From NCBI RefSeq assembly GCF_025643595.1, contig NZ_CP102826.1, positions 5,580,001-5,644,000 of the forward strand: a stretch of 64,000 nt of DNA. Reading direction: 5' to 3'. The stretch's first letter is position 1. The number at the start of each line of letters is the position of its first letter. Of the stretch, positions 1 through 64,000 are shown in pieces. Source of the DNA: Saccharopolyspora rosea. Lineage in GTDB: Bacteria > Actinomycetota > Actinomycetes > Mycobacteriales > Pseudonocardiaceae. Below the pieces are notes generated by a model. It was not told the origin of the DNA, made no database searches, and saw only the letters and a list, made by a program, of their open reading frames with translations. A program made the position numbers and the translations under genes.

Positions 1-1
1 G

Positions 2-586
2 ACGGGGTTCCGGGAGGCGGTCCTGGCGCGGATTCCCGAGGCGTCGGCCGTGGTGCTGACCGGCAGCCTGCCGCCGGGCGTTCCGGATGACAGCAAGGTT
101 CCCTTCATCCACCGCGCGACGGCGTCCGGGGTCCCGTGCATCGTGGACACCTCGGGACCGGCGCTGCGGCACGCCGTCAAGTCCCGTCCGGCTCTGGTGA
201 AGCCGAACGCGGAGGAGCTGCGCGAGCTCACCTCTCGGCCGGATCCGCTGCGGGCGGCCGTCGACCTCCGGGACGAGCACGGCGTCGACGTCGTCGTCTC
301 CCTCGGTGCCGAGGGCCTGGTCGCCGCCATCGGGCGCGGGGTGTGGCGCGCGAGACCCGGTGAGCCGGTGCGCGGCAACCCGACCGGGGCGGGAGACGCC
401 GTGGTGGCCGCGCTCGTGAGCGGTCACGTCGACGGGACTCCCTGGCCGCACCGCCTCGCCGAGGCGGTGGCGATCTCGGCCGCCGCCGTCGCGGCGCCGG
501 TGGCCGGCGAGTTCGACGCCGACGAATACCGGCGGCAACGCGACACCGTTCGAGTCCACCCACCGGAGGTCCTCGACGGAACCTGA
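2..586 (+). CDS. PfkB-family sugar kinase, 5'-truncated by the window edge
   Basis: Only the C-terminal 194 residues are present; the reading frame is open to the left edge, so the start lies outside. It phosphorylates a sugar or sugar phosphate with ATP in the cytoplasm. The visible motifs LTGSLPPG, KPNAEEL and NPTGAGDAVVAAL are those of the 1-phosphofructokinase/tagatose-6-phosphate kinase branch of PfkB; the Asp of GAGD is the catalytic base in this family. The gene ends 19 bp before a sugar porter, so the two probably form an uptake-and-phosphorylation unit. The substrate cannot be read from this fragment. Confidence 0.85.
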   Translation, partial: TGFREAVLARIPEASAVVLTGSLPPGVPDDSKVPFIHRATASGVPCIVDTSGPALRHAVKSRPALVKPNAEELRELTSRPDPLRAAVDLRDEHGVDVVVSLGAEGLVAAIGRGVWRARPGEPVRGNPTGAGDAVVAALVSGHVDGTPWPHRLAEAVAISAAAVAAPVAGEFDADEYRRQRDTVRVHPPEVLDGT

Positions 587-605
587 CCGCAACAAGGAGG
601 GCGTC

Positions 606-1991
606 ATGTCCGCAGCCCCGCCCACGCCGGGCGCCATCTCCAGCACGGGCCGCCGGATCGCGATCACGGCCGCCACCATCGGCGTCATCTACGGCTACGA
701 CATCGGCAACATCTCCGGTGCCCTGCTGTTCATCAGCGACGAGATGCGGCTGACGCCCGCTCTGCAGGGCAGCGTGACGACCGTCCTCGTCGCGGGCAAC
801 ATCGTCGGCGCGCTCGTCGCGGGGAAACTCGCCACGGCCGTCGGCCGCAGGACGACGATGCTGCTGGTGGCCGTCGGGTACGCGTTGTTCTCGGCCTGGT
901 CCGGAGTGGTGTCCGACGTGCTGTGGCTGGACGTCGCGCGGTTCTTCCTCGGCCTCAGCATCGGTCTGTCGCTGGTCGTCGCGCCGATCTTCCTCGCGGA
1001 GTCGGCGCCTGCGGCGATCCGCGGGGCGCTGGTCGTCGGATACCAGGTGGCCACCGTGACCGGCATCCTGCTCGCCTACCTCGTCGACTGGGCGTTGGCC
1101 GGATCCGGCAACTGGCGCCTGATGCTCGCGCTGTCGGCGGTGCCGTCGGTGCTGGTGATCTTCCTGCTGGTGCGGCTGCCGGACACCGCGCGCTGGTACG
1201 TCCTGAAAGGACAGCGCGAGCAGGCGCGGCGCACGCTGCGGCTGGTCGACCCCCAGGCCGATGCCGACCGCGAGATCTCCGCGATCCAGGCCGACATCGC
1301 GGCCGAGCGCGGTGGGCGGTTCGGCGAGATGTTCCGGCGGCCGTACTCCACCGCGACCGCGTTCGTGCTCGTGCTCGGGTTCCTCGTGCAGATCACCGGG
1401 ATCAACGCGATCACCTACTACAGTCCGATGATCTTCAAGGAGATGGGTTTCCGCGGCAACGCCACGGTGATCGGTCTCCCCGCACTCGTGCAGGCGGCGG
1501 CGTTGGTGGCGACCATCGGTTCGCTTTTCGTGGTGGACCGGGTGGGGCGGCGGCCGGTGCTGCTCGGCGGCATCAGCGCCATGATGCTCTCCGGTCTCGT
1601 CATGATCTCCGTGTTCGCCACCGGGTCGTTGGAAGGCGGCGGATCGCTGTGGGGGTTCGCCGCGATCCTCGTGTTCACCGCGGCGTTCAACTTCGGCTTC
1701 GGCTCGCTGGTGTGGGTGTACGCCTCGGAGAGCTTCCCGGCGCGGCTGCGCACCTTCGGTGCGTCACTGATGCTGACCGCCGACCTGGTCGCGAACCTCA
1801 TCGTGGCCCAGTTCTTCCTCCCGCTGCTCGACGGGCTCGGCGGCGTCACCACGTTCGCGCTCTTCCTCGTCCTCGCGGCCGTCTCCTGGGTGTTCGTTCA
1901 CCGCTATGCCCCGGAAACCAGCGGGCGGCCGTTGGAGAGCATCCGCACGTACTGGGAGAACGGGGCTCGGTGGCCCACCACGCCGCGGTGA
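606..1991 (+). CDS. MFS sugar porter
   Basis: A 461-residue, 12-helix permease of the sugar porter (SP) family, expected to bring a monosaccharide or polyol across the membrane, probably with protons. Family signatures are present: GRRTTMLL after helix 2, PDTARWYVLKG at the start of the central loop, QITGINAITYYSP in helix 7, VDRVGRRPVLL after helix 8 and PETSGRPLE after helix 12. A strong ribosome site (AAGGAGG, 594-600) precedes the ATG. It follows a PfkB kinase by 19 bp, which suggests co-transcription. A palindromic element begins just after the stop and probably ends the unit. Confidence 0.9.
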   Translation: MSAAPPTPGAISSTGRRIAITAATIGVIYGYDIGNISGALLFISDEMRLTPALQGSVTTVLVAGNIVGALVAGKLATAVGRRTTMLLVAVGYALFSAWSGVVSDVLWLDVARFFLGLSIGLSLVVAPIFLAESAPAAIRGALVVGYQVATVTGILLAYLVDWALAGSGNWRLMLALSAVPSVLVIFLLVRLPDTARWYVLKGQREQARRTLRLVDPQADADREISAIQADIAAERGGRFGEMFRRPYSTATAFVLVLGFLVQITGINAITYYSPMIFKEMGFRGNATVIGLPALVQAAALVATIGSLFVVDRVGRRPVLLGGISAMMLSGLVMISVFATGSLEGGGSLWGFAAILVFTAAFNFGFGSLVWVYASESFPARLRTFGASLMLTADLVANLIVAQFFLPLLDGLGGVTTFALFLVLAAVSWVFVHRYAPETSGRPLESIRTYWENGARWPTTPR

Positions 1992-1997
1992 GGGCTG

Positions 1998-2045
1998 GAG
2001 CAAGGGAACTTCTCTGTCACATGTGGCAGAAAAGTTCCCTTGCTC
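1998..2045. repeat. 48-bp palindromic element, copy 1
   Basis: Inverted arms start GAGCAAGGGAAC and end GTTCCCTTGCTC around a CACATGTG core. It lies 6 bp after the sugar porter stop. The left arm has a mismatch (TTCTCTG against CAGAAAAG). Candidate terminator or MITE. Confidence 0.85.
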
Positions 2046-2329
2046 CACCCTTCCGCGCCGCCCGCCGGAATCACCGAATCGGCGTCTTAAGGTTCGTTTA
2101 CCCCTCGTGTGAGAGCCGCTTAGCGAACTCGCGGACTCCTGACAACAACCTTTGTGAACTGCGAAAACACCTCCCGCAAAACCGATCGGCGCAGGACAGG
2201 ACACATCGTCGCTGCAATGGACCAGGCAACTCCAATGGGTGAATATCTGGAGTGCCCCGCACGAGGAGCGCGAGTCCCGCACGACACCTTGCACCCGGGA
2301 CCGCCCCAACCCCGAAAGAGGAGTCCGAC
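2046..2329. other. LPMO upstream region, less G+C-rich
   Basis: This gap holds no convincing gene. It is visibly less G+C-rich than its surroundings between about 2080 and 2240 and probably carries the LPMO promoter. I see no clear DasR-type palindrome and no confident -35/-10 pair. Confidence 0.4.
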
Positions 2330-3106
2330 GTGAACGTGCGCCGCAAGGCTGCATCCGCCACCGCTCTGGGTGCCCTCACCATCGCCGGTGCCGTGCTGGC
2401 GCCGCAGGCGGCCTTCGCCCACGGAGACATGGGATCCCCGGCAGGCCGCGCCTACACCTGCTACCTCGAAGGCGCCGAAACCCCGAAATCCGAAGGTTGC
2501 AAGGGAGTCGTCGCCGAGAACGGCGCCGCCTCGATCTACGACTGGATGAGCAACCGCATCGGCGACGCCAACGGTCGGCACAAGGAACTGATCCCGGACG
2601 GCAAGCTCTGCAGTGCCAACAACCCGACCAACTCGGGATTCGACCGACCGGCCACCGCCTGGCCGACCACCCAGCTGAACACCGGCGACCTGCCCCTGCA
2701 CTTCAAGGCCACCGCGAAGCACCAGGGCTACTTCGACGTCTACATCACCAAGGACGGCTGGGACCCGTCCAAGCCGCTGGCGTGGAACGATCTCGAAACC
2801 CAACCGATCGCTCACGTCGAAAACCCGCAGGAGACCGGCGACGGTTACGAGCTGCCCGCCAGGATCCCGGCGGGGAAGTCCGGGCAGCACGTGCTCTACA
2901 CGATCTGGCAGCGCACGGACAGCCCCGAGGCCTTCTACTCCTGCTCGGACGTGGTCTTCGGCCAGCAGGGCACGTCCCGGACCGCGCAGCTGCAAACCGG
3001 GAAGCCCGAGGCGGTCACGGTCACCTCCCACGACCACGACGCGCACCACGCCGACCAGCCCGCGGCCCCCGACTTCTGGGGCAAGGTCCTGAGCCTGTTC
3101 GGCTGA
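2330..3106 (+). CDS. secreted lytic polysaccharide monooxygenase, AA10 family
   Basis: A 258-residue copper enzyme that oxidatively cleaves crystalline chitin or cellulose outside the cell. The signal peptide is residues 1-30 (twin Arg then a hydrophobic core, ending AFA). His31 becomes the mature N-terminus (HGDMGSPAGRAY), the obligatory first half of the copper histidine brace. His131 (ATAKHQGYFDVY) is the second ligand, and Phe202 in AFYSCSDVVF is the usual axial aromatic. A His-rich tail (about residues 225-245) follows, with no carbohydrate-binding module. The GTG start is chosen for the AAAGAGGAG site at 2315-2323; an in-frame ATG at 2252 would bury the signal peptide. Chitin versus cellulose specificity is not decided. 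Confidence 0.93.
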   Translation: MNVRRKAASATALGALTIAGAVLAPQAAFAHGDMGSPAGRAYTCYLEGAETPKSEGCKGVVAENGAASIYDWMSNRIGDANGRHKELIPDGKLCSANNPTNSGFDRPATAWPTTQLNTGDLPLHFKATAKHQGYFDVYITKDGWDPSKPLAWNDLETQPIAHVENPQETGDGYELPARIPAGKSGQHVLYTIWQRTDSPEAFYSCSDVVFGQQGTSRTAQLQTGKPEAVTVTSHDHDAHHADQPAAPDFWGKVLSLFG

Positions 3107-3121
3107 CCGACCCAGTCCGGT

Positions 3122-3169
3122 GAGTAAGGGAACCTTTCTGCCACATGTGGCAGAAAGGTTCCCTTGCTC
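3122..3169. repeat. 48-bp palindromic element, copy 2
   Basis: Near-perfect copy: AAGGGAACCTTTCTG, CCACATGTGG centre, CAGAAAGGTTCCCTT. It lies between the convergent LPMO and symporter genes, 15 bp after one stop and 6 bp after the other, where a shared bidirectional terminator would be expected. Confidence 0.9.
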
Positions 3170-3175
3170 CACCCC

Positions 3176-4741
3176 TCATCGGGAGCCGATGCCGGTGAGG
3201 GAACGCACCTCCATCTCCGCGGCCCGCCCGGGATCCTCCTCGGCGTCGCCGAGGAACGTGCCGATGCAGCCGCACAGGAACGAGATCGGGATGGACACGA
3301 GTCCGGGGTTGCTGAGCGGGAACCAGGCGAAGTCGACGTGCGGCAGGATCGACTCCGGGGAACCGGACACCACGGGCGAGAAGATCACCAGCACCAGGCA
3401 CGAACCCAACCCGCCGTAGATGCCCCACAACGTTCCGGTGGTGTTGAAGCGCTTCCAGAACAGCGAGAACAACAGCGTGGACAGGTTCGCCGAGGCCGCG
3501 AACGCGAAGGCCAGCGCCACCAGGAACGCGATGTTCTGGCCGTTGACGAGGATTCCGCCGACTATCGAGGCGGCGCCGACGACGAGCGCGGTCACCCGCG
3601 CGACGCGCACCTCCGAGTCGGGGTCGACTTCGCCGTGCTTGACGACGTTGGCGTACAGGTCGTGCGCGAACGACGCCGCGGCCGTCAAGGTGAGTCCGGC
3701 GACGACGGCGAGAATCGTGGCGAACGCGATCGCGGCGACGATCCCGAGCAGCACGGTGCCGCCGACCCGGTACGCCAGCAGCGGGGCGGCGGAGTTCTCC
3801 CCGCCCGGTGCCGACCGGATCACGTCGGTGCCGTTGACCGCCCCCGCCCCGTAGCCGATGACGAGCGTGCACAGGTAGAAGACGGCCATCGTGCACGTCG
3901 CCCACACCACCGACCGGCGCGCCTGGCGCGCGTTCGGCACGGTGTAGAACCGCATCAGCACGTGCGGCAACCCGGCCACTCCGAGCACCAGCGCCAGCGA
4001 CAGCGAGACGAAATCCAGTTTGGTCAGCTCGTCCTTGCCGTACTGGGCACCGGGGGCGAAGATCCGCACCCCGAGCGGGTTCTTCTCGGCTGCGTGCTGC
4101 ATCAGCGAGGTCATGCTGAACCCGAACTTCCCCATCAGGAACAGCGTCATGAGCACGGCGCACAGCATCAACATGCTGGCCTTGATGATCTGGACCCACG
4201 TGGTGCCCTTCATCCCGCCGACGAGCACGTACACGACCATGACCAAGCCGACGACGGCGATGACCAGGGCCTGGCCGCCGGCGCTGTGCACGTCCAGCAG
4301 CAGGGCCACGAGCCCGCCAGCACCGGCCATCTGAGCGATCATGTAGACGAACGAGATGACCAGCGTGGACACCGCGGCCGCGGCGCGCACCGGGCGCTGC
4401 CGCATCCGGAAGCTCAGGACGTCGCCCATGGTGAACCGCCCGGTGTTGCGCAGGAGTTCGGCGACCAGCAGCAGGTTCACCAGCCAGGCGACGAGGAATC
4501 CGATCGAGTACAGGAACCCGTCGTAGCCGTGGATGGCGATGGCGCCGGCGATGCCGAGGAACGACGCCGCGGACAGGAAGTCGCCGGACAGCGCGATCCC
4601 GTTCTGCGCGCCGGAGAACCGGCCGCCCGCGGCGAAGTAGTCGGTGGCGGTGCCGATGCTGCTGACGCGGTACACGATGACCAGCGTGATCAGCACGAAC
4701 ACACCGAAGATGCTGATGTTGAGCACGGGGTTCGTGGCCAT
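3176..4741 (-). CDS. cation:monocarboxylate symporter, ActP-like (SSS family)
   Basis: A 521-residue sodium:solute symporter expected to import acetate or another short monocarboxylate. About 13 hydrophobic helices are visible. The N-terminal stretch TDYFAAGGRFSGAQNGIAL and the following DFLSAASFLGIAG are typical of ActP/YjcG proteins. The ATG overlaps the stop of the upstream DUF485 gene (ATGA), the classical YjcH-ActP arrangement, so the two are translationally coupled. Start chosen at that overlap; an upstream extension of the frame is an artefact. It may support growth on acetate released during polymer degradation. Confidence 0.88.
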   Translation of the reverse strand: MATNPVLNISIFGVFVLITLVIVYRVSSIGTATDYFAAGGRFSGAQNGIALSGDFLSAASFLGIAGAIAIHGYDGFLYSIGFLVAWLVNLLLVAELLRNTGRFTMGDVLSFRMRQRPVRAAAAVSTLVISFVYMIAQMAGAGGLVALLLDVHSAGGQALVIAVVGLVMVVYVLVGGMKGTTWVQIIKASMLMLCAVLMTLFLMGKFGFSMTSLMQHAAEKNPLGVRIFAPGAQYGKDELTKLDFVSLSLALVLGVAGLPHVLMRFYTVPNARQARRSVVWATCTMAVFYLCTLVIGYGAGAVNGTDVIRSAPGGENSAAPLLAYRVGGTVLLGIVAAIAFATILAVVAGLTLTAAASFAHDLYANVVKHGEVDPDSEVRVARVTALVVGAASIVGGILVNGQNIAFLVALAFAFAASANLSTLLFSLFWKRFNTTGTLWGIYGGLGSCLVLVIFSPVVSGSPESILPHVDFAWFPLSNPGLVSIPISFLCGCIGTFLGDAEEDPGRAAEMEVRSLTGIGSR

Positions 4742-5154
4742 CACTCGGATTCCTCCCCGGTCGCCTCGCGGTGCAGCTCGAACACGCGCGGGTCGATCTG
4801 CCGCGAGGCGAACCTCAGGTAAAGCGCGGTGATCAGGATCGTGGAGGCGAACTGGCCGACTCCCATGAGGAGTCCGACGTTGATCTCGCCGACCAGCCGG
4901 ATGCCCATGAACTCCGGCAGGTAGGCGGCCGCGATGACGTACCCGAGGTACCAGATGAGGAACACGGCGCTCATCGGGAACACGAAGCGGCGCAACCTGG
5001 CGCGCAGGTCGAGGAATTCGGCGCTCTCGGCGATGGCGGAGTAGTCGGGTTCGCAAGCTCGCGGGCGAGGCGCGGCCTCGTCGATCCCGCCGAAGCGATC
5101 GACGTGGGCACCGGCGGGCGGGTGTGCGGATCGGGGGCGGGTTGCGTTGCGCAT
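4741..5154 (-). CDS. DUF485 membrane protein, partner of the ActP-like symporter
   Basis: A 137-residue protein with two hydrophobic helices (about residues 60-80 and 95-117; FVFPMSAVFLIWYLGYVIAA in the first), matching the DUF485/YjcH family. The first 50 residues are polar and Arg/Pro-rich. It precedes and overlaps the symporter gene by 4 bp, as is standard for this family. Its role is unknown; an accessory or stabilising function for the transporter is inferred. The start is supported by GGAAGGA a few bases upstream. Confidence 0.85.
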   Translation of the reverse strand: MRNATRPRSAHPPAGAHVDRFGGIDEAAPRPRACEPDYSAIAESAEFLDLRARLRRFVFPMSAVFLIWYLGYVIAAAYLPEFMGIRLVGEINVGLLMGVGQFASTILITALYLRFASRQIDPRVFELHREATGEESE

Positions 5155-5931
5155 GCGTCCTTCCAGGGCGGGGAGGAGTTCCGATGCGGTCCTGGACCGG
5201 TTTCCGCGGTTCCGCGCCGCCACGGCGGCTGTCGGGGTGCGCATCCACGCATCGGCGACCACGCGTGGACAGTGACGGCGGCGCCAACCGGGCCGGAAGT
5301 TTAGCCACGCAGCGCCGCCGAACGGAGGGTCGCGACAACACAGCACACTTATTGATGAATTCTCCGGTCACGCAGTGTGGTCAACTGTCACGAATCAGGT
5401 CAGCGCGCGAAACGAACCCGAAAGTCGTGATCTTCCTTCCGATTTCCCGTTCTCACCTGGTGGCGGGGACGCCGAGGGCGGTCCACCCGGCACCGGGCGA
5501 CCATTCCCGCTGATCAACAGCGCACTCGGGACAATTCTTCCCCCATCGGGGGATAAAGGGGTTCGCGTACCGCCGGAAATCGGACACCGCCGGTGCACGG
5601 GGCGTTTCCGGAACGGGGCGCCGCAGGCGATCGGCGGCGTCGAGAACTGGTGTCAACGCTGGTCAGAAAACCACGAACGAGTTAGTCCCGTGATCGAAAC
5701 GCTGAGGTAGGGTTCTGCAACCGACGACCCCGAGCCGATCCGAACGGAAGGCGGCAGAACTCGGCATCGACGCGTTCGAATGCCCAGGCACCGGAGACCG
5801 TACCGGATCCGAGGACCTGGACGCACGCAGCGCCGCCGACAGGCGAAAAGCCCCCAGGAAACGCAACTCCGCCCACCGCACGAACGCGCTGTTGGTGACA
5901 TGGATTCGACCGCGCGGGAAAGGACTGCGTC
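5155..5931. other. long divergent intergenic region (DUF485 / conservon)
   Basis: 777 bp between divergent genes with no gene I would support; short frames here lack ribosome sites and actinobacterial codon bias. The stretch 5330-5420 is A+T-rich for this genome and is a likely site for the symporter promoter. A TAGGGT hexamer at 5708-5713 could be a -10 for the conservon, but no -35 sits at a good distance. Confidence 0.4.
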
Positions 5932-8790
5932 GTGAGCAGCGAACCCGACCACTCGCCCGCGACCGCGCTCCGGGCGTCCACGTGGTCTGCCACCCTTCGG
6001 CGAATCACCGAGCGGATCACGAACTGGCGCAACTGGAAACTGCCCGTCAAGCTCGGCGCCGTCGTGCTCGTCCCGGTGATCTTCGCACTCGCACTGGGAA
6101 CGCTGCAGATCCAGGGCCAGGTCGCCAAGTCCGACGAGTACGCCGAACTGGACCGCCTCGTCGGCGCCATGAGCGCGGTGCGCTCGTCCGTCGCCGACCT
6201 GCAGCAGGAGCGAAGCCTGACCGCCGAATTCCTCGCCAGGGGCCCGGTTCCGGAACCCGAGCTCCGCGATCGGTTCGCCGCCGCGGACCGGAACCTGGAC
6301 GCGACCCGCCGGCTGCTGGAGTCCGCGCCGAACACCGCCGCCGTGCGGTCCGCCCGCGAGGAGGCCGATCGGTGGCTCAGCGACCTCACGGCGCTGCGCA
6401 CGCAGGTGTTGAACGGGCGGATGGACGCCGGGGCCGCCACCAACACCTACACCGACATCATCGGTGCGCTGCTGTCCCTGGATCGCACGCTGACCACCCA
6501 GATGTCGTCGGCGGAGCTGGTGTCCACCGCGACGACCGCGCACGAGCTCGCCAAGATCGGCGAGGAGATGCAGCTGCAGCAGGCGTTGCTGGTCACCGGG
6601 CTCACCCGTGGCACGTTCACCTCCGACGACCTGGCGCGGCTGGCGGCCAGCGAGTCGCGGCGCGCCTCCGCCGTGATGGAGTTCCGCGCCGCCGCCACCC
6701 CCGGGCAACGCGCCGAATACGACCGCCTCTACCTCAACCCGCAGGTCCCGGCTCGGGAGTCGGCCGTGCAGCTGGCCATGGACGCGCACAGCAGCGGTCG
6801 GGACAAGACCAGCCTGCCGCTCGCGCCGTCGACGTGGAAGGACCAGTCGCGTGCGGCGCTGAGCGCGGTCGGGTCCCTCCAGTCGCGGTTGGACCACCAG
6901 CTCCACAGGACCGCGTTCGCGTTGCAGGACAGCGCGAGCAACCTGGCGGGTACCGAGTCCGTGGTGCTGCTGTCCGCGCTGCTGGTCGCCGGAGCGGTCG
7001 TCGTGGTGGTGGCGCGGCAACTGCTCGGCTCCCTCGACGTGCTCCGGCGCACCGCCCTGGACACCGCGGAGAACCAGCTCCCCCGGGCGGTCGCCGACAT
7101 CCGGGCCGGGCACCGGCCGCGGGACCCGGTCACCCGGGTCCCGGTGGACACCGCCGACGAGGTCGGGCAGGTCGCGCGAGCCTTCGACGCGGTGCACACG
7201 CAGGCCGTCGGTCTCGCCGCCGAACAGGCCGACCTGCGGCGCAGCTACCGCGACTCGTTCGTCAACGTGTCCCGGCGCAGCCAGGGCCTGCTGGAACGCC
7301 AGCTGCGGTTGTTCGAGCAGCTCGAACGTGACGAGGAGGACCCCGACCAGCTGGCCACGCTGTTCCAGCTCGACCACCTGGCGACCCGCATGCGGCGCAA
7401 CAACGAGAACCTCATGGTCCTGTCCGGGACCGACCTCGCACGCCGGTTCACCCAGCCCGCCTCGGCCGCTGACCTCGTCCGAGCCGCGATCTCGGAGATC
7501 GAGCACTACCCGCGGGTCGTCGTCCAGCCGCTGCCCGACGCCCACGTCGTCGGCTACGCCGCCGGAGACGTGGTGCGTCTGCTGGCCGAACTGCTCGACA
7601 ACGCGGCGAACTTCTCCGCTCCGCAGACGCAGGTCGTCGTGAGCGGGCACCGCCGGGGAGACGGAAGTCTCGTCCTCGACATCGTCGACCGCGGGATCGG
7701 CATGAACGACGACGAACTCGACGCGGTGAACCGGCAACTCGCCGAGGGAGGCGAGGTCGAACCGTCCACCTCCCGGCGCATGGGGCTCTTCGTCGTCGGA
7801 CGGCTCGCCACCCGGCACGGTATCGACGTCGAATTCCGCCGCGGCCCCGAAGCCACCGGCGTCAACGCGGCCGTGTACTTCGGGCCCGAACTGCTGCTGG
7901 AACCGGCCGCGACCCCGACCGTGCAGACCAACGGCGCGCACCACCACGACACGCTCGTCGACGAGTTCGACTGGGCAGCGGCCGAGCAGGACGCGGCGGC
8001 GCAGCAGCCGGTCCGCAACGGCTTCCACCTGCTGCATCCGTCGCCGAACGGCCACGCCGCTGCTGCGGACGGCCCGGGGCCGGCCTCGCACGCGACGCCT
8101 CCCCGGCGCACCAACGGTTCCGCCCCGAGCCCGCCGCCTGATGGTCTCGCGCCGGCGTGGTTCCAGACGATGTCGCAGGGGTGTTCGGATCAGGGGGTCC
8201 AGTGGCCGGGCCGGCCGGCTGAGGGTGAGAGCAAGGGAACCTTTCTGTCACATGTGGAAGAAAGGTTCCCTTGCTCCCAGCCCGACGACAAGGACTGGAC
8301 CTTCGCCAGCGACACCGACAAGCAGCGCGCCGAGGAGGTCGCTGCCGCGGAACCCAACGACTACACCACGGCCGGCCTGCCCGTGCGGATCCCGCGCGCG
8401 CATCTCGTGGCGGGAAGCATCAACACCGACGAAGAACCCAAACGGCCACGTGACCCGAACGTCGCACGCAGCCGGCTCTCAAGTTTCCAGGAAGGTCTGC
8501 GACGCGGTCGCCACCGTCGGCAAGCCGCACCCCAACCCCCGCAGGGAACGCCGACCAGTGAAGCGGACGGCGGTGCCTCGGACCTCGCTTCCACCGGGCT
8601 TCCTCGTCGAGTCCCCAGAACCGAGTCGGCACCCAGCTCGACCAGCGACTTCGTGACCGCCCCACCGCGCGACGCCGACCAGATGCGCGGGCGCCTGGCC
8701 AGCTTCCAACGCGGAGTCCGAGAGGGCAAGCACACCCTCCGCGAACCAGGCGCCCGGCACACGAACACCGGTGAGAACCCGAACCAGTGA
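5932..8790 (+). CDS. cvnA: conservon sensor histidine kinase-like protein CvnA
   Basis: A 952-residue membrane sensor at the head of a four-gene conservon. A short cytoplasmic lead precedes TM1 (about 40-60), an extracytoplasmic nitrate-sensor-like (NIT) region, TM2 (about 343-365), a HAMP-like linker and a GHKL ATPase domain with N-box LAELLDNAANFS (about 551) and G-box DRGIGMND. The disordered tail repeats a motif twice: GLPVRIPR with RLSSFQEGLRRG, then GLPRRVPR with RLASFQRGVREG. Residues 767-782 (SKGTFLSHVEERFPCS) are encoded by a complete 48-bp palindromic element inserted in frame between the ATPase domain and these motifs. GTG start preceded by GGGAAAGGA. Confidence 0.9.
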   Translation: MSSEPDHSPATALRASTWSATLRRITERITNWRNWKLPVKLGAVVLVPVIFALALGTLQIQGQVAKSDEYAELDRLVGAMSAVRSSVADLQQERSLTAEFLARGPVPEPELRDRFAAADRNLDATRRLLESAPNTAAVRSAREEADRWLSDLTALRTQVLNGRMDAGAATNTYTDIIGALLSLDRTLTTQMSSAELVSTATTAHELAKIGEEMQLQQALLVTGLTRGTFTSDDLARLAASESRRASAVMEFRAAATPGQRAEYDRLYLNPQVPARESAVQLAMDAHSSGRDKTSLPLAPSTWKDQSRAALSAVGSLQSRLDHQLHRTAFALQDSASNLAGTESVVLLSALLVAGAVVVVVARQLLGSLDVLRRTALDTAENQLPRAVADIRAGHRPRDPVTRVPVDTADEVGQVARAFDAVHTQAVGLAAEQADLRRSYRDSFVNVSRRSQGLLERQLRLFEQLERDEEDPDQLATLFQLDHLATRMRRNNENLMVLSGTDLARRFTQPASAADLVRAAISEIEHYPRVVVQPLPDAHVVGYAAGDVVRLLAELLDNAANFSAPQTQVVVSGHRRGDGSLVLDIVDRGIGMNDDELDAVNRQLAEGGEVEPSTSRRMGLFVVGRLATRHGIDVEFRRGPEATGVNAAVYFGPELLLEPAATPTVQTNGAHHHDTLVDEFDWAAAEQDAAAQQPVRNGFHLLHPSPNGHAAAADGPGPASHATPPRRTNGSAPSPPPDGLAPAWFQTMSQGCSDQGVQWPGRPAEGESKGTFLSHVEERFPCSQPDDKDWTFASDTDKQRAEEVAAAEPNDYTTAGLPVRIPRAHLVAGSINTDEEPKRPRDPNVARSRLSSFQEGLRRGRHRRQAAPQPPQGTPTSEADGGASDLASTGLPRRVPRTESAPSSTSDFVTAPPRDADQMRGRLASFQRGVREGKHTLREPGARHTNTGENPNQ
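8229..8276. repeat. 48-bp palindromic element, copy 3, inside cvnA
   Basis: Full-length copy (GAGCAAGGGAAC arm, CACATGTGG centre, GTTCCCTTGCTC arm) lying in frame within the coding sequence of cvnA. It adds 16 codons without a stop. It falls in a disordered linker, so the protein may tolerate it. This is the only copy in the window inside a gene. Confidence 0.9.
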
Positions 8791-8807
8791 GGAGGACAGG
8801 AAGCGGT

Positions 8808-9248
8808 ATGAACGCCCACCAACCCCAGCCGAGCCAGTTCGGTTGGCTGGTCACCGACTTCACCGAACGCGTACCCGGCGTGGCGCACGCGGTCGTCGTC
8901 TCCGCCGACGGCCTGCTGTTGACGGCATCCGCGAAACTGCCGACCGACCGCGCGGACCAGTTGGCGGCCGTGGCCTCCGGCCTGCTCAGCCTCACCCAGG
9001 GAGCGGCGCGCTGCTTCGAGGCGGGCGCCGTGAACGAGACCGTCGTCGAAATGGAGCGCGGCCTCATGCTGCAGATGGCGATCAGCGACGGTTCCTGTCT
9101 GACCGTGCTCGCGGCGCCACACTGCGACATGGGCCTGATCGCCTACGAGATGGCTCTCCTGGTCGAGCGCGTCGGACAGATCCTGACCCCGGAGCTTCGT
9201 TCCCAGCTGCAGGGCTCCCACCAGGTGATGACCGGCCAATCGGTGTGA
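8808..9248 (+). CDS. cvnB: roadblock/LC7 domain protein CvnB
   Basis: A 146-residue single-domain roadblock/LC7 protein (FGWLVTDFTERVPGVAHAVV, then SADGLLLTAS), the second conserved member of conservons. In other actinomycetes such proteins bind the CvnD GTPase and the sensor at the membrane, in a eukaryote-like G-protein complex. It begins 17 bp after the cvnA stop with GGAGGACAGGAAG upstream. An in-frame GTG at 8787 overlaps the cvnA stop but has poorer support. Confidence 0.9.
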   Translation: MNAHQPQPSQFGWLVTDFTERVPGVAHAVVVSADGLLLTASAKLPTDRADQLAAVASGLLSLTQGAARCFEAGAVNETVVEMERGLMLQMAISDGSCLTVLAAPHCDMGLIAYEMALLVERVGQILTPELRSQLQGSHQVMTGQSV

Positions 9249-9255
9249 GGAAACC

Positions 9256-9831
9256 ATGAGCACAGGTCCGGACTCGTCTGGGCGGCATCGCGCCGCACCC
9301 CTCGCGTCATCCGATGTGGACTCGCTGGCAGAGGTGTTCAACCGGTTCACGTTGGACAGCGCGCGCCGGCAGCGGCAATCGACCGAGGAACCAGACACCG
9401 CCACCACCGCCCAGCCACCGGAGCCACCGTGGCCGGCCGCGGAATCCCGCTCCGAGGCGTCATCATCCGGGACGGACCCGTCGGAGGAGCACGTGACGGC
9501 CACCTCGATCCGCCCCTACGCCTGGACGGGTGGGCGGACGCGGTCCAACCACCACCTGGAGCTGGAGACGTTGGTGTCCACGAGCGAGTCCTGCCAGCCA
9601 GGTCGGCTCCGGCGTCTTGAGCACCACTCCGTCGCCGAGCTGTGCAGCCACCCGAGGTCCGTCGCCGAAGTGGGGGCGTTGTTGGGAGTGCCGTTGGGAG
9701 TCACGAAGGTGCTCCTCGGTGATATGGCCGATCTCGGACTGGTCACCGTGCATCGGACCGCGACCGAGGCAGGCAGTGCATCACAGATGGTTCTGATGGA
9801 AAGAGTCCTGAGTGGACTTCGACGGCTCTGA
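9256..9831 (+). CDS. cvnC: DUF742 protein CvnC
   Basis: A 191-residue protein with a polar, Pro/Glu-rich first half and the DUF742 region behind it: RPYAWTGGRTRSNHHLELET at about 92 and PLGVTKVLLGDMADLGLVTV at about 147, the latter resembling a winged helix. It is the third conservon member, of unknown biochemical role but always between the roadblock and GTPase genes. It starts 7 bp after cvnB. The N-terminal extension of about 90 residues is longer than in many family members. Confidence 0.88.
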   Translation: MSTGPDSSGRHRAAPLASSDVDSLAEVFNRFTLDSARRQRQSTEEPDTATTAQPPEPPWPAAESRSEASSSGTDPSEEHVTATSIRPYAWTGGRTRSNHHLELETLVSTSESCQPGRLRRLEHHSVAELCSHPRSVAEVGALLGVPLGVTKVLLGDMADLGLVTVHRTATEAGSASQMVLMERVLSGLRRL

Positions 9832-9914
9832 ACGCAGTCACTGCCCGGTTCCAGGGGAGCAGTGCGGACAGCGCAGGACCAGCTTCATGGCTCGACAACC
9901 GAGATGAGGCAGAG

Positions 9915-10517
9915 ATGACACCAGACACGCATTCTCGACCTCAGCAACCGAGCACGTCCTCGTCCGTGACCTCGGCGAAGATCGTGGTTGCTGGGGGATT
10001 CGGCGTCGGCAAGACCACGTTCGTGGGCTCGGTTTCGGAAATCGTGCCGCTCACCACCGAGGCGGTCATGACCGAGGCCAGTCACGGCATCGACGACCTG
10101 CAGGCGACTCCGGACAAGCGCACGACGACCGTGGCGATGGATTTCGGGCGGCTGTCACTGGATTCGGACCTCATCCTCTACCTGTTCGGCACGCCGGGTC
10201 AGCAGCGGTTCTGGTTCATGTGGGACGACCTGGTCCGCGGTGCCATCGGGGCGGTTGTACTCGTCGACACCCGCCGCCTGGCGGACTGCTTCTCGGCGAT
10301 CGATTTCTTCGAAGACCGCCGGCTGCCCTACATCGTGGGGCTCAACTGCTTCGATGGTGTGCTCCACCACCGCGTCGACGACATCCGCGAAGCGGCCGCC
10401 GTCCCGTCCGAAGTGCCCATCGTCAAGTGCGACGCCCGCGACCGCGAGTCCACGAAGCACGCCTTGATCACCCTCGTCGAGTACGCGATGCGCTGCTGGG
10501 TCCAACGCTCCGCGTAG
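9915..10517 (+). CDS. cvnD: conservon GTP-binding protein CvnD
   Basis: A 200-residue small GTPase of the MglA-like class. The P-loop is GGFGVGKTT (about residues 25-33), the switch/Walker B region LILYLFGTPGQQRFWFMWDD, and GLNCFDG stands where the NKxD base-specificity motif is expected. It completes cvnABCD. An 83-bp gap separates it from cvnC, larger than elsewhere in the operon, but no promoter is obvious there. A palindromic element follows the stop by 7 bp. Confidence 0.9.
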   Translation: MTPDTHSRPQQPSTSSSVTSAKIVVAGGFGVGKTTFVGSVSEIVPLTTEAVMTEASHGIDDLQATPDKRTTTVAMDFGRLSLDSDLILYLFGTPGQQRFWFMWDDLVRGAIGAVVLVDTRRLADCFSAIDFFEDRRLPYIVGLNCFDGVLHHRVDDIREAAAVPSEVPIVKCDARDRESTKHALITLVEYAMRCWVQRSA

Positions 10518-10524
10518 CGGGACG

Positions 10525-10572
10525 CAGCATGGGAACTTTCGTGCCACATGTGGAAGAAAGGTTCCCTTGCTC
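10525..10572. repeat. 48-bp palindromic element, copy 4
   Basis: The left arm is decayed (CAGCATGGGAACTTTCGTG) while the right arm is intact (AGAAAGGTTCCCTTGCTC) around CCACATGTGG. It lies after the last conservon gene. Confidence 0.8.
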
Positions 10573-10693
10573 AACATGATCCCGCTCGTTAACACCACCG
10601 GCTGAACGCGGGGAAGAAAAGCCTCCCGACACACGTTCCGGATCTGGACAAATCAACAGGGGCATGCCGAAGACCTGGCGGATAGTACTGGCC

Positions 10694-11653
10694 ATGACTT
10701 CGACGACCTGTGCAGCGGAAGCAGCCCCTGGCGACGTGCGTCGAGTGCTCCACGTCAGGGAGTTGGAAAGGTTCGGCGTGTCCCAGTCGACTTCGTACCG
10801 ACGAGCTCGTGCGGACGGACCCTGGTGTCGTCTCTTACCCGGCATCGTGCTCACAGCTCCAGGACCGCCCACCACGGACGACCTCATAGAAGCCGCTCTG
10901 CTACGCGCCGGCCCTGGGGCGATGGTGACCGGAATGCACGCTGCGCGTCTCCACGGTCTCAAAACCCCGCCGTCAGACGCGCCGGTCCACCTCCTGATTC
11001 CCCATCACCGCAAGCTCCAGAACCATCCCGGCGTGCGGTTCGAGCGAACGACGCGATTGCCCAAACCCGTCTACATCAACGGAATACCAACCGCACCGCT
11101 GGTCCGAGCGGTCATGGACGCGGCCCGGAGCTGGCAGCCCCGAGCAGTCGTCGAGGAGGTCATGATCGAAGCCATCCAGGCCGGTAAACGCTGCCACCCG
11201 CATCAGTTGAAGGCAGAAATGGAGCTCGGCAGCCGACGTGGCACGGGCCTACCCCGAGAGATCCTGCGCTCTCTCACCGCACACGTAAGGTCGGTACCAG
11301 AGCTACGAGCGTTCGAACTCGTCAAGCGCTCCGGCCTACCCGACCCAATGTGGAACGCCCGCATCTACGATGCCGAGGGCTCGTACGTGGGCTGCCCTGA
11401 CGCGTGGTTCGACGACGTGGGCCTTGCGGTGGAGATCGACTCGTTCGACTTTCACTTCTCCCGGTCCGGCTATGCGAACACGGTGCGGAGAAACACCCGG
11501 TATGCCATGCAAGGCATTTCGGTAGTTCAGATCCTGCCGAGCCGCATCCGCACGGAACCCGATGCCGTCGTGGCCGACATCCGTCGTGCGTACCTAACGG
11601 CAGCGGACCGCCGTCGACCGAATGTCGTTGCTCGGCACGCGCAACTGGAGTAA
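10694..11653 (+). CDS. AbiEi-like winged-helix protein with DUF559/Vsr-type nuclease fold
   Basis: A 319-residue protein. The N-terminal third (RELERFGVSQSTSYRRAR, then LLPGIVLTAPG) resembles the winged helix of AbiEi antitoxins. The C-terminal part has the DUF559/Vsr arrangement CPDAWF, VEIDSFDFHFS and a strand VVQILPS, giving candidate PD-(D/E)xK residues Asp, Glu and Asp. No AbiEii-like toxin adjoins it. Function is unknown; a solo member of this common actinobacterial class is likely. Codon use is less G/C-biased than the conservon, and it contains a TTA leucine codon at 10835-10837. The start is uncertain; an ATG at 10664 is also in frame. Confidence 0.7.
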   Translation: MTSTTCAAEAAPGDVRRVLHVRELERFGVSQSTSYRRARADGPWCRLLPGIVLTAPGPPTTDDLIEAALLRAGPGAMVTGMHAARLHGLKTPPSDAPVHLLIPHHRKLQNHPGVRFERTTRLPKPVYINGIPTAPLVRAVMDAARSWQPRAVVEEVMIEAIQAGKRCHPHQLKAEMELGSRRGTGLPREILRSLTAHVRSVPELRAFELVKRSGLPDPMWNARIYDAEGSYVGCPDAWFDDVGLAVEIDSFDFHFSRSGYANTVRRNTRYAMQGISVVQILPSRIRTEPDAVVADIRRAYLTAADRRRPNVVARHAQLE

Positions 11654-11824
11654 CGGAGATTGGTTCATTTCTGGTCGGTTGCCGCCCAGAAGACAGGAAG
11701 GCCACTTTCCTCTCAACCACCACACGTCAAGAGCACCCGCGATCCCCCAGCATCCGCGGGGGCTGGTGTTCGGGCAGCTCGCGAGGCAACATGCCTGGCA
11801 CCAACTGCCGTCGAGGGAGGTGCC

Positions 11825-13477
11825 GTGGCGACCGCGGAACAATCCACCACACTCGTCACCGCAGGGAGGATCATCACAACCGCTGCCGATGACCCGTACC
11901 TGATCGCGGATGTCCCCTCGTTGGCGATCGTCGGGGAACGCATCGTCGCTGCCGGTGATCTGGCAGACCTCAGGCCACGCATGCCTGAGGCGGAGTTGGT
12001 CGACTTCGGCCGGCAGGCGACGATCGTGCCCGGCTTCAACGACGCTCACCAGCATCCCACGATGACTGCGGAGAACCAGCGTGGTGTTGATCTGTCAACG
12101 GCTGGTTCTCCCGGCGAGTTGATGTCTGCCCTGCGGGATCGAGCTCGTCGAACCCCGCCAGGCGAATGGATCATCGGGACCCGCTACGACCACGGGAGAG
12201 CCACCGGGGGAAAGCCGCTGACCCGGGCCGAGCTCGATGCGGTGTCCGAGGCCCATCCACTGCTGGTCATCAACATCGGTGCGCACTGGGGCGTCCTGAA
12301 CTCCGCCGGTTTGGCCCAGGCCGGCTACTCGGACGACAGCATCGCACCACCGGGCGGCGAGCTGACACGCGACGCCGCGAACCGGCTGACCGGTGTGATT
12401 CACGAGCAGGCGTTGTTCGACGTCGCGTACCCGTCGTTGTCCCGAGGAGAGCCGACCATCCCTCCCCAAGACTCCGAGACACGGTTGCGCCAGCTCAAGC
12501 GAGTACTGCTGACACTCAACGCCGCCGGTATCACCAGCGTTGGCGACGCCATGGTCGGCCCCACCGAGCTCTCCCTCCTGCAGACCGCTTACGAACGGGG
12601 TGAACTCACTGCGCGGGTCAACGCTCTGGTGACCTTCCACCACATCGACACCTTCCACTCGACTGGTTTGCGCACTGGTTTCGGAGATCACTGGCTGCGC
12701 GTCGGTGCTGTCAAGGCATTCGCGGATGGAGCGGTGGCCGGGGGCACCTGCCTGGTGGAGGAGCCCTTCGAAGGCAGCGATGACCACGGGATCCAGACGT
12801 TGGGCAAAGACGAGCTCGCGGAGTTGGCGCTTCGGGTGCACGGAGCGGGCAGCCGGCTCGCGATCCACGCCAACGGCGACCGGGCGATCAAGCTCGTGCT
12901 CGATTCCCTTGAACACGCTCGCGCTGAGTTCCCGGACACGCACGTGGCGCATCGGATCGAGCATTGCAGCCTGATCGACGCGGACATTCTTCGGCGCATG
13001 CGCGCACTGGGCGCAATAGCCGTTCCGTTCGGCAGCTACGTGGCCTTCCACGGCGACAAGCTTGTCGACTACTACGGGCCGGACCGCCTGGAGCGCATGT
13101 TCGCGCACCGGAGCTTCCTGGACTGGGGCATTCCCGTCGCAGGATCGAGCGACTACCCGTGCGGTCCGTTCGAGCCGCTCATCGCCCTCGCCAGTTGCGC
13201 AACGCGCATCTCGACAGCGGGCAGAACAACCGGCCGTGTCCTCGGCGGTTCACAACGAATCAGCACGCAGGAGGCCCTCGCCATCTACACGGCCGGGTCT
13301 GCTTACGCGTCCGGTGAGGCAGCGATCAAGGGCAGCCTCCTCCCCGGGAAGCTCGCGGACTTCGTGGTGTTGTCGGAGGATCCGTTGTCGGTCGGGCCCG
13401 ACCGACTGACTGAAGTCGAGATCCGCCAGACCTGGGTGGGTGGGCGACCGGTGTGGCGGAAAGGTGACTCGGTGTGA
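11825..13477 (+). CDS. amidohydrolase family 3 protein (YtcJ/NfdA-like)
   Basis: A 550-residue metal-dependent hydrolase of the composite-domain amidohydrolase family. Metal ligands are visible in GFNDAHQHP near residue 70, in AIHANGDRAI, in HRIEHCSL and in GSSDYPCGP. The C-terminal strand returns to the small beta domain (GKLADFVVLSEDPL). Relatives act on N-substituted formamides or similar C-N bonds; the substrate here is unknown. The GTG start follows GAGGGAGG by four bases; a longer frame from 11660 lacks coding character. Its G+C is lower than that of neighbours. It is followed by a palindromic element, then a transporter pair that may serve the same substrate. Confidence 0.85.
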   Translation: MATAEQSTTLVTAGRIITTAADDPYLIADVPSLAIVGERIVAAGDLADLRPRMPEAELVDFGRQATIVPGFNDAHQHPTMTAENQRGVDLSTAGSPGELMSALRDRARRTPPGEWIIGTRYDHGRATGGKPLTRAELDAVSEAHPLLVINIGAHWGVLNSAGLAQAGYSDDSIAPPGGELTRDAANRLTGVIHEQALFDVAYPSLSRGEPTIPPQDSETRLRQLKRVLLTLNAAGITSVGDAMVGPTELSLLQTAYERGELTARVNALVTFHHIDTFHSTGLRTGFGDHWLRVGAVKAFADGAVAGGTCLVEEPFEGSDDHGIQTLGKDELAELALRVHGAGSRLAIHANGDRAIKLVLDSLEHARAEFPDTHVAHRIEHCSLIDADILRRMRALGAIAVPFGSYVAFHGDKLVDYYGPDRLERMFAHRSFLDWGIPVAGSSDYPCGPFEPLIALASCATRISTAGRTTGRVLGGSQRISTQEALAIYTAGSAYASGEAAIKGSLLPGKLADFVVLSEDPLSVGPDRLTEVEIRQTWVGGRPVWRKGDSV

Positions 13478-13568
13478 CACCGGTTCCGGCGCTCCGCTTC
13501 TCGGAAGCACTCCTCAAGCCACGTTTTCGTGCCTCCGAACCCCGGCCGACCAGTAGGCGAGGATGTGA

Positions 13569-13616
13569 GAGCAAGGGAACCTTCCTGTCACATGTGCAAG
13601 GAAGGTTCCCTTGCTC
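13569..13616. repeat. 48-bp palindromic element, copy 5
   Basis: Arms GAGCAAGGGAACCTTCCT and AGGAAGGTTCCCTTGCTC are perfectly complementary; both carry the TTCCT/AGGAA variant in place of TTTCT/AGAAA, a covariation that preserves pairing. It lies between the amidohydrolase and the DUF3311 gene. Confidence 0.9.
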
Positions 13617-13647
13617 TCCGCCATCTTGACGAGCTTCCGGAGGGAAC

Positions 13648-13878
13648 GTGCTCAAAGGACGCAGGTCGCTGTGGTGGCTGCTAGGACCGGTGGTGCTGTA
13701 CCTGGTGGCCTTGCCGTTGTACAACCGGGTTGAACCAACGGTCTTGGGGCTCCCCTTCTTCATGTTCTGGACGTTGATCGCCACTCTCCTGACGCCAGGA
13801 TGCATCTGGCTGGCCGCCAGGAAGGACCCCCTGTGGCGAGACAGCCGGGAGGGCGAACCGGAAGGCGAGCACCGATGA
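13648..13878 (+). CDS. DUF3311-type small membrane protein
   Basis: A 76-residue protein with two hydrophobic helices (WWLLGPVVLYLVALPLYNRV and a second around LPFFMFWTLIATLL) and a charged tail. This matches the small partner subunit commonly encoded just before SSS-family permeases. GTG start preceded by GGAGGGA. Its stop overlaps the permease ATG (ATGA), so the two are coupled. The role is probably accessory to the transporter. Confidence 0.8.
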   Translation: MLKGRRSLWWLLGPVVLYLVALPLYNRVEPTVLGLPFFMFWTLIATLLTPGCIWLAARKDPLWRDSREGEPEGEHR

Positions 13879-15359
13879 ACAGCGCGGCCATGACCTCAGT
13901 CGGCATCTTCGCCGTGTTCATGTTGGTCTCGGTCGCACTCGGGCTGCTGTCGCTCAGGGGACGCGACCGGACGAACCTCGCGGAATGGTCGGTCGGTGGG
14001 CGGAGCCTCGGCACTGTGCTCATCTTCGTCCTGATGGCGGGCGAGACGTACACCAGCTTCAGCTATCTCGGAGCCGCCGGGTGGGCCTACGACTACGGGA
14101 TGCCGGTGTTCTACCTCCTGGCCTACCTCGCTATCGGATTCGCAGCGGGGTACGTCATCGGGCCGGTCCTCTGGGACTACGCGCACCGGAACAATCTCCA
14201 CAACATCACCGACATCGCATCGCACCGCTTCCGAGCTCCGTGGCTCGGCGCCGTGCTCGCGGTTGTCACCACGGTGTTCCTCTTGCCTTACATCCAGCTT
14301 CAAATAACCGGCATGGGCGTCGTGGTCTCCACCATCAGCTATGGCTCGATCAGCCTGAGCACCGGCTACGTCATCGCCTTCGTGATCGCCGAAGCGTTCA
14401 TCATCCTTTCCGGGCTTCGCGGCAGCGCATGGGTTTCCGTCCTGAAGGACGGTCTGGCGATCGTCACGTTGCTGGTGGTGTTCGTGTACGTACCCGTCCA
14501 CTACTTCGGCGGTTTCGGCTCGATGTTGGATCGCATCGTCGCCGAACGTCCACAATGGCTGGTCCTGCCGGGGCAGGGCAAGAAATCGCTCGGCATGCTC
14601 TGGTTCGCCACCACCGGGCTGCTCAACGGCGTGGTTTACACGATCTTCCCGACGACCGTCGCCGGGTATCTCGGCGCCCGCAACCCCCAAGTCCTGCGCC
14701 GGAACGCGGTGATCATGCCGTTCTACCAGGTGCTCCTGTTCGTGCCGATCCTCCTCGGGCTTGCGGCGCTGTTCGTGGTCCCCGGGCTGGGGGACTCGAA
14801 CTTGGCGATGTTCCGGCTCGTGGTCGACTCGATGCCGGCTTGGCTCGTCGGCCTCGTGGGGGTTGCCGGGGCATTGTCGTCCATCGTGCCGATGGCGGTG
14901 TTCATGCTCGTGATCGGCACGATGTGGGGAACATCGGTCCTGGGCGCCCACCCGCGGACCGCGTCACGCCGGAAGCAGCTGTCCCAGCTCGTCACGTTCC
15001 TGGTGGGTCTTCTGGCCCTGGTCTTCACGTTCGTCTCGCCGAGCACTCTCGTGCAGCTGTCAGTGCTCTCGTACCAAGGGCTCGCCCAGCTCCTGCCTGT
15101 GGTGTTGGCGAGCCTGGTGTGGCGGAAGATGTCAGCCGTCGGAGCGATCTCGGGTCTGGCGACCGGTATCGCGGTCGTCTCCGCACTGGTCGCCAGCGGA
15201 CATGATCCGTGGCACGGAATCAACGCCGGCGTGGTCGGGCTCGCGGCGAACGTCGCGGTCAACATCGCGGTCAGCCTGATCCGGCCCGCTGACACCCCGG
15301 CGGAACGACTGGCGCGTGGCGAACTCGCAGAACCCGGCTCCTTGGCGAGGTCGCAGTGA
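13875..15359 (+). CDS. sodium:solute symporter family protein (SSS)
   Basis: A 494-residue permease with about 13 hydrophobic segments, beginning in the SSS-type first helix after MNSAAMTSVGIF; motifs LAEWSVGGRSLG and GETYTSFSYLGAAGWAYDYG are typical of the PanF/YhjB-like branch. It overlaps the DUF3311 gene by 4 bp. The substrate is unknown; an organic acid or amide linked to the upstream amidohydrolase is a guess from context. The stop codon TGA shares two bases with the palindromic element that follows. Confidence 0.82.
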   Translation: MNSAAMTSVGIFAVFMLVSVALGLLSLRGRDRTNLAEWSVGGRSLGTVLIFVLMAGETYTSFSYLGAAGWAYDYGMPVFYLLAYLAIGFAAGYVIGPVLWDYAHRNNLHNITDIASHRFRAPWLGAVLAVVTTVFLLPYIQLQITGMGVVVSTISYGSISLSTGYVIAFVIAEAFIILSGLRGSAWVSVLKDGLAIVTLLVVFVYVPVHYFGGFGSMLDRIVAERPQWLVLPGQGKKSLGMLWFATTGLLNGVVYTIFPTTVAGYLGARNPQVLRRNAVIMPFYQVLLFVPILLGLAALFVVPGLGDSNLAMFRLVVDSMPAWLVGLVGVAGALSSIVPMAVFMLVIGTMWGTSVLGAHPRTASRRKQLSQLVTFLVGLLALVFTFVSPSTLVQLSVLSYQGLAQLLPVVLASLVWRKMSAVGAISGLATGIAVVSALVASGHDPWHGINAGVVGLAANVAVNIAVSLIRPADTPAERLARGELAEPGSLARSQ

Positions 15360-15428
15360 GGAAGGGAACCTTTCTGTCACGTCCAGCGCCCCCGCGAGCG
15401 GCGGTGTGACAGAAAGGTTCCCTTCCTC
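15358..15428. repeat. palindromic element with enlarged loop, copy 6
   Basis: Arms GAGGAAGGGAACCTTTCTGT and ACAGAAAGGTTCCCTTCCTC are perfectly complementary, but the centre is about 30 bp instead of the usual 8. It overlaps the symporter stop codon and lies 12 bp from the convergent patatin stop. Confidence 0.85.
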
Positions 15429-15440
15429 GTTGGCAACGCC

Positions 15441-16385
15441 CTACCGCGCCGTGCTCGCTCCCTCCGTCGCGAGCGCATCGCCATCGACGAGCAGTTTTCC
15501 GGCCGCGTCGACCGGTCCTTCGGGTACCGGCCGTGCCGTCGGATACCACCGGCTGGCGATCTCCCAGGAGGCGTCGATCAGCGCACCTGCGTGATCGAAG
15601 GAGTAGGGCGACAGCCCGACGACCGATGGAGCGGGGAGCACGTAGAGCTCGCAGCGCGTTGCATTCAATTGCAGATCCAGCCGTGCGGCGGCAACCATCG
15701 CGGCCCCCAAAGCGGCGCCGTTCACACCACCGACCGACCTCGGCGGGGTTTTGGGAGGTGGCCATGTCGCGATCGCACCGATTCCTCTGCGACGCGGGTT
15801 GAACCGGAACGGTTCGGTGCCTCCGCAGGGAAGCACGAAAACACGTTCAGCACCCTGCTCCACCGCCTTGCTGATCGGCATGAACGCCGCAGGACCACCA
15901 TCGACGAGCCAACGGCCGTCGACCTGGATGGGAGGGAACATCCCGGGGATCGAGCAGGACGCGACGAGCGGTGGCAGCGCGGGGCCGCTGTCGAAGTACA
16001 CGGGTTCGCCGCTGTCGAGGTCTGTGGCCGTCACGGTGATCGGGATTCGAGCATCATCGAGACGTCGATACGGCAAGGTGTTGTGCAGCCACCGCGCGAG
16101 ACCGTGGTTGCCCATGACGTGGTTGGCCAGTCCGAGCTTGCCCGCGAGGATCCGGGAAGGCTGGATCGGGAAGACGTCGGTGCGCCGCATCGACTTCCAC
16201 AGATCGCGCAACTTCTCGGCGCCCCGCGCAGTCGGGTCGCCGGCCAGCCAGGCCGCGTTGAGCGACCCCGCGGACGTCCCGACAACCAGGTCCGGTTCCA
16301 CACCGGCTTCGAACAACGCTGACACGAGCCCGGCCTGGATCGCGCCGAATGTGGATCCGCCTGGCATCACCCACGCCGTCCGCAT
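15441..16385 (-). CDS. patatin-like phospholipase
   Basis: A 314-residue cytoplasmic serine hydrolase. The oxyanion glycine stretch PGGSTFGAIQAG is near the N-terminus, the nucleophile elbow GTSAGSLNAAW near residue 36, and the dyad Asp in DGRWLVDGG. No signal peptide or membrane helix is visible. It likely hydrolyses acyl ester bonds of lipids. The ATG is chosen because AGAGGA lies 8 bp upstream; GTG and TTG just before it are alternatives. It is convergent with the symporter. The bacterial family ranges from lipid turnover to secreted toxins; nothing here suggests secretion. Confidence 0.85.
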   Translation of the reverse strand: MRTAWVMPGGSTFGAIQAGLVSALFEAGVEPDLVVGTSAGSLNAAWLAGDPTARGAEKLRDLWKSMRRTDVFPIQPSRILAGKLGLANHVMGNHGLARWLHNTLPYRRLDDARIPITVTATDLDSGEPVYFDSGPALPPLVASCSIPGMFPPIQVDGRWLVDGGPAAFMPISKAVEQGAERVFVLPCGGTEPFRFNPRRRGIGAIATWPPPKTPPRSVGGVNGAALGAAMVAAARLDLQLNATRCELYVLPAPSVVGLSPYSFDHAGALIDASWEIASRWYPTARPVPEGPVDAAGKLLVDGDALATEGASTAR

Positions 16386-16449
16386 CACCAACGTCCTCTC
16401 TGCTCACACCGTCATCACCGAGGCTAGCTTCGAACATCGCCTCGGCCCG

Positions 16450-16884
16450 TCAAGCGTCGCCCGGATCACCTCGACGGCGTTGCTTCTTGATGTCGCTGCG
16501 ACGCTTCTTGGCTGCCAGGCGGCGTTGCTGGGAGGCCCTGCTCGGTTTGGTGCGACGTCGTTTCGGCGGCGGCGGCGCGACTGCTTCGGCGAGCAGCGCG
16601 GCGAGTCGTTCCCTGGCGGCCTGCCGGTTCGCGTACTGGGCTCGGTGCTCGGAGGCAGTGATGGTGATCATTCCGCCCGCGAGGCGGTGCCGAAGCCGGG
16701 CCAGGGCACGCTGGCGGAGGAACTCGGGTATGGAACTCGATCGGACGATGTCGAAGGACAGTTCGACCCGCGAGTCGGTGGTGTTGACGCCCTGGCCTCC
16801 CGGGCCGGACGAACGCGAGAAGCGCTCGGACAGTTCGGCGGCCGGGATGCTCCAGCTGCTGGTCACGCGCAGGTCGTCAGCCAT
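16450..16884 (-). CDS. arfB: alternative ribosome-rescue factor ArfB (aminoacyl-tRNA hydrolase)
   Basis: A 144-residue release-factor-like hydrolase that frees peptides from stalled ribosomes. The catalytic GGQ lies in SSGPGGQGVN near residue 27. The C-terminal tail is strongly basic (KRRRTKPSRASQQRR and beyond), as needed to probe the empty mRNA channel. Start at the ATG giving MADDLRVTSSW; the open frame continues upstream through a palindromic element, but that is not protein-like. It lies downstream of a serine hydrolase on the same strand, separated by that element, so it probably has its own promoter. Confidence 0.9.
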   Translation of the reverse strand: MADDLRVTSSWSIPAAELSERFSRSSGPGGQGVNTTDSRVELSFDIVRSSSIPEFLRQRALARLRHRLAGGMITITASEHRAQYANRQAARERLAALLAEAVAPPPPKRRRTKPSRASQQRRLAAKKRRSDIKKQRRRGDPGDA

Positions 16885-16966
16885 GGCATCAGCATGCCGC
16901 ACGGCCAGGTCGCGGTCGTCATGATTTCCACCGGGTACGGCTGTTCGCCTCGGGGCCCAGGTGAGA

Positions 16967-17014
16967 GAGCAAGGGAACTTTTCTGCCATATGTGACAGAA
17001 AGGTTCCCTTGCTC
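16967..17014. repeat. 48-bp palindromic element, copy 7
   Basis: Arms GAGCAAGGGAACTTTTCTG and CAGAAAGGTTCCCTTGCTC, centre CCATATGTGA. One C-to-T change creates a G-U pair that RNA would tolerate. It lies just after the serine hydrolase and before arfB, both leftward. Confidence 0.88.
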
Positions 17015-17024
17015 ACTGCCTACC

Positions 17025-18386
17025 TCACGGAGCGGGCCGCCACCCGTCGACTCCCCCCGGAACCGGAGCATCGGGGTCGTACGGAGTCCGCGTGAAGATG
17101 AACGTGTTCAGATCGAGGTGGGTCGGGGTGCCGTCGGAACTGCGACCGATGCGCAGCACCTCACCCGCGTAGTAGCCGTCGAGTCCGATCCAGGTGCCGT
17201 CCGAGTTCGGCCTGAATCGTGAGGCACGTCCCCTCCCCTGCCACGGGAACAGGTCGAGCAACCCGTCGGGAAGGATCCGCAGAACGTAAGGGGTCGGGCC
17301 CCAGTACCACTGTCCGGTCAACGGCAGCAGGTCCATGTCCACGTCGTTTCGCGGCGTCCACGGCTCCGGGATCCGCGGTTCGCGCTCCCGGAGGATGTCC
17401 AGGAGATCCGTCGTGAACGCCGAGGACACTCCGGCGGTCGTGTTCGCCATGAAGATCACGCCGGTGTGGTCGGCAGGGTCGGCCCACACAGTGGCCAGGA
17501 AACCCGGCATGGAGCCGCTGTGCCCGGCCAGTCGTCGGCGTCGGTGCCGGACCAGCTGGATCCCGAGCCCGTAGCCCATTTTCCACTCGTCTCCGTCGTC
17601 CACTCCGCCCGGAACGCGCATCTCGGCGACCGTGTCCGGACGCAGCACGTCGCCGGTGTCCCCGCCGACGAACCTCACCCACCGGGCCATGTCGTCGAAG
17701 GTCGACCAGAGCTGACCGGCCGGAGCCATCGCCCGCGCGTCTTCCGCCGGCTCGGGCAGCACGACGTCGGCCCACGGGTGCACGGCGAAACCTTCGGCGT
17801 GCGGGGCTACCGGACTCACCGTGGTCCGCCGCATCCCGAGCGGTTCGAGTACCTCCCGCTGCAGCACCTGGTGCCACGGTGCGCCACGCAGCCGCGACAC
17901 GAGTTCACCCAGCACGCCGAAGCCGGTATTGGAGTAGTGGAACGAATGGCGGGCACCGGGACGCACTGCGCGGCCGTCGATTTTGGACACGAAATCGTCC
18001 GCGGCCTCGCCCGGGGTGCGCTCCCACCAAGCCCCGTCGGGCTCGGCGCTCAAGCCACTGGAATGCGAAAGGATCTCGCCGATGTTGCGCTTGCCGATGC
18101 TCGTGCCCGGCACGTGATCGTCGAGCGGGTCCGCGAGATCGATGCGCCCCTCGTCTCGGAGCCGCATCACCAGCACGGCGACGAGGCTTTTGGTGATCGA
18201 TCCGATCCGGTACTGGGTGTCCGTCGTGGCTGGCTGACCGGCGACCTGACCACGGCTGTCGACCCAGATCGTCTCGCCGTCCCGGACCAGGCCGGCGATC
18301 AGCGAGGGCACGCGGTTGTCGTGTTGTTCCACCGCCAAACGCCGCAACAAGGCGCGTTGGGTGGAGGGCAGCAGGCTCGTCGACAT
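17025..18386 (-). CDS. serine hydrolase, beta-lactamase class C / D-Ala-D-Ala carboxypeptidase-like
   Basis: A 453-residue protein of the penicillin-binding (beta-lactamase-like) hydrolase clan. The nucleophile SxxK is in RIGSITKSLVA (about residue 67) and the YxN motif is YSNTGFG (about 163). HSGSMPGF occupies the place of the KTG box, as in esterase-like members. A C-terminal beta-rich extension of about 120 residues follows. There is no clear signal peptide, so it is probably an intracellular esterase or peptidase rather than a resistance enzyme. The start MSTSLLPS was chosen over an upstream in-frame start. Confidence 0.82.
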   Translation of the reverse strand: MSTSLLPSTQRALLRRLAVEQHDNRVPSLIAGLVRDGETIWVDSRGQVAGQPATTDTQYRIGSITKSLVAVLVMRLRDEGRIDLADPLDDHVPGTSIGKRNIGEILSHSSGLSAEPDGAWWERTPGEAADDFVSKIDGRAVRPGARHSFHYSNTGFGVLGELVSRLRGAPWHQVLQREVLEPLGMRRTTVSPVAPHAEGFAVHPWADVVLPEPAEDARAMAPAGQLWSTFDDMARWVRFVGGDTGDVLRPDTVAEMRVPGGVDDGDEWKMGYGLGIQLVRHRRRRLAGHSGSMPGFLATVWADPADHTGVIFMANTTAGVSSAFTTDLLDILREREPRIPEPWTPRNDVDMDLLPLTGQWYWGPTPYVLRILPDGLLDLFPWQGRGRASRFRPNSDGTWIGLDGYYAGEVLRIGRSSDGTPTHLDLNTFIFTRTPYDPDAPVPGGVDGWRPAP

Positions 18387-18461
18387 GTGCCCATCTTGCA
18401 CGGGCGGCTTCCACCACGACGAACTCAGCGAACACTCAGCCGGCCTTGGCAAAATGCCGAT

Positions 18462-19409
18462 GTGAGAGACCGAGTCGACGTTCGCGGCGTTGTGAGTTTC
18501 GTCGCCATCGCGTATGCCCCCGCCTGGCTGTTGACGCTACCGCTCTGGTTGACCGGCGAAGGGTTGTCGTGGACGTGGGCGCCGGTGGTGCTGGTGCTGA
18601 TGATGTTCATGCCCGCGGTTGCCGCGCTGGTGGTCAACAAGTGGATCAGCCCGCAGCCCAAACCGTTGCGCAGCGTCGGGCTCACCAACCCCGGTGGGAT
18701 CAAGAAGTGGTGGCGCTACGCCCTCCTCGCCTGGCTGGGACCACCGCTGGTCATGACGTTCGCGCTCTTCGTGGGATACCTGCTGGGCGTCTACCACGCG
18801 GATTGGTCGGGGTTTTCGGGCCTGGTCCAGCAAACCCAGTCAACGGTGGTGGGTTCGGCACCGAAAACCCCGCCGACGACGCTCGCCCTCACCCAGATCG
18901 CCCAGATCTTCCTCCTGGGATGGCTGAACGTGATCCCGGGGCTGGGCGAGGAGCTCGGCTGGCGCGGATACCTCGCACCGGCCCTGCTGCCGCTCGGACA
19001 GCCCGGCGCGTTCCTCACGACCGGGGTGCTGTGGGGGCTGTGGCACGCTCCCGTGCTCGTCCTCGGCTACAACTACCCGACCGTGCCCGCCGTCGTGGCC
19101 TTCATCATGATGATGTGCTTCTGCACCCTGGTCGGCGTGCTGCTCGCGTGGCTCAGGCTGGCGTCGAGGAGTGTGTGGCCCGCGGCGATCGCGCACGGCT
19201 TCCTCAACGCGGCGGCAGGGCTTTCCGTGGTGTTCAGCGCAGCCGGCCACCCGGTCGACAACACGTCGGTCGGCTTGCTGGGGTGGAGCGGGTGGATCGT
19301 GCTCGCGGTGTTGATCCTGGTCCTCGTCATGCTCGGGAAGCTCCCGGTCGAGTTACCGGTCGAAAAGCACGGGATTTCGCGCGGCGTGCGACGTCTCAGC
19401 CGGCGGTGA
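18462..19409 (+). CDS. CPBP family intramembrane metalloprotease
   Basis: A 315-residue membrane protein with about eight helices. The CAAX-protease-like (CPBP/Abi) motifs are intact: EELGWRGYL, then LWHAPV and the late helix IAHGFLNAA, supplying the Glu and His residues of the zinc site. No CAAX substrate exists in bacteria; relatives function in peptide maturation or immunity. The GTG start is inferred (VRDRVDVRG); no good ribosome site is present, so translation may be leaderless. A TTA codon lies at 19353-19355. The TGA stop is also the first three bases of a half-element. Confidence 0.82.
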   Translation: MRDRVDVRGVVSFVAIAYAPAWLLTLPLWLTGEGLSWTWAPVVLVLMMFMPAVAALVVNKWISPQPKPLRSVGLTNPGGIKKWWRYALLAWLGPPLVMTFALFVGYLLGVYHADWSGFSGLVQQTQSTVVGSAPKTPPTTLALTQIAQIFLLGWLNVIPGLGEELGWRGYLAPALLPLGQPGAFLTTGVLWGLWHAPVLVLGYNYPTVPAVVAFIMMMCFCTLVGVLLAWLRLASRSVWPAAIAHGFLNAAAGLSVVFSAAGHPVDNTSVGLLGWSGWIVLAVLILVLVMLGKLPVELPVEKHGISRGVRRLSRR

Positions 19410-19428
19410 CAGGAAAGTTCCCTTGCTC
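19407..19428 (+). repeat. half-element overlapping the CPBP stop codon
   Basis: Right-arm half (TGACAGGAAAGTTCCCTTG then CTC). The stop TGA of the preceding gene is part of it. Confidence 0.8.
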
Positions 19429-19465
19429 GCGGCCACCGGTCCTGCGGTGTCCGGGAGGTGAGCGC

Positions 19466-19506
19466 GAGCAAGGGAACTTTTCTCCGACAGAAAGGTTCCC
19501 CTGCAC
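19466..19506. repeat. shortened palindromic element (41 bp)
   Basis: Arms GAGCAAGGGAACTTTTCT and AGAAAGGTTCCCCTGCAC remain, but the CACATGTG centre has been deleted. It is one of three family members between the convergent CPBP and PBP genes. Confidence 0.75.
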
Positions 19507-19532
19507 CACCCAGCAGTCGGGCGGGAAATGCG

Positions 19533-19580
19533 AAAGAAGGGAACCTTCCTGCCACGAGTGACAGGAAGGTTCCCTTGCTC
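19533..19580. repeat. 48-bp palindromic element, near the PBP stop
   Basis: AAGGGAACCTTCCTGCCAC, centre CACGAGTG, then ACAGGAAGGTTCCCTTGCT. It ends 15 bp from the stop of the leftward PBP gene. Confidence 0.85.
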
Positions 19581-19594
19581 TCTCCGCCCCGGCG

Positions 19595-21706
19595 CTACGG
19601 GCCGGGCGTCCCTGGCAACGGCAGGACCGGAAGCCCTTCGTGGATCTTGTTCATCGCGTCGTACCAGGTGCGCGCGGGGACCTTGCCGCCGTAGATGGTG
19701 CCGCCGTTCTTGCCGCACAGGACCGGCGGCGCGTCGCTTCCGCTGTCGCAGATGCCCTGCGGGCTGTTGCCGTCGGCGTAGGTGAGCACCGCGCCGGACA
19801 CCTGCGGGGTGGCGGCGAGGAACGCTGCCGACTTGTGCTCCTGGGTCGTACCGGTCTTGCCGATGATCGGTCGCGTCCAGCCGGCGGCCTGCGCCGCGAC
19901 CCGGGAGGTGCCGTCGGTGGCGTCCTTGCTGAGGCCCTGGGCGAGTTCGGCGGCGACCTGGGGTGGAATGGCCTGCTCGCAGGGCGCGTCGGCGAGCTTG
20001 ACCGGGTTGCCGTGCCGGTCCTTGATCTCTTCGATCGGCGTCGGCGGGCAGTACACGCCGCCGCTCATGATCGTCGCGCCGACGTTGGACAGCTCCAGCA
20101 CGCTCGTTGGCGTGTAGCCGAGCGTGAACGCCCCGCGGTTGCCCTTCTTGATCGACTCGGCCTGCGACGGCCCGTTCGACCCGTCGGACTTGAGGGTCTG
20201 GCCGCGGGAGTTGACGCCGTTCATGCCCACGCGCAGCCCCATGCGCGAGGCCATGTCGACGGCGTTGTTGAGTCCGACCTTCTCCTCCAACGCGATGAAC
20301 GCGGTGTTCGGCGACGTGGCCAGCGCCATCTGCAGGGTGCGCGGGCCGGGTGCGACGCCTTGGGCATTGCTGACGGTGTAGGGCGCGTTCCCGTTCTTGT
20401 AGACGTGGGAGGTGTAGGTCGGTGGCACGTCGACCGTGTCGTAGACGCTCATGCCCTGTTGGATGGCCGCGGCCGCGGTGAAGATCTTGTAGATCGATCC
20501 CGCGCCGAACGGCTGCACCTTGCTGACGATGTCGTAAGCGGTCTGGCCCTTGCTGGCGTCGTTGCCGTAGTCGCGGTTGGCGACGAGCGCCCGCACCTTG
20601 TGCTTGTCCTGACCGGGTGCGACGACGGCCATGGCGTTGGCGATGCCGTCGGTCTGGGTCGGCACGGCCGCTTCGGCCGCGGCCTTGGCCGCGTCGGTCG
20701 ACTTGCGGTCGAGCGTGGTGCGGATGGTGTAGCCGCCGGTCTTCAGCTTGTTGCTGTCGATGCCGAGGCGGTCGAGGTAGTCGACGAGGTAGGTGCAGAA
20801 GAAGCCGTCCGCCGTGCCGTCGCCGACTCCGACGCAGCCATTCGGGGGCCTGCCGAGAGGCGAGAGCACCCCGAGCGGCTCCTTCTTCGCCGCCTCGGCG
20901 TCTTCCTTGGTGATGCGGATGTTGTTGTGCGGGTCGGCCATCAGGTCGATGACGAGGTTGCGCCGTTTGAGGGCGTCCTCCGGGTTGCTGTTGGGGTTCA
21001 GCGAACCCGGCTGGTTGACGACCGCGGCCAGCAGCGCTGCCTGCGAGATGGACAGCTTGTCCGCCGTGGTGCCGAAGTAGGTCTGCGCGGCCGCTCCGAC
21101 GCCGAAGGTCTGGTTCCCGAAGGGCACCACGTTCAGGTACCCGGTGAGGATTTCCTCCTTCGACATGGTGCGTTCGAGCTCGACGGCGATCTTGGCTTCG
21201 CGCAGCTTCCGCGCGACCGAGGTCTCCTTGGCCTTCTCGGCCTCCATCTCGTTCTTCGCCGCGACGTGCACGAGGTAGTTCTTCACGTACTGCTGGGTGA
21301 TCGTGGACGCACCCTGGGCAGTTCCCCCGCTGCTGATGTTGGTGGCCAGGGCGCGCACCATGCCGTGCCAGTCGACTCCGCCGTGGTCCCAGAACCGCTT
21401 GTCCTCGACGGCCGTGATCGCGGCCTTCATGGTGTCGGAGATCTGCCCCGGAGGCGTCTCGACCCGGTAGTCCTTGAAGAAGTACGCGATGGGTGCGCCG
21501 TCCTTGTCCGTGACGGTGGACACCTGCGGCATGTCACGCCGCGCCAACGAGCCCGACATCCTGGACATGGCGTCGGTCGTCTGGTTGACCATGGCCCCGG
21601 CTCCGGTGGCCATCGGCAGCATCAGACATGCCACCAGAACCCCCGCCAGGACGCACAGCCCGAACATTCTCAACAGCACGCCGCTGCGCACGCCTGCCCC
21701 AATCAT
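19595..21706 (-). CDS. class A penicillin-binding protein (glycosyltransferase/transpeptidase)
   Basis: A 703-residue peptidoglycan synthase anchored by one N-terminal helix (about residues 8-32). The GT51 domain shows AVEDKRFWDHGGVDW (catalytic Glu near residue 95) and GASTITQQYVKN. The transpeptidase domain has SxxK in GAGSIYKIF (about 402), SPN in ATSPNTAF and KTGTT near residue 616. The usual PGS before SxxK is replaced by GAGS. It polymerises and cross-links cell wall outside the membrane. Start MIGAGVRSG preferred; a TTG 60 bp upstream is possible. It is divergent from the small gene at 21989. Confidence 0.92.
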   Translation of the reverse strand: MIGAGVRSGVLLRMFGLCVLAGVLVACLMLPMATGAGAMVNQTTDAMSRMSGSLARRDMPQVSTVTDKDGAPIAYFFKDYRVETPPGQISDTMKAAITAVEDKRFWDHGGVDWHGMVRALATNISSGGTAQGASTITQQYVKNYLVHVAAKNEMEAEKAKETSVARKLREAKIAVELERTMSKEEILTGYLNVVPFGNQTFGVGAAAQTYFGTTADKLSISQAALLAAVVNQPGSLNPNSNPEDALKRRNLVIDLMADPHNNIRITKEDAEAAKKEPLGVLSPLGRPPNGCVGVGDGTADGFFCTYLVDYLDRLGIDSNKLKTGGYTIRTTLDRKSTDAAKAAAEAAVPTQTDGIANAMAVVAPGQDKHKVRALVANRDYGNDASKGQTAYDIVSKVQPFGAGSIYKIFTAAAAIQQGMSVYDTVDVPPTYTSHVYKNGNAPYTVSNAQGVAPGPRTLQMALATSPNTAFIALEEKVGLNNAVDMASRMGLRVGMNGVNSRGQTLKSDGSNGPSQAESIKKGNRGAFTLGYTPTSVLELSNVGATIMSGGVYCPPTPIEEIKDRHGNPVKLADAPCEQAIPPQVAAELAQGLSKDATDGTSRVAAQAAGWTRPIIGKTGTTQEHKSAAFLAATPQVSGAVLTYADGNSPQGICDSGSDAPPVLCGKNGGTIYGGKVPARTWYDAMNKIHEGLPVLPLPGTPGP

Positions 21707-21988
21707 CAACCGCCAACGTGACCTGACCACCGGTCGCGGGCCGCGGTGCCCTCCCAGCAACCGCAACAGCGGTCGTTGCGACCCGCCGCAGAGCTTCCGG
21801 TCGGCGCGGGAGCGCCGACACCTGCTTCGCTTTCTGCTGTCAGTAGATTCGTTGATATCACACCGGGCGATCCGTCCCGCATTGAGCCGTTCGGCCGATC
21901 CTGGTTCCGATCGACCGGAAAGCGGTCTCGGCGCCGTCTCCGATCACTACACTCGATGATCACCGGCTCCGATCGATGCGGAGGGAAA

Positions 21989-22369
21989 ATGACCGACCCG
22001 TTCCTGGACTCGCTGGCGACCGCGCTCGCTGGTCAGCTCGCCACCGCGTTGGGCACCGCGGGCAAGCAGGCGGTGTCGAAGGTCAGGGAGCTGGTGCGGC
22101 GCCGTTCACAGCGGGACCCGGAGACCGTGGCGGCGTTGGAGGCCGCGGAACAGCCGTCGGCCGGCCCGGAGCAGGTCACGGCGCTGGCCGAACGACTCGA
22201 CCGCGCCTGCGCGGAGGATCCGGAATTCGCCGAGCAGCTGCGCGCCGAGGGTGCTTCGGTGCACCGAATGATTTCAGCCAGCGGAAACGCAGTGGTCAAT
22301 GAGAACCACGGCAACGTCGACAAACTGATCCAGGCGCGCGAAATCCACGGCGGGATCACGTTCAACTAG
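21989..22369 (+). CDS. small protein of unknown function with a C-terminal QAREIHGG motif
   Basis: A 126-residue protein. The N-terminus is moderately hydrophobic and helical (FLDSLATALAGQLATALG), the middle acidic and helical, and the end NENHGNVDKLIQAREIHGG resembles the glycine/asparagine-rich tail seen on many actinobacterial proteins tied to NTP-dependent conflict or signalling systems. No partner NTPase adjoins it. A GGAGGG ribosome site precedes the ATG. It is divergent from the PBP gene by 282 bp. The function cannot be assigned. Confidence 0.72.
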   Translation: MTDPFLDSLATALAGQLATALGTAGKQAVSKVRELVRRRSQRDPETVAALEAAEQPSAGPEQVTALAERLDRACAEDPEFAEQLRAEGASVHRMISASGNAVVNENHGNVDKLIQAREIHGGITFN

Positions 22370-22381
22370 CCGAGATCCTCG

Positions 22382-22792
22382 TCACCGACCCTGGTCGGTC
22401 TCGTTGAGTTCGGCCAGATAGCGGTTGTACGCCGCGAGCTCGGGATCCTCGTCGTCGCTCACCGGCGGCGCGGGAGGCGGAACGAGCGGGCGCTTGCGTG
22501 CCGACGTGCTCTCCGCGACCTCCTCCGGCTGCGGCTCTTCCGGCGGCTGCTCGCTGGCGGCGGACTGCGCTGGTGCGCGCTGCAGCTCCATGCGCATCAA
22601 CCGGATCCAGAAGAAGATCACGAACGCGCCGAACAACGGCCACTGCAGCGCGTAACCGAGGTTCTGGAAGCTGCCTCCCGCCTCGTGCGCGCGATCCCAC
22701 TGCCACACGGCCAAGAACCCGGTGGCGATCGCGGCCACGACGAACAGCACGTGCAGCAACAGCCATCGCGGGGTCAACAGGCTGCGCAACAC
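22382..22792 (-). CDS. conserved membrane protein, two helices, Pro/Glu-rich tail
   Basis: A 136-residue protein with two hydrophobic helices (LLLHVLFVVAAIATGFLAVW and LFGAFVIFFWIRLM) and a disordered acidic tail. It resembles small actinobacterial membrane proteins often found near cell-envelope genes; no catalytic motif is visible. The GTG start (VLRSLLTPRW) lies seven bases after a good -10 hexamer TAGAAT on this strand, so a leaderless mRNA is likely. The longer frame upstream runs through palindromic elements and is not protein-like. Confidence 0.75.
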   Translation of the reverse strand: MLRSLLTPRWLLLHVLFVVAAIATGFLAVWQWDRAHEAGGSFQNLGYALQWPLFGAFVIFFWIRLMRMELQRAPAQSAASEQPPEEPQPEEVAESTSARKRPLVPPPAPPVSDDEDPELAAYNRYLAELNETDQGR

Positions 22793-22799
22793 GCCACCG

Positions 22800-22805
22800 A
22801 TTCTA
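22800..22805 (-). promoter_or_regulatory. probable -10 hexamer for the small membrane protein
   Basis: TAGAAT on the minus strand, 7 bp before the GTG start, placing the transcription start at or next to the codon. No good -35 is visible. Confidence 0.45.
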
Positions 22806-22903
22806 GCCGCGTCCAGCCACGCTCCCGGCCGCTGCGCCTCCCTCCCGGGATTCGGCGTGTGATCGAACACACGGTGGCCGGGTCGCGCCGGAGGCTCTGG
22901 CTG

Positions 22904-22952
22904 GAGCAAGGGAACTTTTCTGTCAGCGCCCGGCAGAAAGGTTCCCTTCATC
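22904..22952. repeat. palindromic element with altered centre
   Basis: Arms GAGCAAGGGAACTTTTCTG and CAGAAAGGTTCCCTTCATC; the centre TCAGCGCCCGG replaces CACATGTG. The two outer ends belong to different variants (GAGC and GATG types). Confidence 0.8.
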
Positions 22953-22971
22953 ATCAGCCCCTCCTGTCACC

Positions 22972-23019
22972 GAGCAAGGGAGATTTTCTCTCACCTGTGG
23001 CAGGAAGGTTCCCTTCATC
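22972..23019. repeat. 48-bp palindromic element
   Basis: GAGCAAGGGAGATTTTCTCTC, centre CACCTGTGG, CAGGAAGGTTCCCTTCATC. The left arm is decayed. Confidence 0.75.
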
Positions 23020-23029
23020 GAGCCTGGCG

Positions 23030-23051
23030 TGACAGGAAGGTTCCCTTGCTC
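23030..23051 (+). repeat. half-element overlapping the MFS stop codon
   Basis: Right-arm half TGACAGGAAGGTTCCCTTGC then TC. Read leftward, the MFS stop TGA shares its last two bases with the arm (TGAGCAAGGG). Confidence 0.8.
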
Positions 23052-24201
23052 ACTTCCGTCGTGAGCCGCCGGTTGCGGCGAGCGGTGTGCACAGCAGGAC
23101 GAGCGTGGCGGCTGCGGCGAAGGTGGTGGAGTAGTCGGCAGTGGTGAGCAGCAGACCGAAGCCCGCGGAGCCGAGGCCGTTGCCCGCGTCGTAGGCGATG
23201 TTCCAGGCGGTGCTGGCCGGGCCGGAGGCGGTGCGTTCGAACATCACGACGAGGGTGACGTTCTGGACCGCGCCGAAGCCCGCGCCGAAGAGCAGGGCGC
23301 CCGTCACCGCGAGCGAGGCCGGGCCTGGGGTGGCGAGGGCGAGAAGGGCCGGACCGGCCGTGCCGAGCACGGCGCCGGGGACCAGCACGTGGCGCGGGCC
23401 GAGGCGGTCGGTCAGGTGGCCTGCCGACCAGCGGCCGAGAGTTGTGGCCAGACCGAACGCCATGAGGGCGAGGGGTGCTGCGGCTCCGTCGACCGCGAGC
23501 GGGAGGAACGCGATGAGGCCGCCCGCCGCGGTCGCCACCGAGAGCATCACCGCCCAGGGGGCGAACAGGGCCCGGGGGAAGGCGGGCGAGGTCGTCGTCG
23601 GGTCGTGGACGGGCCGGACCGGTGCGATGCCGAGGACCGCGGTGGTCGCGGCGAGCGGGATGATGCCGGCGAACCAGAACAGCGCCGGGAAGCCGATGGT
23701 CTGCGTCAGCCAGACACCGACGGGGAGCAGGACGACGTTGGGCAGGCCGACGGACAGGCCGTACAGGCCCGCGGCTCGGCCCCGCAGCCGGGGCGGGACG
23801 AGTTCGGCGACCATGGCGCCGCCGGCGACGGTGAGGAGCCCGAACCCGATGCCGCGCAGCCCCGATGTGCCGAGCAGCACGGCCATGTCCCGGGAGAAGG
23901 CGTACAGCGGGGTCGGGGCGCCGATCAGCGCGGTGCCGAGACCGAGCGCCAGGCGGTGGTCGATGCGCCGCAGCAGCCACGGCATGCCGAGCTGGGTGAG
24001 CACGGTGACCAGCATGAACACGCCGTTGGTCGCGCCCGCGGCGAGCTCGCCCGCGCCGCCGCGCACGGCCCACAGCGGGACCACGGGCAGCAGGAGGACG
24101 TAGCCGCCGAAACCTCCGAGGGTCGCCACCAGCAGGAGCAGGAACGAGCGGCTGCGTAACGCGGTCGTGTTCTCGATGCGGGGTTCGGCGCAGGTCTTCA
24201 C
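23050..24201 (-). CDS. MFS transporter
   Basis: A 383-residue, roughly 12-helix major facilitator protein (LLLLVATLGGFGGYVLLLPV in helix 1; RGIGFGLLTVAGGAMVAELV around helix 4). The arrangement suggests a drug or metabolite exporter of the YfcJ/arabinose-efflux type; the substrate is unknown. The start is uncertain: GTG at 24201 is the best in-frame choice, but there is no ribosome site. It lies downstream of the DUF6319-like gene on the same strand, 53 bp away. Confidence 0.8.
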   Translation of the reverse strand: MKTCAEPRIENTTALRSRSFLLLLVATLGGFGGYVLLLPVVPLWAVRGGAGELAAGATNGVFMLVTVLTQLGMPWLLRRIDHRLALGLGTALIGAPTPLYAFSRDMAVLLGTSGLRGIGFGLLTVAGGAMVAELVPPRLRGRAAGLYGLSVGLPNVVLLPVGVWLTQTIGFPALFWFAGIIPLAATTAVLGIAPVRPVHDPTTTSPAFPRALFAPWAVMLSVATAAGGLIAFLPLAVDGAAAPLALMAFGLATTLGRWSAGHLTDRLGPRHVLVPGAVLGTAGPALLALATPGPASLAVTGALLFGAGFGAVQNVTLVVMFERTASGPASTAWNIAYDAGNGLGSAGFGLLLTTADYSTTFAAAATLVLLCTPLAATGGSRRK

Positions 24202-24254
24202 GAGTTGTTCATATGCGTCCCGCCCGCGCGGTGTCCAACTCGTCCTGCGTCGTC

Positions 24255-24971
24255 TCAGTCGAGTTCGTCGAGCATCCGCTGGGCGGCGGCGAGTTCCTCG
24301 CGGAGCCGTTCCACGCGCTCCCGCTGCTGTTCGCGGGCAGCCTGGATCAGCGGCTCGACGGCCGCGGCCACGTCGTCGTGCAGGGCCTTCGCCGCCTGCG
24401 CGACGGCGGATGCGGCGACCTGCGTGGGGCGCACCACTCGTTTCTTGCCGGTGGTGACCTCGACGCTCCACTGCCCGTCCTGGTCGGCGGTCACGGTGAC
24501 CGTCGCTCCGGTGGGCTGTCGGGGCCGGCGCCGGGTGGTACCGCTGGACGCCGTGGACTTCGCCGCCGGGGTGGTGGCCTTCGCCGAGCCCGCCGACGAC
24601 TTGGCCGGAGCGGGCGGCGGAGCGGGTTTCCGCTCCGCCTGCCCCGCGGTGCTCTGCTTGGCCGGGGCCGCTGGTGCGGGCCGGGTGGGCGCGGCGGCCG
24701 GGGCGGACGGTTTGGCCTTCTCCGGCTTCTTGCGGGGTGGTTTGGTCAGCGTCACCTCGCCGGCGGAGAACGACAGCACGTCCTTCGAACCCGCCGGGCG
24801 GACCTGGATGAAGTCTCCCTCGGCGGGCTCCCCGAGCGCGATCACCTTGCCGGACCGGCCTTCGGGCACGCCCACGGCGGACGCGGTGAACCACACCGTC
24901 GGGGTGGTGCCTGCGGCCAGCTCCGCTCGAATGCCGTCCAGTTGTTCGGAAGACAGCGCGGCCTTGGACAT
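24255..24971 (-). CDS. DUF6319-like protein, Lys/Ala/Pro-rich linker
   Basis: A 238-residue protein in three parts: an N-terminal region with VWFTASAVGVPEGRSGKVIA, a low-complexity Ala/Pro/Lys linker (about residues 90-155), and a C-terminal basic region ending in a coiled coil (about residues 190-238, rich in Arg/Glu/Leu). This looks like the actinobacterial family called DUF6319. Nucleic-acid binding is possible from the basic linker but unproven. GAGGGG lies about 8 bp before the ATG. Confidence 0.7.
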   Translation of the reverse strand: MSKAALSSEQLDGIRAELAAGTTPTVWFTASAVGVPEGRSGKVIALGEPAEGDFIQVRPAGSKDVLSFSAGEVTLTKPPRKKPEKAKPSAPAAAPTRPAPAAPAKQSTAGQAERKPAPPPAPAKSSAGSAKATTPAAKSTASSGTTRRRPRQPTGATVTVTADQDGQWSVEVTTGKKRVVRPTQVAASAVAQAAKALHDDVAAAVEPLIQAAREQQRERVERLREELAAAQRMLDELD

Positions 24972-25089
24972 GTGGCACACCCCTCGTGCGCGGGCGGGCC
25001 CCGGTCGTCCGGACGGTGGCGTCGGGATCACGGCGGCCGGGGCTGGTCTGCAGTGACACCCCGACTATATCGAACGCTCGTGCGAAGGT

Positions 25090-26577
25090 TCAACGCGCGA
25101 CGATCTCGTAGTCCCGAGGATCCGCCTTTCGGGTGCGCAGCCAGTACTGCCAGGTGAAACCCGGCCACAGGGTGCGGTTGACGCCGTTCTGGTCGAGGTA
25201 CCAGCTGCGGCAGCCGCCCGCCGACCACACCGCGTCGTCGAGGTTCCCCTGGATCTCGGCGTTGAAGGCGTCCTGGACGGACTGCCGGACGTCGAGGTAG
25301 CCGATGTCACCACGGCACAGCGGCCGCAGGCAGCTGAGCACGTAGTTGATCTGCGACTCGATCATGAACACCACCGAGTTGTGCCCCAGTCCCGTGTTGG
25401 GACCGAGCAGGAAGAACAGGTTCGGGAACCCGGAGACGGTGATGCCCAGGTACGCCTCCATCCCCTCGCGCCAGGCGTCGCGCAGCTTGCGCCCGTCCCG
25501 GCCGATGATGTCGAGGTGGTCGAAGGCGTCGGTGACGTGGAAACCGGTGCCGAAGATGATCGCGTCCACCGGGTGCTCCTGGCCGTCGCCGGTGACCACG
25601 GAGTTCTCCCGGACCTCGGCCACGCCGCTGGTCACCAGGTCCACGTTGGACCGGTTGAGCGCCGGGTAGTAGTCGCTGGACAGCAGGATCCGCTTGCAGC
25701 CGATGGCGTAGTCGGGGGTGACCGCCTCGCGCACCCGCGGCTCCTTGATCGTCTTGCGGATGTTGCGCTTGGCCAGCCATTCGGCCAACTTGCCCGCGCG
25801 GCGGTTGAACACCGCGGCGAAGCGCAGTTCGAGCACCCAGTAGATCGCCGCGCGGGCGAGCCGCTGCAGCAGCGGCACGCGGCGGAACCAGGCGCGCACC
25901 CGCCGCGGGATCGGCCGGTCCGGTTTCGGCTGGATCCACGGTGGAGTGCGCTGGAACAGGTGCAGCCGGCGGACCCGCTCGGCGACGCGCGGCACGAACT
26001 GGATGGCGCTGGCTCCGGTGCCGACCACGGCCACGCGCTTGTCATCGAGGTCGTAGTCGTGGTTCCACTCGGCGGAGTGGAAGACCTCGCCTTCGAACCG
26101 CTCCAGACCGGGCAGTTCGGGGTAGCTGGGGATGTGCAGGGCGCCCACGCCGGACACCAGCGCCTGGCCGACGTACTCGGTGCCGTCCGCGGTGGACACC
26201 CGCCAGGTTCGGGTCTGCTCGTCGAACTCGGCACCGGTGAACTCGACGCCGTAGTGGATGTGCTCGCGCACCCGGTACTTGTCGGCGCAGTGCTCCAGGT
26301 AGTCGGAGATCTCCTGCTGCTCGGCGAACATCCTGGACCAGGACGGGTTCTGCTCGAAGGAGAAGGAGTACATCAGCGAGGGCACGTCGCAGGCGCATCC
26401 CGGGTAGGTGTTGTCCCGCCAGGTGCCGCCGAGGCCGTCGGCCTTCTCCAGCACCACGAAGTCGTCGATGCCGGCCTCCTTGAGCCGGATCGCCATGCCC
26501 AGCCCGGAGAACCCGGTACCCACGATGATCACTTTGGTCTGGTGTTCCCGCTGGTCCTGCGCTTTCCGCCGCACCAT
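25090..26577 (-). CDS. flavin-containing monooxygenase, Baeyer-Villiger type
   Basis: A 495-residue FAD/NADPH enzyme that inserts oxygen next to a ketone or oxidises a heteroatom. The first Rossmann motif is GTGFSGLG near residue 21, then GGTWRDNTYPGCACDVPS, typical of Baeyer-Villiger enzymes. The fingerprint FxGxxxHxxxW appears as FEGEVFHSAEW, and the NADPH motif as GTGASA. It is divergent from a TetR gene across an 81-bp region holding operator-like palindromes, so substrate-induced expression is likely. Natural substrate unknown. Confidence 0.92.
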   Translation of the reverse strand: MVRRKAQDQREHQTKVIIVGTGFSGLGMAIRLKEAGIDDFVVLEKADGLGGTWRDNTYPGCACDVPSLMYSFSFEQNPSWSRMFAEQQEISDYLEHCADKYRVREHIHYGVEFTGAEFDEQTRTWRVSTADGTEYVGQALVSGVGALHIPSYPELPGLERFEGEVFHSAEWNHDYDLDDKRVAVVGTGASAIQFVPRVAERVRRLHLFQRTPPWIQPKPDRPIPRRVRAWFRRVPLLQRLARAAIYWVLELRFAAVFNRRAGKLAEWLAKRNIRKTIKEPRVREAVTPDYAIGCKRILLSSDYYPALNRSNVDLVTSGVAEVRENSVVTGDGQEHPVDAIIFGTGFHVTDAFDHLDIIGRDGRKLRDAWREGMEAYLGITVSGFPNLFFLLGPNTGLGHNSVVFMIESQINYVLSCLRPLCRGDIGYLDVRQSVQDAFNAEIQGNLDDAVWSAGGCRSWYLDQNGVNRTLWPGFTWQYWLRTRKADPRDYEIVAR

Positions 26578-26607
26578 TCGGACCTCCTCTGGCAGGCCGC
26601 CGCCACG

Positions 26608-26635
26608 CTACTCGACAGTAGGCTACTACGAGTAG
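26608..26635. promoter_or_regulatory. operator-like palindromes between monooxygenase and TetR genes
   Basis: Two adjacent inverted repeats, CTACTCGACAGTAG (26608-26621) and the perfect CTACTACGAGTAG (26623-26635), sit midway between the divergent starts. They are plausible sites for the adjacent TetR protein, repressing both genes. A third imperfect copy, TTACTTGCGGTAG, follows at 26637-26649. Confidence 0.6.
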
Positions 26636-26658
26636 GTTACTTGCGGTAGGGTGTCCTC

Positions 26659-27276
26659 GTGGAATCGCAGCAGGTTCTCGGGACGACCTCGGGGCGCAGG
26701 CGGCTGAGCCGGGCCGAGCGGGAGCGGCAGATCCTGGCGGTGGCCGAGGAGGTGTTCGCCGCCGAGGGCTACCAGGCGACCTCGATGGACGAGATCGCGC
26801 AGCGCGTGGGGTTGTCCAAGCCGATGCTCTACGAGTACTTCGGCTCGAAGGAAGGGCTGCTGCTGGCCTGCCTGGAGAAGGCGAAGCGGGAACTGCTGGA
26901 GGCCACCACCACGGCCGCGGCGGGCGCCGACAGCGCGGAACGACTGCTGCACGACTGCCTGCTGGCGTTCTTCCGGTTCGGCGACGAGCACGCGCAGGCG
27001 TGGGCGCTGCTGCGCAACGAGTCGGCGTTGCCGAGCGCCTCGGTCCACTCGGAGTTGGAGGCGATCCGCATCCAGCAGACGGAGTTCACCGCCGGGCTGC
27101 TGCGGGTGGCGCGGCCGGATCTGGGGCAGGTGCAGGCGGAGGCGTTCGCGGAGTCGATCATCGGCGCGTGCGAGCGGCTCGCGCTGTGGCGGGAACGGCG
27201 CCCGGAAGTCAGCCCCGAAGAGGCGACCGAACACCTCATGGCGCTGCTGAGCGCGAGCCTCCTCGGCAGCGCTTGA
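26659..27276 (+). CDS. TetR-family transcriptional regulator
   Basis: A 205-residue regulator. The helix-turn-helix is at about residues 20-65 (ATSMDEIAQRVGLSKPMLYE then YFGSKEGLLLAC). The C-terminal ligand domain contains FRFGDEHAQAWALLRNESAL. It probably represses itself and the divergent monooxygenase through the palindromes between them. The GTG start lies 6 bp after TAGGGT (26647-26652), a -10-like hexamer, so the mRNA may be leaderless. Confidence 0.9.
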   Translation: MESQQVLGTTSGRRRLSRAERERQILAVAEEVFAAEGYQATSMDEIAQRVGLSKPMLYEYFGSKEGLLLACLEKAKRELLEATTTAAAGADSAERLLHDCLLAFFRFGDEHAQAWALLRNESALPSASVHSELEAIRIQQTEFTAGLLRVARPDLGQVQAEAFAESIIGACERLALWRERRPEVSPEEATEHLMALLSASLLGSA

Positions 27277-27499
27277 TTCACTCCTTCGGGGATTCCCGGC
27301 TCTGATCGGGTCAAGATCGAGGTCACGCGGTCCGATAGGGAGCGCGTTGGTCGTCCCCCGTCGTCGCTACCAGGTCCCACGCCTTCCCGCCGGTCGGGCG
27401 GTGGGTGGACGGCCCGATCGTGCGCCAGCCCCGGTGGCCGGATGTCCGGCCGCCGGGGCGGTCGCCGTGCCAACACGCCAACCCCAAGGAGAACTGATC

Positions 27500-28306
27500 T
27501 TGCGCCCCTGGACCACGCGCACAGTGCAGATGGCCGTTGTGGCCGCGGGGTTCGCCGCAGTCGGAACCGGAACCGCGTCCGCCGCCCAGGCCCCCGACGT
27601 TCCGGATCTGTCGACCGTCCCGGACGACATCGGGTTCACGGCCCCGGCGGACGCCTGCCGGATCCAGGAGGGTCCGGGCTACGGCCCCACCAAGGCCCCC
27701 TGCGTGGACGCCCAGCTGCACGCGAGCTCCCCGAACGTGATCAAGAAGGTGGGCGCGGACATCGCGACCACCGCGCACGACGTGGCCGGTGACCTGCAGG
27801 ACGGTCGCCCGCCGCTGTCCGCGGAGAAGGTGAACCGGGTGCTCGGGCACGTCGCGTCCGGAGCCAACGACGTCCAGCGCCTGACCAAGACCCGGCCGAC
27901 CGTCGGCGTCAAGGCCACTCCCGAGCACGTCGGCCTGTTCCAGGAGAAGCACCCCGGTTCGGGCCGCCTGGTCGACGCCGAGGTGGGCCCGCGCGAACCC
28001 GGCCACGAGGGCGTGTCCGCGGTGGACACCGCGGTCGACGCGACGGTCATGCAGGGATTCCGCTCCACACCGCTGAACCCGGTGGGCGCGGTCACCCCGG
28101 CGCTCCAGGACACCCCGTTGCAGGACGAGCCGGTGACGTTGCCGGTGGAGCGGATCGCGCCGATCGCGGGCCAGGTGCCCGGGGTCCGCGAGCTCGGGCA
28201 CGGCCCGGGGGCCGCCGTCCGGGACGCGGCCGGCACGCTCGGCCAGCAGCTGTCGCAGTCGGCCCAGCCGGTCACCAGGATGGCCGGGCAGCTGCCGCTG
28301 AACTGA
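27500..28306 (+). CDS. secreted protein of unknown function
   Basis: A 268-residue protein with a signal peptide (residues 1 to about 30, ending TASAA). The mature part is rich in Val, Pro, Asp and Gly, with two cysteines (ADACRIQEG and KAPCVDAQL) that may form a disulfide. No enzyme motif or repeat domain is recognised. The TTG start is chosen because AAGGAG lies 8 bp upstream; the longer frame from 27347 would mask the signal peptide. A strong hairpin follows the stop. Confidence 0.72.
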   Translation: MRPWTTRTVQMAVVAAGFAAVGTGTASAAQAPDVPDLSTVPDDIGFTAPADACRIQEGPGYGPTKAPCVDAQLHASSPNVIKKVGADIATTAHDVAGDLQDGRPPLSAEKVNRVLGHVASGANDVQRLTKTRPTVGVKATPEHVGLFQEKHPGSGRLVDAEVGPREPGHEGVSAVDTAVDATVMQGFRSTPLNPVGAVTPALQDTPLQDEPVTLPVERIAPIAGQVPGVRELGHGPGAAVRDAAGTLGQQLSQSAQPVTRMAGQLPLN

Positions 28307-28313
28307 CCTCGTC

Positions 28314-28351
28314 GCGAAGGCGCCGGGCCCGCGCGGGCCCGGCGCCTTCGC
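28314..28351. terminator. GC-rich bidirectional terminator hairpin
   Basis: A perfect 38-bp palindrome with arms GCGAAGGCGCCGGGCCCGC, between the convergent secreted-protein gene and fadB. It has no T tract. It is unrelated to the 48-bp family. Confidence 0.8.
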
Positions 28352-28358
28352 GTGTCGG

Positions 28359-30572
28359 TCACGCCGCGGTGGCGGCGACGATGTCGGAGTCCGGCTCTCC
28401 CGCGTCGAACGGCTCACCCGCCTCGGCCCTGGCGACCAACGAGGCCGGCGGGTCGAAGCGGTCGCCGTAGCGTTCGGCGAGTTCCCGGGCCCTGGCGACG
28501 AAACCGCGCAGGCCGCCCGGGTAGCCGTTCATGTACTGCACCACGCCACCGGTCCACGGCGGGAATCCGATGCCGAGGATGGAGCCGACGTTGGCGTCCG
28601 GGACCGACGTCAGGACGCCTTCGTCGAAGCACTTGACCGTTTCCAGCGCCTCGGCGAACAGCATGCGTTCTTCGAGGTCGACGAGGTCCACTTCGGACGG
28701 ATCGCGGTCGGTGGCGAAGTGCCCGGCGAGTTCCGGCCACAGCCCGACGCGCTTGCCGTCGGCGTAGTCGTAGAAGCCGGCGCCCGCGGAACGGCCCTTG
28801 CGGCCGAACTCCTCGACCATGCGGTCCAGCACGCCGTCGGCCGGGTGCGGCGTCCAGGTGCCGCCCGCCTCCTCGACCGCGCGCCTGGTCTCGTTCCGGA
28901 TCTTGCGGGGCAGGGTCAGGGTGAGCTCGTCGAACAGTTGCAGCGCCGGGGCCGGGAAACCGGCCTGCGCCGACGCCTGTTCGATGGACGCCGGGTGCAC
29001 GCCCTCGGCCAGCATCGCCACGGCCTCGTTGAGGAACGTGCCGATGACCCGGCTGGTGAAGAAGCCGCGGCTGTCGTTGACCACGATCGGCGTCTTGGCG
29101 ATCTGCCGCACCACGTCGAAGGCCCGCGCCAGCGCGCGGTCGCTGGTGCGTTCCCCGCGGATGATCTCCACCAGCGGCATCTTGTCGACCGGGGAGAAGA
29201 AGTGCAGGCCGATGAAGTCCTCGCTGCGGCGCACCCCTTCGGCCAGCGAGGTGATCGGCAGCGTCGAGGTGTTCGAGCAGATCAGCGCGTCACCGTCGAC
29301 GACGTCCTGCACCTCGGCGTAGACCTGGTGCTTGATCTTCGGGTCCTCGAAGACCGCCTCGATGACCAGGTCGCAGCCGGCCAGGGGTTCCACCGAGTCG
29401 GTCGGGGTGATGCGGGCCAGCAGCTCGTCGCGCTTGGCCTCGGTGGAGCGGCCCTTGGCGATCGCCTTGTCGAGCAGCGTCGCCGAGTACTGCTTGCCCT
29501 TCTCCGCCGCGTCCAGCGAGATGTCCTTGATGACGACCTGCATGCCCGCCTTGGCGCACACGTAGGCGATGCCCGCGCCCATCATGCCGCCGCCGAGGAC
29601 CGCGACCTTGCTCGCCTTCCACTCTGGTTCGGCGCTGGGTCGGCTGCCGCCGGAGTTGACGTGCTGCAGGTCGAAGAAGAACGCCTTGGTCATGTTCTTC
29701 GACGTCTGCCCGCACACCAGCTCCAGGAAGTAGCGGCCCTCGATCCGCAGCGCGGTGTCGACGTCGACCTGCGCGCCCTCCACGGCCGCGCACAGGATGT
29801 TCTCCGGCGCGGGCAGCGGGGCGCCCTTGAGCTGCTTGCGCAGGTTCGCCGGGAAGGCGGGCAGGTTGGCGGCGAACTTGGGGTTCGACGGCGCGCCACC
29901 GGGGATCTTGTAGCCGGGGCGGTCCCACGGCTGGGCGGACTCGGGATTGGCCCGGATCCACTCCTTGGCGCGGGAGAGCAGCTGCTCCGGCGAGTCGACG
30001 AGCTCGTCGACGATGCCGACCTCGACGGCTTTCTCCGGACGCAGCCGCTGCCCCTGCAGCAGCACGTTCAGCAGCGCCTCGGCGATGCCGAGCAGTCGGA
30101 CGGAGCGCACCACTCCCCCGGCACCGGGCGACAGGCCGAGCGTCGCCTCGGGGAGCCCGAAACGCGCGTCGGGGGTGTTCAGCGCGATGCGGCGGTGGCA
30201 GGCCAGGGCGATCTCCAGGCCGCCGCCGAGCGCGGTGCCGTTGAGGGCGGCCACGACCGGGACGCCGAGCGTTTCGAGCTTGCGCAGCAGTCGCTTGTTG
30301 GTTTCCACGGTCTCGGCGACCTGTTCGGCGTTGCCGGGTCGGGCGTGGACGAGCTCGCGCAGGTCGCCGCCGGCGAAGAAGGTCTTCTTGGCGGAGGTGA
30401 CGACCACCCCCGTGACGTTGTCGCGTTCGGACTCCAGGCGCTGCAGGGTCTGCTCCATCGAGCGCAGGTAGCGCTCGTTCATGGTGTTGGCCTGCTGCTG
30501 CGGGTCGTCCAGGGTGAGCACGACGATGCCGTCGGCGTCGGACTCCCAGCGGATGGTGTTCTGCTCGCTCAT
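28359..30572 (-). CDS. fadB: fatty-acid oxidation complex alpha subunit (enoyl-CoA hydratase/3-hydroxyacyl-CoA dehydrogenase)
   Basis: A 737-residue bifunctional beta-oxidation enzyme. The crotonase domain occupies about residues 10-200 (TFFAGGDLRELV and LNGTALGGGLEIALAC form the oxyanion hole and active site). The NAD domain begins with KVAVLGGGMMGAGIAYVCAK near residue 320, followed by the two helical 3-hydroxyacyl-CoA dehydrogenase modules. It hydrates trans-enoyl-CoA and oxidises the product. It lies 14 bp after the thiolase, completing a fadA-fadB operon. Confidence 0.94.
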   Translation of the reverse strand: MSEQNTIRWESDADGIVVLTLDDPQQQANTMNERYLRSMEQTLQRLESERDNVTGVVVTSAKKTFFAGGDLRELVHARPGNAEQVAETVETNKRLLRKLETLGVPVVAALNGTALGGGLEIALACHRRIALNTPDARFGLPEATLGLSPGAGGVVRSVRLLGIAEALLNVLLQGQRLRPEKAVEVGIVDELVDSPEQLLSRAKEWIRANPESAQPWDRPGYKIPGGAPSNPKFAANLPAFPANLRKQLKGAPLPAPENILCAAVEGAQVDVDTALRIEGRYFLELVCGQTSKNMTKAFFFDLQHVNSGGSRPSAEPEWKASKVAVLGGGMMGAGIAYVCAKAGMQVVIKDISLDAAEKGKQYSATLLDKAIAKGRSTEAKRDELLARITPTDSVEPLAGCDLVIEAVFEDPKIKHQVYAEVQDVVDGDALICSNTSTLPITSLAEGVRRSEDFIGLHFFSPVDKMPLVEIIRGERTSDRALARAFDVVRQIAKTPIVVNDSRGFFTSRVIGTFLNEAVAMLAEGVHPASIEQASAQAGFPAPALQLFDELTLTLPRKIRNETRRAVEEAGGTWTPHPADGVLDRMVEEFGRKGRSAGAGFYDYADGKRVGLWPELAGHFATDRDPSEVDLVDLEERMLFAEALETVKCFDEGVLTSVPDANVGSILGIGFPPWTGGVVQYMNGYPGGLRGFVARARELAERYGDRFDPPASLVARAEAGEPFDAGEPDSDIVAATAA

Positions 30573-30586
30573 GTGTGATGTGTCCT

Positions 30587-31801
<1,215 letters not shown>

Positions 31802-31843
31802 GTGTGGCGTGCCTCCTCGTTGCGGCAGGTGCTCCACTCAGAG

Positions 31844-31864
31844 TGTTACACCGGGACTGTCACA
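31844..31864. promoter_or_regulatory. operator-like 21-mer upstream of fadA
   Basis: Starts TGTTACACCG and ends TGTCACA. It is 17/21 identical to the sequence at 43692-43712 before merR and the CoA transferase. A TTGACT on the minus strand (31864-31869) next to it could be the fadA -35. Candidate binding site of the MerR-type regulator at 43737. Confidence 0.6.
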
Positions 31865-31888
31865 GTCAATGCCCTGTCCCGGTGGGTG

Positions 31889-31994
31889 GAGGAAGGGAAC
31901 TTTTCTGTCATCCACGGGGACGGGACGGGATGAGGAAGGGAACTTTCCTGTCACTGACAGGGGCCGCGGCGCGGAGAAGGGAACCTTCCTGTCA
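31889..31994 (+). repeat. cluster of three half-elements
   Basis: Left-arm halves at 31889-31910, 31932-31953 and 31974-31994, all in one orientation (GAGGAAGGGAACTTTTCTGT type), separated by 21 and 20 bp. None has a right arm before the next. Confidence 0.8.
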
Positions 31995-32011
31995 TCGCAC
32001 GACGAGCGGTG

Positions 32012-32059
32012 GAAGAAGGGAACCTTCCTTCCACATGTGACAGGAAGGTTCCCTTCCTC
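32012..32059. repeat. 48-bp palindromic element overlapping the lctP stop
   Basis: GAAGAAGGGAACCTTCCTT, centre CCACATGTGA, CAGGAAGGTTCCCTTCCTC. Its right end supplies two bases of the leftward lctP stop codon (TGAGGAAGGG). Confidence 0.88.
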
Positions 32060-33638
32060 ACACCACCATCCACCCGAGCACGGGCAGCGACTGCAGGTAG
32101 ACCAGAACGCACATGAGGAATAGGAACGCCAGGCTCCAGGGCAGCACGCGGCGGAAGATGTCGCCCTCCCGGCCGGTCATCCCGACGGCGCCCGCGGCGA
32201 TGGCGAGGTTCTGCGGGGAGATCATCTTGCCCAGCACTCCGCCGGAGCCGTTGGCGGCCGCGGCCAGCAGCGGGTCGATCCCGGCCCGGTGGGCCGCGGT
32301 GACCTGCAGCGCGCCGAACAGCGAGTTGGAGGACGTGTCGGAGCCGGTGACGGCGGTTCCGAGCCAGCCGAGCACCGGTGAAACCAGGGCGAACAGGCCC
32401 CCGATGGCGGCCATCCAGGTGCCGAGGGTGGCGGTCTGGCCGGAGGTGTTCATGACGTAGGCGATGGCCAGCACGGACATCACGGTCACGATCGGCCACT
32501 TCAGCTGCACGTACGTGCCGCCGTAGCGGGCGGCGGCGACGCGTGGCGGGACGCCGATGGCCGGGATGGTGAGCAGTCCGGCGATCAGCAGCAGGGTCCC
32601 GGCGTTGGTGAGCCAGTTGAAGTTGAACTCGACGAGGGACACCGGTTTGCCCGCCGGGTCGAGGACGTGGAGGCCGGGCCAGTGGAACTTGAGCGTGACC
32701 TTGTCGAGGACGCCGGCGACCGGGCCGAGTTGGGCGACCACGAAGACGACGATGATGATCAGGTAGGGCAGGTAGGCGCGGAACACCTCGCCGCGCTCGT
32801 CGGGTTCGGGCAGTGTCGATGTGCCGGGCGGGGTCCAGACCCGCAGCAGCACGACGGTCGCCCCCGCCGACGCGAGGGCGGCGATGATGTCGGTCAGCGG
32901 TACGGACACGAAGTTGGCCGCGGCGAACTGCACGGCGGCGAAGCTCAGTCCGCACACCAGCGTCGCGGGCAGGGTCTGCCGCACACCGCGGAATCCGTCG
33001 ATGATCCCCACGAGCACCAGGGGCACGAACAGGGCGAGGCCGGGGGTTTGGCGCCCGGTCATGGCCCCGAGTTGTCCGAGGGGCAGGCCGCTGACGCTCG
33101 CGAGCGTCACGAGCGGGGCGGCCAGGGCGCCGAAGGCGACCGGCGCGGTGTTGGACACCAGCGACACCACGGCGGAGGTGACGGGGCTGAACCCCAGCGC
33201 CAGCAGCATCACCGTCGTGATGGCCACCGGTGTGCCGAACCCGGCCAGCGCCTCCAGCAGCGCACCGAAGCAGAACGCGATGATGACCGCCTGGATGCGG
33301 CGGTCCCCGCTGATGCGGGAGAACGATCGCTGCAGCACGTCGAAATGCCCGCTGGCGACGGTCATGTTGTGGATCCAGATGGCGTTGATGACGATCCACA
33401 GGATCGGGAAGAACCCGAACGCCGCGCCCAACGTGGCCGACAGCAGGGCCTGGTCCACGGGCATCGGGTAGACGAGGACGGCGACCAGCACCGAGACCAC
33501 GAGCGCGATCAGCGACGCTTTCCAGGCCGTCATCCGGACGATGCCGAGCAGCGCGAACAGGACGAGCAGGGGCAGCGAGGCGGCCAGCGCGCTCCAGCCG
33601 AGCGAGCCGAGCAGCGGGTCGAGGATCTGTCGGTACAC
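32058..33638 (-). CDS. lctP: L-lactate permease
   Basis: A 526-residue LctP-family transporter with about 13 helices that imports L-lactate and often glycolate with protons. Characteristic segments are GFFPILWIVINAIWIHNMTV and AFCFGALLEALAGFGTPVAI near residue 135, then SNTAPVAFGALAAPL. GTG at 33638 is chosen because AAGGGA lies 6 bp upstream; a GTG two codons earlier is too close to that site. It follows glcF by 154 bp on the same strand, matching a lactate/glycolate oxidation locus. Confidence 0.9.
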   Translation of the reverse strand: MYRQILDPLLGSLGWSALAASLPLLVLFALLGIVRMTAWKASLIALVVSVLVAVLVYPMPVDQALLSATLGAAFGFFPILWIVINAIWIHNMTVASGHFDVLQRSFSRISGDRRIQAVIIAFCFGALLEALAGFGTPVAITTVMLLALGFSPVTSAVVSLVSNTAPVAFGALAAPLVTLASVSGLPLGQLGAMTGRQTPGLALFVPLVLVGIIDGFRGVRQTLPATLVCGLSFAAVQFAAANFVSVPLTDIIAALASAGATVVLLRVWTPPGTSTLPEPDERGEVFRAYLPYLIIIVVFVVAQLGPVAGVLDKVTLKFHWPGLHVLDPAGKPVSLVEFNFNWLTNAGTLLLIAGLLTIPAIGVPPRVAAARYGGTYVQLKWPIVTVMSVLAIAYVMNTSGQTATLGTWMAAIGGLFALVSPVLGWLGTAVTGSDTSSNSLFGALQVTAAHRAGIDPLLAAAANGSGGVLGKMISPQNLAIAAGAVGMTGREGDIFRRVLPWSLAFLFLMCVLVYLQSLPVLGWMVV

Positions 33639-33792
33639 GGCCACTCCCTTGGGGACTCTCGCACCGAGGAGGGCAAAACATAACGCCTCGCGACGCATGA
33701 CGACAGGGGCGCCGCGTCCGCGGCTCGTGCCCGGAGTGGCCGCACCGACCGGGTCCGCGGTGGGACGGGGCCACCGTCCCACCGCGGACCGT

Positions 33793-35106
33793 TCAGCCGC
33801 GCAGCAGCGGTGCCGCTCCGAGGCCGCGCAGCGAGGCGTCGAGGACCTGGACGGTGTGGGCCATGGCGAGGTGCTCGCCGCGGCGTTCGAGTGCGGTGCG
33901 GATCTGCATCGAGCACCCGGGGTTGGCCGTGACGAGGAGTTGGGCGCCGGTCTGGAGCACGTTGTCCGCCTTGCGGTCGCCGAGTTCCCGGGCGGCTTCG
34001 GGTTGCAGCAGGTTGTAGACGCCCGCCGAGCCGCAGCACAGCTCCGCCCGGTTGATCTCCCTGACCTCCAGTTCCGGGATACCGCGCAGCAGTTCCCTCG
34101 GCTGGGCTCGGATGCCCTGGCCGTGGGCCAGGTGGCACGCGTCGTGGTAGGCGACCCGGACGGGCACGGGGTGTCGTTCGGCGGCGGGGCCGAGTTCGAC
34201 GAGCAGTTCGGCGATGTCGCGCACCCGCGCGGAGAACCGTTCGGCCTTCGCGGCGTATTCGGGGTCGTCGCGCAGCAGGCGCGGGTACTCCTTGAGCGTC
34301 GAACCGCAGCCCGCCGAGTTGATGACCACGTAGTCCACGTCGGACCGTTCGAAGGTGTCGAGCATGGCCCGCGCGAACCGCACGGCTTCGGCTTCGCGCC
34401 CGGAGTGCTCGCTGAGCGCTCCGCAGCACCCCTGGGCGGGCGGGATCACCACGTCGCAGCCCTCGGCGGCCAGGATGCGGGCGGTCGCGGCGTTGACGTC
34501 CGGGAAGAACGCGCTCTGCACGCACCCGGTGACCATGCCGACGACCGCGCGCCGCCTGCCGCGGGCGGGCAGCCGGTGACCGAGCTTGTCCGCGCGGCGG
34601 ATCGGTGGTGCCAACGACTCCATGGCCTGGAGGTTCTGCGGGAGCTTGGCCAACAGCCCGGTGCGCTTGAGCAGGCGGGCCAGCCCGGAACGTTGGTAGA
34701 GGGCCAGCGGGCCGCGCAGCGCCTTCAGCCGCCGCGGGTAGGGGAAGAGGCTGAAGATGGCGCCGCGCAGCAGTTTCTCCCAGCGGCCGCGTTCGTGGTG
34801 GCGTTCCACCTGAGCCCGGGTTTCGGTGATGAGCGTGCCGTACTGGACACCGGACGGGCAGGCGGTCACGCAGGCCATGCAGCCCAGGCAGGCGTCGAAG
34901 TGGCCGACCATGGTGTCGGTCATGGGTTCGCCTTCGAGCCCCTCCTTCATCAGGTAGATGCGACCGCGCGGCGAGTCCATCTCCTCGCCCCACAGCTCGT
35001 AGGTGGGGCAGGTCGGCAGGCAGAATCCGCAGTGCACGCAGTCGTCGATGAGTTCGGACTGCGGCGGGTGGTGCGCGTCGAACGCGCCGGGGCGGGCCTC
35101 GGTCAT
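33793..35106 (-). CDS. glcF: glycolate/lactate oxidase iron-sulfur subunit
   Basis: A 437-residue protein with two N-terminal 4Fe-4S motifs (DCVHCGFCLPTCPTYELWG and FDACLGCMACVTACPSG) followed by two CCG domains (CCGALSEHSG and ELCCGSAGVYN; also SAGCGSTLKE). It passes electrons from the flavin subunits to the membrane. The ATG overlaps the glcE stop (ATGA). Whether the complex uses glycolate or D-lactate cannot be told; the lctP neighbour favours lactate-type substrates. Confidence 0.92.
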   Translation of the reverse strand: MTEARPGAFDAHHPPQSELIDDCVHCGFCLPTCPTYELWGEEMDSPRGRIYLMKEGLEGEPMTDTMVGHFDACLGCMACVTACPSGVQYGTLITETRAQVERHHERGRWEKLLRGAIFSLFPYPRRLKALRGPLALYQRSGLARLLKRTGLLAKLPQNLQAMESLAPPIRRADKLGHRLPARGRRRAVVGMVTGCVQSAFFPDVNAATARILAAEGCDVVIPPAQGCCGALSEHSGREAEAVRFARAMLDTFERSDVDYVVINSAGCGSTLKEYPRLLRDDPEYAAKAERFSARVRDIAELLVELGPAAERHPVPVRVAYHDACHLAHGQGIRAQPRELLRGIPELEVREINRAELCCGSAGVYNLLQPEAARELGDRKADNVLQTGAQLLVTANPGCSMQIRTALERRGEHLAMAHTVQVLDASLRGLGAAPLLRG

Positions 35107-36350
35107 CAGATTCCTCCCACGAAGCGGCCCGGGGCGAGCCGGCGTTGCGGATCGAACTGGTCCTTGGTGCGGCGCAGCAGGTTCAGCACCCCGGGCGCGA
35201 CGGGCCCCCACGGGTCGACGACCTCGTGGACGGCGCGGGGTGCGCGTTCCACCACGACGTATTCGCAGCGGGCGCGCAGCGCGCCGACGAGTTCGGCGAC
35301 GGCGTCGGGGTCGGCGTCACCGGGCAGTCCGGCGTGCAGGACGCCGAGACCGGCCGCACCGCGCAGTGCCAGCGGCAGGCCGGTGGACGCGGCGGCGGCG
35401 CGGGTGTCGTCGAGCAGTCGTCGCAGCGACGCCGGGGGGACGCCGAGGCGCAGGCCGATGCCGGTGGCCGGGTCGAACGGGTACTTCCCCCACCACTCCG
35501 GGGCGTGGTCGAGCACGGTCGCGCCGCCGACGGCGTCGGCGAGGCGCAGTGCGCGTTCGTGGGTGGTGGTCGGCCTGCCCTCCAGCTGCGCGCACACCGC
35601 GACCGGCCCCGCCGGTTCGGGCCGGTCGAGTTCGATGGCGGTGGGCATCGCCTGGGACCGGCGCACGACGTCGACCGCGGCGGCCGGGTCGTCGGCGACG
35701 ACGCTGATCCAGCGGTGTTCGGCGGCCAGCGGGTGCAGGCGGAACACCACCTCGGTGATCACGCCGAGGGTCCCGAGGGATCCGGTGTAGAGCTTGCCGA
35801 GGTCGTATCCCGCGACGTTCTTGACGACCTTGCCGCCCGCGACGGTCACCGTGCCGTCGGCGCGGACCGCGGTGATGCCGATGAGCAGGTCGCGGATGCC
35901 GCCGAACAGGTGGCGGCAGGGACCGGACGTGCCGGTGGCGACGAGCCCGCCGAGCGTGGCGGACGGCACGGGCGGGTCGATGGCGAGTTGCTGGTCGGCT
36001 GCGCGGACCGCGCGCTGCACGTCGGCCAGCGGCGTGCCCGCTTTGGCGGTCACGACGAGGTCGCCCGCCGCGTGTTCGACGACCCCGGTGGCTGCCGAGA
36101 CGTCCAGCAGCAGGTCGACGGCTTCGGGCGCCCCGCCCCAGTCGAGTCTGCTGCCCGACCCCCTGGGCACCACGCGCAGACCGTGCTCGTCGGCGACGCG
36201 CAGCGCCGCCGACGCCCGTTCCGTGCCGTCCACAGTGGCCACCCACTGTGGACGGACGCCGGAGACCGCGTCGGTCTCGTCCGCGTCGCGCACGTTGTCG
36301 GCTCCGAGTGCGGACACCAGTGCCGCACGCGCCTGGGTTGTGGTGACCAT
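35106..36350 (-). CDS. glcE: glycolate/lactate oxidase FAD-binding subunit
   Basis: A 414-residue FAD_binding_4 protein, shorter than GlcD as usual. The FAD segment is VVPRGSGSRLDWGG (about residue 49), then ATLGGLVATGTSGPCRHLFG and KVVKNVAGYDLGKLYTGSLG, matching GlcE. The ATG overlaps the glcD stop by 4 bp, and its own stop overlaps the glcF ATG, so glcD-glcE-glcF is one tightly coupled operon. Confidence 0.92.
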   Translation of the reverse strand: MVTTTQARAALVSALGADNVRDADETDAVSGVRPQWVATVDGTERASAALRVADEHGLRVVPRGSGSRLDWGGAPEAVDLLLDVSAATGVVEHAAGDLVVTAKAGTPLADVQRAVRAADQQLAIDPPVPSATLGGLVATGTSGPCRHLFGGIRDLLIGITAVRADGTVTVAGGKVVKNVAGYDLGKLYTGSLGTLGVITEVVFRLHPLAAEHRWISVVADDPAAAVDVVRRSQAMPTAIELDRPEPAGPVAVCAQLEGRPTTTHERALRLADAVGGATVLDHAPEWWGKYPFDPATGIGLRLGVPPASLRRLLDDTRAAAASTGLPLALRGAAGLGVLHAGLPGDADPDAVAELVGALRARCEYVVVERAPRAVHEVVDPWGPVAPGVLNLLRRTKDQFDPQRRLAPGRFVGGI

Positions 36351-37870
36351 CAGAACTGATCCGCCAATCCCGCTTCGGTCAGGGGGTGCACGCCGCGCCT
36401 CGGGCCGGGCACTTCGCCGCACAGCCGGGGTGTCGGGAAGACCTTGCCCGGGTTGCACAGGCCGACCGGGTCGAAGGCGCAGCGCACCCGCTGCATGGTG
36501 TCCAGGTCGTCGTCGGTGAACATCCGGCCCATGTACTTGACCTTGTCCGCGCCGACGCCGTGTTCGCCGGTGATGGACCCGCCGTGCTCGATGCACAGGT
36601 CGAGGATCGCGCCGGAGACCTCCTCCGCGCGTTCGGCGGCGCCCGGTTCGGACCCGTCGAACAGCACCAGGGGGTGCAGGTTCCCGTCGCCGGCGTGGAA
36701 GACGTTGGCGACCCGGACTCCGCTCTCGGCGGACAGCTCGGCGATGCGCCGCAGCACTCCCGGCAGCGCCGTCCGCGGGATCACCCCGTCCTGCACGATG
36801 TAATCGGGGCTGATGCGGCCGACCGCGGCGAAAGCGGACTTGCGGCCCTTCCAGATCATCGCGCGCTCGTGGTCGTCGGCGGCCACCCGGATCTCGAAGG
36901 CACCGTGGTCCTCGCAGTGCCGTCGGACCTCGGTGAAGGTGTGCTCGACCTCGGCTGCCGGACCGTCCAGTTCGACGACCAGCACCGCTCCGGCGCCGGC
37001 CGGGTAGTCGCAGCGCACGGCCTGTTCGGCGGCCTCGATCGCGAGGGCGTCCATCATCTCGATCGCCGCCGGGGTCACGCCGTCGGCGATGATGGCGGAC
37101 ACCGCTGCACCCGCCTCGTCGGTGGAGGGGAACCCGGCGAGCAGCGTCTGCACCGCCTCGGGTGCGCGCAGCAGGCGAACGGTGATCTTGGTGACCACGC
37201 CGAGCGTCCCCTCGCTGCCGATGAACGCGCCGAGCAGGTCGTAGCCGGGTGCCTCGCGGGCGGGCCCGCCCAGTTCGACGACGTCGCCGTCGGGGGTGAC
37301 GACCTCCAGCCCGAGGATGTGGTTGGTGGTGAACCCGTACTTGAGGCAGTGGGCGCCGCCGGAGTTCTCCGCGACGTTGCCGCCGACCGAGCACACCTGC
37401 TGGCTGGACGGGTCCGGGGCGAAGTAGTAGCCGTCCGGGGCGACGGCCCGGGTGACGTCGAGATTGATCACGCCCGGCTCCACCACTGCCCGCTCGTTGG
37501 CCAGGTCGATCTCCAGGATGCGGCGCATCCGCGCGGTCACCACGAGCACGCCCTCGGCGTGCGGCAGGGCACCACCGGACAACCCGGTCCCGGAACCGCG
37601 CGCGACGAACGGGACCTGCAGTTCGGCGCAGATCCGCACGATCTCGCGCACCTGGTCGGCGTTCTCCGGCAGCACCACCGCGGCGGGCACGACCCGGTAG
37701 CTGGCCAGTCCGTCGCATTCGTAGGTGCGCAGCTGCTGGGGGTCGGTGATCAGGGCGCCCGGCGGGAGCACCGCGCGGAACCGCCCGACGGCCTGGTCCA
37801 CCGGGGTGGGGTGGTCCGGCTCGTCGGCGTCCGGGCTCGGGCGCCGAGGTTGGGTGTCGGTCGACCGCAT
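36350..37870 (-). CDS. glcD: glycolate/lactate oxidase catalytic FAD subunit
   Basis: A 506-residue flavoprotein that oxidises a 2-hydroxy acid. FAD-binding motifs are VPFVARGSGTGLSGGALPHA (about residue 100) and SVGGNVAENSGGAHCLKYG (about 175). The C-terminal domain has FHAGDGNLHPLVLFDGS and GGSITGEHGVG, with the conserved active-site His residues of the family. First gene of the operon; GGGAGG precedes the ATG. A promoter with flanking GTCGAC sites lies about 55-95 bp upstream. Confidence 0.93.
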   Translation of the reverse strand: MRSTDTQPRRPSPDADEPDHPTPVDQAVGRFRAVLPPGALITDPQQLRTYECDGLASYRVVPAAVVLPENADQVREIVRICAELQVPFVARGSGTGLSGGALPHAEGVLVVTARMRRILEIDLANERAVVEPGVINLDVTRAVAPDGYYFAPDPSSQQVCSVGGNVAENSGGAHCLKYGFTTNHILGLEVVTPDGDVVELGGPAREAPGYDLLGAFIGSEGTLGVVTKITVRLLRAPEAVQTLLAGFPSTDEAGAAVSAIIADGVTPAAIEMMDALAIEAAEQAVRCDYPAGAGAVLVVELDGPAAEVEHTFTEVRRHCEDHGAFEIRVAADDHERAMIWKGRKSAFAAVGRISPDYIVQDGVIPRTALPGVLRRIAELSAESGVRVANVFHAGDGNLHPLVLFDGSEPGAAERAEEVSGAILDLCIEHGGSITGEHGVGADKVKYMGRMFTDDDLDTMQRVRCAFDPVGLCNPGKVFPTPRLCGEVPGPRRGVHPLTEAGLADQF

Positions 37871-37925
37871 GGTCAGCCTCCCGGGAGGTTTCCGTTTCAC
37901 GGAAGGGCCTTTCCGGCCAACGGGA

Positions 37926-37963
37926 ACCCTAGGACGTCGACAACATAGATACAAGAGGTCGAC
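37926..37963 (-). promoter_or_regulatory. probable glcD promoter flanked by GTCGAC palindromes
   Basis: On the minus strand, -35 TTGTAT (37949-37954) and -10 TAGGGT (37926-37931) are 17 bp apart. GTCGAC occurs at 37936-37941 within the spacer and at 37958-37963 just upstream of the -35, each preceded by TT. This is a plausible repressor site controlling lactate/glycolate use. Confidence 0.5.
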
Positions 37964-38033
37964 AAGGACTCCGCGTCATGTTCGATTGTGCCGCGCGCCA
38001 CAACCCGCCTCGACCTGAACGGGAGCGGGGGTG

Positions 38034-38081
38034 CAGCAAGGGAACTTTCCTGTCACATGTGCAAGGAAGGTTCCCTTCATC
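38034..38081. repeat. 48-bp palindromic element in a divergent region
   Basis: CAGCAAGGGAACTTTCCTG, centre CACATGTG, CAAGGAAGGTTCCCTTCATC. It lies between divergent glcD and the DinB-like gene, where no transcript end is expected. Confidence 0.85.
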
Positions 38082-38144
38082 CACTCCTCCCCGCCCCAGT
38101 GGCGGCTGCCGGTCGCGGGCGCCGCCTCGCGGCCGAGGCCCGAA

Positions 38145-38192
38145 GAGGAAGGGAACCTTTCTGTCATATGTGGCAGAAAGGTTCCCTTGCTG
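38145..38192. repeat. second 48-bp element in the same divergent region
   Basis: GAGGAAGGGAACCTTTCTG, centre TCATATGTGG, CAGAAAGGTTCCCTTGCTG. It starts 63 bp after the previous copy and ends 97 bp before the rightward gene. Confidence 0.85.
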
Positions 38193-38289
38193 CGCTTCCC
38201 ACCGCCCGCGAGGCCCCCTCACCCCCAACCCCGACACACCGGCGAATATCGGATGGCGCGAAAGGACGCGGCCCGCAGACCATGGCGCC

Positions 38290-39126
38290 ATGACAACCTT
38301 CGGCCCGCTCCTCGACGTCCGCCCCTTGCTGCCCCGCGAACGGCGAGCACTGCTCGACCTGCTCGGGTCGCTCGACCCGCCCGATTGGAGGCGTGCCACC
38401 GCGTGTCCGGGGTGGACGGTGCACGACGTCGTGGCGCACGTCGTGAACGACTACGTGCGGCGCCTGGCGATCAGCCGCGATGGGCACGAGAGCCCGGAGT
38501 TCGACGATGGCGAGACGCTGCCGGAGTACATCGCGCGCATCAACGAGGAGTTCGTGCGCGCCGCACGCCAGTGCAGCCCTCGGGTGCTGGTCGACCTGCT
38601 GGCGCACCTCGGCCCGGAGCTCGACGCGCTGTGGGCGACCCGGGACCTGGACGCTCCCGCCGATCTGGACGTGTCGTGGGCGGCCACCGACCGGCCGAGC
38701 CCGGTCTGGCTGGACCTGGCGCGCGAGTACACCGAGTTCTGGGTCCACCAGCAGCAGGTCCGCGACGCGGTGTCCCGCCCCGGGGCCGACGAACCCGAGC
38801 TGTTCGGCCCGGTGATCGACGCTTTCCTGCGCGCGCTGCCGAGCGCGTTGCGGGTCGAGAACCGTCCGGAGGGCACGGTCGTGCGGTTCGACGTGCGGGG
38901 CGAGGCCGGCGGGAGCTGGCACGCGGTCCGGGAGGGCGGCCGGTGGCTGGTGGACCCCGGCGAGCCACCGGACGAGCCGGCCGCACGCGTGGCGATGGAC
39001 CAGGACACCCTGTGGCGCCTCGCCACTCGCGGCATCTCCGTCGAGAACGCTCGGCGCCGCTCGGAGATGCACGGCGACCGAACCCTGACCGACGCCGCGA
39101 CCACACTGCTGGCGATCGTGCGCTGA
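38290..39126 (+). CDS. maleylpyruvate isomerase-like DinB-fold protein (mycothiol-dependent family)
   Basis: A 278-residue protein of the DinB_2/mycothiol maleylpyruvate isomerase class, using a four-helix bundle and a metal site. The first metal-ligand region is PGWTVHDVVAHVVNDY (about residue 41), and FWVHQQQVRDAV (about 145) supplies a further His. A C-terminal SCP2-like region follows (VVRFDVRGEAGGSW). Mycothiol is the actinobacterial thiol, but the substrate is unknown; most family members are not maleylpyruvate isomerases. Start at MTTFGPLLDV; the upstream frame runs through two palindromic elements. Confidence 0.8.
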   Translation: MTTFGPLLDVRPLLPRERRALLDLLGSLDPPDWRRATACPGWTVHDVVAHVVNDYVRRLAISRDGHESPEFDDGETLPEYIARINEEFVRAARQCSPRVLVDLLAHLGPELDALWATRDLDAPADLDVSWAATDRPSPVWLDLAREYTEFWVHQQQVRDAVSRPGADEPELFGPVIDAFLRALPSALRVENRPEGTVVRFDVRGEAGGSWHAVREGGRWLVDPGEPPDEPAARVAMDQDTLWRLATRGISVENARRRSEMHGDRTLTDAATTLLAIVR

Positions 39127-39299
39127 CCGGTTGGACACCCCGCCGATTCAGGTGGACCGGCCCCGTCACGATTCGACTGAGCCGCACCCGGCAAGCGCAC
39201 CCTCGTGGAAGGTCCACCACAACGGGAGGTGACCGCGACAGGCACTACGACATCCACTGTGGACAGTCCCGCTTCGGTGGGCCTCGGCGGGCACGGTTT

Positions 39300-40133
39300 T
39301 CAGCTCAACGGCGCCGGCGCGGCGGACGGCCCGAGCCGGGTGATGGCGCGCTGCACGTGGTCACCCGGGAAACGCCAGCGCACCGCGCCCGGGACGGCGA
39401 GACCGGCAACGCGGAAACCGCACAGCCCGGCCGTGGTGACCGGTGCCGAGAAAGCCGGACGTCCGTGCAGTCGGCGGGCCCACGCGGGCAGCGCCGAGTA
39501 GGCGAGATGGCCCACCGGCAGGTATCCCAGGTTCAGCGGCAACGCCCACCACGGCGCCAGCGGCCGGTGCAGGAAGTCGTAGACCACGTCGGAGTCCGGG
39601 GTGCGACGCAGCCTGGGCCGCATCCGGTGGAAGTAGTCGGCCATGTCGCGCCGCGACCCGGGCACGTCGGCGGGGTCCAGCCCGACGAGGGCCGCGGAGC
39701 GGCGCTGTTCGTCGAAGTAGCGGTCGAGTTGCGCGTCGGTGAGCGGGAACCCGGCGCGGCGCACGACCGCGGCGAAGGAGGCGACCTCGGCGCAGTGCAC
39801 CCAGAGCAGCAGTTCGGGCTCGTCGAGCCGGATCTCCGCACCGGTTTCCGGGTCGGTGGCGGTGAGGGTGCGGTGCACCCGCCGCACTCGCGTCGCGGCC
39901 TGCTCGGCTTCCCGGCCGGTGCCGTAGGTGGTGGTGGCGACGAAGTCGCCGGTGCGCATGAGCCGTCCGAACGGGTCCTGCCGGAACCGCGAGTTCTGCA
40001 CCACGGCGGCGACCGCCTGCGGGTGCAGCGCCTGCAGGTAGAGGCTGCAGACCCCGGCGACCCACATGCTCGGGTCGGCGTGCAGCTGCCACGTCACCGT
40101 CCGCGGCCCGAACAGCCCTTCGTCGCTGGTCAC
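39300..40133 (-). CDS. DUF2236 (MpaB-like oxygenase) family protein
   Basis: A 277-residue protein of the DUF2236/MpaB' family, some members of which are heme-dependent oxygenases such as latex-clearing protein. Family features include QLHADPSMWVAGVCSLYLQA, LHPQAVAAVVQNSRFRQDPFGR and LLLWVHCAEVASF; the His of WVHC is the likely heme or metal ligand. The GTG start overlaps the stop of the upstream phosphodiesterase (GTGA). There is no signal peptide. The substrate is unknown. Confidence 0.82.
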   Translation of the reverse strand: MTSDEGLFGPRTVTWQLHADPSMWVAGVCSLYLQALHPQAVAAVVQNSRFRQDPFGRLMRTGDFVATTTYGTGREAEQAATRVRRVHRTLTATDPETGAEIRLDEPELLLWVHCAEVASFAAVVRRAGFPLTDAQLDRYFDEQRRSAALVGLDPADVPGSRRDMADYFHRMRPRLRRTPDSDVVYDFLHRPLAPWWALPLNLGYLPVGHLAYSALPAWARRLHGRPAFSAPVTTAGLCGFRVAGLAVPGAVRWRFPGDHVQRAITRLGPSAAPAPLS

Positions 40134-41281
40134 CGGTTCACCACCAGCACCGGGACCAGCTGCTCGGCGGAGGTCAACGAGCCGTGCTGGCCGCGCAGCG
40201 CCGATTCGCCGGGTTCGGCGGCGGAGCGGATCACGCCGGACTCGCGCATCACGGCGATCACGTCGCCGATCCGGCGACGCACCGGGTCGGTGACGACCGG
40301 GCCGAACCACCCTTCGTCGACGGCTCGTTCTCCGGTGAGCACCACGCCGCGTGCGCCGATGGTCTCCCGCCAGGCCGCGTGCACGTCGGCCACCGCCCCG
40401 GGCTCGGCGTAGACGTGGCGGGCGCGGACCTCCCCACCCACCAGCCGCACGCCGTCGCGCAGCGCGGGGTCGGTGTCGGCGTCGAACGCGTCGGACGGGT
40501 CGACCGCGACCATGCCGTGGTCGGCGACGACGGCGAGCACCGCCGAGGCGGGCAGGTGTTCGGCGAGCGTGGCGACCAGCCGGTCGATCTGGGCGAGTTG
40601 GAGCCGCCACGGCGGCGATCCCGGCCCGTGCACGTGGCCGAGCAGATCGAGGTGGCCGTGGTAGCCGTAGCCGAGGGTCGGTTCGGGGGCCCCGGCCGCG
40701 GCGAGCAGTTCCGCGGCGAGGTCGCCGAACGCGCGGACGCCGTGGAACGCGCCGCCGCGCAGCGCCGCCCTGGTCAGCCCGGTCCCCTGGAACTCGGCGG
40801 GGACCACGGTCCGCACGTCGACGCCGCTGGCCGCGGCCCGTTGCAGCACGGTGGTGTTCGGCTGCGCCTGCTCCGGCGGCCACGACTCCAGCAGGCTGCG
40901 GCGGTGCCCGCCCGCCGGGTGCGCTCCCCAGGACAACGGGTGCAGCAGGCCGCCGGAGGGGTCGGCGAAGCTGTACCCGACGACGCCGTGTTCCCCGGCG
41001 CAGCGACCGGTGCCCAGTGACGTGATGCTGGTGACCGTCGTCGTCGGGAATCCCGCCTTCAGCGGCGGTCTGGTCAGCAGCGACACCAGAAACGGCGCGT
41101 CCGCGGCGTGGTCGCGCAGCAGCTCCCAGCCGAGCCCGTCGATCAGCAGCGCGACGGCGTTGCGGCAGCCGGGGAAGCCGATGGTGTCGGCGAACCCGTC
41201 GATCCCCATGGCGCCCAGCAGCGAGGGCAGCACATCGGACAGCGCCCGCCCGTCGTGATCAGGAGCGACGATCCAGTCCAT
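40130..41281 (-). CDS. alkaline-phosphatase-superfamily phosphodiesterase (nucleotide pyrophosphatase-like)
   Basis: A 383-residue NPP-type hydrolase. The metal/active-site set is visible: LLIDGLGWELL (first Asp), FPTTTVTSITSLGTG (Thr nucleophile), GYHGHLDLLGHVHGPGS (Asp/His ligands), ADHGM and late GQHGSLT. It cleaves phosphodiester or pyrophosphate bonds; its physiological substrate is unknown. AGGAGG lies 5 bp before the ATG. It is translationally coupled to the DUF2236 gene, a pairing that suggests a shared pathway. Confidence 0.85.
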   Translation of the reverse strand: MDWIVAPDHDGRALSDVLPSLLGAMGIDGFADTIGFPGCRNAVALLIDGLGWELLRDHAADAPFLVSLLTRPPLKAGFPTTTVTSITSLGTGRCAGEHGVVGYSFADPSGGLLHPLSWGAHPAGGHRRSLLESWPPEQAQPNTTVLQRAAASGVDVRTVVPAEFQGTGLTRAALRGGAFHGVRAFGDLAAELLAAAGAPEPTLGYGYHGHLDLLGHVHGPGSPPWRLQLAQIDRLVATLAEHLPASAVLAVVADHGMVAVDPSDAFDADTDPALRDGVRLVGGEVRARHVYAEPGAVADVHAAWRETIGARGVVLTGERAVDEGWFGPVVTDPVRRRIGDVIAVMRESGVIRSAAEPGESALRGQHGSLTSAEQLVPVLVVNR

Positions 41282-41366
41282 CCGCACCTCCTACGCGGGA
41301 CCCGCCCGAGCAGCCGCACGGCGGCCCCGCTCCGGTCCGCGACGACGCCGGGTGCCGCCTGGTCCG

Positions 41367-42509
41367 TCAGAATCCCATCGAGCGGCCGATGATCTCCTTC
41401 ATGATCTCGGTCGTGCCGCCGTAGATGGTCTGCACGCGCGAGTCCAGGAACGCCTTGGCGACCGGGTATTCGGTCATGTACCCGTAGCCGCCGTGCAGCT
41501 GCAGGCACCGGTCGACGACGCGCTTGTTCAGTTCGGTGAGCCACCACTTGGCCATCGCGGCGTGCTCGACATCCAGTTCACCGCGCACGTGGTCGCGGAC
41601 GCAACGATCGGTGAACACCCGGCCGATCTCCACCTCCGTGGCCATCTCGGCGATTTCGAACCGGATGTGCTGGAACTTGCCGATGGGACGACCGAAGGCG
41701 GTGCGGTCCCGGCAGTACTGCTTGGTGGTCTCCAGCACCTTCTCCGCGCTGGCGGCCGCGGCCACGGCGATCGACAACCGCTCCTGCGGCAGGTTCTGCA
41801 TCAGGTAGATGAAGCCCTGCCCCTCCTCACCGAGGAGGTTCGCGGTGGGCACCCGCACGTCGTTGAAGAACAGCTCCGCGGTGTCCTGCGACTTCTGGCC
41901 GATCTTGTCGAGGTTGCGACCGCGTTCGAACCCGGGCGTGCCGCGTTCCACCGCGATCAGGCTGATGCCCTTGTGCCCGGCTTCGGGATCGGTGCGCGCC
42001 ACCACGATCACCAGGTCGGCGAGGATGCCGTTGCTGATGAACGTCTTCTGGCCGTTGATGACGTACTCGTCGCCGTCGCGGACGGCGGTGGTGCGGATGC
42101 CCTGCAGGTCGCTGCCCGCACCGGGTTCGGTCATCGCGATGGCGGTGACGATCTCGCCGGAGCAGAAGCCGGGCAGCCACCGCTGCTTCTGCTCCTCGGT
42201 GGCCAGCGCCATCAGGTAGGGCGCGACGATGTCGTTGTGCAGCGGGGAGCCGAAACCCGAGATCCCGGCGGCGACGAGTTCCTCGTCGAAGACGGCGTTG
42301 AACCGGAAGTCGTCCACCCCTCCCCCGCCGTAGCGCTCGTCGACGGCGAACCCGAGCAGTCCCTGCTCGCCCGCGGCCAGCCACGCGTCGCGGCTGACCG
42401 CACCGGCCTCCTCCCATTCCTCGACGTGCGGCACGAGCTCCTTGGCGATGAACGCGCGCACCGTTTCGCGGAACGCCTCGTGTTCGGAGTCGAACAGCTC
42501 CCTGCGCAT
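41367..42509 (-). CDS. acyl-CoA dehydrogenase
   Basis: A 380-residue flavoenzyme introducing the 2,3-double bond in acyl-CoA. It has the standard four-helix/beta/four-helix layout: substrate loop AMTEPGAGSDLQG, beta-domain FISNGILADLVIVVARTDP, and C-terminal helices with LHGGYGYMTEYPVAK. The catalytic Glu is in IYGGTTEIMKEIIGRSMGF. It starts 4 bp after the CoA transferase stop, in one operon. The electron acceptor would be ETF, not encoded here. Confidence 0.93.
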   Translation of the reverse strand: MRRELFDSEHEAFRETVRAFIAKELVPHVEEWEEAGAVSRDAWLAAGEQGLLGFAVDERYGGGGVDDFRFNAVFDEELVAAGISGFGSPLHNDIVAPYLMALATEEQKQRWLPGFCSGEIVTAIAMTEPGAGSDLQGIRTTAVRDGDEYVINGQKTFISNGILADLVIVVARTDPEAGHKGISLIAVERGTPGFERGRNLDKIGQKSQDTAELFFNDVRVPTANLLGEEGQGFIYLMQNLPQERLSIAVAAAASAEKVLETTKQYCRDRTAFGRPIGKFQHIRFEIAEMATEVEIGRVFTDRCVRDHVRGELDVEHAAMAKWWLTELNKRVVDRCLQLHGGYGYMTEYPVAKAFLDSRVQTIYGGTTEIMKEIIGRSMGF

Positions 42510-42513
42510 GGGG

Positions 42514-43641
42514 TCACGCTTCCTTTCGCACGATCGCGCCGGTTTCGAGCAGGTCTTCGGGCAACTGCCAGTCGCGCACCACGTCGGCGGCGTGCGCCCC
42601 GGGATCGGCCACCGGGCCGGGCGGCGGGTTGGGCGTCCGGTCGAACCGGGGCGCGGCAGCGGGCTGGAGGACGCCGTCGCGGCGCACCAGGGTGCGCCGG
42701 GCGGCGACGTGCGGGTGCGTCTCGGCTTCGGTCATCGACAGCACCGGGGCCACGCAGGCGTCGCTGCCGTCGAACACGGCCGCCCACTCCGCGCGGGTGC
42801 GCGTGCGGAACACCTCGGCGAACCGGGCGCGCAGTTCGGGCCAGTTGGCCGGGTCGTCGCGGTCCGGGACCTCGCCGGTCAGCCCGAGCCGGTCCAGCAG
42901 TTCGGCGTAGAACCGGGGTTCGAGTGCGCCGACCGCGACGTGCTGCCCGTCGGCCGTCTCGTAGACGTCGTAGTAGGGCGCTCCGGTGTCCAGCAGATTG
43001 GTGCCCCGCTCGGTGCTCCAGCCGCCGGTGGCGAGGAACCCGAACAGCATGGCGCCCAGGTGCGCCGAACCGTCCACGATGGACGCGTCGACGACCTGGC
43101 CGCGTCCGCTGGTGCGCGCCTCCAGCAACGCCGCCAGCACCCCGACCGCCAGGTACAGGGCACCGCCGCCGAAGTCGCCCAGCAGGTTCGCCGGGACCTG
43201 CGGCGGACCGTCCCGGCGCCCGATGAGGTGCAGCATCCCGGTCAGCGCGATGTAGTCGATGTCGTGCCCGGCGGTGGACGCCAGCGGGCCGTCCTGCCCC
43301 CAGCCGGTCATCCGGCCGTAGACCAGGCGCGGGTTGACCTCGTGGCACTGCTCGGGCCCGACCCCCAGTCGTTCGGTGACCCCGGGGCGCAGGCCCTCCA
43401 GCAGCACGTCGGCCTGTTCGGCGAGGGCGAGCACGGTCGCCGGACCGCGTTCGTGCTTGAGGTCGACGGCGACGGACCGCTTGCCGCGGTTGAGCAGGTC
43501 GTGACCACCGGCGCCGGGGCGGTCGACGCGCACCACGTCGGCTCCGAGGTCGGCCAACAGCATCGCGCAGAACGGCGCAGGACCGATCCCGGCCAGCTCG
43601 ACCACCCTGACTCCGGCCAGTGGCCCGCCTCCACTCGTCAC
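42514..43641 (-). CDS. class III CoA transferase (CaiB/alpha-methylacyl-CoA racemase family)
   Basis: A 375-residue CaiB/BaiF-type enzyme that transfers CoA between acids or racemises 2-methylacyl-CoA. Motifs are VRVVELAGIGPAPFCAMLLA at the N-terminus, VDLKHERG, and GHDIDYIALTGMLHLIGRRD, whose GHDxxYxAxxG pattern is especially like alpha-methylacyl-CoA racemase. GTG at 43641 is chosen since GGAAGG lies 8 bp upstream; earlier GTG codons are possible. It is divergent from a MerR regulator over an operator-like site and is co-transcribed with the dehydrogenase. Confidence 0.88.
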   Translation of the reverse strand: MTSGGGPLAGVRVVELAGIGPAPFCAMLLADLGADVVRVDRPGAGGHDLLNRGKRSVAVDLKHERGPATVLALAEQADVLLEGLRPGVTERLGVGPEQCHEVNPRLVYGRMTGWGQDGPLASTAGHDIDYIALTGMLHLIGRRDGPPQVPANLLGDFGGGALYLAVGVLAALLEARTSGRGQVVDASIVDGSAHLGAMLFGFLATGGWSTERGTNLLDTGAPYYDVYETADGQHVAVGALEPRFYAELLDRLGLTGEVPDRDDPANWPELRARFAEVFRTRTRAEWAAVFDGSDACVAPVLSMTEAETHPHVAARRTLVRRDGVLQPAAAPRFDRTPNPPPGPVADPGAHAADVVRDWQLPEDLLETGAIVRKEA

Positions 43642-43691
43642 CGCCACGCCCTTCCGTGTGTCGCGCACCACAAGAACCTCGACGCAATCAG

Positions 43692-43712
43692 TGTTACACC
43701 GTTGGTGTCACA
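43692..43712. promoter_or_regulatory. operator-like 21-mer between CoA transferase and merR
   Basis: An imperfect palindrome with half-sites TGTTACACC and GGTGTCACA. It overlaps the merR promoter suggested by TTGGTG (43702-43707), 17 bp, TATCTT (43725-43730). It matches 17 of 21 bases of the site before fadA. Confidence 0.68.
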
Positions 43713-43736
43713 GCGGTCAAGGAGTATCTTCGGCCC

Positions 43737-44456
43737 ATGCTCCGAACCGCGGACGAAGAGCTGACCATCGACGAACTGGCGGCGCGCGCCGGGGTGACCG
43801 TGCGGACCGTGCGGTTCTACTCCTCGCGCGGGCTGCTGCCGCCGCCGAAGCTGCGCGGCCGGCTCGGCTTGTACGGGGGCGACCACCTCGCCCGGCTCGA
43901 CCTGATCCGCGAGTTGCAGGCCCTCGGGTTCACGCTGTCGGCGATCGAGCGGCACCTGGAGCGCCTCCCCGTCGACGCGTCGCCGGACGAGCTCGCGCTG
44001 CAACGGGCGCTGATCGCGCCGTGGACCGACGACCAGAGCGAGGACCTCGACCGCCACGAGCTGGACCGCCGTGCCGGGCGGCACCTCGACGACGAGTTGA
44101 TCGACCAGCTCGTCGCGCTCGGCATCGTGCACCGCATCCCCGGTTCCGAGCGGTTGCGGCTGCCCAGTCCGGCGATGCTCGGCGTCGGGCTGCAGATCCT
44201 GGACCTGCAGCTGCCGCTGGAGATGCTGCTGCGGGCCAAGGAGATCGTGGAGCGGCACACCGCCCAGATCGCAGCCGATCTGCGCGAGCTGTTCGCCGCG
44301 AACGTGCTGCGTCCGTATGTCGAACGTGGACGTCCGGAAGACGAACGCGAGCGGGTCCGCGCGGTGACCGACCAGCTGCGCCCGCTGACCATCCAGGTGC
44401 TGGTCAACGGCTTCCAACACGCGGTGAACAACGTGATCCGGGACCACGTGTCCTGA
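43737..44456 (+). CDS. MerR-family transcriptional regulator
   Basis: A 239-residue regulator. The winged helix is at about residues 8-50 (TIDELAARAGVTVRTVRFYS). It is followed by a long helix and a C-terminal effector domain without obvious metal-binding cysteines, so an organic or acyl-CoA ligand is more likely than a metal. The start is preceded by AAGGAG at 12 bp. It probably binds the palindrome in its own promoter, controlling the divergent CoA transferase/acyl-CoA dehydrogenase operon, and perhaps fadAB through the related site at 31844. Confidence 0.87.
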   Translation: MLRTADEELTIDELAARAGVTVRTVRFYSSRGLLPPPKLRGRLGLYGGDHLARLDLIRELQALGFTLSAIERHLERLPVDASPDELALQRALIAPWTDDQSEDLDRHELDRRAGRHLDDELIDQLVALGIVHRIPGSERLRLPSPAMLGVGLQILDLQLPLEMLLRAKEIVERHTAQIAADLRELFAANVLRPYVERGRPEDERERVRAVTDQLRPLTIQVLVNGFQHAVNNVIRDHVS

Positions 44457-44550
44457 TCGGCGCTTACGGGACGCGGTCTTTCCCGGCTACCGTCTCCCTC
44501 GATCACCGGACCGCTCGCCGTGGGAGTCGGCGTGTGTCGAGGGGGGTTCG

Positions 44551-45822
44551 ATGGACGCGTGGGCCGCCGCCCTGGAATCGACGATCCCGCACCTGTTCGC
44601 CCGCAATGCGGCCGAGTTCGCCGAGCACCCGGCGCTGACCGACGGGCCGCGGCACTGGACTTGGCGGCAGGCGCGCGAGGACGCCCTCGTCCTCGCCGCC
44701 GGGCTCGCCGCGCTCGGCCTGCAGCGCGGTCAGACGATGTTGATCGCGATGTCCGACCGTGCCGAGCACTGGCTCGCCGACACCGCCGCGGCACACCTCG
44801 GCGCGGTCTCCAGCACCGTGCACCCGGCGCTGGGCCCCGAACAGGTCCGCCAGTTCGCCCAGCACTGCCGGGCGCGCGTCGTCGTCCTGGAAGGCACGGC
44901 CGAGGTCCACCGCTGGTACGCGGCGCTGCGCGCGGTGACGAGCATCGACCACGTCGTGGTGCTCGACGAGCTCGCGGTCCCGTCCGGTGATCGGCGCTTC
45001 CGCAGCTGGAAGGCGTTGCGCCACAACGGTGCACGGCTGCTGCGCGAGGATTCCGACGTCGTGGAGCGGCACTGGCGCGCGGTCCGCCCCGAGCACCCCG
45101 CTGCCATCGTCCACACCCACCGCGACGGCGGCGAGCCGCGCGGTGTGGTGCTGACGCACCGCAACGTCTGCTCCGCGGCCGCGGCGGTGCACCACATCGC
45201 GCGGGCCGAGTCCGGTTCGGCACGGCTGTGCTACCTGCCGCTCGCGCACATCGCGGAGCGGATGTCGACGCTCTACTCCGCGCTGCACGACGTCGCCCAC
45301 GTGCACTTCTGCGGCGAGCGGCGGCAGCTGGCGGAGGCGCTCGTCCGGTGCCGCCCTGCGGTGTTCTTCGGCGACTCGCAGGTGTGGGAGGAACTGGCCT
45401 CCGGGATCCGCTGCTCGCGCCGGCCGACGGCGCGGACGCGGGAACGGCTGCGCGCCCGGGTCGGCCTCGACCGGACCACCTGGTCCGCCTGCGGGGCGCC
45501 CCCGGTTAAGCCGCGGGTGCGGGAGTTGTTCGCCTCGCTCGGCGTGGAGATCGCCGAGCTGTGGGGGATGCCCGAGACGACCGGGTGCGTCACCGCGCAT
45601 CGAGCCGGTCGCCCGGGAGGCGAACCGCTGCCGGGCGCCGAGGTGCGCATCGCCGCCGACGGCGAGGTCCTGGTGCGCGGCCCGCTGGTGTGCGCGGGAT
45701 ACCTCCAGCCGGACGGTGTCGTCCGGTCGGCGGCCGACGCCGACGGATGGCTGCCCACCGGCGACCTCGGCTCGGTCGACGCGGAAGGACGCCTGACAGT
45801 CACGGGACGAAAACCCGCTTGA
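44551..45822 (+). CDS. degenerate, shortened acyl-CoA ligase (AMP-binding family)
   Basis: A 423-residue relative of long-chain fatty-acid-CoA ligases, which normally have about 600 residues. The stretch IVHTHRDGGEPRGVVLTHRN aligns with the usual TSGTTGxPKG phosphate loop, but Ser, Thr, Thr and Lys are lost. The central region after residue 285 is much shorter than normal. WGMPETTG and TGDLGSVDAEGRL are retained, but the protein stops at TGRKPA, right at the hinge, so the C-terminal domain with the catalytic Lys is missing. No remnant follows. It is probably inactive as a ligase, either decaying or reassigned. GAGGGGGG precedes the ATG. Confidence 0.75.
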   Translation: MDAWAAALESTIPHLFARNAAEFAEHPALTDGPRHWTWRQAREDALVLAAGLAALGLQRGQTMLIAMSDRAEHWLADTAAAHLGAVSSTVHPALGPEQVRQFAQHCRARVVVLEGTAEVHRWYAALRAVTSIDHVVVLDELAVPSGDRRFRSWKALRHNGARLLREDSDVVERHWRAVRPEHPAAIVHTHRDGGEPRGVVLTHRNVCSAAAAVHHIARAESGSARLCYLPLAHIAERMSTLYSALHDVAHVHFCGERRQLAEALVRCRPAVFFGDSQVWEELASGIRCSRRPTARTRERLRARVGLDRTTWSACGAPPVKPRVRELFASLGVEIAELWGMPETTGCVTAHRAGRPGGEPLPGAEVRIAADGEVLVRGPLVCAGYLQPDGVVRSAADADGWLPTGDLGSVDAEGRLTVTGRKPA

Positions 45823-46035
45823 TCACAGTACGCGCATAACCTTTTCCACTGTGCACGGTCGGGGGATATTCGCCCACCACCCTCCAGCGGCTTCGGTGAC
45901 CATTCGTGACAGAAACCGGATGAGTGAACCTCGTTCAGGTAGTCTCCGGGCTTCGAGTGCCTCGAAACGCCCAGCAGCGGCGATAAAGGGTGCGGATCGT
46001 CTCCCTCTCGGAGAACACACAGGAGGATGGACAAG

Positions 46036-46452
46036 ATGGCTGCAAAACCGCTGATCCGCCGCACTCTCGTGGCAGCGACGGCGCTGCTGGGCACCGCCCT
46101 GCTCCCGACGCTGGCCCACGCCACCCCCGCGGCGGCACCGGCCGGCAGCAAGATCAACCTCGAAGTGCGCGGGGAGGGGCGCGGCGACGACGCCCACTCG
46201 GCCTTGCTGACCTGCTTCCCGGCCGGTGGCTCCCACCCGAACGCCTCGGCTGCCTGCGACGAACTGCGCGCCGTCAACGGTGACTTCGGCTCACTGGGGG
46301 CGCATCAGGCCAACAAGGTGTGTCCGATGAACCTCGACCCGGTCGTGCTCACCGCGCGCGGCACGTGGCGGGGCAAGCCGGTGGACTTCACCAAGCGGTT
46401 CTCCAACCGCTGCGTCGCCGAAGCGCAGACCGGGACGGTCTTCGCCTTCTGA
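46036..46452 (+). CDS. subtilisin inhibitor-like protein (SSI family)
   Basis: A 138-residue secreted protease inhibitor. Residues 1 to about 29 form a signal peptide ending AHA. The mature domain has the four SSI cysteines (LTCFPAGG, AACDEL, KVCPMN and NRCVAEA) and ends VFAF as in Streptomyces SSI. By alignment the reactive bond follows Met of VCPM, with Asn at P1'; P1 Met suits subtilisin-like proteases. ATG at 46036 is chosen because AGGAGG is 9 bp upstream; the ATG at 46027 abuts that site. A hairpin terminator follows. Confidence 0.88.
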   Translation: MAAKPLIRRTLVAATALLGTALLPTLAHATPAAAPAGSKINLEVRGEGRGDDAHSALLTCFPAGGSHPNASAACDELRAVNGDFGSLGAHQANKVCPMNLDPVVLTARGTWRGKPVDFTKRFSNRCVAEAQTGTVFAF

Positions 46453-46466
46453 GCCACCACCCCACG

Positions 46467-46494
46467 GTGCCGGCCTCCGCGCGGAGGCCGGCAC
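46467..46494. terminator. hairpin terminator after the SSI gene
   Basis: A perfect 28-bp palindrome with arms GTGCCGGCCTCCGC, 15 bp after the stop, followed by TTCTCG. Confidence 0.8.
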
Positions 46495-46553
46495 TTCTCG
46501 TATCCGGGGTGGGTCGACTCGGGTCTCCTCTGTGGACCACCGCGTGCGGGGTG

Positions 46554-46601
46554 GAGGAAGGGAACCTTTCTGTCACATGTGGAAGGAAGGTTCCCTTGTC
46601 A
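46554..46601. repeat. 48-bp palindromic element
   Basis: GAGGAAGGGAACCTTTCTG, centre CACATGTG, GAAGGAAGGTTCCCTTGTCA. It lies between the convergent SSI and sdaA genes and heads a cluster with four half-elements. Confidence 0.85.
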
Positions 46602-46623
46602 CGGCGAACCGCGTGGCGGGCGA

Positions 46624-46764
46624 TGACAGGAAAGTTCCCTTGCTCCGCTGCCGCCGCCGTGACAGGAAGGTTCCCTTCATCGCCGCCGGTGACAGGAAAG
46701 TTCCCTTCCTCCAGGGTGACCGGTCCACCGGGCGGCGCGGTGTGACGGGAAAGTTCCCTTGCTC
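46624..46764 (-). repeat. cluster of four half-elements
   Basis: Right-arm halves at 46624-46645, 46660-46681, 46690-46711 and 46743-46764, all in the same orientation (TGACAGGAAAGTTCCCTTGC type). Spacers of 14, 8 and 31 bp are irregular. Read in the sdaA direction each is the left-arm form. Confidence 0.85.
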
Positions 46765-46790
46765 CACCGCAGCGCCCGGCCGCGGCTCGT

Positions 46791-48134
46791 TCAGCATTCG
46801 ATGACGTTGACGGCCAGGCCGCCGCGGGCGGTCTCCTTGTACTTGACCTTCATGTCCCGCCCGGTGTCCCGCATCGTCTTGATCACTTTGTCCAGCGACA
46901 CGAAATGGGACCCGTTGCCCCGCAACGCCATCCGCGCCGCCGTGATCGCCTTCACCGACGCCACCGCGTTCCGCTCGATGCACGGGATCTGCACCAGCCC
47001 ACCGATCGGATCACAGGTGAGCCCCAGGTTGTGCTCCATCGCGATCTCCGCCGCGTTCTCCACCTGCGCCGGGGAGCCGCCCAGCACCTCGGCCAACCCG
47101 GCCGCCGCCATCGAGCACGCCGATCCGACCTCGCCCTGGCAGCCCACCTCGGCGCCCGAAATCGACGCGTTCTCCTTGAACAACGCCCCGATCGCTCCGG
47201 CTGCCAACAAGAACCGCACCACGCCGTCGGCGTCCGCGCCGGGCACGAACCGCCAGTAGTAGTGCAACACCGCCGGCACGATCCCCGCGGCCCCGTTGGT
47301 CGGCGCGGTCACCACCCGGCCACCGGCCGCGTTCTCCTCGTTGACCGCCAACGCGAACAACGTCACCCACTCCAGCGGGTCGTCGGCTTCGGTCAGCGCA
47401 TCGGCCAGGTCGGCCGCCCGCCGCCGCACGTGCAGACCTCCCGGCAACACCCCGGTGTTGCGGCACCCGTTGGCCACGCACTCGGCCATCACCCGCCAGA
47501 TCTCCAGCAGGCCCTCGCGCACCGCCGCCTCGTCCCGCCAGGACACCTCGTTGGCCAACATCACCCCGGCCACCGACAGCCCGGACTCCTGGCACCGGGA
47601 CAACAACTCCTCCCCGGTGCGGAACGGGTACCGCACCACCGTGGTGTCGGGCCGGACCCGATCCGCTCCGCTGGCCTGCTCGTCGACCACGAAACCGCCG
47701 CCCACCGAGTAGTACACCGCCGCGTCGAGCTCTTCCCCCGCGGCGTCGAAGGCGGCGAAGCGCATCCCGTTCGGGTGCACCGGCAACGACCGCCGCCGAT
47801 GCATTACCAGGTCCCGGTCCACCCGGAACCCCACCGGGAACTCGCCCTCCAGCCACAGCCGGCCCGACCGGCCGATCTCGGCCACCACCGCCGGGTCCAC
47901 CGTCTCCGGCGCATGGCCCTCCAAGCCGGCCAACACCGCCTTGGCCGAACCGTGCCCATGTCCGGTCGCCCCCAACGACCCGAACAACTCCGCCTTCACC
48001 CGCGTCACTCGCGGCAGCACACCCGCCGTCCGCAACCGGCGCACGAACAACCCCGCCGCCCGCATCGGACCCACCGTGTGCGAACTCGACGGACCAATCC
48101 CCACTGAGAACAAATCGAAGACACTGATCGCCAT
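46791..48134 (-). CDS. sdaA: L-serine ammonia-lyase (iron-sulfur type)
   Basis: A 447-residue single-chain L-serine deaminase giving pyruvate and ammonia. The beta domain starts with [20 protein letters not shown]. The alpha domain shows [38 protein letters not shown] and [13 protein letters not shown], and ends NVIEC. Cys in VGCQGEVG and LTCDP, with the C-terminal region, are the usual cluster and tail residues. It starts 26 bp after gcvH, so both probably lie under the glycine riboswitch. Confidence 0.94.
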
Positions 48135-48160
48135 TGATCGGTCCTCCTGCGCCTTTCCGG

Positions 48161-48532
48161 CTATTCCGCGATCAGTTCGGCGTACTGCTGGGCGGTGAGC
48201 ACGGCACCGGTTTCGGTGGCGCGCACCTCCAGCAGCCAGCCCGCGTCGTACGGCTCGGAGTTGATCAGAGCCGGGTCGTCGACGACCGCGTCGTTGACGG
48301 CCGTGACCTCACCGGTCACCGGGGCGAACAAGTCGCTGACGGACTTGGTGGACTCCAGCTCACCGCAGGGCTGACCGGCCTCGATGCCGTCGCCGACCGC
48401 GGGCAGCTGCACGTAGACGATGTCACCGAGGGCGTCGGCGGCGTGCTGGGTGACCCCGATGCGGACCACGTCGTCGCGCTCCTGGAGCCACTCGTGTTCC
48501 TCGGTGTAGCGCAGGTGGGCGGGCAGGGTCAT
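48161..48532 (-). CDS. gcvH: glycine cleavage system H protein
   Basis: A 123-residue lipoyl carrier. The lipoylated Lys is in [15 protein letters not shown] (about residue 60), and HEWL is near the N-terminus. It shuttles the aminomethyl group between the P and T proteins, which are not in this window. It is directly downstream of a tandem glycine riboswitch and upstream of sdaA: glycine becomes serine through the cleavage system and hydroxymethyltransferase, then pyruvate. Confidence 0.95.
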
Positions 48533-48582
48533 CAGGGAGGCTCCATCCGTCGGGGGCACGTCGTGCCCGTGGTTCTGCCGGG

Positions 48583-48765
48583 CCTCCCCCTCTGTTGCGG
48601 AACCTGAGAGCTTCGCCGTCGTGTCGCGGCTTGCACCGTGGGTGCGGCGTCGGCGGTGACGCGCGCTTTCCAGAGTTGCCTCGCCCGAACGGTCATGGGT
48701 GCCTGAGAGTTTGCGGGGAGTCTTGCTCCTTCGGCGCCCTGTTAACCAGGGTCTCTCCCGCTCGG
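48583..48765 (-). promoter_or_regulatory. tandem glycine riboswitch upstream of gcvH-sdaA
   Basis: On the minus strand, aptamer 1 (about 48765-48688) reads GCGGGAGAGACC, CGCCGAAGGAGCAAG, GCAAACTCTCAGGCACC and ATGACCG. Aptamer 2 (about 48685-48583) reads CAACTCTGGAAAGCG, CACCGCCGACG, GGTGCAAG, CGAAGCTCTCAGG and CAGAGGGGGAG. These are the conserved cores of the gcvT riboswitch. A hairpin GGGCAC/GTGCCC at 48554-48568, 22 bp before the gcvH start, may be part of the expression platform. Glycine binding would be expected to switch on gcvH-sdaA. Confidence 0.9.
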
Positions 48766-48894
48766 GGTCGATGGCCGATATGCGATTGTCGATGTGCGAG
48801 CAACGATAAACGGGCCTGCGCGGGTGTCCAAGCCCCTCCCCGCCGAAGCCGGTGTGGTGAGCGGCACGCAGGCGGGGTTCCCGGGAGGACGGTG

Positions 48895-50451
48895 ATGTTG
48901 GACATCCGGGCGCTGGTGGAGCGCGTCGGGCCGGCGCTGCTGCGCGTCGTGGACCTGCCGGAGTCGACCGACTGCGTCGCGGACGTCGTCATCGCCGAAC
49001 CTGGTGGGGCGCCCGCGGTCGCGGGTGGCGACCTGGTGCTCGGGGTGGCCGTCGGTGACCGCGGCGCCGCGGTCGAGCTGGTGGGCGGCTGCGGTGCGCA
49101 GGGGGCGGCGGCGGTGCTGCTCAAGCCTCCGATCTCCACCGACGACGCCGTGGTCGAGGCGGCCCGCCGGTCCGGTGTCGCGCTGGTGGAGGTGTTGCCC
49201 GGCACGGCGTGGGCGCAGCTGGTGTGGTTGATCCGCGCCGCGCTGGCCGGTACTGGCACGCAGGAACCCGATACCCGCAGTCCCGGACTCGGCGATCTGT
49301 TCCGACTGGCGGACGCGGTCGCCGATGTCGTCGATGCGCCGGTGACCATTGAGGACGCGCATTCCCAGGTGTTGGCCTATTCGGCGCGCCAGGACCTCAC
49401 CGATCCGGCGCGGGTGTCCACCATCATGGGCCGCAAGCAGCCCGACGACGTGCTCGCCAAGTTCCGGGCCCGGGGGACGTTCCGGCAGCTCAGCAGGGGT
49501 GGCTCGGCGGTATTCGTGCCCGCCCAGCAGGACGGCACGCTGCCGCGCCTGGTGGTGCCGATCCGGATGGGCGGCGAACTGCTCGGCTCGATGTGGGCCG
49601 TGGTGCCGGGCGAGGTGTCCGAGGAGCGGTCCACCGCGTTCGCCGACACGGCGCCGCTGGTGGCGCTGCAGCTGCTGCGCTGGCGAGCGGTCGCCGACGC
49701 GGAGCGGCAGCGTTCGGCAGGTCAGGTGCGACTGCTGTTGGAGGGCGGCGAGGGGTGGCGGACGGCCGCCAACGAACTCGCCGTGCCGGACGAGCCGTAC
49801 CGGGTCGCCGCGATCGAGGTGCCTTCGCCGGAGGGGACCGCCGAGGGGCACCGGCTGGCGATGTGGGAGTGGATCACCCGCGGCATCGGCCGCCGACCGC
49901 TGGTCACCGAGATCGGCACCGTGCTCTACGCGCTGGTGCCGGACCGGGCCGGTTCGGGCGGCTGGCCTTCCCTTCGGGAAGCGCTCGTCTCGCACGACGC
50001 GACCCCGCCACCGCTCGTCGCAGTGGGCACCGCGGTCGCCGTCGCCGACCTGCCGCGCTCCCGCGCCGAAGCCGACGAGCTGCTGAGCCTGCTGCGCACC
50101 GGCCACCTGAGCCGGCGGGTGGCCGTGCACGAGGACCACTGGCACCAGCTCGTGCTCAACCGCATGGCGGGAGCCGCCACCGACGCCGGGATCAGCTCGC
50201 TCGGCCCGCTACCGACCCTCCGCGAACACGACCGCACCCAGGGCACCGACTACCTCTCCACTCTGCACTCGTGGCTGCGCCACCCGGGCGACCCGCGCCA
50301 GGCCGCCCGCGAGCTCCGCGTGCACCCCAACACGTTCCGCTACCGCATGAAGCGCCTCACCCAACTCGTGAACGTGGACCTGGACGACCCCGACGTCCGC
50401 TCGGCGCTCCTCGTCCAACTCCTCGCCGCCCGCTGGGCCCAGCACGGTTGA
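48895..50451 (+). CDS. PucR/CdaR-family transcriptional regulator
   Basis: A 518-residue regulator with an N-terminal purine-catabolism-regulator-like domain, a GAF-like centre ([20 protein letters not shown]) and the C-terminal helix-turn-helix [24 protein letters not shown] lies 6 bp before the ATG. It precedes alanine dehydrogenase on the same strand, so it is a candidate activator of ald; it is also divergent from gcvH-sdaA. The effector is unknown. The stop is 1 bp before a half-element cluster. Confidence 0.85.
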
Positions 50452-50452
50452 G

Positions 50453-50637
50453 GAGCAAGGGAACCTTTCTGCCACGGGAGGCGATGAAGGGAACCTTCCT
50501 GTCATGCCGCGCCCGGAGGTGCCGCAGCGGTCCGCGAGCAAGGGACCTCCCGGCCCCGGAGACGATGAAGGGAACCTTCCTGTCACTGCGCACCGTCGTG
50601 GCGCCAGCCGGGCCCGATGAAGGGAACCTTCCTGTCA
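50453..50637 (+). repeat. cluster of half-elements between pucR and ald
   Basis: Left-arm halves at 50453-50474, 50483-50504, 50564-50585 and 50616-50637, with a decayed one at 50536-50553 (GAGCAAGGGACCTCCCGG). All share one orientation, pointing with pucR transcription. The last three intact ones start GATGAAGGGAACCTTCCTGT. The rest of the gap, to 50801, holds the ald promoter; no hexamer pair is convincing. Confidence 0.85.
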
Positions 50638-50801
50638 CGGACCGCCGGGAGCGGCCGCGCGGACGCGATCGTCCGGCGACCGAAGCAGGAGCGTTGTGCT
50701 GCGGGCACAACCCAGCCGGGGCAATCTCATCCTGCGGGAATGATGCGGACGCTGGAGCGTCGGCGGATCGTAATGCGCAACACCGTCGAAAGGATTCCGC
50801 C

Positions 50802-51917
50802 GTGAAGATCGCCGTTCCGCGCGAGATCAAGAACAACGAGTACCGGGTCGCGATCACTCCCGCGGGCGTGCACGAGCTCACCACCCGCGGACACGAGGTC
50901 TTCGTCGAAGCGCAGGCGGGCGCCGGTTCCTCCATTCCGGACGAGGACTACCTCGCTGCGGGCGCCAAGGTGCTGCCGAGCGCGGAAGAGGTGTGGTCGG
51001 AAGGCCAGCTGGTGCTCAAGGTCAAGGAGCCGATCGCCGAGGAGTACCCGCGGCTGCGGCGCGGCCAGGTGCTGTTCACGTACCTGCACCTGGCCGCTTC
51101 CGCCGAGCTGACCGACGCGATGCTCCGTTCCGGTGTCACCGGCATCGCCTACGAGACGGTCCAGACCGAGAACGGCGCGCTGCCCTTGCTGGCGCCGATG
51201 AGCGAGGTCGCGGGTCGACTCGCGCCGCAGGTGGGCGCCTACTCCCTGATGCGCCCCAGCGGCGGCCGCGGCGTACTGCCGGGCGGCGTGCCCGGCGTGC
51301 ACCCGGCCCGGGTCGTGGTGATCGGCGGCGGCGTCGCCGGGCTCAACGCCGCACGGGTCGCACTGGGCATGGGCGCCGACGTCGAACTCCTGGACACCAA
51401 CGTCGACAAGCTCCGCGAGATCGACCGCGACTTCAGCGGACGCATCCGCACGGTCTCGTCGAACCGCTACTCGGTCGACCAGGCCGTGCGCTCCGCCGAC
51501 CTGGTCATCGGCGCGGTGCTCATCCCGGGCGCCAAAGCCCCGCAACTGGTGTCCAACCACCTGGTGTCGGAGATGAAGCCCGGCAGCGTCCTCGTCGACA
51601 TCGCCATCGACCAGGGCGGCTGCTTCGCCGACTCGCACCCAACCACGCACGACGACCCGACCTACCGGGTGCACAACTCGGTCTTCTACTGCGTGGCCAA
51701 CATGCCCGGCGCCGTGCCCAACACCTCCACCCACGCCCTGACCAACGTCACCCTCCCGTACGCGGTGCGCATCGCCGACCAGGGATGGCAGCAGGCCTGC
51801 CGGGGCGACGCCGCGCTGGCGCTGGGACTCAACACGCACGACGGAAAGCTGGTGAACCACCCCGTCGCCGAGGCGCACGGCCTGACCAGCACCTCGCTGG
51901 AGACGGTCCTGTCCTGA
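50802..51917 (+). CDS. ald: alanine dehydrogenase
   Basis: A 371-residue NAD-dependent enzyme interconverting L-alanine with pyruvate and ammonia. N-terminal KIAVPREIKNNEYRVAITPA includes the substrate Arg. Active-site Lys is in LVLKVKEP and His in YLHLAA. The NAD fold is VVVIGGGVAGLNAARVALGM near residue 170, and the late motif is ANMPGAVPNTSTHALTN. GTG start preceded by GAAAGGA. Together with sdaA it feeds pyruvate. Confidence 0.95.
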   Translation: MKIAVPREIKNNEYRVAITPAGVHELTTRGHEVFVEAQAGAGSSIPDEDYLAAGAKVLPSAEEVWSEGQLVLKVKEPIAEEYPRLRRGQVLFTYLHLAASAELTDAMLRSGVTGIAYETVQTENGALPLLAPMSEVAGRLAPQVGAYSLMRPSGGRGVLPGGVPGVHPARVVVIGGGVAGLNAARVALGMGADVELLDTNVDKLREIDRDFSGRIRTVSSNRYSVDQAVRSADLVIGAVLIPGAKAPQLVSNHLVSEMKPGSVLVDIAIDQGGCFADSHPTTHDDPTYRVHNSVFYCVANMPGAVPNTSTHALTNVTLPYAVRIADQGWQQACRGDAALALGLNTHDGKLVNHPVAEAHGLTSTSLETVLS

Positions 51918-51970
51918 TCCGCTCGGCGGCCACGGGTTCGGTCGGCGAATCCGTGGCCGCACCGGCCGGA

Positions 51971-52092
51971 GAGCAAGGGAACTTTTCTGCCACTCCCCCG
52001 CGAATGGGCGCGAAAGCGAAACCAAAGATACAAAATTGGTTCACGTTTTTCTCCGCCGCATCTCCTCGTGTGACAGGAAAGTTCCCTTGCTC
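51971..52092. repeat. palindromic element split by a 78-bp A+T-richer insert
   Basis: The left arm GAGCAAGGGAACTTTTCTGC (51971) and right arm TGACAGGAAAGTTCCCTTGC (52071) are complementary but separated by 78 bp containing the A-rich run around 52010-52050. It may be an expanded loop, an insertion into an element, or two halves. Confidence 0.75.
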
Positions 52093-52460
52093 CGCGCTCG
52101 GCTTCCGGCAGCGCGCTGTCCAGCTGAAACACGACATGGGGATCGCACGACCGAGGCGGTATTCACCGGGACAGCGACGGGGCGGCGCTGAAACGCATCC
52201 GCCGAGAACACGAAGGGGCGGCCCGCTCAACCAGCCTGGGGGTCACCGGGAGCAGGCCGCCACGTTCAGTGTAGGCCACGCTCCCCCGTTTGCGGACGGC
52301 GTGCGGGACGCGTGCGGGAGGAATTTCGGACCGAATCGATAACCACCCGATGGGGTGAGCAATGGGCCTCTCGGGTGCAGATGCACCCCTGAAGTGCCGA
52401 TGCCACCCGTCGGTGTCAGCACGGGGCGGGCCCGGCTGCGCCGCGACGGGAGGTGGCGAC
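52093..52460. other. non-coding stretch before the zinc-ribbon-like gene
   Basis: No gene is supported. A small hairpin GGGTGC-AGAT-GCACCC lies near 52374-52389. Nothing else is recognised. Confidence 0.4.
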
Positions 52461-52958
52461 GTGACGGACACGGCACTGCGCGAAGCGGTCCTGGACCGGC
52501 TCGACGAAGTGGACCGGGCGGTCACGTCCGGCGAGCCGGAGACGCTCCTGCCCGCCGCCCGCGAGGACCTCTACCGGCTCACCGAAGCGCTGCGCGCGCT
52601 CCTCGACCAACATCGCCCCGGTGAGAACGGACGCTGTCCCTCCTGCCACGGCACTCGGAGCAGACCGTGGCCGTGCGCGGTGTGGCTGGCGGGGCACCGG
52701 CTGCTCGTGACCGACCGCGCGCCCCGGCATGCGGACCACTCGGAGCGCGCCACGGCGCCCCGCGCGGTGCGGGTCCTGCCGAACCCGATCGTCGCCTCGG
52801 GCGAGCGCGGTCCCGGCGACTGGGACACCGGGGAGTTCGCACGCGTCCACCCGACTTCCGGACGGCCGCACACCGCCGCGCGAGGTCGTCGGCTGGAGAC
52901 CGACCCCGCCAGGATCCACCGCGCCGCGGTCGTGGAGCGCGGTCCCCGTTGGCCGTGA
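52461..52958 (+). CDS. small protein of unknown function with a Cys-rich knuckle
   Basis: A 165-residue protein. Residues 1-50 are helical and acidic/leucine-rich (LREAVLDRLDEVDRAV). GRCPSCHGTRSRPWPCAVW (about residues 56-75) contains three Cys and one His that could bind zinc. The rest is polar, Arg/Pro-rich and probably disordered. The GTG is preceded by GGGAGGT. No family is recognised; the C-terminal part is weakly supported as coding. Confidence 0.55.
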   Translation: MTDTALREAVLDRLDEVDRAVTSGEPETLLPAAREDLYRLTEALRALLDQHRPGENGRCPSCHGTRSRPWPCAVWLAGHRLLVTDRAPRHADHSERATAPRAVRVLPNPIVASGERGPGDWDTGEFARVHPTSGRPHTAARGRRLETDPARIHRAAVVERGPRWP

Positions 52959-53083
52959 CCCGGGCAACACCCGAGCGGCAGAGCTGAGAACCGGCTGGGA
53001 ATTTCGTCCCGGCTTCCCAAGTCACCGGGGCCCGTCCGGCAGGATGGGCGGCGCACTAGCGAACGGTGACGATGGAGGAGCGT

Positions 53084-54067
53084 GTGCACGACGGCAGCGG
53101 CCGGATCATGGTGCAGGGACTCAGCAAGAGCTTCGGGCCGATCAACGCGGTCCAGAACCTGAGCTTCGCCGTGCGGCCGGGAGCGGTGACCGGGTTCCTC
53201 GGACCGAACGGCTCCGGTAAGACCACGACGCTGCGCATGATCCTCGGACTGGTCACGCCCAGCGCGGGCACGGCGACGATCAACGGGCAGCCGTTCCACC
53301 AGTTGGCGAACCCGGCCAGGGTCGTCGGCGCGGTGCTGGAGGCGCAGAGCTTCCACCCCGGGCGGACCGCCCGCAACCACCTGCGCTGCTACGCCGCGGC
53401 GATGAACCTGCCGGACGAACAGGCCGACCGGGTGCTGGAACTGGTCGGACTGACCAGCGCGGCGCAGCGGAAGGCGGGGACGTTCTCGCTGGGCATGCGG
53501 CAACGGTTGGCGCTGGCGACCGCACTGCTCGGAGACCCCCAGGTGCTGGTGCTGGACGAGCCGGCCAACGGTCTGGACCCGGAGGGCATCGCCTGGCTGC
53601 GCAACTTCCTCAAGGCGTTCGCGGCGAGCGGTCGGACCGTGCTCGTGTCCAGCCACCTGCTCCGGGAGATGGAGCACACCGTCGAACACGTCGTGATCAT
53701 CAGCCACGGGCAGTGCGTCTACGACGGGCACCTCGACGAGCTGCGGGCGGCCCAGCGGTCGCGGGTGCTCGTGCAGGCGTCCGACCCGAACAAGCTCGTC
53801 CCGGCGCTGCAGGACGCGGAGCTGGGCATCGACTACCTCCCGGACGGGAGGCTGGCGGTGACCGGTGCCGACTCCCGGACCGTCGCCGACCTCGCGTTGG
53901 GCGCCGGGGTCGCCCTGTACGGGATGGAGGACGAGCAGGTCGACCTGGAGCAGCTGTTCTTCCAGCTCACCAGCGGCCAGTACGCCGCACCCGAGCAGCA
54001 TCCCGCCACCGCGGCGCGACCACCGGACGCGTCCGGGCACGGCAGCGGAAACGGAGGTATCGCCTGA
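53084..54067 (+). CDS. ABC transporter ATP-binding protein (ABC-2 type)
   Basis: A 327-residue ATPase. Walker A is GPNGSGKTTT, the signature FSLGMRQRLALA, Walker B VLVLDEPANGLDP and the switch SSHLL. The signature SLGMRQR (for LSGGQ) is typical of bacitracin/lantibiotic-type exporters such as BcrA. A C-terminal regulatory region of about 100 residues follows. The stop overlaps the permease ATG. The start is uncertain: GTG 53084 follows GGAGGAG closely; ATG 53072 and GTG 53066 are alternatives. Confidence 0.87.
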   Translation: MHDGSGRIMVQGLSKSFGPINAVQNLSFAVRPGAVTGFLGPNGSGKTTTLRMILGLVTPSAGTATINGQPFHQLANPARVVGAVLEAQSFHPGRTARNHLRCYAAAMNLPDEQADRVLELVGLTSAAQRKAGTFSLGMRQRLALATALLGDPQVLVLDEPANGLDPEGIAWLRNFLKAFAASGRTVLVSSHLLREMEHTVEHVVIISHGQCVYDGHLDELRAAQRSRVLVQASDPNKLVPALQDAELGIDYLPDGRLAVTGADSRTVADLALGAGVALYGMEDEQVDLEQLFFQLTSGQYAAPEQHPATAARPPDASGHGSGNGGIA

Positions 54068-54915
54068 TGGCCGGGCTGATCAGGGCCGAGTTCCGGAAGA
54101 TCTTCACGGTGCACCTGTGGTGGGCGCTGCTCATCCCGGTGGTCGTGCTCAGCTTCGGCGCCGGATGGCTCGGCACCGCGGTCGGAACCATCAACGACCT
54201 GGAACAGACGCTGGGCAGGCCGCTTCCGCTGGGCCTGCTCACCCAGGCGCTGTCGACGAACTTCAGCACGATCTTCGCGGCGCTGTTCGGCACGCTGGCC
54301 GTCGCCGGTGAGCACCGGAACAGGAGCATCACCACCAGCTACCTGACCGGGAACCCGCGGGGCGCCGTGCTCGGCGCGAAGCTGATCGCCTACACGGGCA
54401 TGGGCGTGCTGTACGGGCTGGTGAACGTGCTGTTCGCGAGCCTGGGCGCGCTGCTCGGCGCCGGGCTGGACGGCTTCGGCAACCCGTCCGACTGGTTCGC
54501 CGTGGGCGGCTCCGGGCTGCTGGCCATGGTGCTGTGGACGCTGCTGGGCGTCGGCTTCGGCGCGCTGGTCACCAACTCCGTGGTGGCGATCGTGGTCCTG
54601 CTCGTCTACAAGTTCGCCTTCGAGTTCATCGCGTCGATGTTCCTGACCGGTTCCCACGCCGCCGACGTCACCGCCTACCTGCCCGGTGCCGCCGGCAACG
54701 GCATCGTCAGCAATCTCGCCGTGCCGATCTTCGTCTCGGCCGTGGCCGGACCCGACGAGCCGTACACGCCGCAGGGCGTGTTCGAACTGCTGCACTTCTT
54801 CTTCGGCGGCACCTACGGCCACCCGTGGTGGTCGAGCCTGCTGACCTTCGCCGGCTACACGGCGGTCTTCGTCGTCGGTGGTTGGCTGCTCAGCCGCCGG
54901 CGCGACATCACGTGA
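54067..54915 (+). CDS. ABC-2 type permease
   Basis: A 282-residue membrane protein with six hydrophobic segments, starting LIRAEFRKIFTVHLWWALLI as in BcrB/ABC-2 permeases. It overlaps the ATPase stop by 1 bp (TGATG), and the two form an exporter. The cargo is unknown; relatives export peptides or confer antibiotic resistance. A family hairpin with a T run begins 13 bp after the stop. Confidence 0.87.
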   Translation: MAGLIRAEFRKIFTVHLWWALLIPVVVLSFGAGWLGTAVGTINDLEQTLGRPLPLGLLTQALSTNFSTIFAALFGTLAVAGEHRNRSITTSYLTGNPRGAVLGAKLIAYTGMGVLYGLVNVLFASLGALLGAGLDGFGNPSDWFAVGGSGLLAMVLWTLLGVGFGALVTNSVVAIVVLLVYKFAFEFIASMFLTGSHAADVTAYLPGAAGNGIVSNLAVPIFVSAVAGPDEPYTPQGVFELLHFFFGGTYGHPWWSSLLTFAGYTAVFVVGGWLLSRRRDIT

Positions 54916-54927
54916 CGGCCGGCGACC

Positions 54928-54974
54928 GATGAAGGGAACCTTCCTGCCACCTGGGCGCGGAAGGTTCCCTTTTT
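54928..54974 (+). terminator. family element with a T tract: likely intrinsic terminator
   Basis: AAGGGAACCTTCC pairs with GGAAGGTTCCCTT across a 13-bp loop and is followed by TTTT at 54971-54974. It follows the permease stop by 12 bp. It is the best direct hint that this repeat family acts as terminators. Confidence 0.8.
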
Positions 54975-54985
54975 CGTGTCCGACG

Positions 54986-55139
54986 TGGCAGGAAGGTTCC
55001 CTTGCTCACGCAAGGCGCTGCCCCGAGTGCGGTGGGATGACGGCCGCCTGAGGTGACAGGAAGGTTCCCTTCACGCCGTCGTTGACAGGAAAGTTCCCTT
55101 GCTCCCGTCCCGCCGGGGATGAAGGGAACCTTCCTGCCA
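54986..55139. repeat. cluster of four half-elements, mixed orientation
   Basis: Right-arm halves at 54986-55007, 55054-55073 and 55083-55104, and a left-arm half at 55118-55139. The region ends 82 bp before the ABC exporter start; no gene lies here. Confidence 0.8.
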
Positions 55140-55220
55140 TCCGGGTTCGTGGGGTTGGCGGGGTCACAGCGCGCTGTGTGACGCTGTGTTGCCGTCGGGG
55201 CAGCGGCATAACCTGGCGAG

Positions 55221-58200
55221 GTGAGCGACTCCGGCAAACCTCGCCCCGCGTCCGGCGGGTGGATCCGTCGGTTGTTCGTCGCCTGTCGGCGGCATCCGGT
55301 CGCGCTGGTGATGGCGCTGGGGGCGTCGGGTGCCGCGGTGGGGTTGGAGGCCCTCGTTCCGCTGTTGACCCGGTCCGCGGTCGACGGCGCGGTCGCGCAC
55401 CGCACCGACGGGCTGTGGTGGATCGTCGGCGCGCTCCTCGTGCTGGGCGTGTTCCGGTTCGGCGCCGCGTTCGTGCGCCGGTACAGCGCCGGGCGGCTGG
55501 CGCTGGACGTGCAGCACGACCTGCGGCGGGCGGTGTTCGCCTCGGTGCAGCGGTTGGACGGCGGCAAGCAGGACGCGTTGCGCACCGGGCAGGTCGTGTC
55601 GCGGTCGATCAGCGATCTGCAGCTGGTGAACGCGCTGCTGGCGATGTTCCCGCTCGCGGCGGGGACGCTGGTGCTGGCGGTGTTCGCGATCGCGGCGATG
55701 CTGTGGTTGTCGCCGTTGCTGACGGTGATCGCGCTCGTGGTGACGCCGCTGATCGCGGTGGTGTCGGCGCGCAGCCGCAAGCGGCTGTTCCCGGCGACCT
55801 GGTCGGCGCAGCAGCGCGCCGCCGACATCGCGCAGCACGTCGAGGAGACCGTCACCGGGGTCCGCGTGGTGAAGGGCTTCGGGCAGGAGACCCGTGAGGT
55901 CGCGCGGCTCGAAGAGCGGGCGCGGCGGTTGTTCGCCGAGAGGCTGCGGGCGGCGCGGATGACGTCGACGCCCGCGGCGAGCCTGGCGTCGCTGCCGTCG
56001 GCGGGCCAGGTGGCGGTGCTCGGTCTCGGCGGCTGGATGGTGCTGCAGGGGCAGGTGAGCCTGGGCACGTTCGTCGCCTTCGCGGGCTACGTGGCGATGT
56101 TGTCCGGACCTGCGCGGATGCTGTCGAGCGTGCTGATCCAGGCGCAGCTGACGCGCGCCGGGGTGGAGCGCATCCACGAGCTGATCGACTCCCAGCCGGA
56201 GGTGCGGGAGAAACCGGACGCGCGGACGCTGCCGGACGCTCCGCTGGAGGTCCGGTTGGACGACGTGGAGTTCGGCTACACCCGCGACCAGCCGGTGCTG
56301 CGGGGAGCGTCGCTGCGGGTCCGCCCGGGTGAGACCGTCGCGCTGGTCGGTCCGGCGGGTTCGGGCAAGTCGACGGTGTCGCTGCTGCTGCCCCGGTTCT
56401 ACGACGTGCACGCCGGCCGGGTGGCGATCGGCCCGTCCGGTGACGGGTTGCACGACATCCGCGACCTGCGGCTCGATGCGCTGCGGACCGCGGTGGGGGT
56501 GGTGTTCGAGGAGGCGTTCCTGTTCTCCGACACCATCCGCGGCAACATCGCCTACGGCCGACCGGACGCTTCGGACGCGGACGTGGTGGCGGCGGCGAAG
56601 GCCGCCGAGGCTCACGAGTTCATCACGGAACTCTCCGACGGCTACGACACGCTCGTCGGCGAGCGCGGGTTGACGCTGTCCGGCGGTCAGCGCCAGCGGG
56701 TCGCGCTGGCGCGGGCGTTGCTGTCGAACCCCCGGGTGCTCGTGCTGGACGACGCGACGTCGGCGGTGGACCCGACGACCGAAGCCGCCATCCACGAGAC
56801 GCTGCGGTCGGTGACGGCCCAGCGCACGACGTTGCTGATCGCGCACCGGCGGTCGACGCTGGCGCTGGCCGACCGCATCGCGGTCCTCGACGAGGGGCGC
56901 GTGGTCGACGTCGGCACCCGCGACGAGCTGGAGGAGCGCTGCGAGCTGTTCCGGTCGTTGCTGGCCGGGCCGGGCGAGACGATCGACACCCGCGCCCAGG
57001 AGCCGGAAGCGCACGGCACGGGCACCACTCCCGGCCTGTGGCCGCCGGCGGAGGACGAACCGCTGCCCACGCGCACGCCGACGGCGCCCAGCGGCCGGGG
57101 CATGGCCGCCGCGATGTCGATGCCGCCGACCCGGGAACTGCTCGACAGCATCGAGCGGCTCCCCGCCGCCACCGACCGGCCGCGGCTGAGCGGCGTGGAC
57201 GCCACCGCCCCCGACCCCGACTTCCGCCTGGCGCGGCTGCTGCGCACCATCCGGTGGGGATTGCTGGTCACCGTGCTGCTCGTCGCGGGTGACGCGTTGA
57301 CCTCGGTGTTGCTGCCGTCGCTGGTGCGCAAGGGCGTGGACGGCGGTGTCGGCGCCGGGAGCCCGGACACGCTGTGGGCCGTGACGGCGCTGGGCGCGGT
57401 GATCGTCCTCGGTGGCTGGCTGGTGGTCAAGCTGCAGACGGTCGTCACCGCCCGGACCGGCGAGACCCTGCTCTACACGTTGCGCCTGCGCAGCTTCGCG
57501 CACCTGCAGCGGCTCGGGCTCGACTACTACGAGCGGGAACTGGCCGGGCGCATCATGACGCGCATGACCACGGACGTCGACGCGCTGTCGTCGTTCCTGC
57601 AGACCGGCCTGGCGACGTTCGTGGTCAGCGTGTTGACGTTGGTGGGCATCGCGGCCGCGTTGCTGGTCACCGACCTGTCGCTGGCGCTGGTGGCGATGGC
57701 GGTGCTGCCGGTGCTGGTGGTGGCGACGGTGATCTTCCGCCGGGTGTCGTCGACCGCGTACGCGGAGGCGCGGGAGCGGGTCAGCACGGTCAACGCCGAC
57801 ATGCAGGAGAACGTGTCCGGGTTGCGCGTGTCGCAGGCGCACCGCCGGGAGCGGCACGCCGCGAAGGTCTTCGCGCAGCGCAGCGACGCCTACCGGCGGT
57901 CCCGGCTGCGCGCGCAGCGCTACATCGCCACCTACTTCCCGTTCGTGGCGCTGCTGTCGGAGATCGCGCAGGCCGCGGTGCTCGGCGTCGGGGCCTCCCG
58001 GGTCGCCACCGGTGACCTGACGCCGGGTGTGCTGGTGGCCTTCCTGCTCTACCTGAACCTGTTCTTCTCCCCGGTGCAGCAGCTGTCCGGGGTGTTCGAC
58101 GGCTACCAGCAGGCCAAGGTGGGGCTGCGGCGGATCGGTGACCTGCTGCGCACGCCGACGTCGGTGCCGGAACCGGACTCGCCGCTGCCGGTTCCGGACC

Positions 58201-58964
58201 GGTTCCGGGGCGAGGTTCAGCTGCGGTCGGTGTCGTTCCGGTACCCGGGCACCGAGCGGTACGCGCTGCGGGACGTGTCGCTGCGGGTGCGCGCCGGGGA
58301 GACGGTGGCGCTGGTCGGCGCGACCGGGGCGGGCAAGTCGACGCTGATCAAGCTGATCGCCCGGTTCTACGACGTCACCGAGGGCGCGGTGCTGCTGGAC
58401 GGCCTGGACGTGCGCGGGCTGCGGTTGGCCGACTTCCACCGCAGGTTGGCGGTGGTGCCGCAGGAGGGGCACCTGTTCACTGGCGACGTCGCGGCGAACA
58501 TCGCCTACGCCCGGCCCGACGCGACTCCCGCGGAGATCGAGGGGGCGGCGCGCGCGGTGGGTGCGCTGCCCGGGATCGCGATGTTGGCGCGGGGCTTCCG
58601 CCAGCAGGTCGGGGAGCGGGGACGCGGCCTGTCGGCCGGTCAGCGGCAGCTGGTCGCGTTGGCGCGCGCCGAGCTCGTCGATCCGGACGTCCTGCTGCTG
58701 GACGAGGCGACGGCGGCGCTGGACCCGGCGACGGAGGCGATGGTGGTGGCGGCCGGGGACCGCCTCGCGGCGCGGCGGACGACGTTCGTGGTCGCGCACC
58801 GGCTGGCGACCGCGGCCCGCGCGGACCGCATCGTGGTGGTCGACGGCGGGCGGATCGCGGAGCAGGGCACGCACGACGAGCTGGTGGCCGCCGGTGGCCG
58901 CTATGCGCGGCTGTGGCGGGCGGCCGACACGAGCGCGGTGGCCGACGAGTCTCACATCGCCTGA
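55221..58964 (+). CDS. fused two-module ABC exporter with one degenerate ATP site
   Basis: A 1247-residue protein joining two type IV exporters head to tail (TMD1-NBD1-TMD2-NBD2), like mycobacterial Rv0194. NBD1: Walker A GPAGSGKST (about 376), LSGGQRQR (486), Walker B VLVLDDATS (506), where Asp replaces the catalytic Glu. NBD2: Walker A GATGAGKST (1032), signature LSAGQRQL (1136), Walker B LLLDEATAALD (1157) with the normal Glu. This asymmetry is that of heterodimeric exporters with one non-hydrolysing site. GTG start; CATAAC 8 bp upstream could be a -10. Substrate unknown, likely a drug or lipid. Confidence 0.9.
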   Translation: MSDSGKPRPASGGWIRRLFVACRRHPVALVMALGASGAAVGLEALVPLLTRSAVDGAVAHRTDGLWWIVGALLVLGVFRFGAAFVRRYSAGRLALDVQHDLRRAVFASVQRLDGGKQDALRTGQVVSRSISDLQLVNALLAMFPLAAGTLVLAVFAIAAMLWLSPLLTVIALVVTPLIAVVSARSRKRLFPATWSAQQRAADIAQHVEETVTGVRVVKGFGQETREVARLEERARRLFAERLRAARMTSTPAASLASLPSAGQVAVLGLGGWMVLQGQVSLGTFVAFAGYVAMLSGPARMLSSVLIQAQLTRAGVERIHELIDSQPEVREKPDARTLPDAPLEVRLDDVEFGYTRDQPVLRGASLRVRPGETVALVGPAGSGKSTVSLLLPRFYDVHAGRVAIGPSGDGLHDIRDLRLDALRTAVGVVFEEAFLFSDTIRGNIAYGRPDASDADVVAAAKAAEAHEFITELSDGYDTLVGERGLTLSGGQRQRVALARALLSNPRVLVLDDATSAVDPTTEAAIHETLRSVTAQRTTLLIAHRRSTLALADRIAVLDEGRVVDVGTRDELEERCELFRSLLAGPGETIDTRAQEPEAHGTGTTPGLWPPAEDEPLPTRTPTAPSGRGMAAAMSMPPTRELLDSIERLPAATDRPRLSGVDATAPDPDFRLARLLRTIRWGLLVTVLLVAGDALTSVLLPSLVRKGVDGGVGAGSPDTLWAVTALGAVIVLGGWLVVKLQTVVTARTGETLLYTLRLRSFAHLQRLGLDYYERELAGRIMTRMTTDVDALSSFLQTGLATFVVSVLTLVGIAAALLVTDLSLALVAMAVLPVLVVATVIFRRVSSTAYAEARERVSTVNADMQENVSGLRVSQAHRRERHAAKVFAQRSDAYRRSRLRAQRYIATYFPFVALLSEIAQAAVLGVGASRVATGDLTPGVLVAFLLYLNLFFSPVQQLSGVFDGYQQAKVGLRRIGDLLRTPTSVPEPDSPLPVPDRFRGEVQLRSVSFRYPGTERYALRDVSLRVRAGETVALVGATGAGKSTLIKLIARFYDVTEGAVLLDGLDVRGLRLADFHRRLAVVPQEGHLFTGDVAANIAYARPDATPAEIEGAARAVGALPGIAMLARGFRQQVGERGRGLSAGQRQLVALARAELVDPDVLLLDEATAALDPATEAMVVAAGDRLAARRTTFVVAHRLATAARADRIVVVDGGRIAEQGTHDELVAAGGRYARLWRAADTSAVADESHIA

Positions 58965-59278
58965 GCCGGAACCGATGTTGATCACAAGCCCCGGTACACA
59001 GCGTGACGATGAAACGGCATACTAGGCATGGGCGACAACCCGTATGGAGTAGTACCAAGCAGCCACGTCGAGTGAGGCATGCTACGTGCGGTCAACGGTC
59101 GTTCGCGTGACCCGGGCCGGGTGGATGCCCCGTCACAGCGGGTTTCCTGATCGATTTTGTGTCCGAGCACGCCGCCCTGACGGCCGTACTGTGTGTCAAC
59201 CTCGCGAATTGGACCGCTAGCCTGGTACGTGAGTGTGTCTGTAAATCACGAGCAGATGGATCGAGGCGAACGCCAGCC
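58965..59278. promoter_or_regulatory. kgd upstream region
   Basis: This 314-bp gap is less G+C-rich and contains no supported gene. A plausible promoter is TGTCAA (59194-59199), 18 bp, TAGCCT (59218-59223), leaving a leader of about 50 bases before the GTG. A TACTAG near 59021 may be a second -10. I see no riboswitch. Confidence 0.45.
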
Positions 59279-62965
<3,687 letters not shown>

Positions 62966-62981
62966 TCTCCGGGCCTTTCCC

Positions 62982-63020
62982 GGGCCGCCGGTCCCCGCGG
63001 GGACCGGCGGCCCGTTTTTT
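62982..63020 (+). terminator. intrinsic terminator after kgd
   Basis: A perfect 32-bp palindrome (arms GGGCCGCCGGTCCCCG) at 62982-63013 followed by G and six T. A classical rho-independent terminator, showing that this genome also uses non-family terminators. Confidence 0.93.
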
Positions 63021-63129
63021 CGCGCCACGGCGGCGCGTTCTCCGGCGGGACGGTGCTCGCCGGGTCGACGGCGTTTCGTACTCTGGCGTGTTGCACGTTC
63101 GACGTTGATGTTCTGGCAGGAGGGACGCG

Positions 63130-63306
63130 GTGTACTTCACCGATCGCGGCATCGAGGAGCTGGAAGACCGGCGTGGCGACGACCAGGTCACGCTGGCGTG
63201 GGTGGCCGACCGGATGCGCGCGTTCGTCGATCTCAACCCGGAGTTCGAGGACGCCACCGAGCGGCTGGCCACGTTCCTGGCCCGCGACGACGCCGACGAC
63301 GAGTGA
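63130..63306 (+). CDS. DUF6104 family small protein
   Basis: A 58-residue protein starting VYFTDRGIEELEDRRGDDQV, then LAWVADRMRAFVDLNPEFED and an acidic end. It matches my recollection of the DUF6104 family, found in many actinomycetes. The function is unknown. GTG start with AGGAGGG at 63118-63124. It is separated from kgd by a strong terminator, so it has its own promoter, and is followed by a hairpin. Confidence 0.85.
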   Translation: MYFTDRGIEELEDRRGDDQVTLAWVADRMRAFVDLNPEFEDATERLATFLARDDADDE

Positions 63307-63307
63307 C

Positions 63308-63336
63308 GCGCGGCGGCGGCCCGGCCGCCGCCGCGC
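63308..63336 (+). terminator. GC-rich hairpin after the DUF6104 gene
   Basis: Arms GCGCGGCGGCGGC and GCCGCCGCCGCGC with a 3-bp loop, directly after the stop; no T tract. Confidence 0.75.
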
Positions 63337-63458
63337 AGCCCCGATGTCCCCCGTCTTCGTCAACATCAGCCCCCACGAGGTGATGCAACGCGCGGGTGCT
63401 GAACGGCTGTGATCGCCTCTGTGACGGCAATGATCCCGTCACAACGGAGGAAGAACCC

Positions 63459-63761
63459 ATGCGTCGTCTGCTCGTCGGAACCGTGCTCGCCGGCCTCGCC
63501 CTGACCGGGGCCGCCGGATCCGCGTTCGCCGCCGAAGACCCGGACCAGCAGATCCCGCAGGCCACGTCCGACGGCCCGCAGGGCATGGTGGACCAGCAGC
63601 AGTCCTCGGACGACGATTCCCAGGGTTCCCCTTGGCAGGGCTGGCCGGGCATGTGGGACCAGGAGCCGTCCATGCAGCAGCCGTCCATGCAGATGCCCGG
63701 CCAGGACGAGTCCCCGGTGCACACCCTTCCGGCGGACGCCTTCGGCGGCATCGGCCAGTAA
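63459..63761 (+). CDS. small secreted Gln/Pro/Met-rich protein
   Basis: A 100-residue protein: signal peptide MRRLLVGTVLAGLALTGAAG, ending AFA at about residue 25, then a mature part of about 75 residues rich in Gln, Asp, Pro, Met and Trp (SPWQGWPGMWDQEPSMQQPS). The tandem PSMQQPSMQMP suggests short internal duplication. No cysteine, no known domain. A GGAGGAAG site precedes the ATG. Function unknown. Confidence 0.75.
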   Translation: MRRLLVGTVLAGLALTGAAGSAFAAEDPDQQIPQATSDGPQGMVDQQQSSDDDSQGSPWQGWPGMWDQEPSMQQPSMQMPGQDESPVHTLPADAFGGIGQ

Positions 63762-63788
63762 CGACGAACCTTCCCTCCCCCCAGGACG

Positions 63789-63820
63789 CGCCCCGCCCGA
63801 AACCCCCTCCGGGCGGGGCG
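63789..63820 (+). terminator. hairpin terminator
   Basis: CGCCCCGCCCG pairs with CGGGCGGGGCG across a 10-bp loop, then TTCCCTTG, 27 bp after the small secreted protein gene. Confidence 0.78.
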
Positions 63821-63936
63821 TTCCCTTGTGCAGCGGCGCTAACCAGCGAGTGCAGAAAACCGAGATGGACCCGGGCGCGAGCAGGGGGCGAGACTCCGTG
63901 GCGGCCGTGACGGCGGCCGCGTGGAACGGAGGGAAC

Positions 63937-64000
63937 GTGCGCGCTCTGGTGAAGACCTCGCCCGCGCCGGGCCTGGAGCTGACCGAGCTCCCCGACCCGG
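63937..64000 (+). CDS. tdh: L-threonine 3-dehydrogenase-like, 3'-truncated by the window edge
   Basis: Only the first 21 residues are present: VRALVKTSPAPGLELTELPD, the usual N-terminus of zinc-dependent Tdh (MRALVK..PGLEL..VPDP). GGAGGGAA precedes the GTG. It would oxidise threonine to 2-amino-3-ketobutyrate, a glycine source. Identification rests on the short N-terminus alone; another medium-chain zinc dehydrogenase is possible. Confidence 0.6.
   Translation, partial: MRALVKTSPAPGLELTELPDP

What the first reader, a model, noticed from the sequence alone, without database searches (positions are those of the whole stretch)
1998..55139. Dispersed family of about 17 palindromic 48-bp elements and about 17 half-elements
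Seen directly: full copies start at 1998, 3122, 8229, 10525, 13569, 15358, 16967, 19466, 19533, 22904, 22972, 32012, 38034, 38145, 46554, 51971 and 54928. Arms AAGGGAACCTTTCTG and CAGAAAGGTTCCCTT flank CACATGTG. Arm changes often covary (TTTCT/AGAAA to TTCCT/AGGAA) or give G-U pairs, so the RNA or cruciform hairpin seems selected. Nearly all sit at 3' ends of transcription units, five loci between convergent genes, and none inside an operon gap with overlapping genes. One copy (54928) has a T tract. Inference: bidirectional terminators or 3' stabilisers that spread like MITEs/REPs. I know of no named family matching them.
Basis: partly seen in the sequence, partly recalled or inferred. Interest (0 to 1): 0.85.

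Follow-up and report, generated by a model that had tools for sequence, protein, structure and literature searches.

The report
Repeats confined to one chromosome domain
A family of short palindromic DNA repeats fills the gaps between genes in one roughly 200-kilobase stretch of a soil actinobacterium's chromosome and almost nowhere else, and related species carry it in the same stretch, which suggests that the repeats mark and perhaps organise that part of the chromosome.

Summary
All 57 exact half-sites in the 6.56-Mb genome lie within 203 kb, 0.9-1.1 Mb from dnaA. Six genomes of three genus groups carry the family in the same syntenic block: 401 of 405 exact sites. Two related genomes, G033 and G122, keep the genes without the sites.

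The unit is the half-site, a 25-27-bp near-palindrome, not the 48-bp palindrome: G034 has mostly inverted pairs, G005 and G013 mostly same-direction arrays. Arm covariation is weak, T-tracts are absent, and G034 shows no gap-type preference. No Y1 transposase was found in the own genome. Terminator, MITE and REP readings do not explain the confinement. Other repeat families in relatives are dispersed.

Best reading: sites for an unidentified dimeric DNA-binding protein that marks one lateral chromosome domain, working like matS/MatP but not shown to be related (about 0.45). Main rival: a repeat that copies itself only locally (about 0.35). No protein was found, and binding is untested.

The parts
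1998..2045 (.). canonical 48-bp palindrome (two half-sites 22 bp apart)
3122..3169 (.). canonical 48-bp palindrome; folds at -40.2 kcal/mol as RNA
8229..8276 (.). canonical 48-bp palindrome
10525..10572 (.). canonical 48-bp palindrome
13569..13616 (.). canonical 48-bp palindrome
15362..15424 (.). two facing half-sites 45 bp apart (15362-15379 +, 15407-15424 -); not a contiguous palindrome
16967..17014 (.). canonical 48-bp palindrome
19407..19424 (-). single half-site
19466..19506 (.). shortened palindrome, half-sites 15 bp apart
19533..19580 (.). canonical 48-bp palindrome
22904..22952 (.). palindrome with half-sites 23 bp apart
22972..23019 (.). canonical 48-bp palindrome, degenerate left arm, followed by half-site 23030-23047 (-)
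31893..31994 (+). three same-direction half-sites (31893, 31936, 31977)
32012..32059 (.). canonical 48-bp palindrome
38034..38081 (.). canonical 48-bp palindrome
38145..38192 (.). canonical 48-bp palindrome
46554..46601 (.). canonical 48-bp palindrome
46624..46760 (-). array of four same-direction half-sites (46624, 46660, 46690, 46743)
50457..50637 (+). array of four same-direction half-sites (50457, 50487, 50568, 50620)
51975..52088 (.). two facing half-sites 96 bp apart (51975-51992 +, 52071-52088 -); not a contiguous palindrome
54928..54975 (.). 48-bp palindrome with degenerate right arm
54986..55139 (.). cluster of four half-sites (54986 -, 55054 -, 55083 -, 55122 +), next to a gene end that faces sites in 6 of 6 site-bearing genomes compared
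88..105 (-). half-site with one mismatch, inside a gene called by my own caller
1..64000 (.). the window covers the densest part of the own-genome site domain (genome 5,477,996-5,681,200; window = 5,580,001-5,644,000)

Best explanation
The half-site (core AAGGGAACCTTYCTGTCA, a 25-27-bp near-palindrome) is most likely the binding site of a dimeric, sequence-specific DNA-binding protein. Dozens of sites, placed between genes as inverted pairs, arrays or singles, mark one conserved lateral domain (sites span 122-263 kb in six genomes), roughly 0.8-1.4 Mb from dnaA on one replichore in the four genomes where dnaA was placed. Binding to many sites would let the protein bridge, condense, anchor or otherwise handle that domain as a unit, as MatP does at matS sites in the E. 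coli Ter macrodomain. Shown here: the sites, their dyad symmetry, their confinement, the conserved domain, site turnover inside the domain, and absence from two relatives with the same genes. Inferred: the protein, dimeric binding, and the function. The 48-bp palindromes are two sites back to back.
For: Confinement: 57 of 57 exact sites, and 80 of 84 at up to 3 mismatches, lie in 203 kb; the other 4 all have 3 mismatches (one of the 80, window 11698, I judge a non-member). Across six genomes 401 of 405 exact sites fall in the fetched syntenic regions of 200-400 kb. Placed at the nearest ortholog in own-genome coordinates, sites of all six lie within about 5,466k-5,660k, with an isolated outpost near 5,680k in 4 of 6 (4 of 102 G143 sites mapped to a displaced ortholog). 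The domain lies on the same side of dnaA in the 4 genomes tested, taking the chromosomes as circular. Individual sites turn over while the domain stays: of gene ends facing sites, 35 do so in one genome only and 6 in all six. The core GGGAAC is 98-100% invariant among 113 unpaired half-sites of G013 and 93-100% among the unpaired ones of G000, G005 and G161 (31, 75, 56 sites), so its conservation does not need a hairpin partner (in G034, 9 unpaired sites, one position is at 89%). Repeat families in related genomes are dispersed (GTGAACGGACCGTTC in G177 and G122; AAAGCGACCCGCAAGGCC in G033; some lists capped), so confinement is not the default there.
Against: No binding protein was found and binding was not tested. 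In the gene comparison only one called domain gene is present in all five other site-bearing genomes and absent from G122 (own-genome 5,478,304-5,479,461, no Pfam match); it does not look like a DNA-binding protein, and the G033 stretch fetched did not cover its place. Each genome has its own variant of the consensus, and in G143 and G161 arrays repeat with a 29-bp period, which suggests copying of repeats. Four close genomes (G012, G033, G090, G122) have no exact match, so the system is dispensable. A second family in G161 also forms a dense zone elsewhere, so regional clustering is not unique. Depletion from divergent gaps in 5 of 6 genomes and the scarcity of sites next to downstream starts in tandem gaps are not predicted by this model, though avoidance of promoters could give them.
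Confidence: 0.45

Rival explanations
1. Locally spreading non-autonomous repeat: the unit multiplies by slippage (29-bp tandem arrays), inverted duplication and short-range copying or gene conversion that reaches only neighbouring DNA. The domain is then simply where the family arose.
For: Genome-specific consensus; 29-bp-period arrays in G143 and G161 and copy number changing within the same gap between G177 and G161, such as 3 versus 7; a dense local zone of another family in G161 at 0.69-0.92 Mb, although that family also occurs elsewhere; slight excess of arm-to-arm identity in full palindromes, strongest in G161 (1 of 2000 shuffles).
Against: Borders differ by only a few tens of kb across three genus groups, and an isolated outpost sits at the same gene end in 4 of 6 genomes. 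Almost no leakage in six genomes (401 of 405). Other families in these relatives are dispersed. No copying enzyme was found; the one family looked for, Y1_Tnp, is absent from the own genome. No clean insertion or target duplication was seen in the eight alignments of G177 gaps with G161 or G143.
Confidence: 0.35
2. Transcription terminators or 3' mRNA stabilisers: the transcribed 48-bp hairpin ends or protects transcripts from both sides.
For: Full copies fold very stably, e.g. -40.2 kcal/mol. In the own genome density is 6.45 per kb in convergent, 2.46 in tandem and 0.48 in divergent gaps.
Against: This gives no reason for confinement to 3% of the chromosome. G034 shows no gap-type preference. 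G013 and G005 have few 48-bp palindromes, 2 and 6. TTTT beyond the ends in 0 of 24, 32, 23 and 22 full copies. Covariation is weak.
Confidence: 0.12
3. Operators of a local transcription factor controlling the genes of the block.
For: Dyad-symmetric sites and species-specific motif drift fit a regulator.
Against: Divergent promoter gaps are depleted in 5 of 6 genomes; the neighbouring genes are mixed (transporters, thiolase, alanine dehydrogenase and others).
Confidence: 0.05

Closest known systems
matS/MatP, Ter macrodomain of E. coli
   Same: A short site repeated many times and restricted to one chromosomal domain. In E. coli a 13-bp site occurs 23 times in 800 kb (PMC3330122, abstract and passages).
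   Different: Different sequence; longer site; inverted pairs and arrays; far denser; on one replichore away from the terminus; no MatP-like protein shown.
MaoP/maoS, and the E. coli Left and Right macrodomains
   Same: Domain-scale chromosome organisation away from the terminus.
   Different: maoS is a single 17-bp sequence near oriC. For Left and Right, the authors searched for domain-specific motifs of 8-15 bp and found none (PMC5441646, passages).
tidR and tidL insulators of E. coli
   Same: Palindromic sequences in the Right and Left macrodomains that act on domain behaviour (PMC3330122, passages).
   Different: Two single 12-bp sites that insulate Ter, not an array filling a domain.
REP/BIME sequences with RAYT transposases
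   Same: Short palindromic intergenic repeats as singles and inverted pairs.
   Different: Confined to about 200 kb; no Y1_Tnp match in the own genome. That REPs are many per genome rests on an abstract start only (PMC2817692, listing).
MITEs
   Same: Small non-autonomous inverted repeats in gaps between genes.
   Different: No target duplication seen and no dispersal; partner transposases other than Y1_Tnp were not searched for.
parS/ParB and Noc binding sites (recalled)
   Same: Clustered dyad sites on one chromosomal region.
   Different: Different sequence from the recalled parS; not around oriC. No parS search was run here.

Membership tests
REP/RAYT repeats | copies dispersed over the genome | tested here: not met
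   57 of 57 exact sites in 203 kb of 6.56 Mb
REP/RAYT repeats | a REP-associated tyrosine (Y1) transposase in the genome | tested here: not met
   PF01797 absent in G000, G013, G034, G143 and G161; present in G005 only among 6 site-bearing genomes; present in all 4 site-free genomes tested
MITE | clean insertion with target-site duplication | tested here: inconclusive
   No clean insertion in eight alignments of G177 gaps with G161 or G143, read by eye; gaps differ mostly by array changes
intrinsic terminator | stable hairpin followed by a T-tract | tested here: not met
   Hairpin met; TTTT beyond the ends in 0 of 24, 32, 23 and 22 full copies in G000, G034, G143, G161
bidirectional terminator or 3' element | consistent placement at 3' ends | tested here: inconclusive
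   Divergent gaps depleted in 5 of 6 genomes; convergent clearly above tandem in 3 of 6 (G000, G013, G143); no gap-type preference in G034
bidirectional terminator or 3' element | transcript ends at the elements | not testable with these tools
   needs Term-seq or RNA-seq
domain-specific site array (works like matS) | many copies of one short dyad site restricted to one domain, conserved in relatives | tested here: met
matS/MatP | sites lie in the terminus region | tested here: not met
   domain 0.88-1.08 Mb from dnaA in a 6.56-Mb genome taken as circular; the terminus itself was not located
matS/MatP | MatP protein binds the site | not tested
   no MatP search was run and no binding data exist
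parS/ParB | parS sequence near oriC | not tested
   the sequence differs from the recalled parS; no parS search was run
Rfam RNA family | match to a curated covariance model | tested here: not met
   at the gathering threshold only two glycine riboswitch aptamers matched in the window

The most novel reading that the evidence does not exclude
A site-specific system that defines a lateral chromosome domain on one replichore: an unknown actinobacterial protein recognises dozens of 25-27-bp dyad sites, and the domain has been kept in place across three genus groups while individual sites come and go. It would be a lateral counterpart of the Ter-organising MatP/matS system.
Probability: 0.4. Interest if true: 0.92.

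Novelty: new variant of a known kind. Interest (0 to 1): 0.78.

Why it matters
In E. coli the authors found no sequence motif specific to the lateral (Left and Right) macrodomains (PMC5441646); only two single palindromes, tidR and tidL, appear in the passages I saw (PMC3330122). A dense, conserved, single-arm array of dyad sites in actinobacteria would show that a lateral domain can be encoded in DNA sequence, and would give a short bait for finding a new chromosome-organising protein. Close relatives without the sites offer natural controls. If the local-spread reading is right instead, it is a repeat family with strict territorial limits, for which no copying mechanism is known to me.

Tried and rejected
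Genome-wide terminator, REP and MITE reading: weakened by confinement, no T-tracts, no gap-type preference in G034 and no Y1_Tnp in the own genome.

Hairpin selection through covariation: re-tested in two ways. The tool's pair counts on 24 own-genome copies give a modestly high covariation score (12 of 500 shuffles) but no excess of pairs changed on both sides. Arm-to-arm identity against shuffled partners: 217 of 2000 shuffles as high in G000, 53 in G034, 17 in G143, 1 in G161, 71 in G005, 520 in G177; G013 had only 2 full palindromes. A small excess exists, which duplication of whole palindromes could also give.

Another motif in the same block of site-free genomes: G033 and G122 hold other repeats there (AAAGCGACCCGCAAGGCC; GTGAACGGACCGTTC), but these occur across their genomes. 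In 60 kb around kgd in G012 no repeated intergenic 11-mer exceeded 4 copies.

Many local families tiling the chromosome: two 200-kb control regions of the own genome have no intergenic 11-mer above 8 copies, against 43 in the domain. G161 does have a second dense zone of a different family, so this is not fully excluded for relatives.

Exclusion of the second family from the domain in G161 (0 matches in 200 kb): those sites are clustered, so I judged the absence not clearly significant.

Driver gene in the domain: comparison with G033 and G122 gave one candidate, a protein at the left border with no tblastn match in the G122 stretch; weak. The G033 stretch did not reach that place, so zeros for G033 outside its fetched span are not absences.

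Phages: 9 single exact matches in the viral collection; I judged them chance, without a computed expectation.

Literature: searches gave no paper on this repeat or on a Saccharopolyspora domain-specific motif in their listings; PMC3610266 (outline and passages) describes other features of the S. erythraea genome.

Full report
What was checked. The window is G000:C1:5,580,001-5,644,000 of a single-contig 6,562,638-bp genome. Its genus group (g1) is probably Saccharopolyspora: the best named relatives of a window ABC-transporter ATPase are S. rectivirgula (79%) and Saccharopolyspora sp. HNM0983 (78%). The HNM0983 locus carries 12 sites at up to 2 mismatches in 20.7 kb; the S. rectivirgula locus has none in 21 kb.

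The repeats in the window. The 18-bp core AAGGGAACYTTYCTGYCA at up to 4 mismatches gives 54 hits against 1, 3 and 3 in three mononucleotide shuffles. I drop two as non-members (11698, 59779) and keep 52 half-sites.

Confinement. In the whole genome the exact core occurs 57 times, all between 5,478,018 and 5,681,200, with 0 for the reversed pattern. At up to 3 mismatches there are 84 matches, 80 in 5,477,996-5,681,200 (one of them window 11698); the remaining 4 all have 3 mismatches. If the 27 clusters counted were placed at random, having all in 3.1% of the genome would be vanishingly unlikely (my arithmetic). dnaA lies at about base 700, so the domain is 0.88-1.08 Mb to one side of it if the contig is a closed circle, and not opposite the origin. 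Two 200-kb control regions of the same genome contain no intergenic 11-mer above 8 copies, against 43 for AAGGGAACCTT in the domain.

Relatives. With the first pattern 22 of 61 genomes have matches. In 297 genomes of the family (core widened to AWGGGAACNTTYCTGYCA, exact) 26 have matches: 21 of 22 of the own genus group, G034 of another, and 4 of 6 of a third (g68). The reversed control was 0 throughout. For the six genomes whose regions I read, exact sites in the fetched region against genome-wide counts are: G000 57 of 57, G034 39 of 40, G005 79 of 79, G013 106 of 109, G143 41 of 41, G161 79 of 79. The fetched regions are 200-400 kb and lie in one syntenic block. In G000, G034, G005 and G013 the domain lies 0.88-1.08, 0.83-1.00, 1.10-1.33 and 1.15-1.41 Mb from dnaA, on the same side once the orientation of dnaA is taken into account (circular chromosomes assumed for the first two).

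Borders and turnover. The sites span 203, 166, 231, 263, 122 and 180 kb in G000, G034, G005, G013, G143 and G161. Placed at the nearest ortholog in own-genome coordinates they lie within about 5,466k-5,660k, with an isolated outpost at about 5,680k in G000, G034, G013 and G161 (4 of 102 G143 sites mapped to a displaced ortholog and fall outside the profile). Of gene ends facing sites, 35 do so in one genome, 34 in two, 20 in three, 15 in four, 16 in five and 6 in all six. Occupancy of orthologous gaps is correlated between G000 and G034, G005, G013 (Fisher p 5e-4, 5e-7, 1e-6) with many differences, e.g. 10 gaps occupied in G034 only and 4 in both. The syntenic regions of G033 (114 orthologs) and G122 (141 orthologs) have 0 sites, and 60 kb of G012 around kgd has none.

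Anatomy. The half-site is the unit. In G034 it reads TGACAGtAAGGGAACTTTCCTGTCA, a near-palindrome; in G161 the surrounding unit reads GTGxxAGGAAGG-TTC-CCTTCCTxxCAC (my reading). Palindromic pairs at 22 bp number 23 in G000 and 25 in G034, but 6 in G005 and 2 in G013, where same-direction neighbours prevail. G143 and G161 have both, 22 and 19 pairs beside arrays with a 29-bp period. Among 113 unpaired half-sites of G013 the GGGAAC core is 98-100% invariant; in G000, G005 and G161 it is 93-100%, and in the 9 of G034 one position is at 89% (sites were chosen by pattern at up to 3 mismatches, which inflates this somewhat). This fits sequence-specific recognition more than hairpin structure. Variable positions differ by genome, e.g. 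ATGGGAAC in about three quarters of G013 sites and AAGGGAAC in nearly all G000 sites.

Placement. Sites per kb in convergent, tandem and divergent gaps of at least 40 bp: G000 6.45, 2.46, 0.48; G034 1.71, 1.64, 1.67; G005 2.14, 2.09, 0.72; G013 6.43, 2.67, 1.38; G143 12.14, 5.33, 1.92; G161 2.27, 3.18, 1.14. Divergent gaps are depleted in five of six; convergent gaps are clearly above tandem ones in three. Within tandem gaps the fifth next to the downstream start holds 0, 0, 5, 1, 2 and 0 sites (same call, order G000, G034, G005, G013, G143, G161), so a lean away from starts exists in G034 too. At most 3 sites per genome lie in called genes. Gene calls came from my own simple caller, not from annotation.

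Structure. Full copies fold well (e.g. -40.2 kcal/mol, z -12.6), as any long palindrome must. Covariation between arms is slight overall, clearest in G161. TTTT beyond the ends is found in 0 of 24, 32, 23 and 22 full copies.

Contrast families. In G161 they are also dispersed, with a dense zone at 0.69-0.92 Mb. In G033 a third family, AAAGCGACCCGCAAGGCC, is dispersed (32 matches at up to 2 mismatches). Intergenic repeat families in relatives are thus not confined as this one is, although the G161 dense zone shows that local build-up occurs.

Mobility. Y1_Tnp is absent from G000, G013, G034, G143 and G161, present in G005, and present in all four site-free genomes tested. Other transposase families were not searched for. 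Between G177 and G161 (89.8% nucleotide identity over the 40 kb compared) the 12 listed gaps carry sites in both, with different copy numbers in 6, and no clean insertion was seen in the eight alignments printed.

Reading. The best account is a domain-specific set of binding sites for an unknown dimeric protein. What it works like is matS/MatP; it is not filed as a member, since the site sequence and the chromosomal position differ and no MatP-type protein has been shown or searched for. For E. coli, Duigou and Boccard report that they could not find motifs specific to the Right and Left macrodomains (PMC5441646, passages read). Local spread remains a serious rival, and both may act together: local copying could supply sites and selection could keep them inside the domain.

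Noticed in passing
window 48582-48770 (-): Tandem glycine riboswitch aptamers (66.5 and 32.5 bits) upstream of a minus-strand gene that reads as gcvH (by eye), followed by a serine ammonia-lyase gene.
   Followed up: no
own genome C1:5,553,154-5,569,921, L048-L049: An integrative-element-like block (integrase-like and replication-like proteins, by eye from sequence starts) lies inside the site domain and carries no sites.
   Followed up: partly
G161 C1:0.69-0.92 Mb, L186-L194 (0.68-0.86 Mb read): A second, unrelated repeat family (GTGAACGGACCGTTCGTCCAAT) forms dense arrays of inverted pairs 32 bp apart: 150 matches at up to 2 mismatches in 180 kb, some counted on both strands; elsewhere it is dispersed.
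   Followed up: partly
G033 C1:7.01-7.11 Mb, L116-L120: A third repeat family (AAAGCGACCCGCAAGGCC), in places arrayed at about 55-bp period, dispersed over the G033 chromosome.
   Followed up: partly
L044:18304-19458 (own genome 5,478,304-5,479,461): A 385-aa protein with no Pfam match at the left edge of the domain, just after a cluster of sites; orthologs in five other site-bearing genomes, no tblastn match in the G122 stretch.
   Followed up: partly
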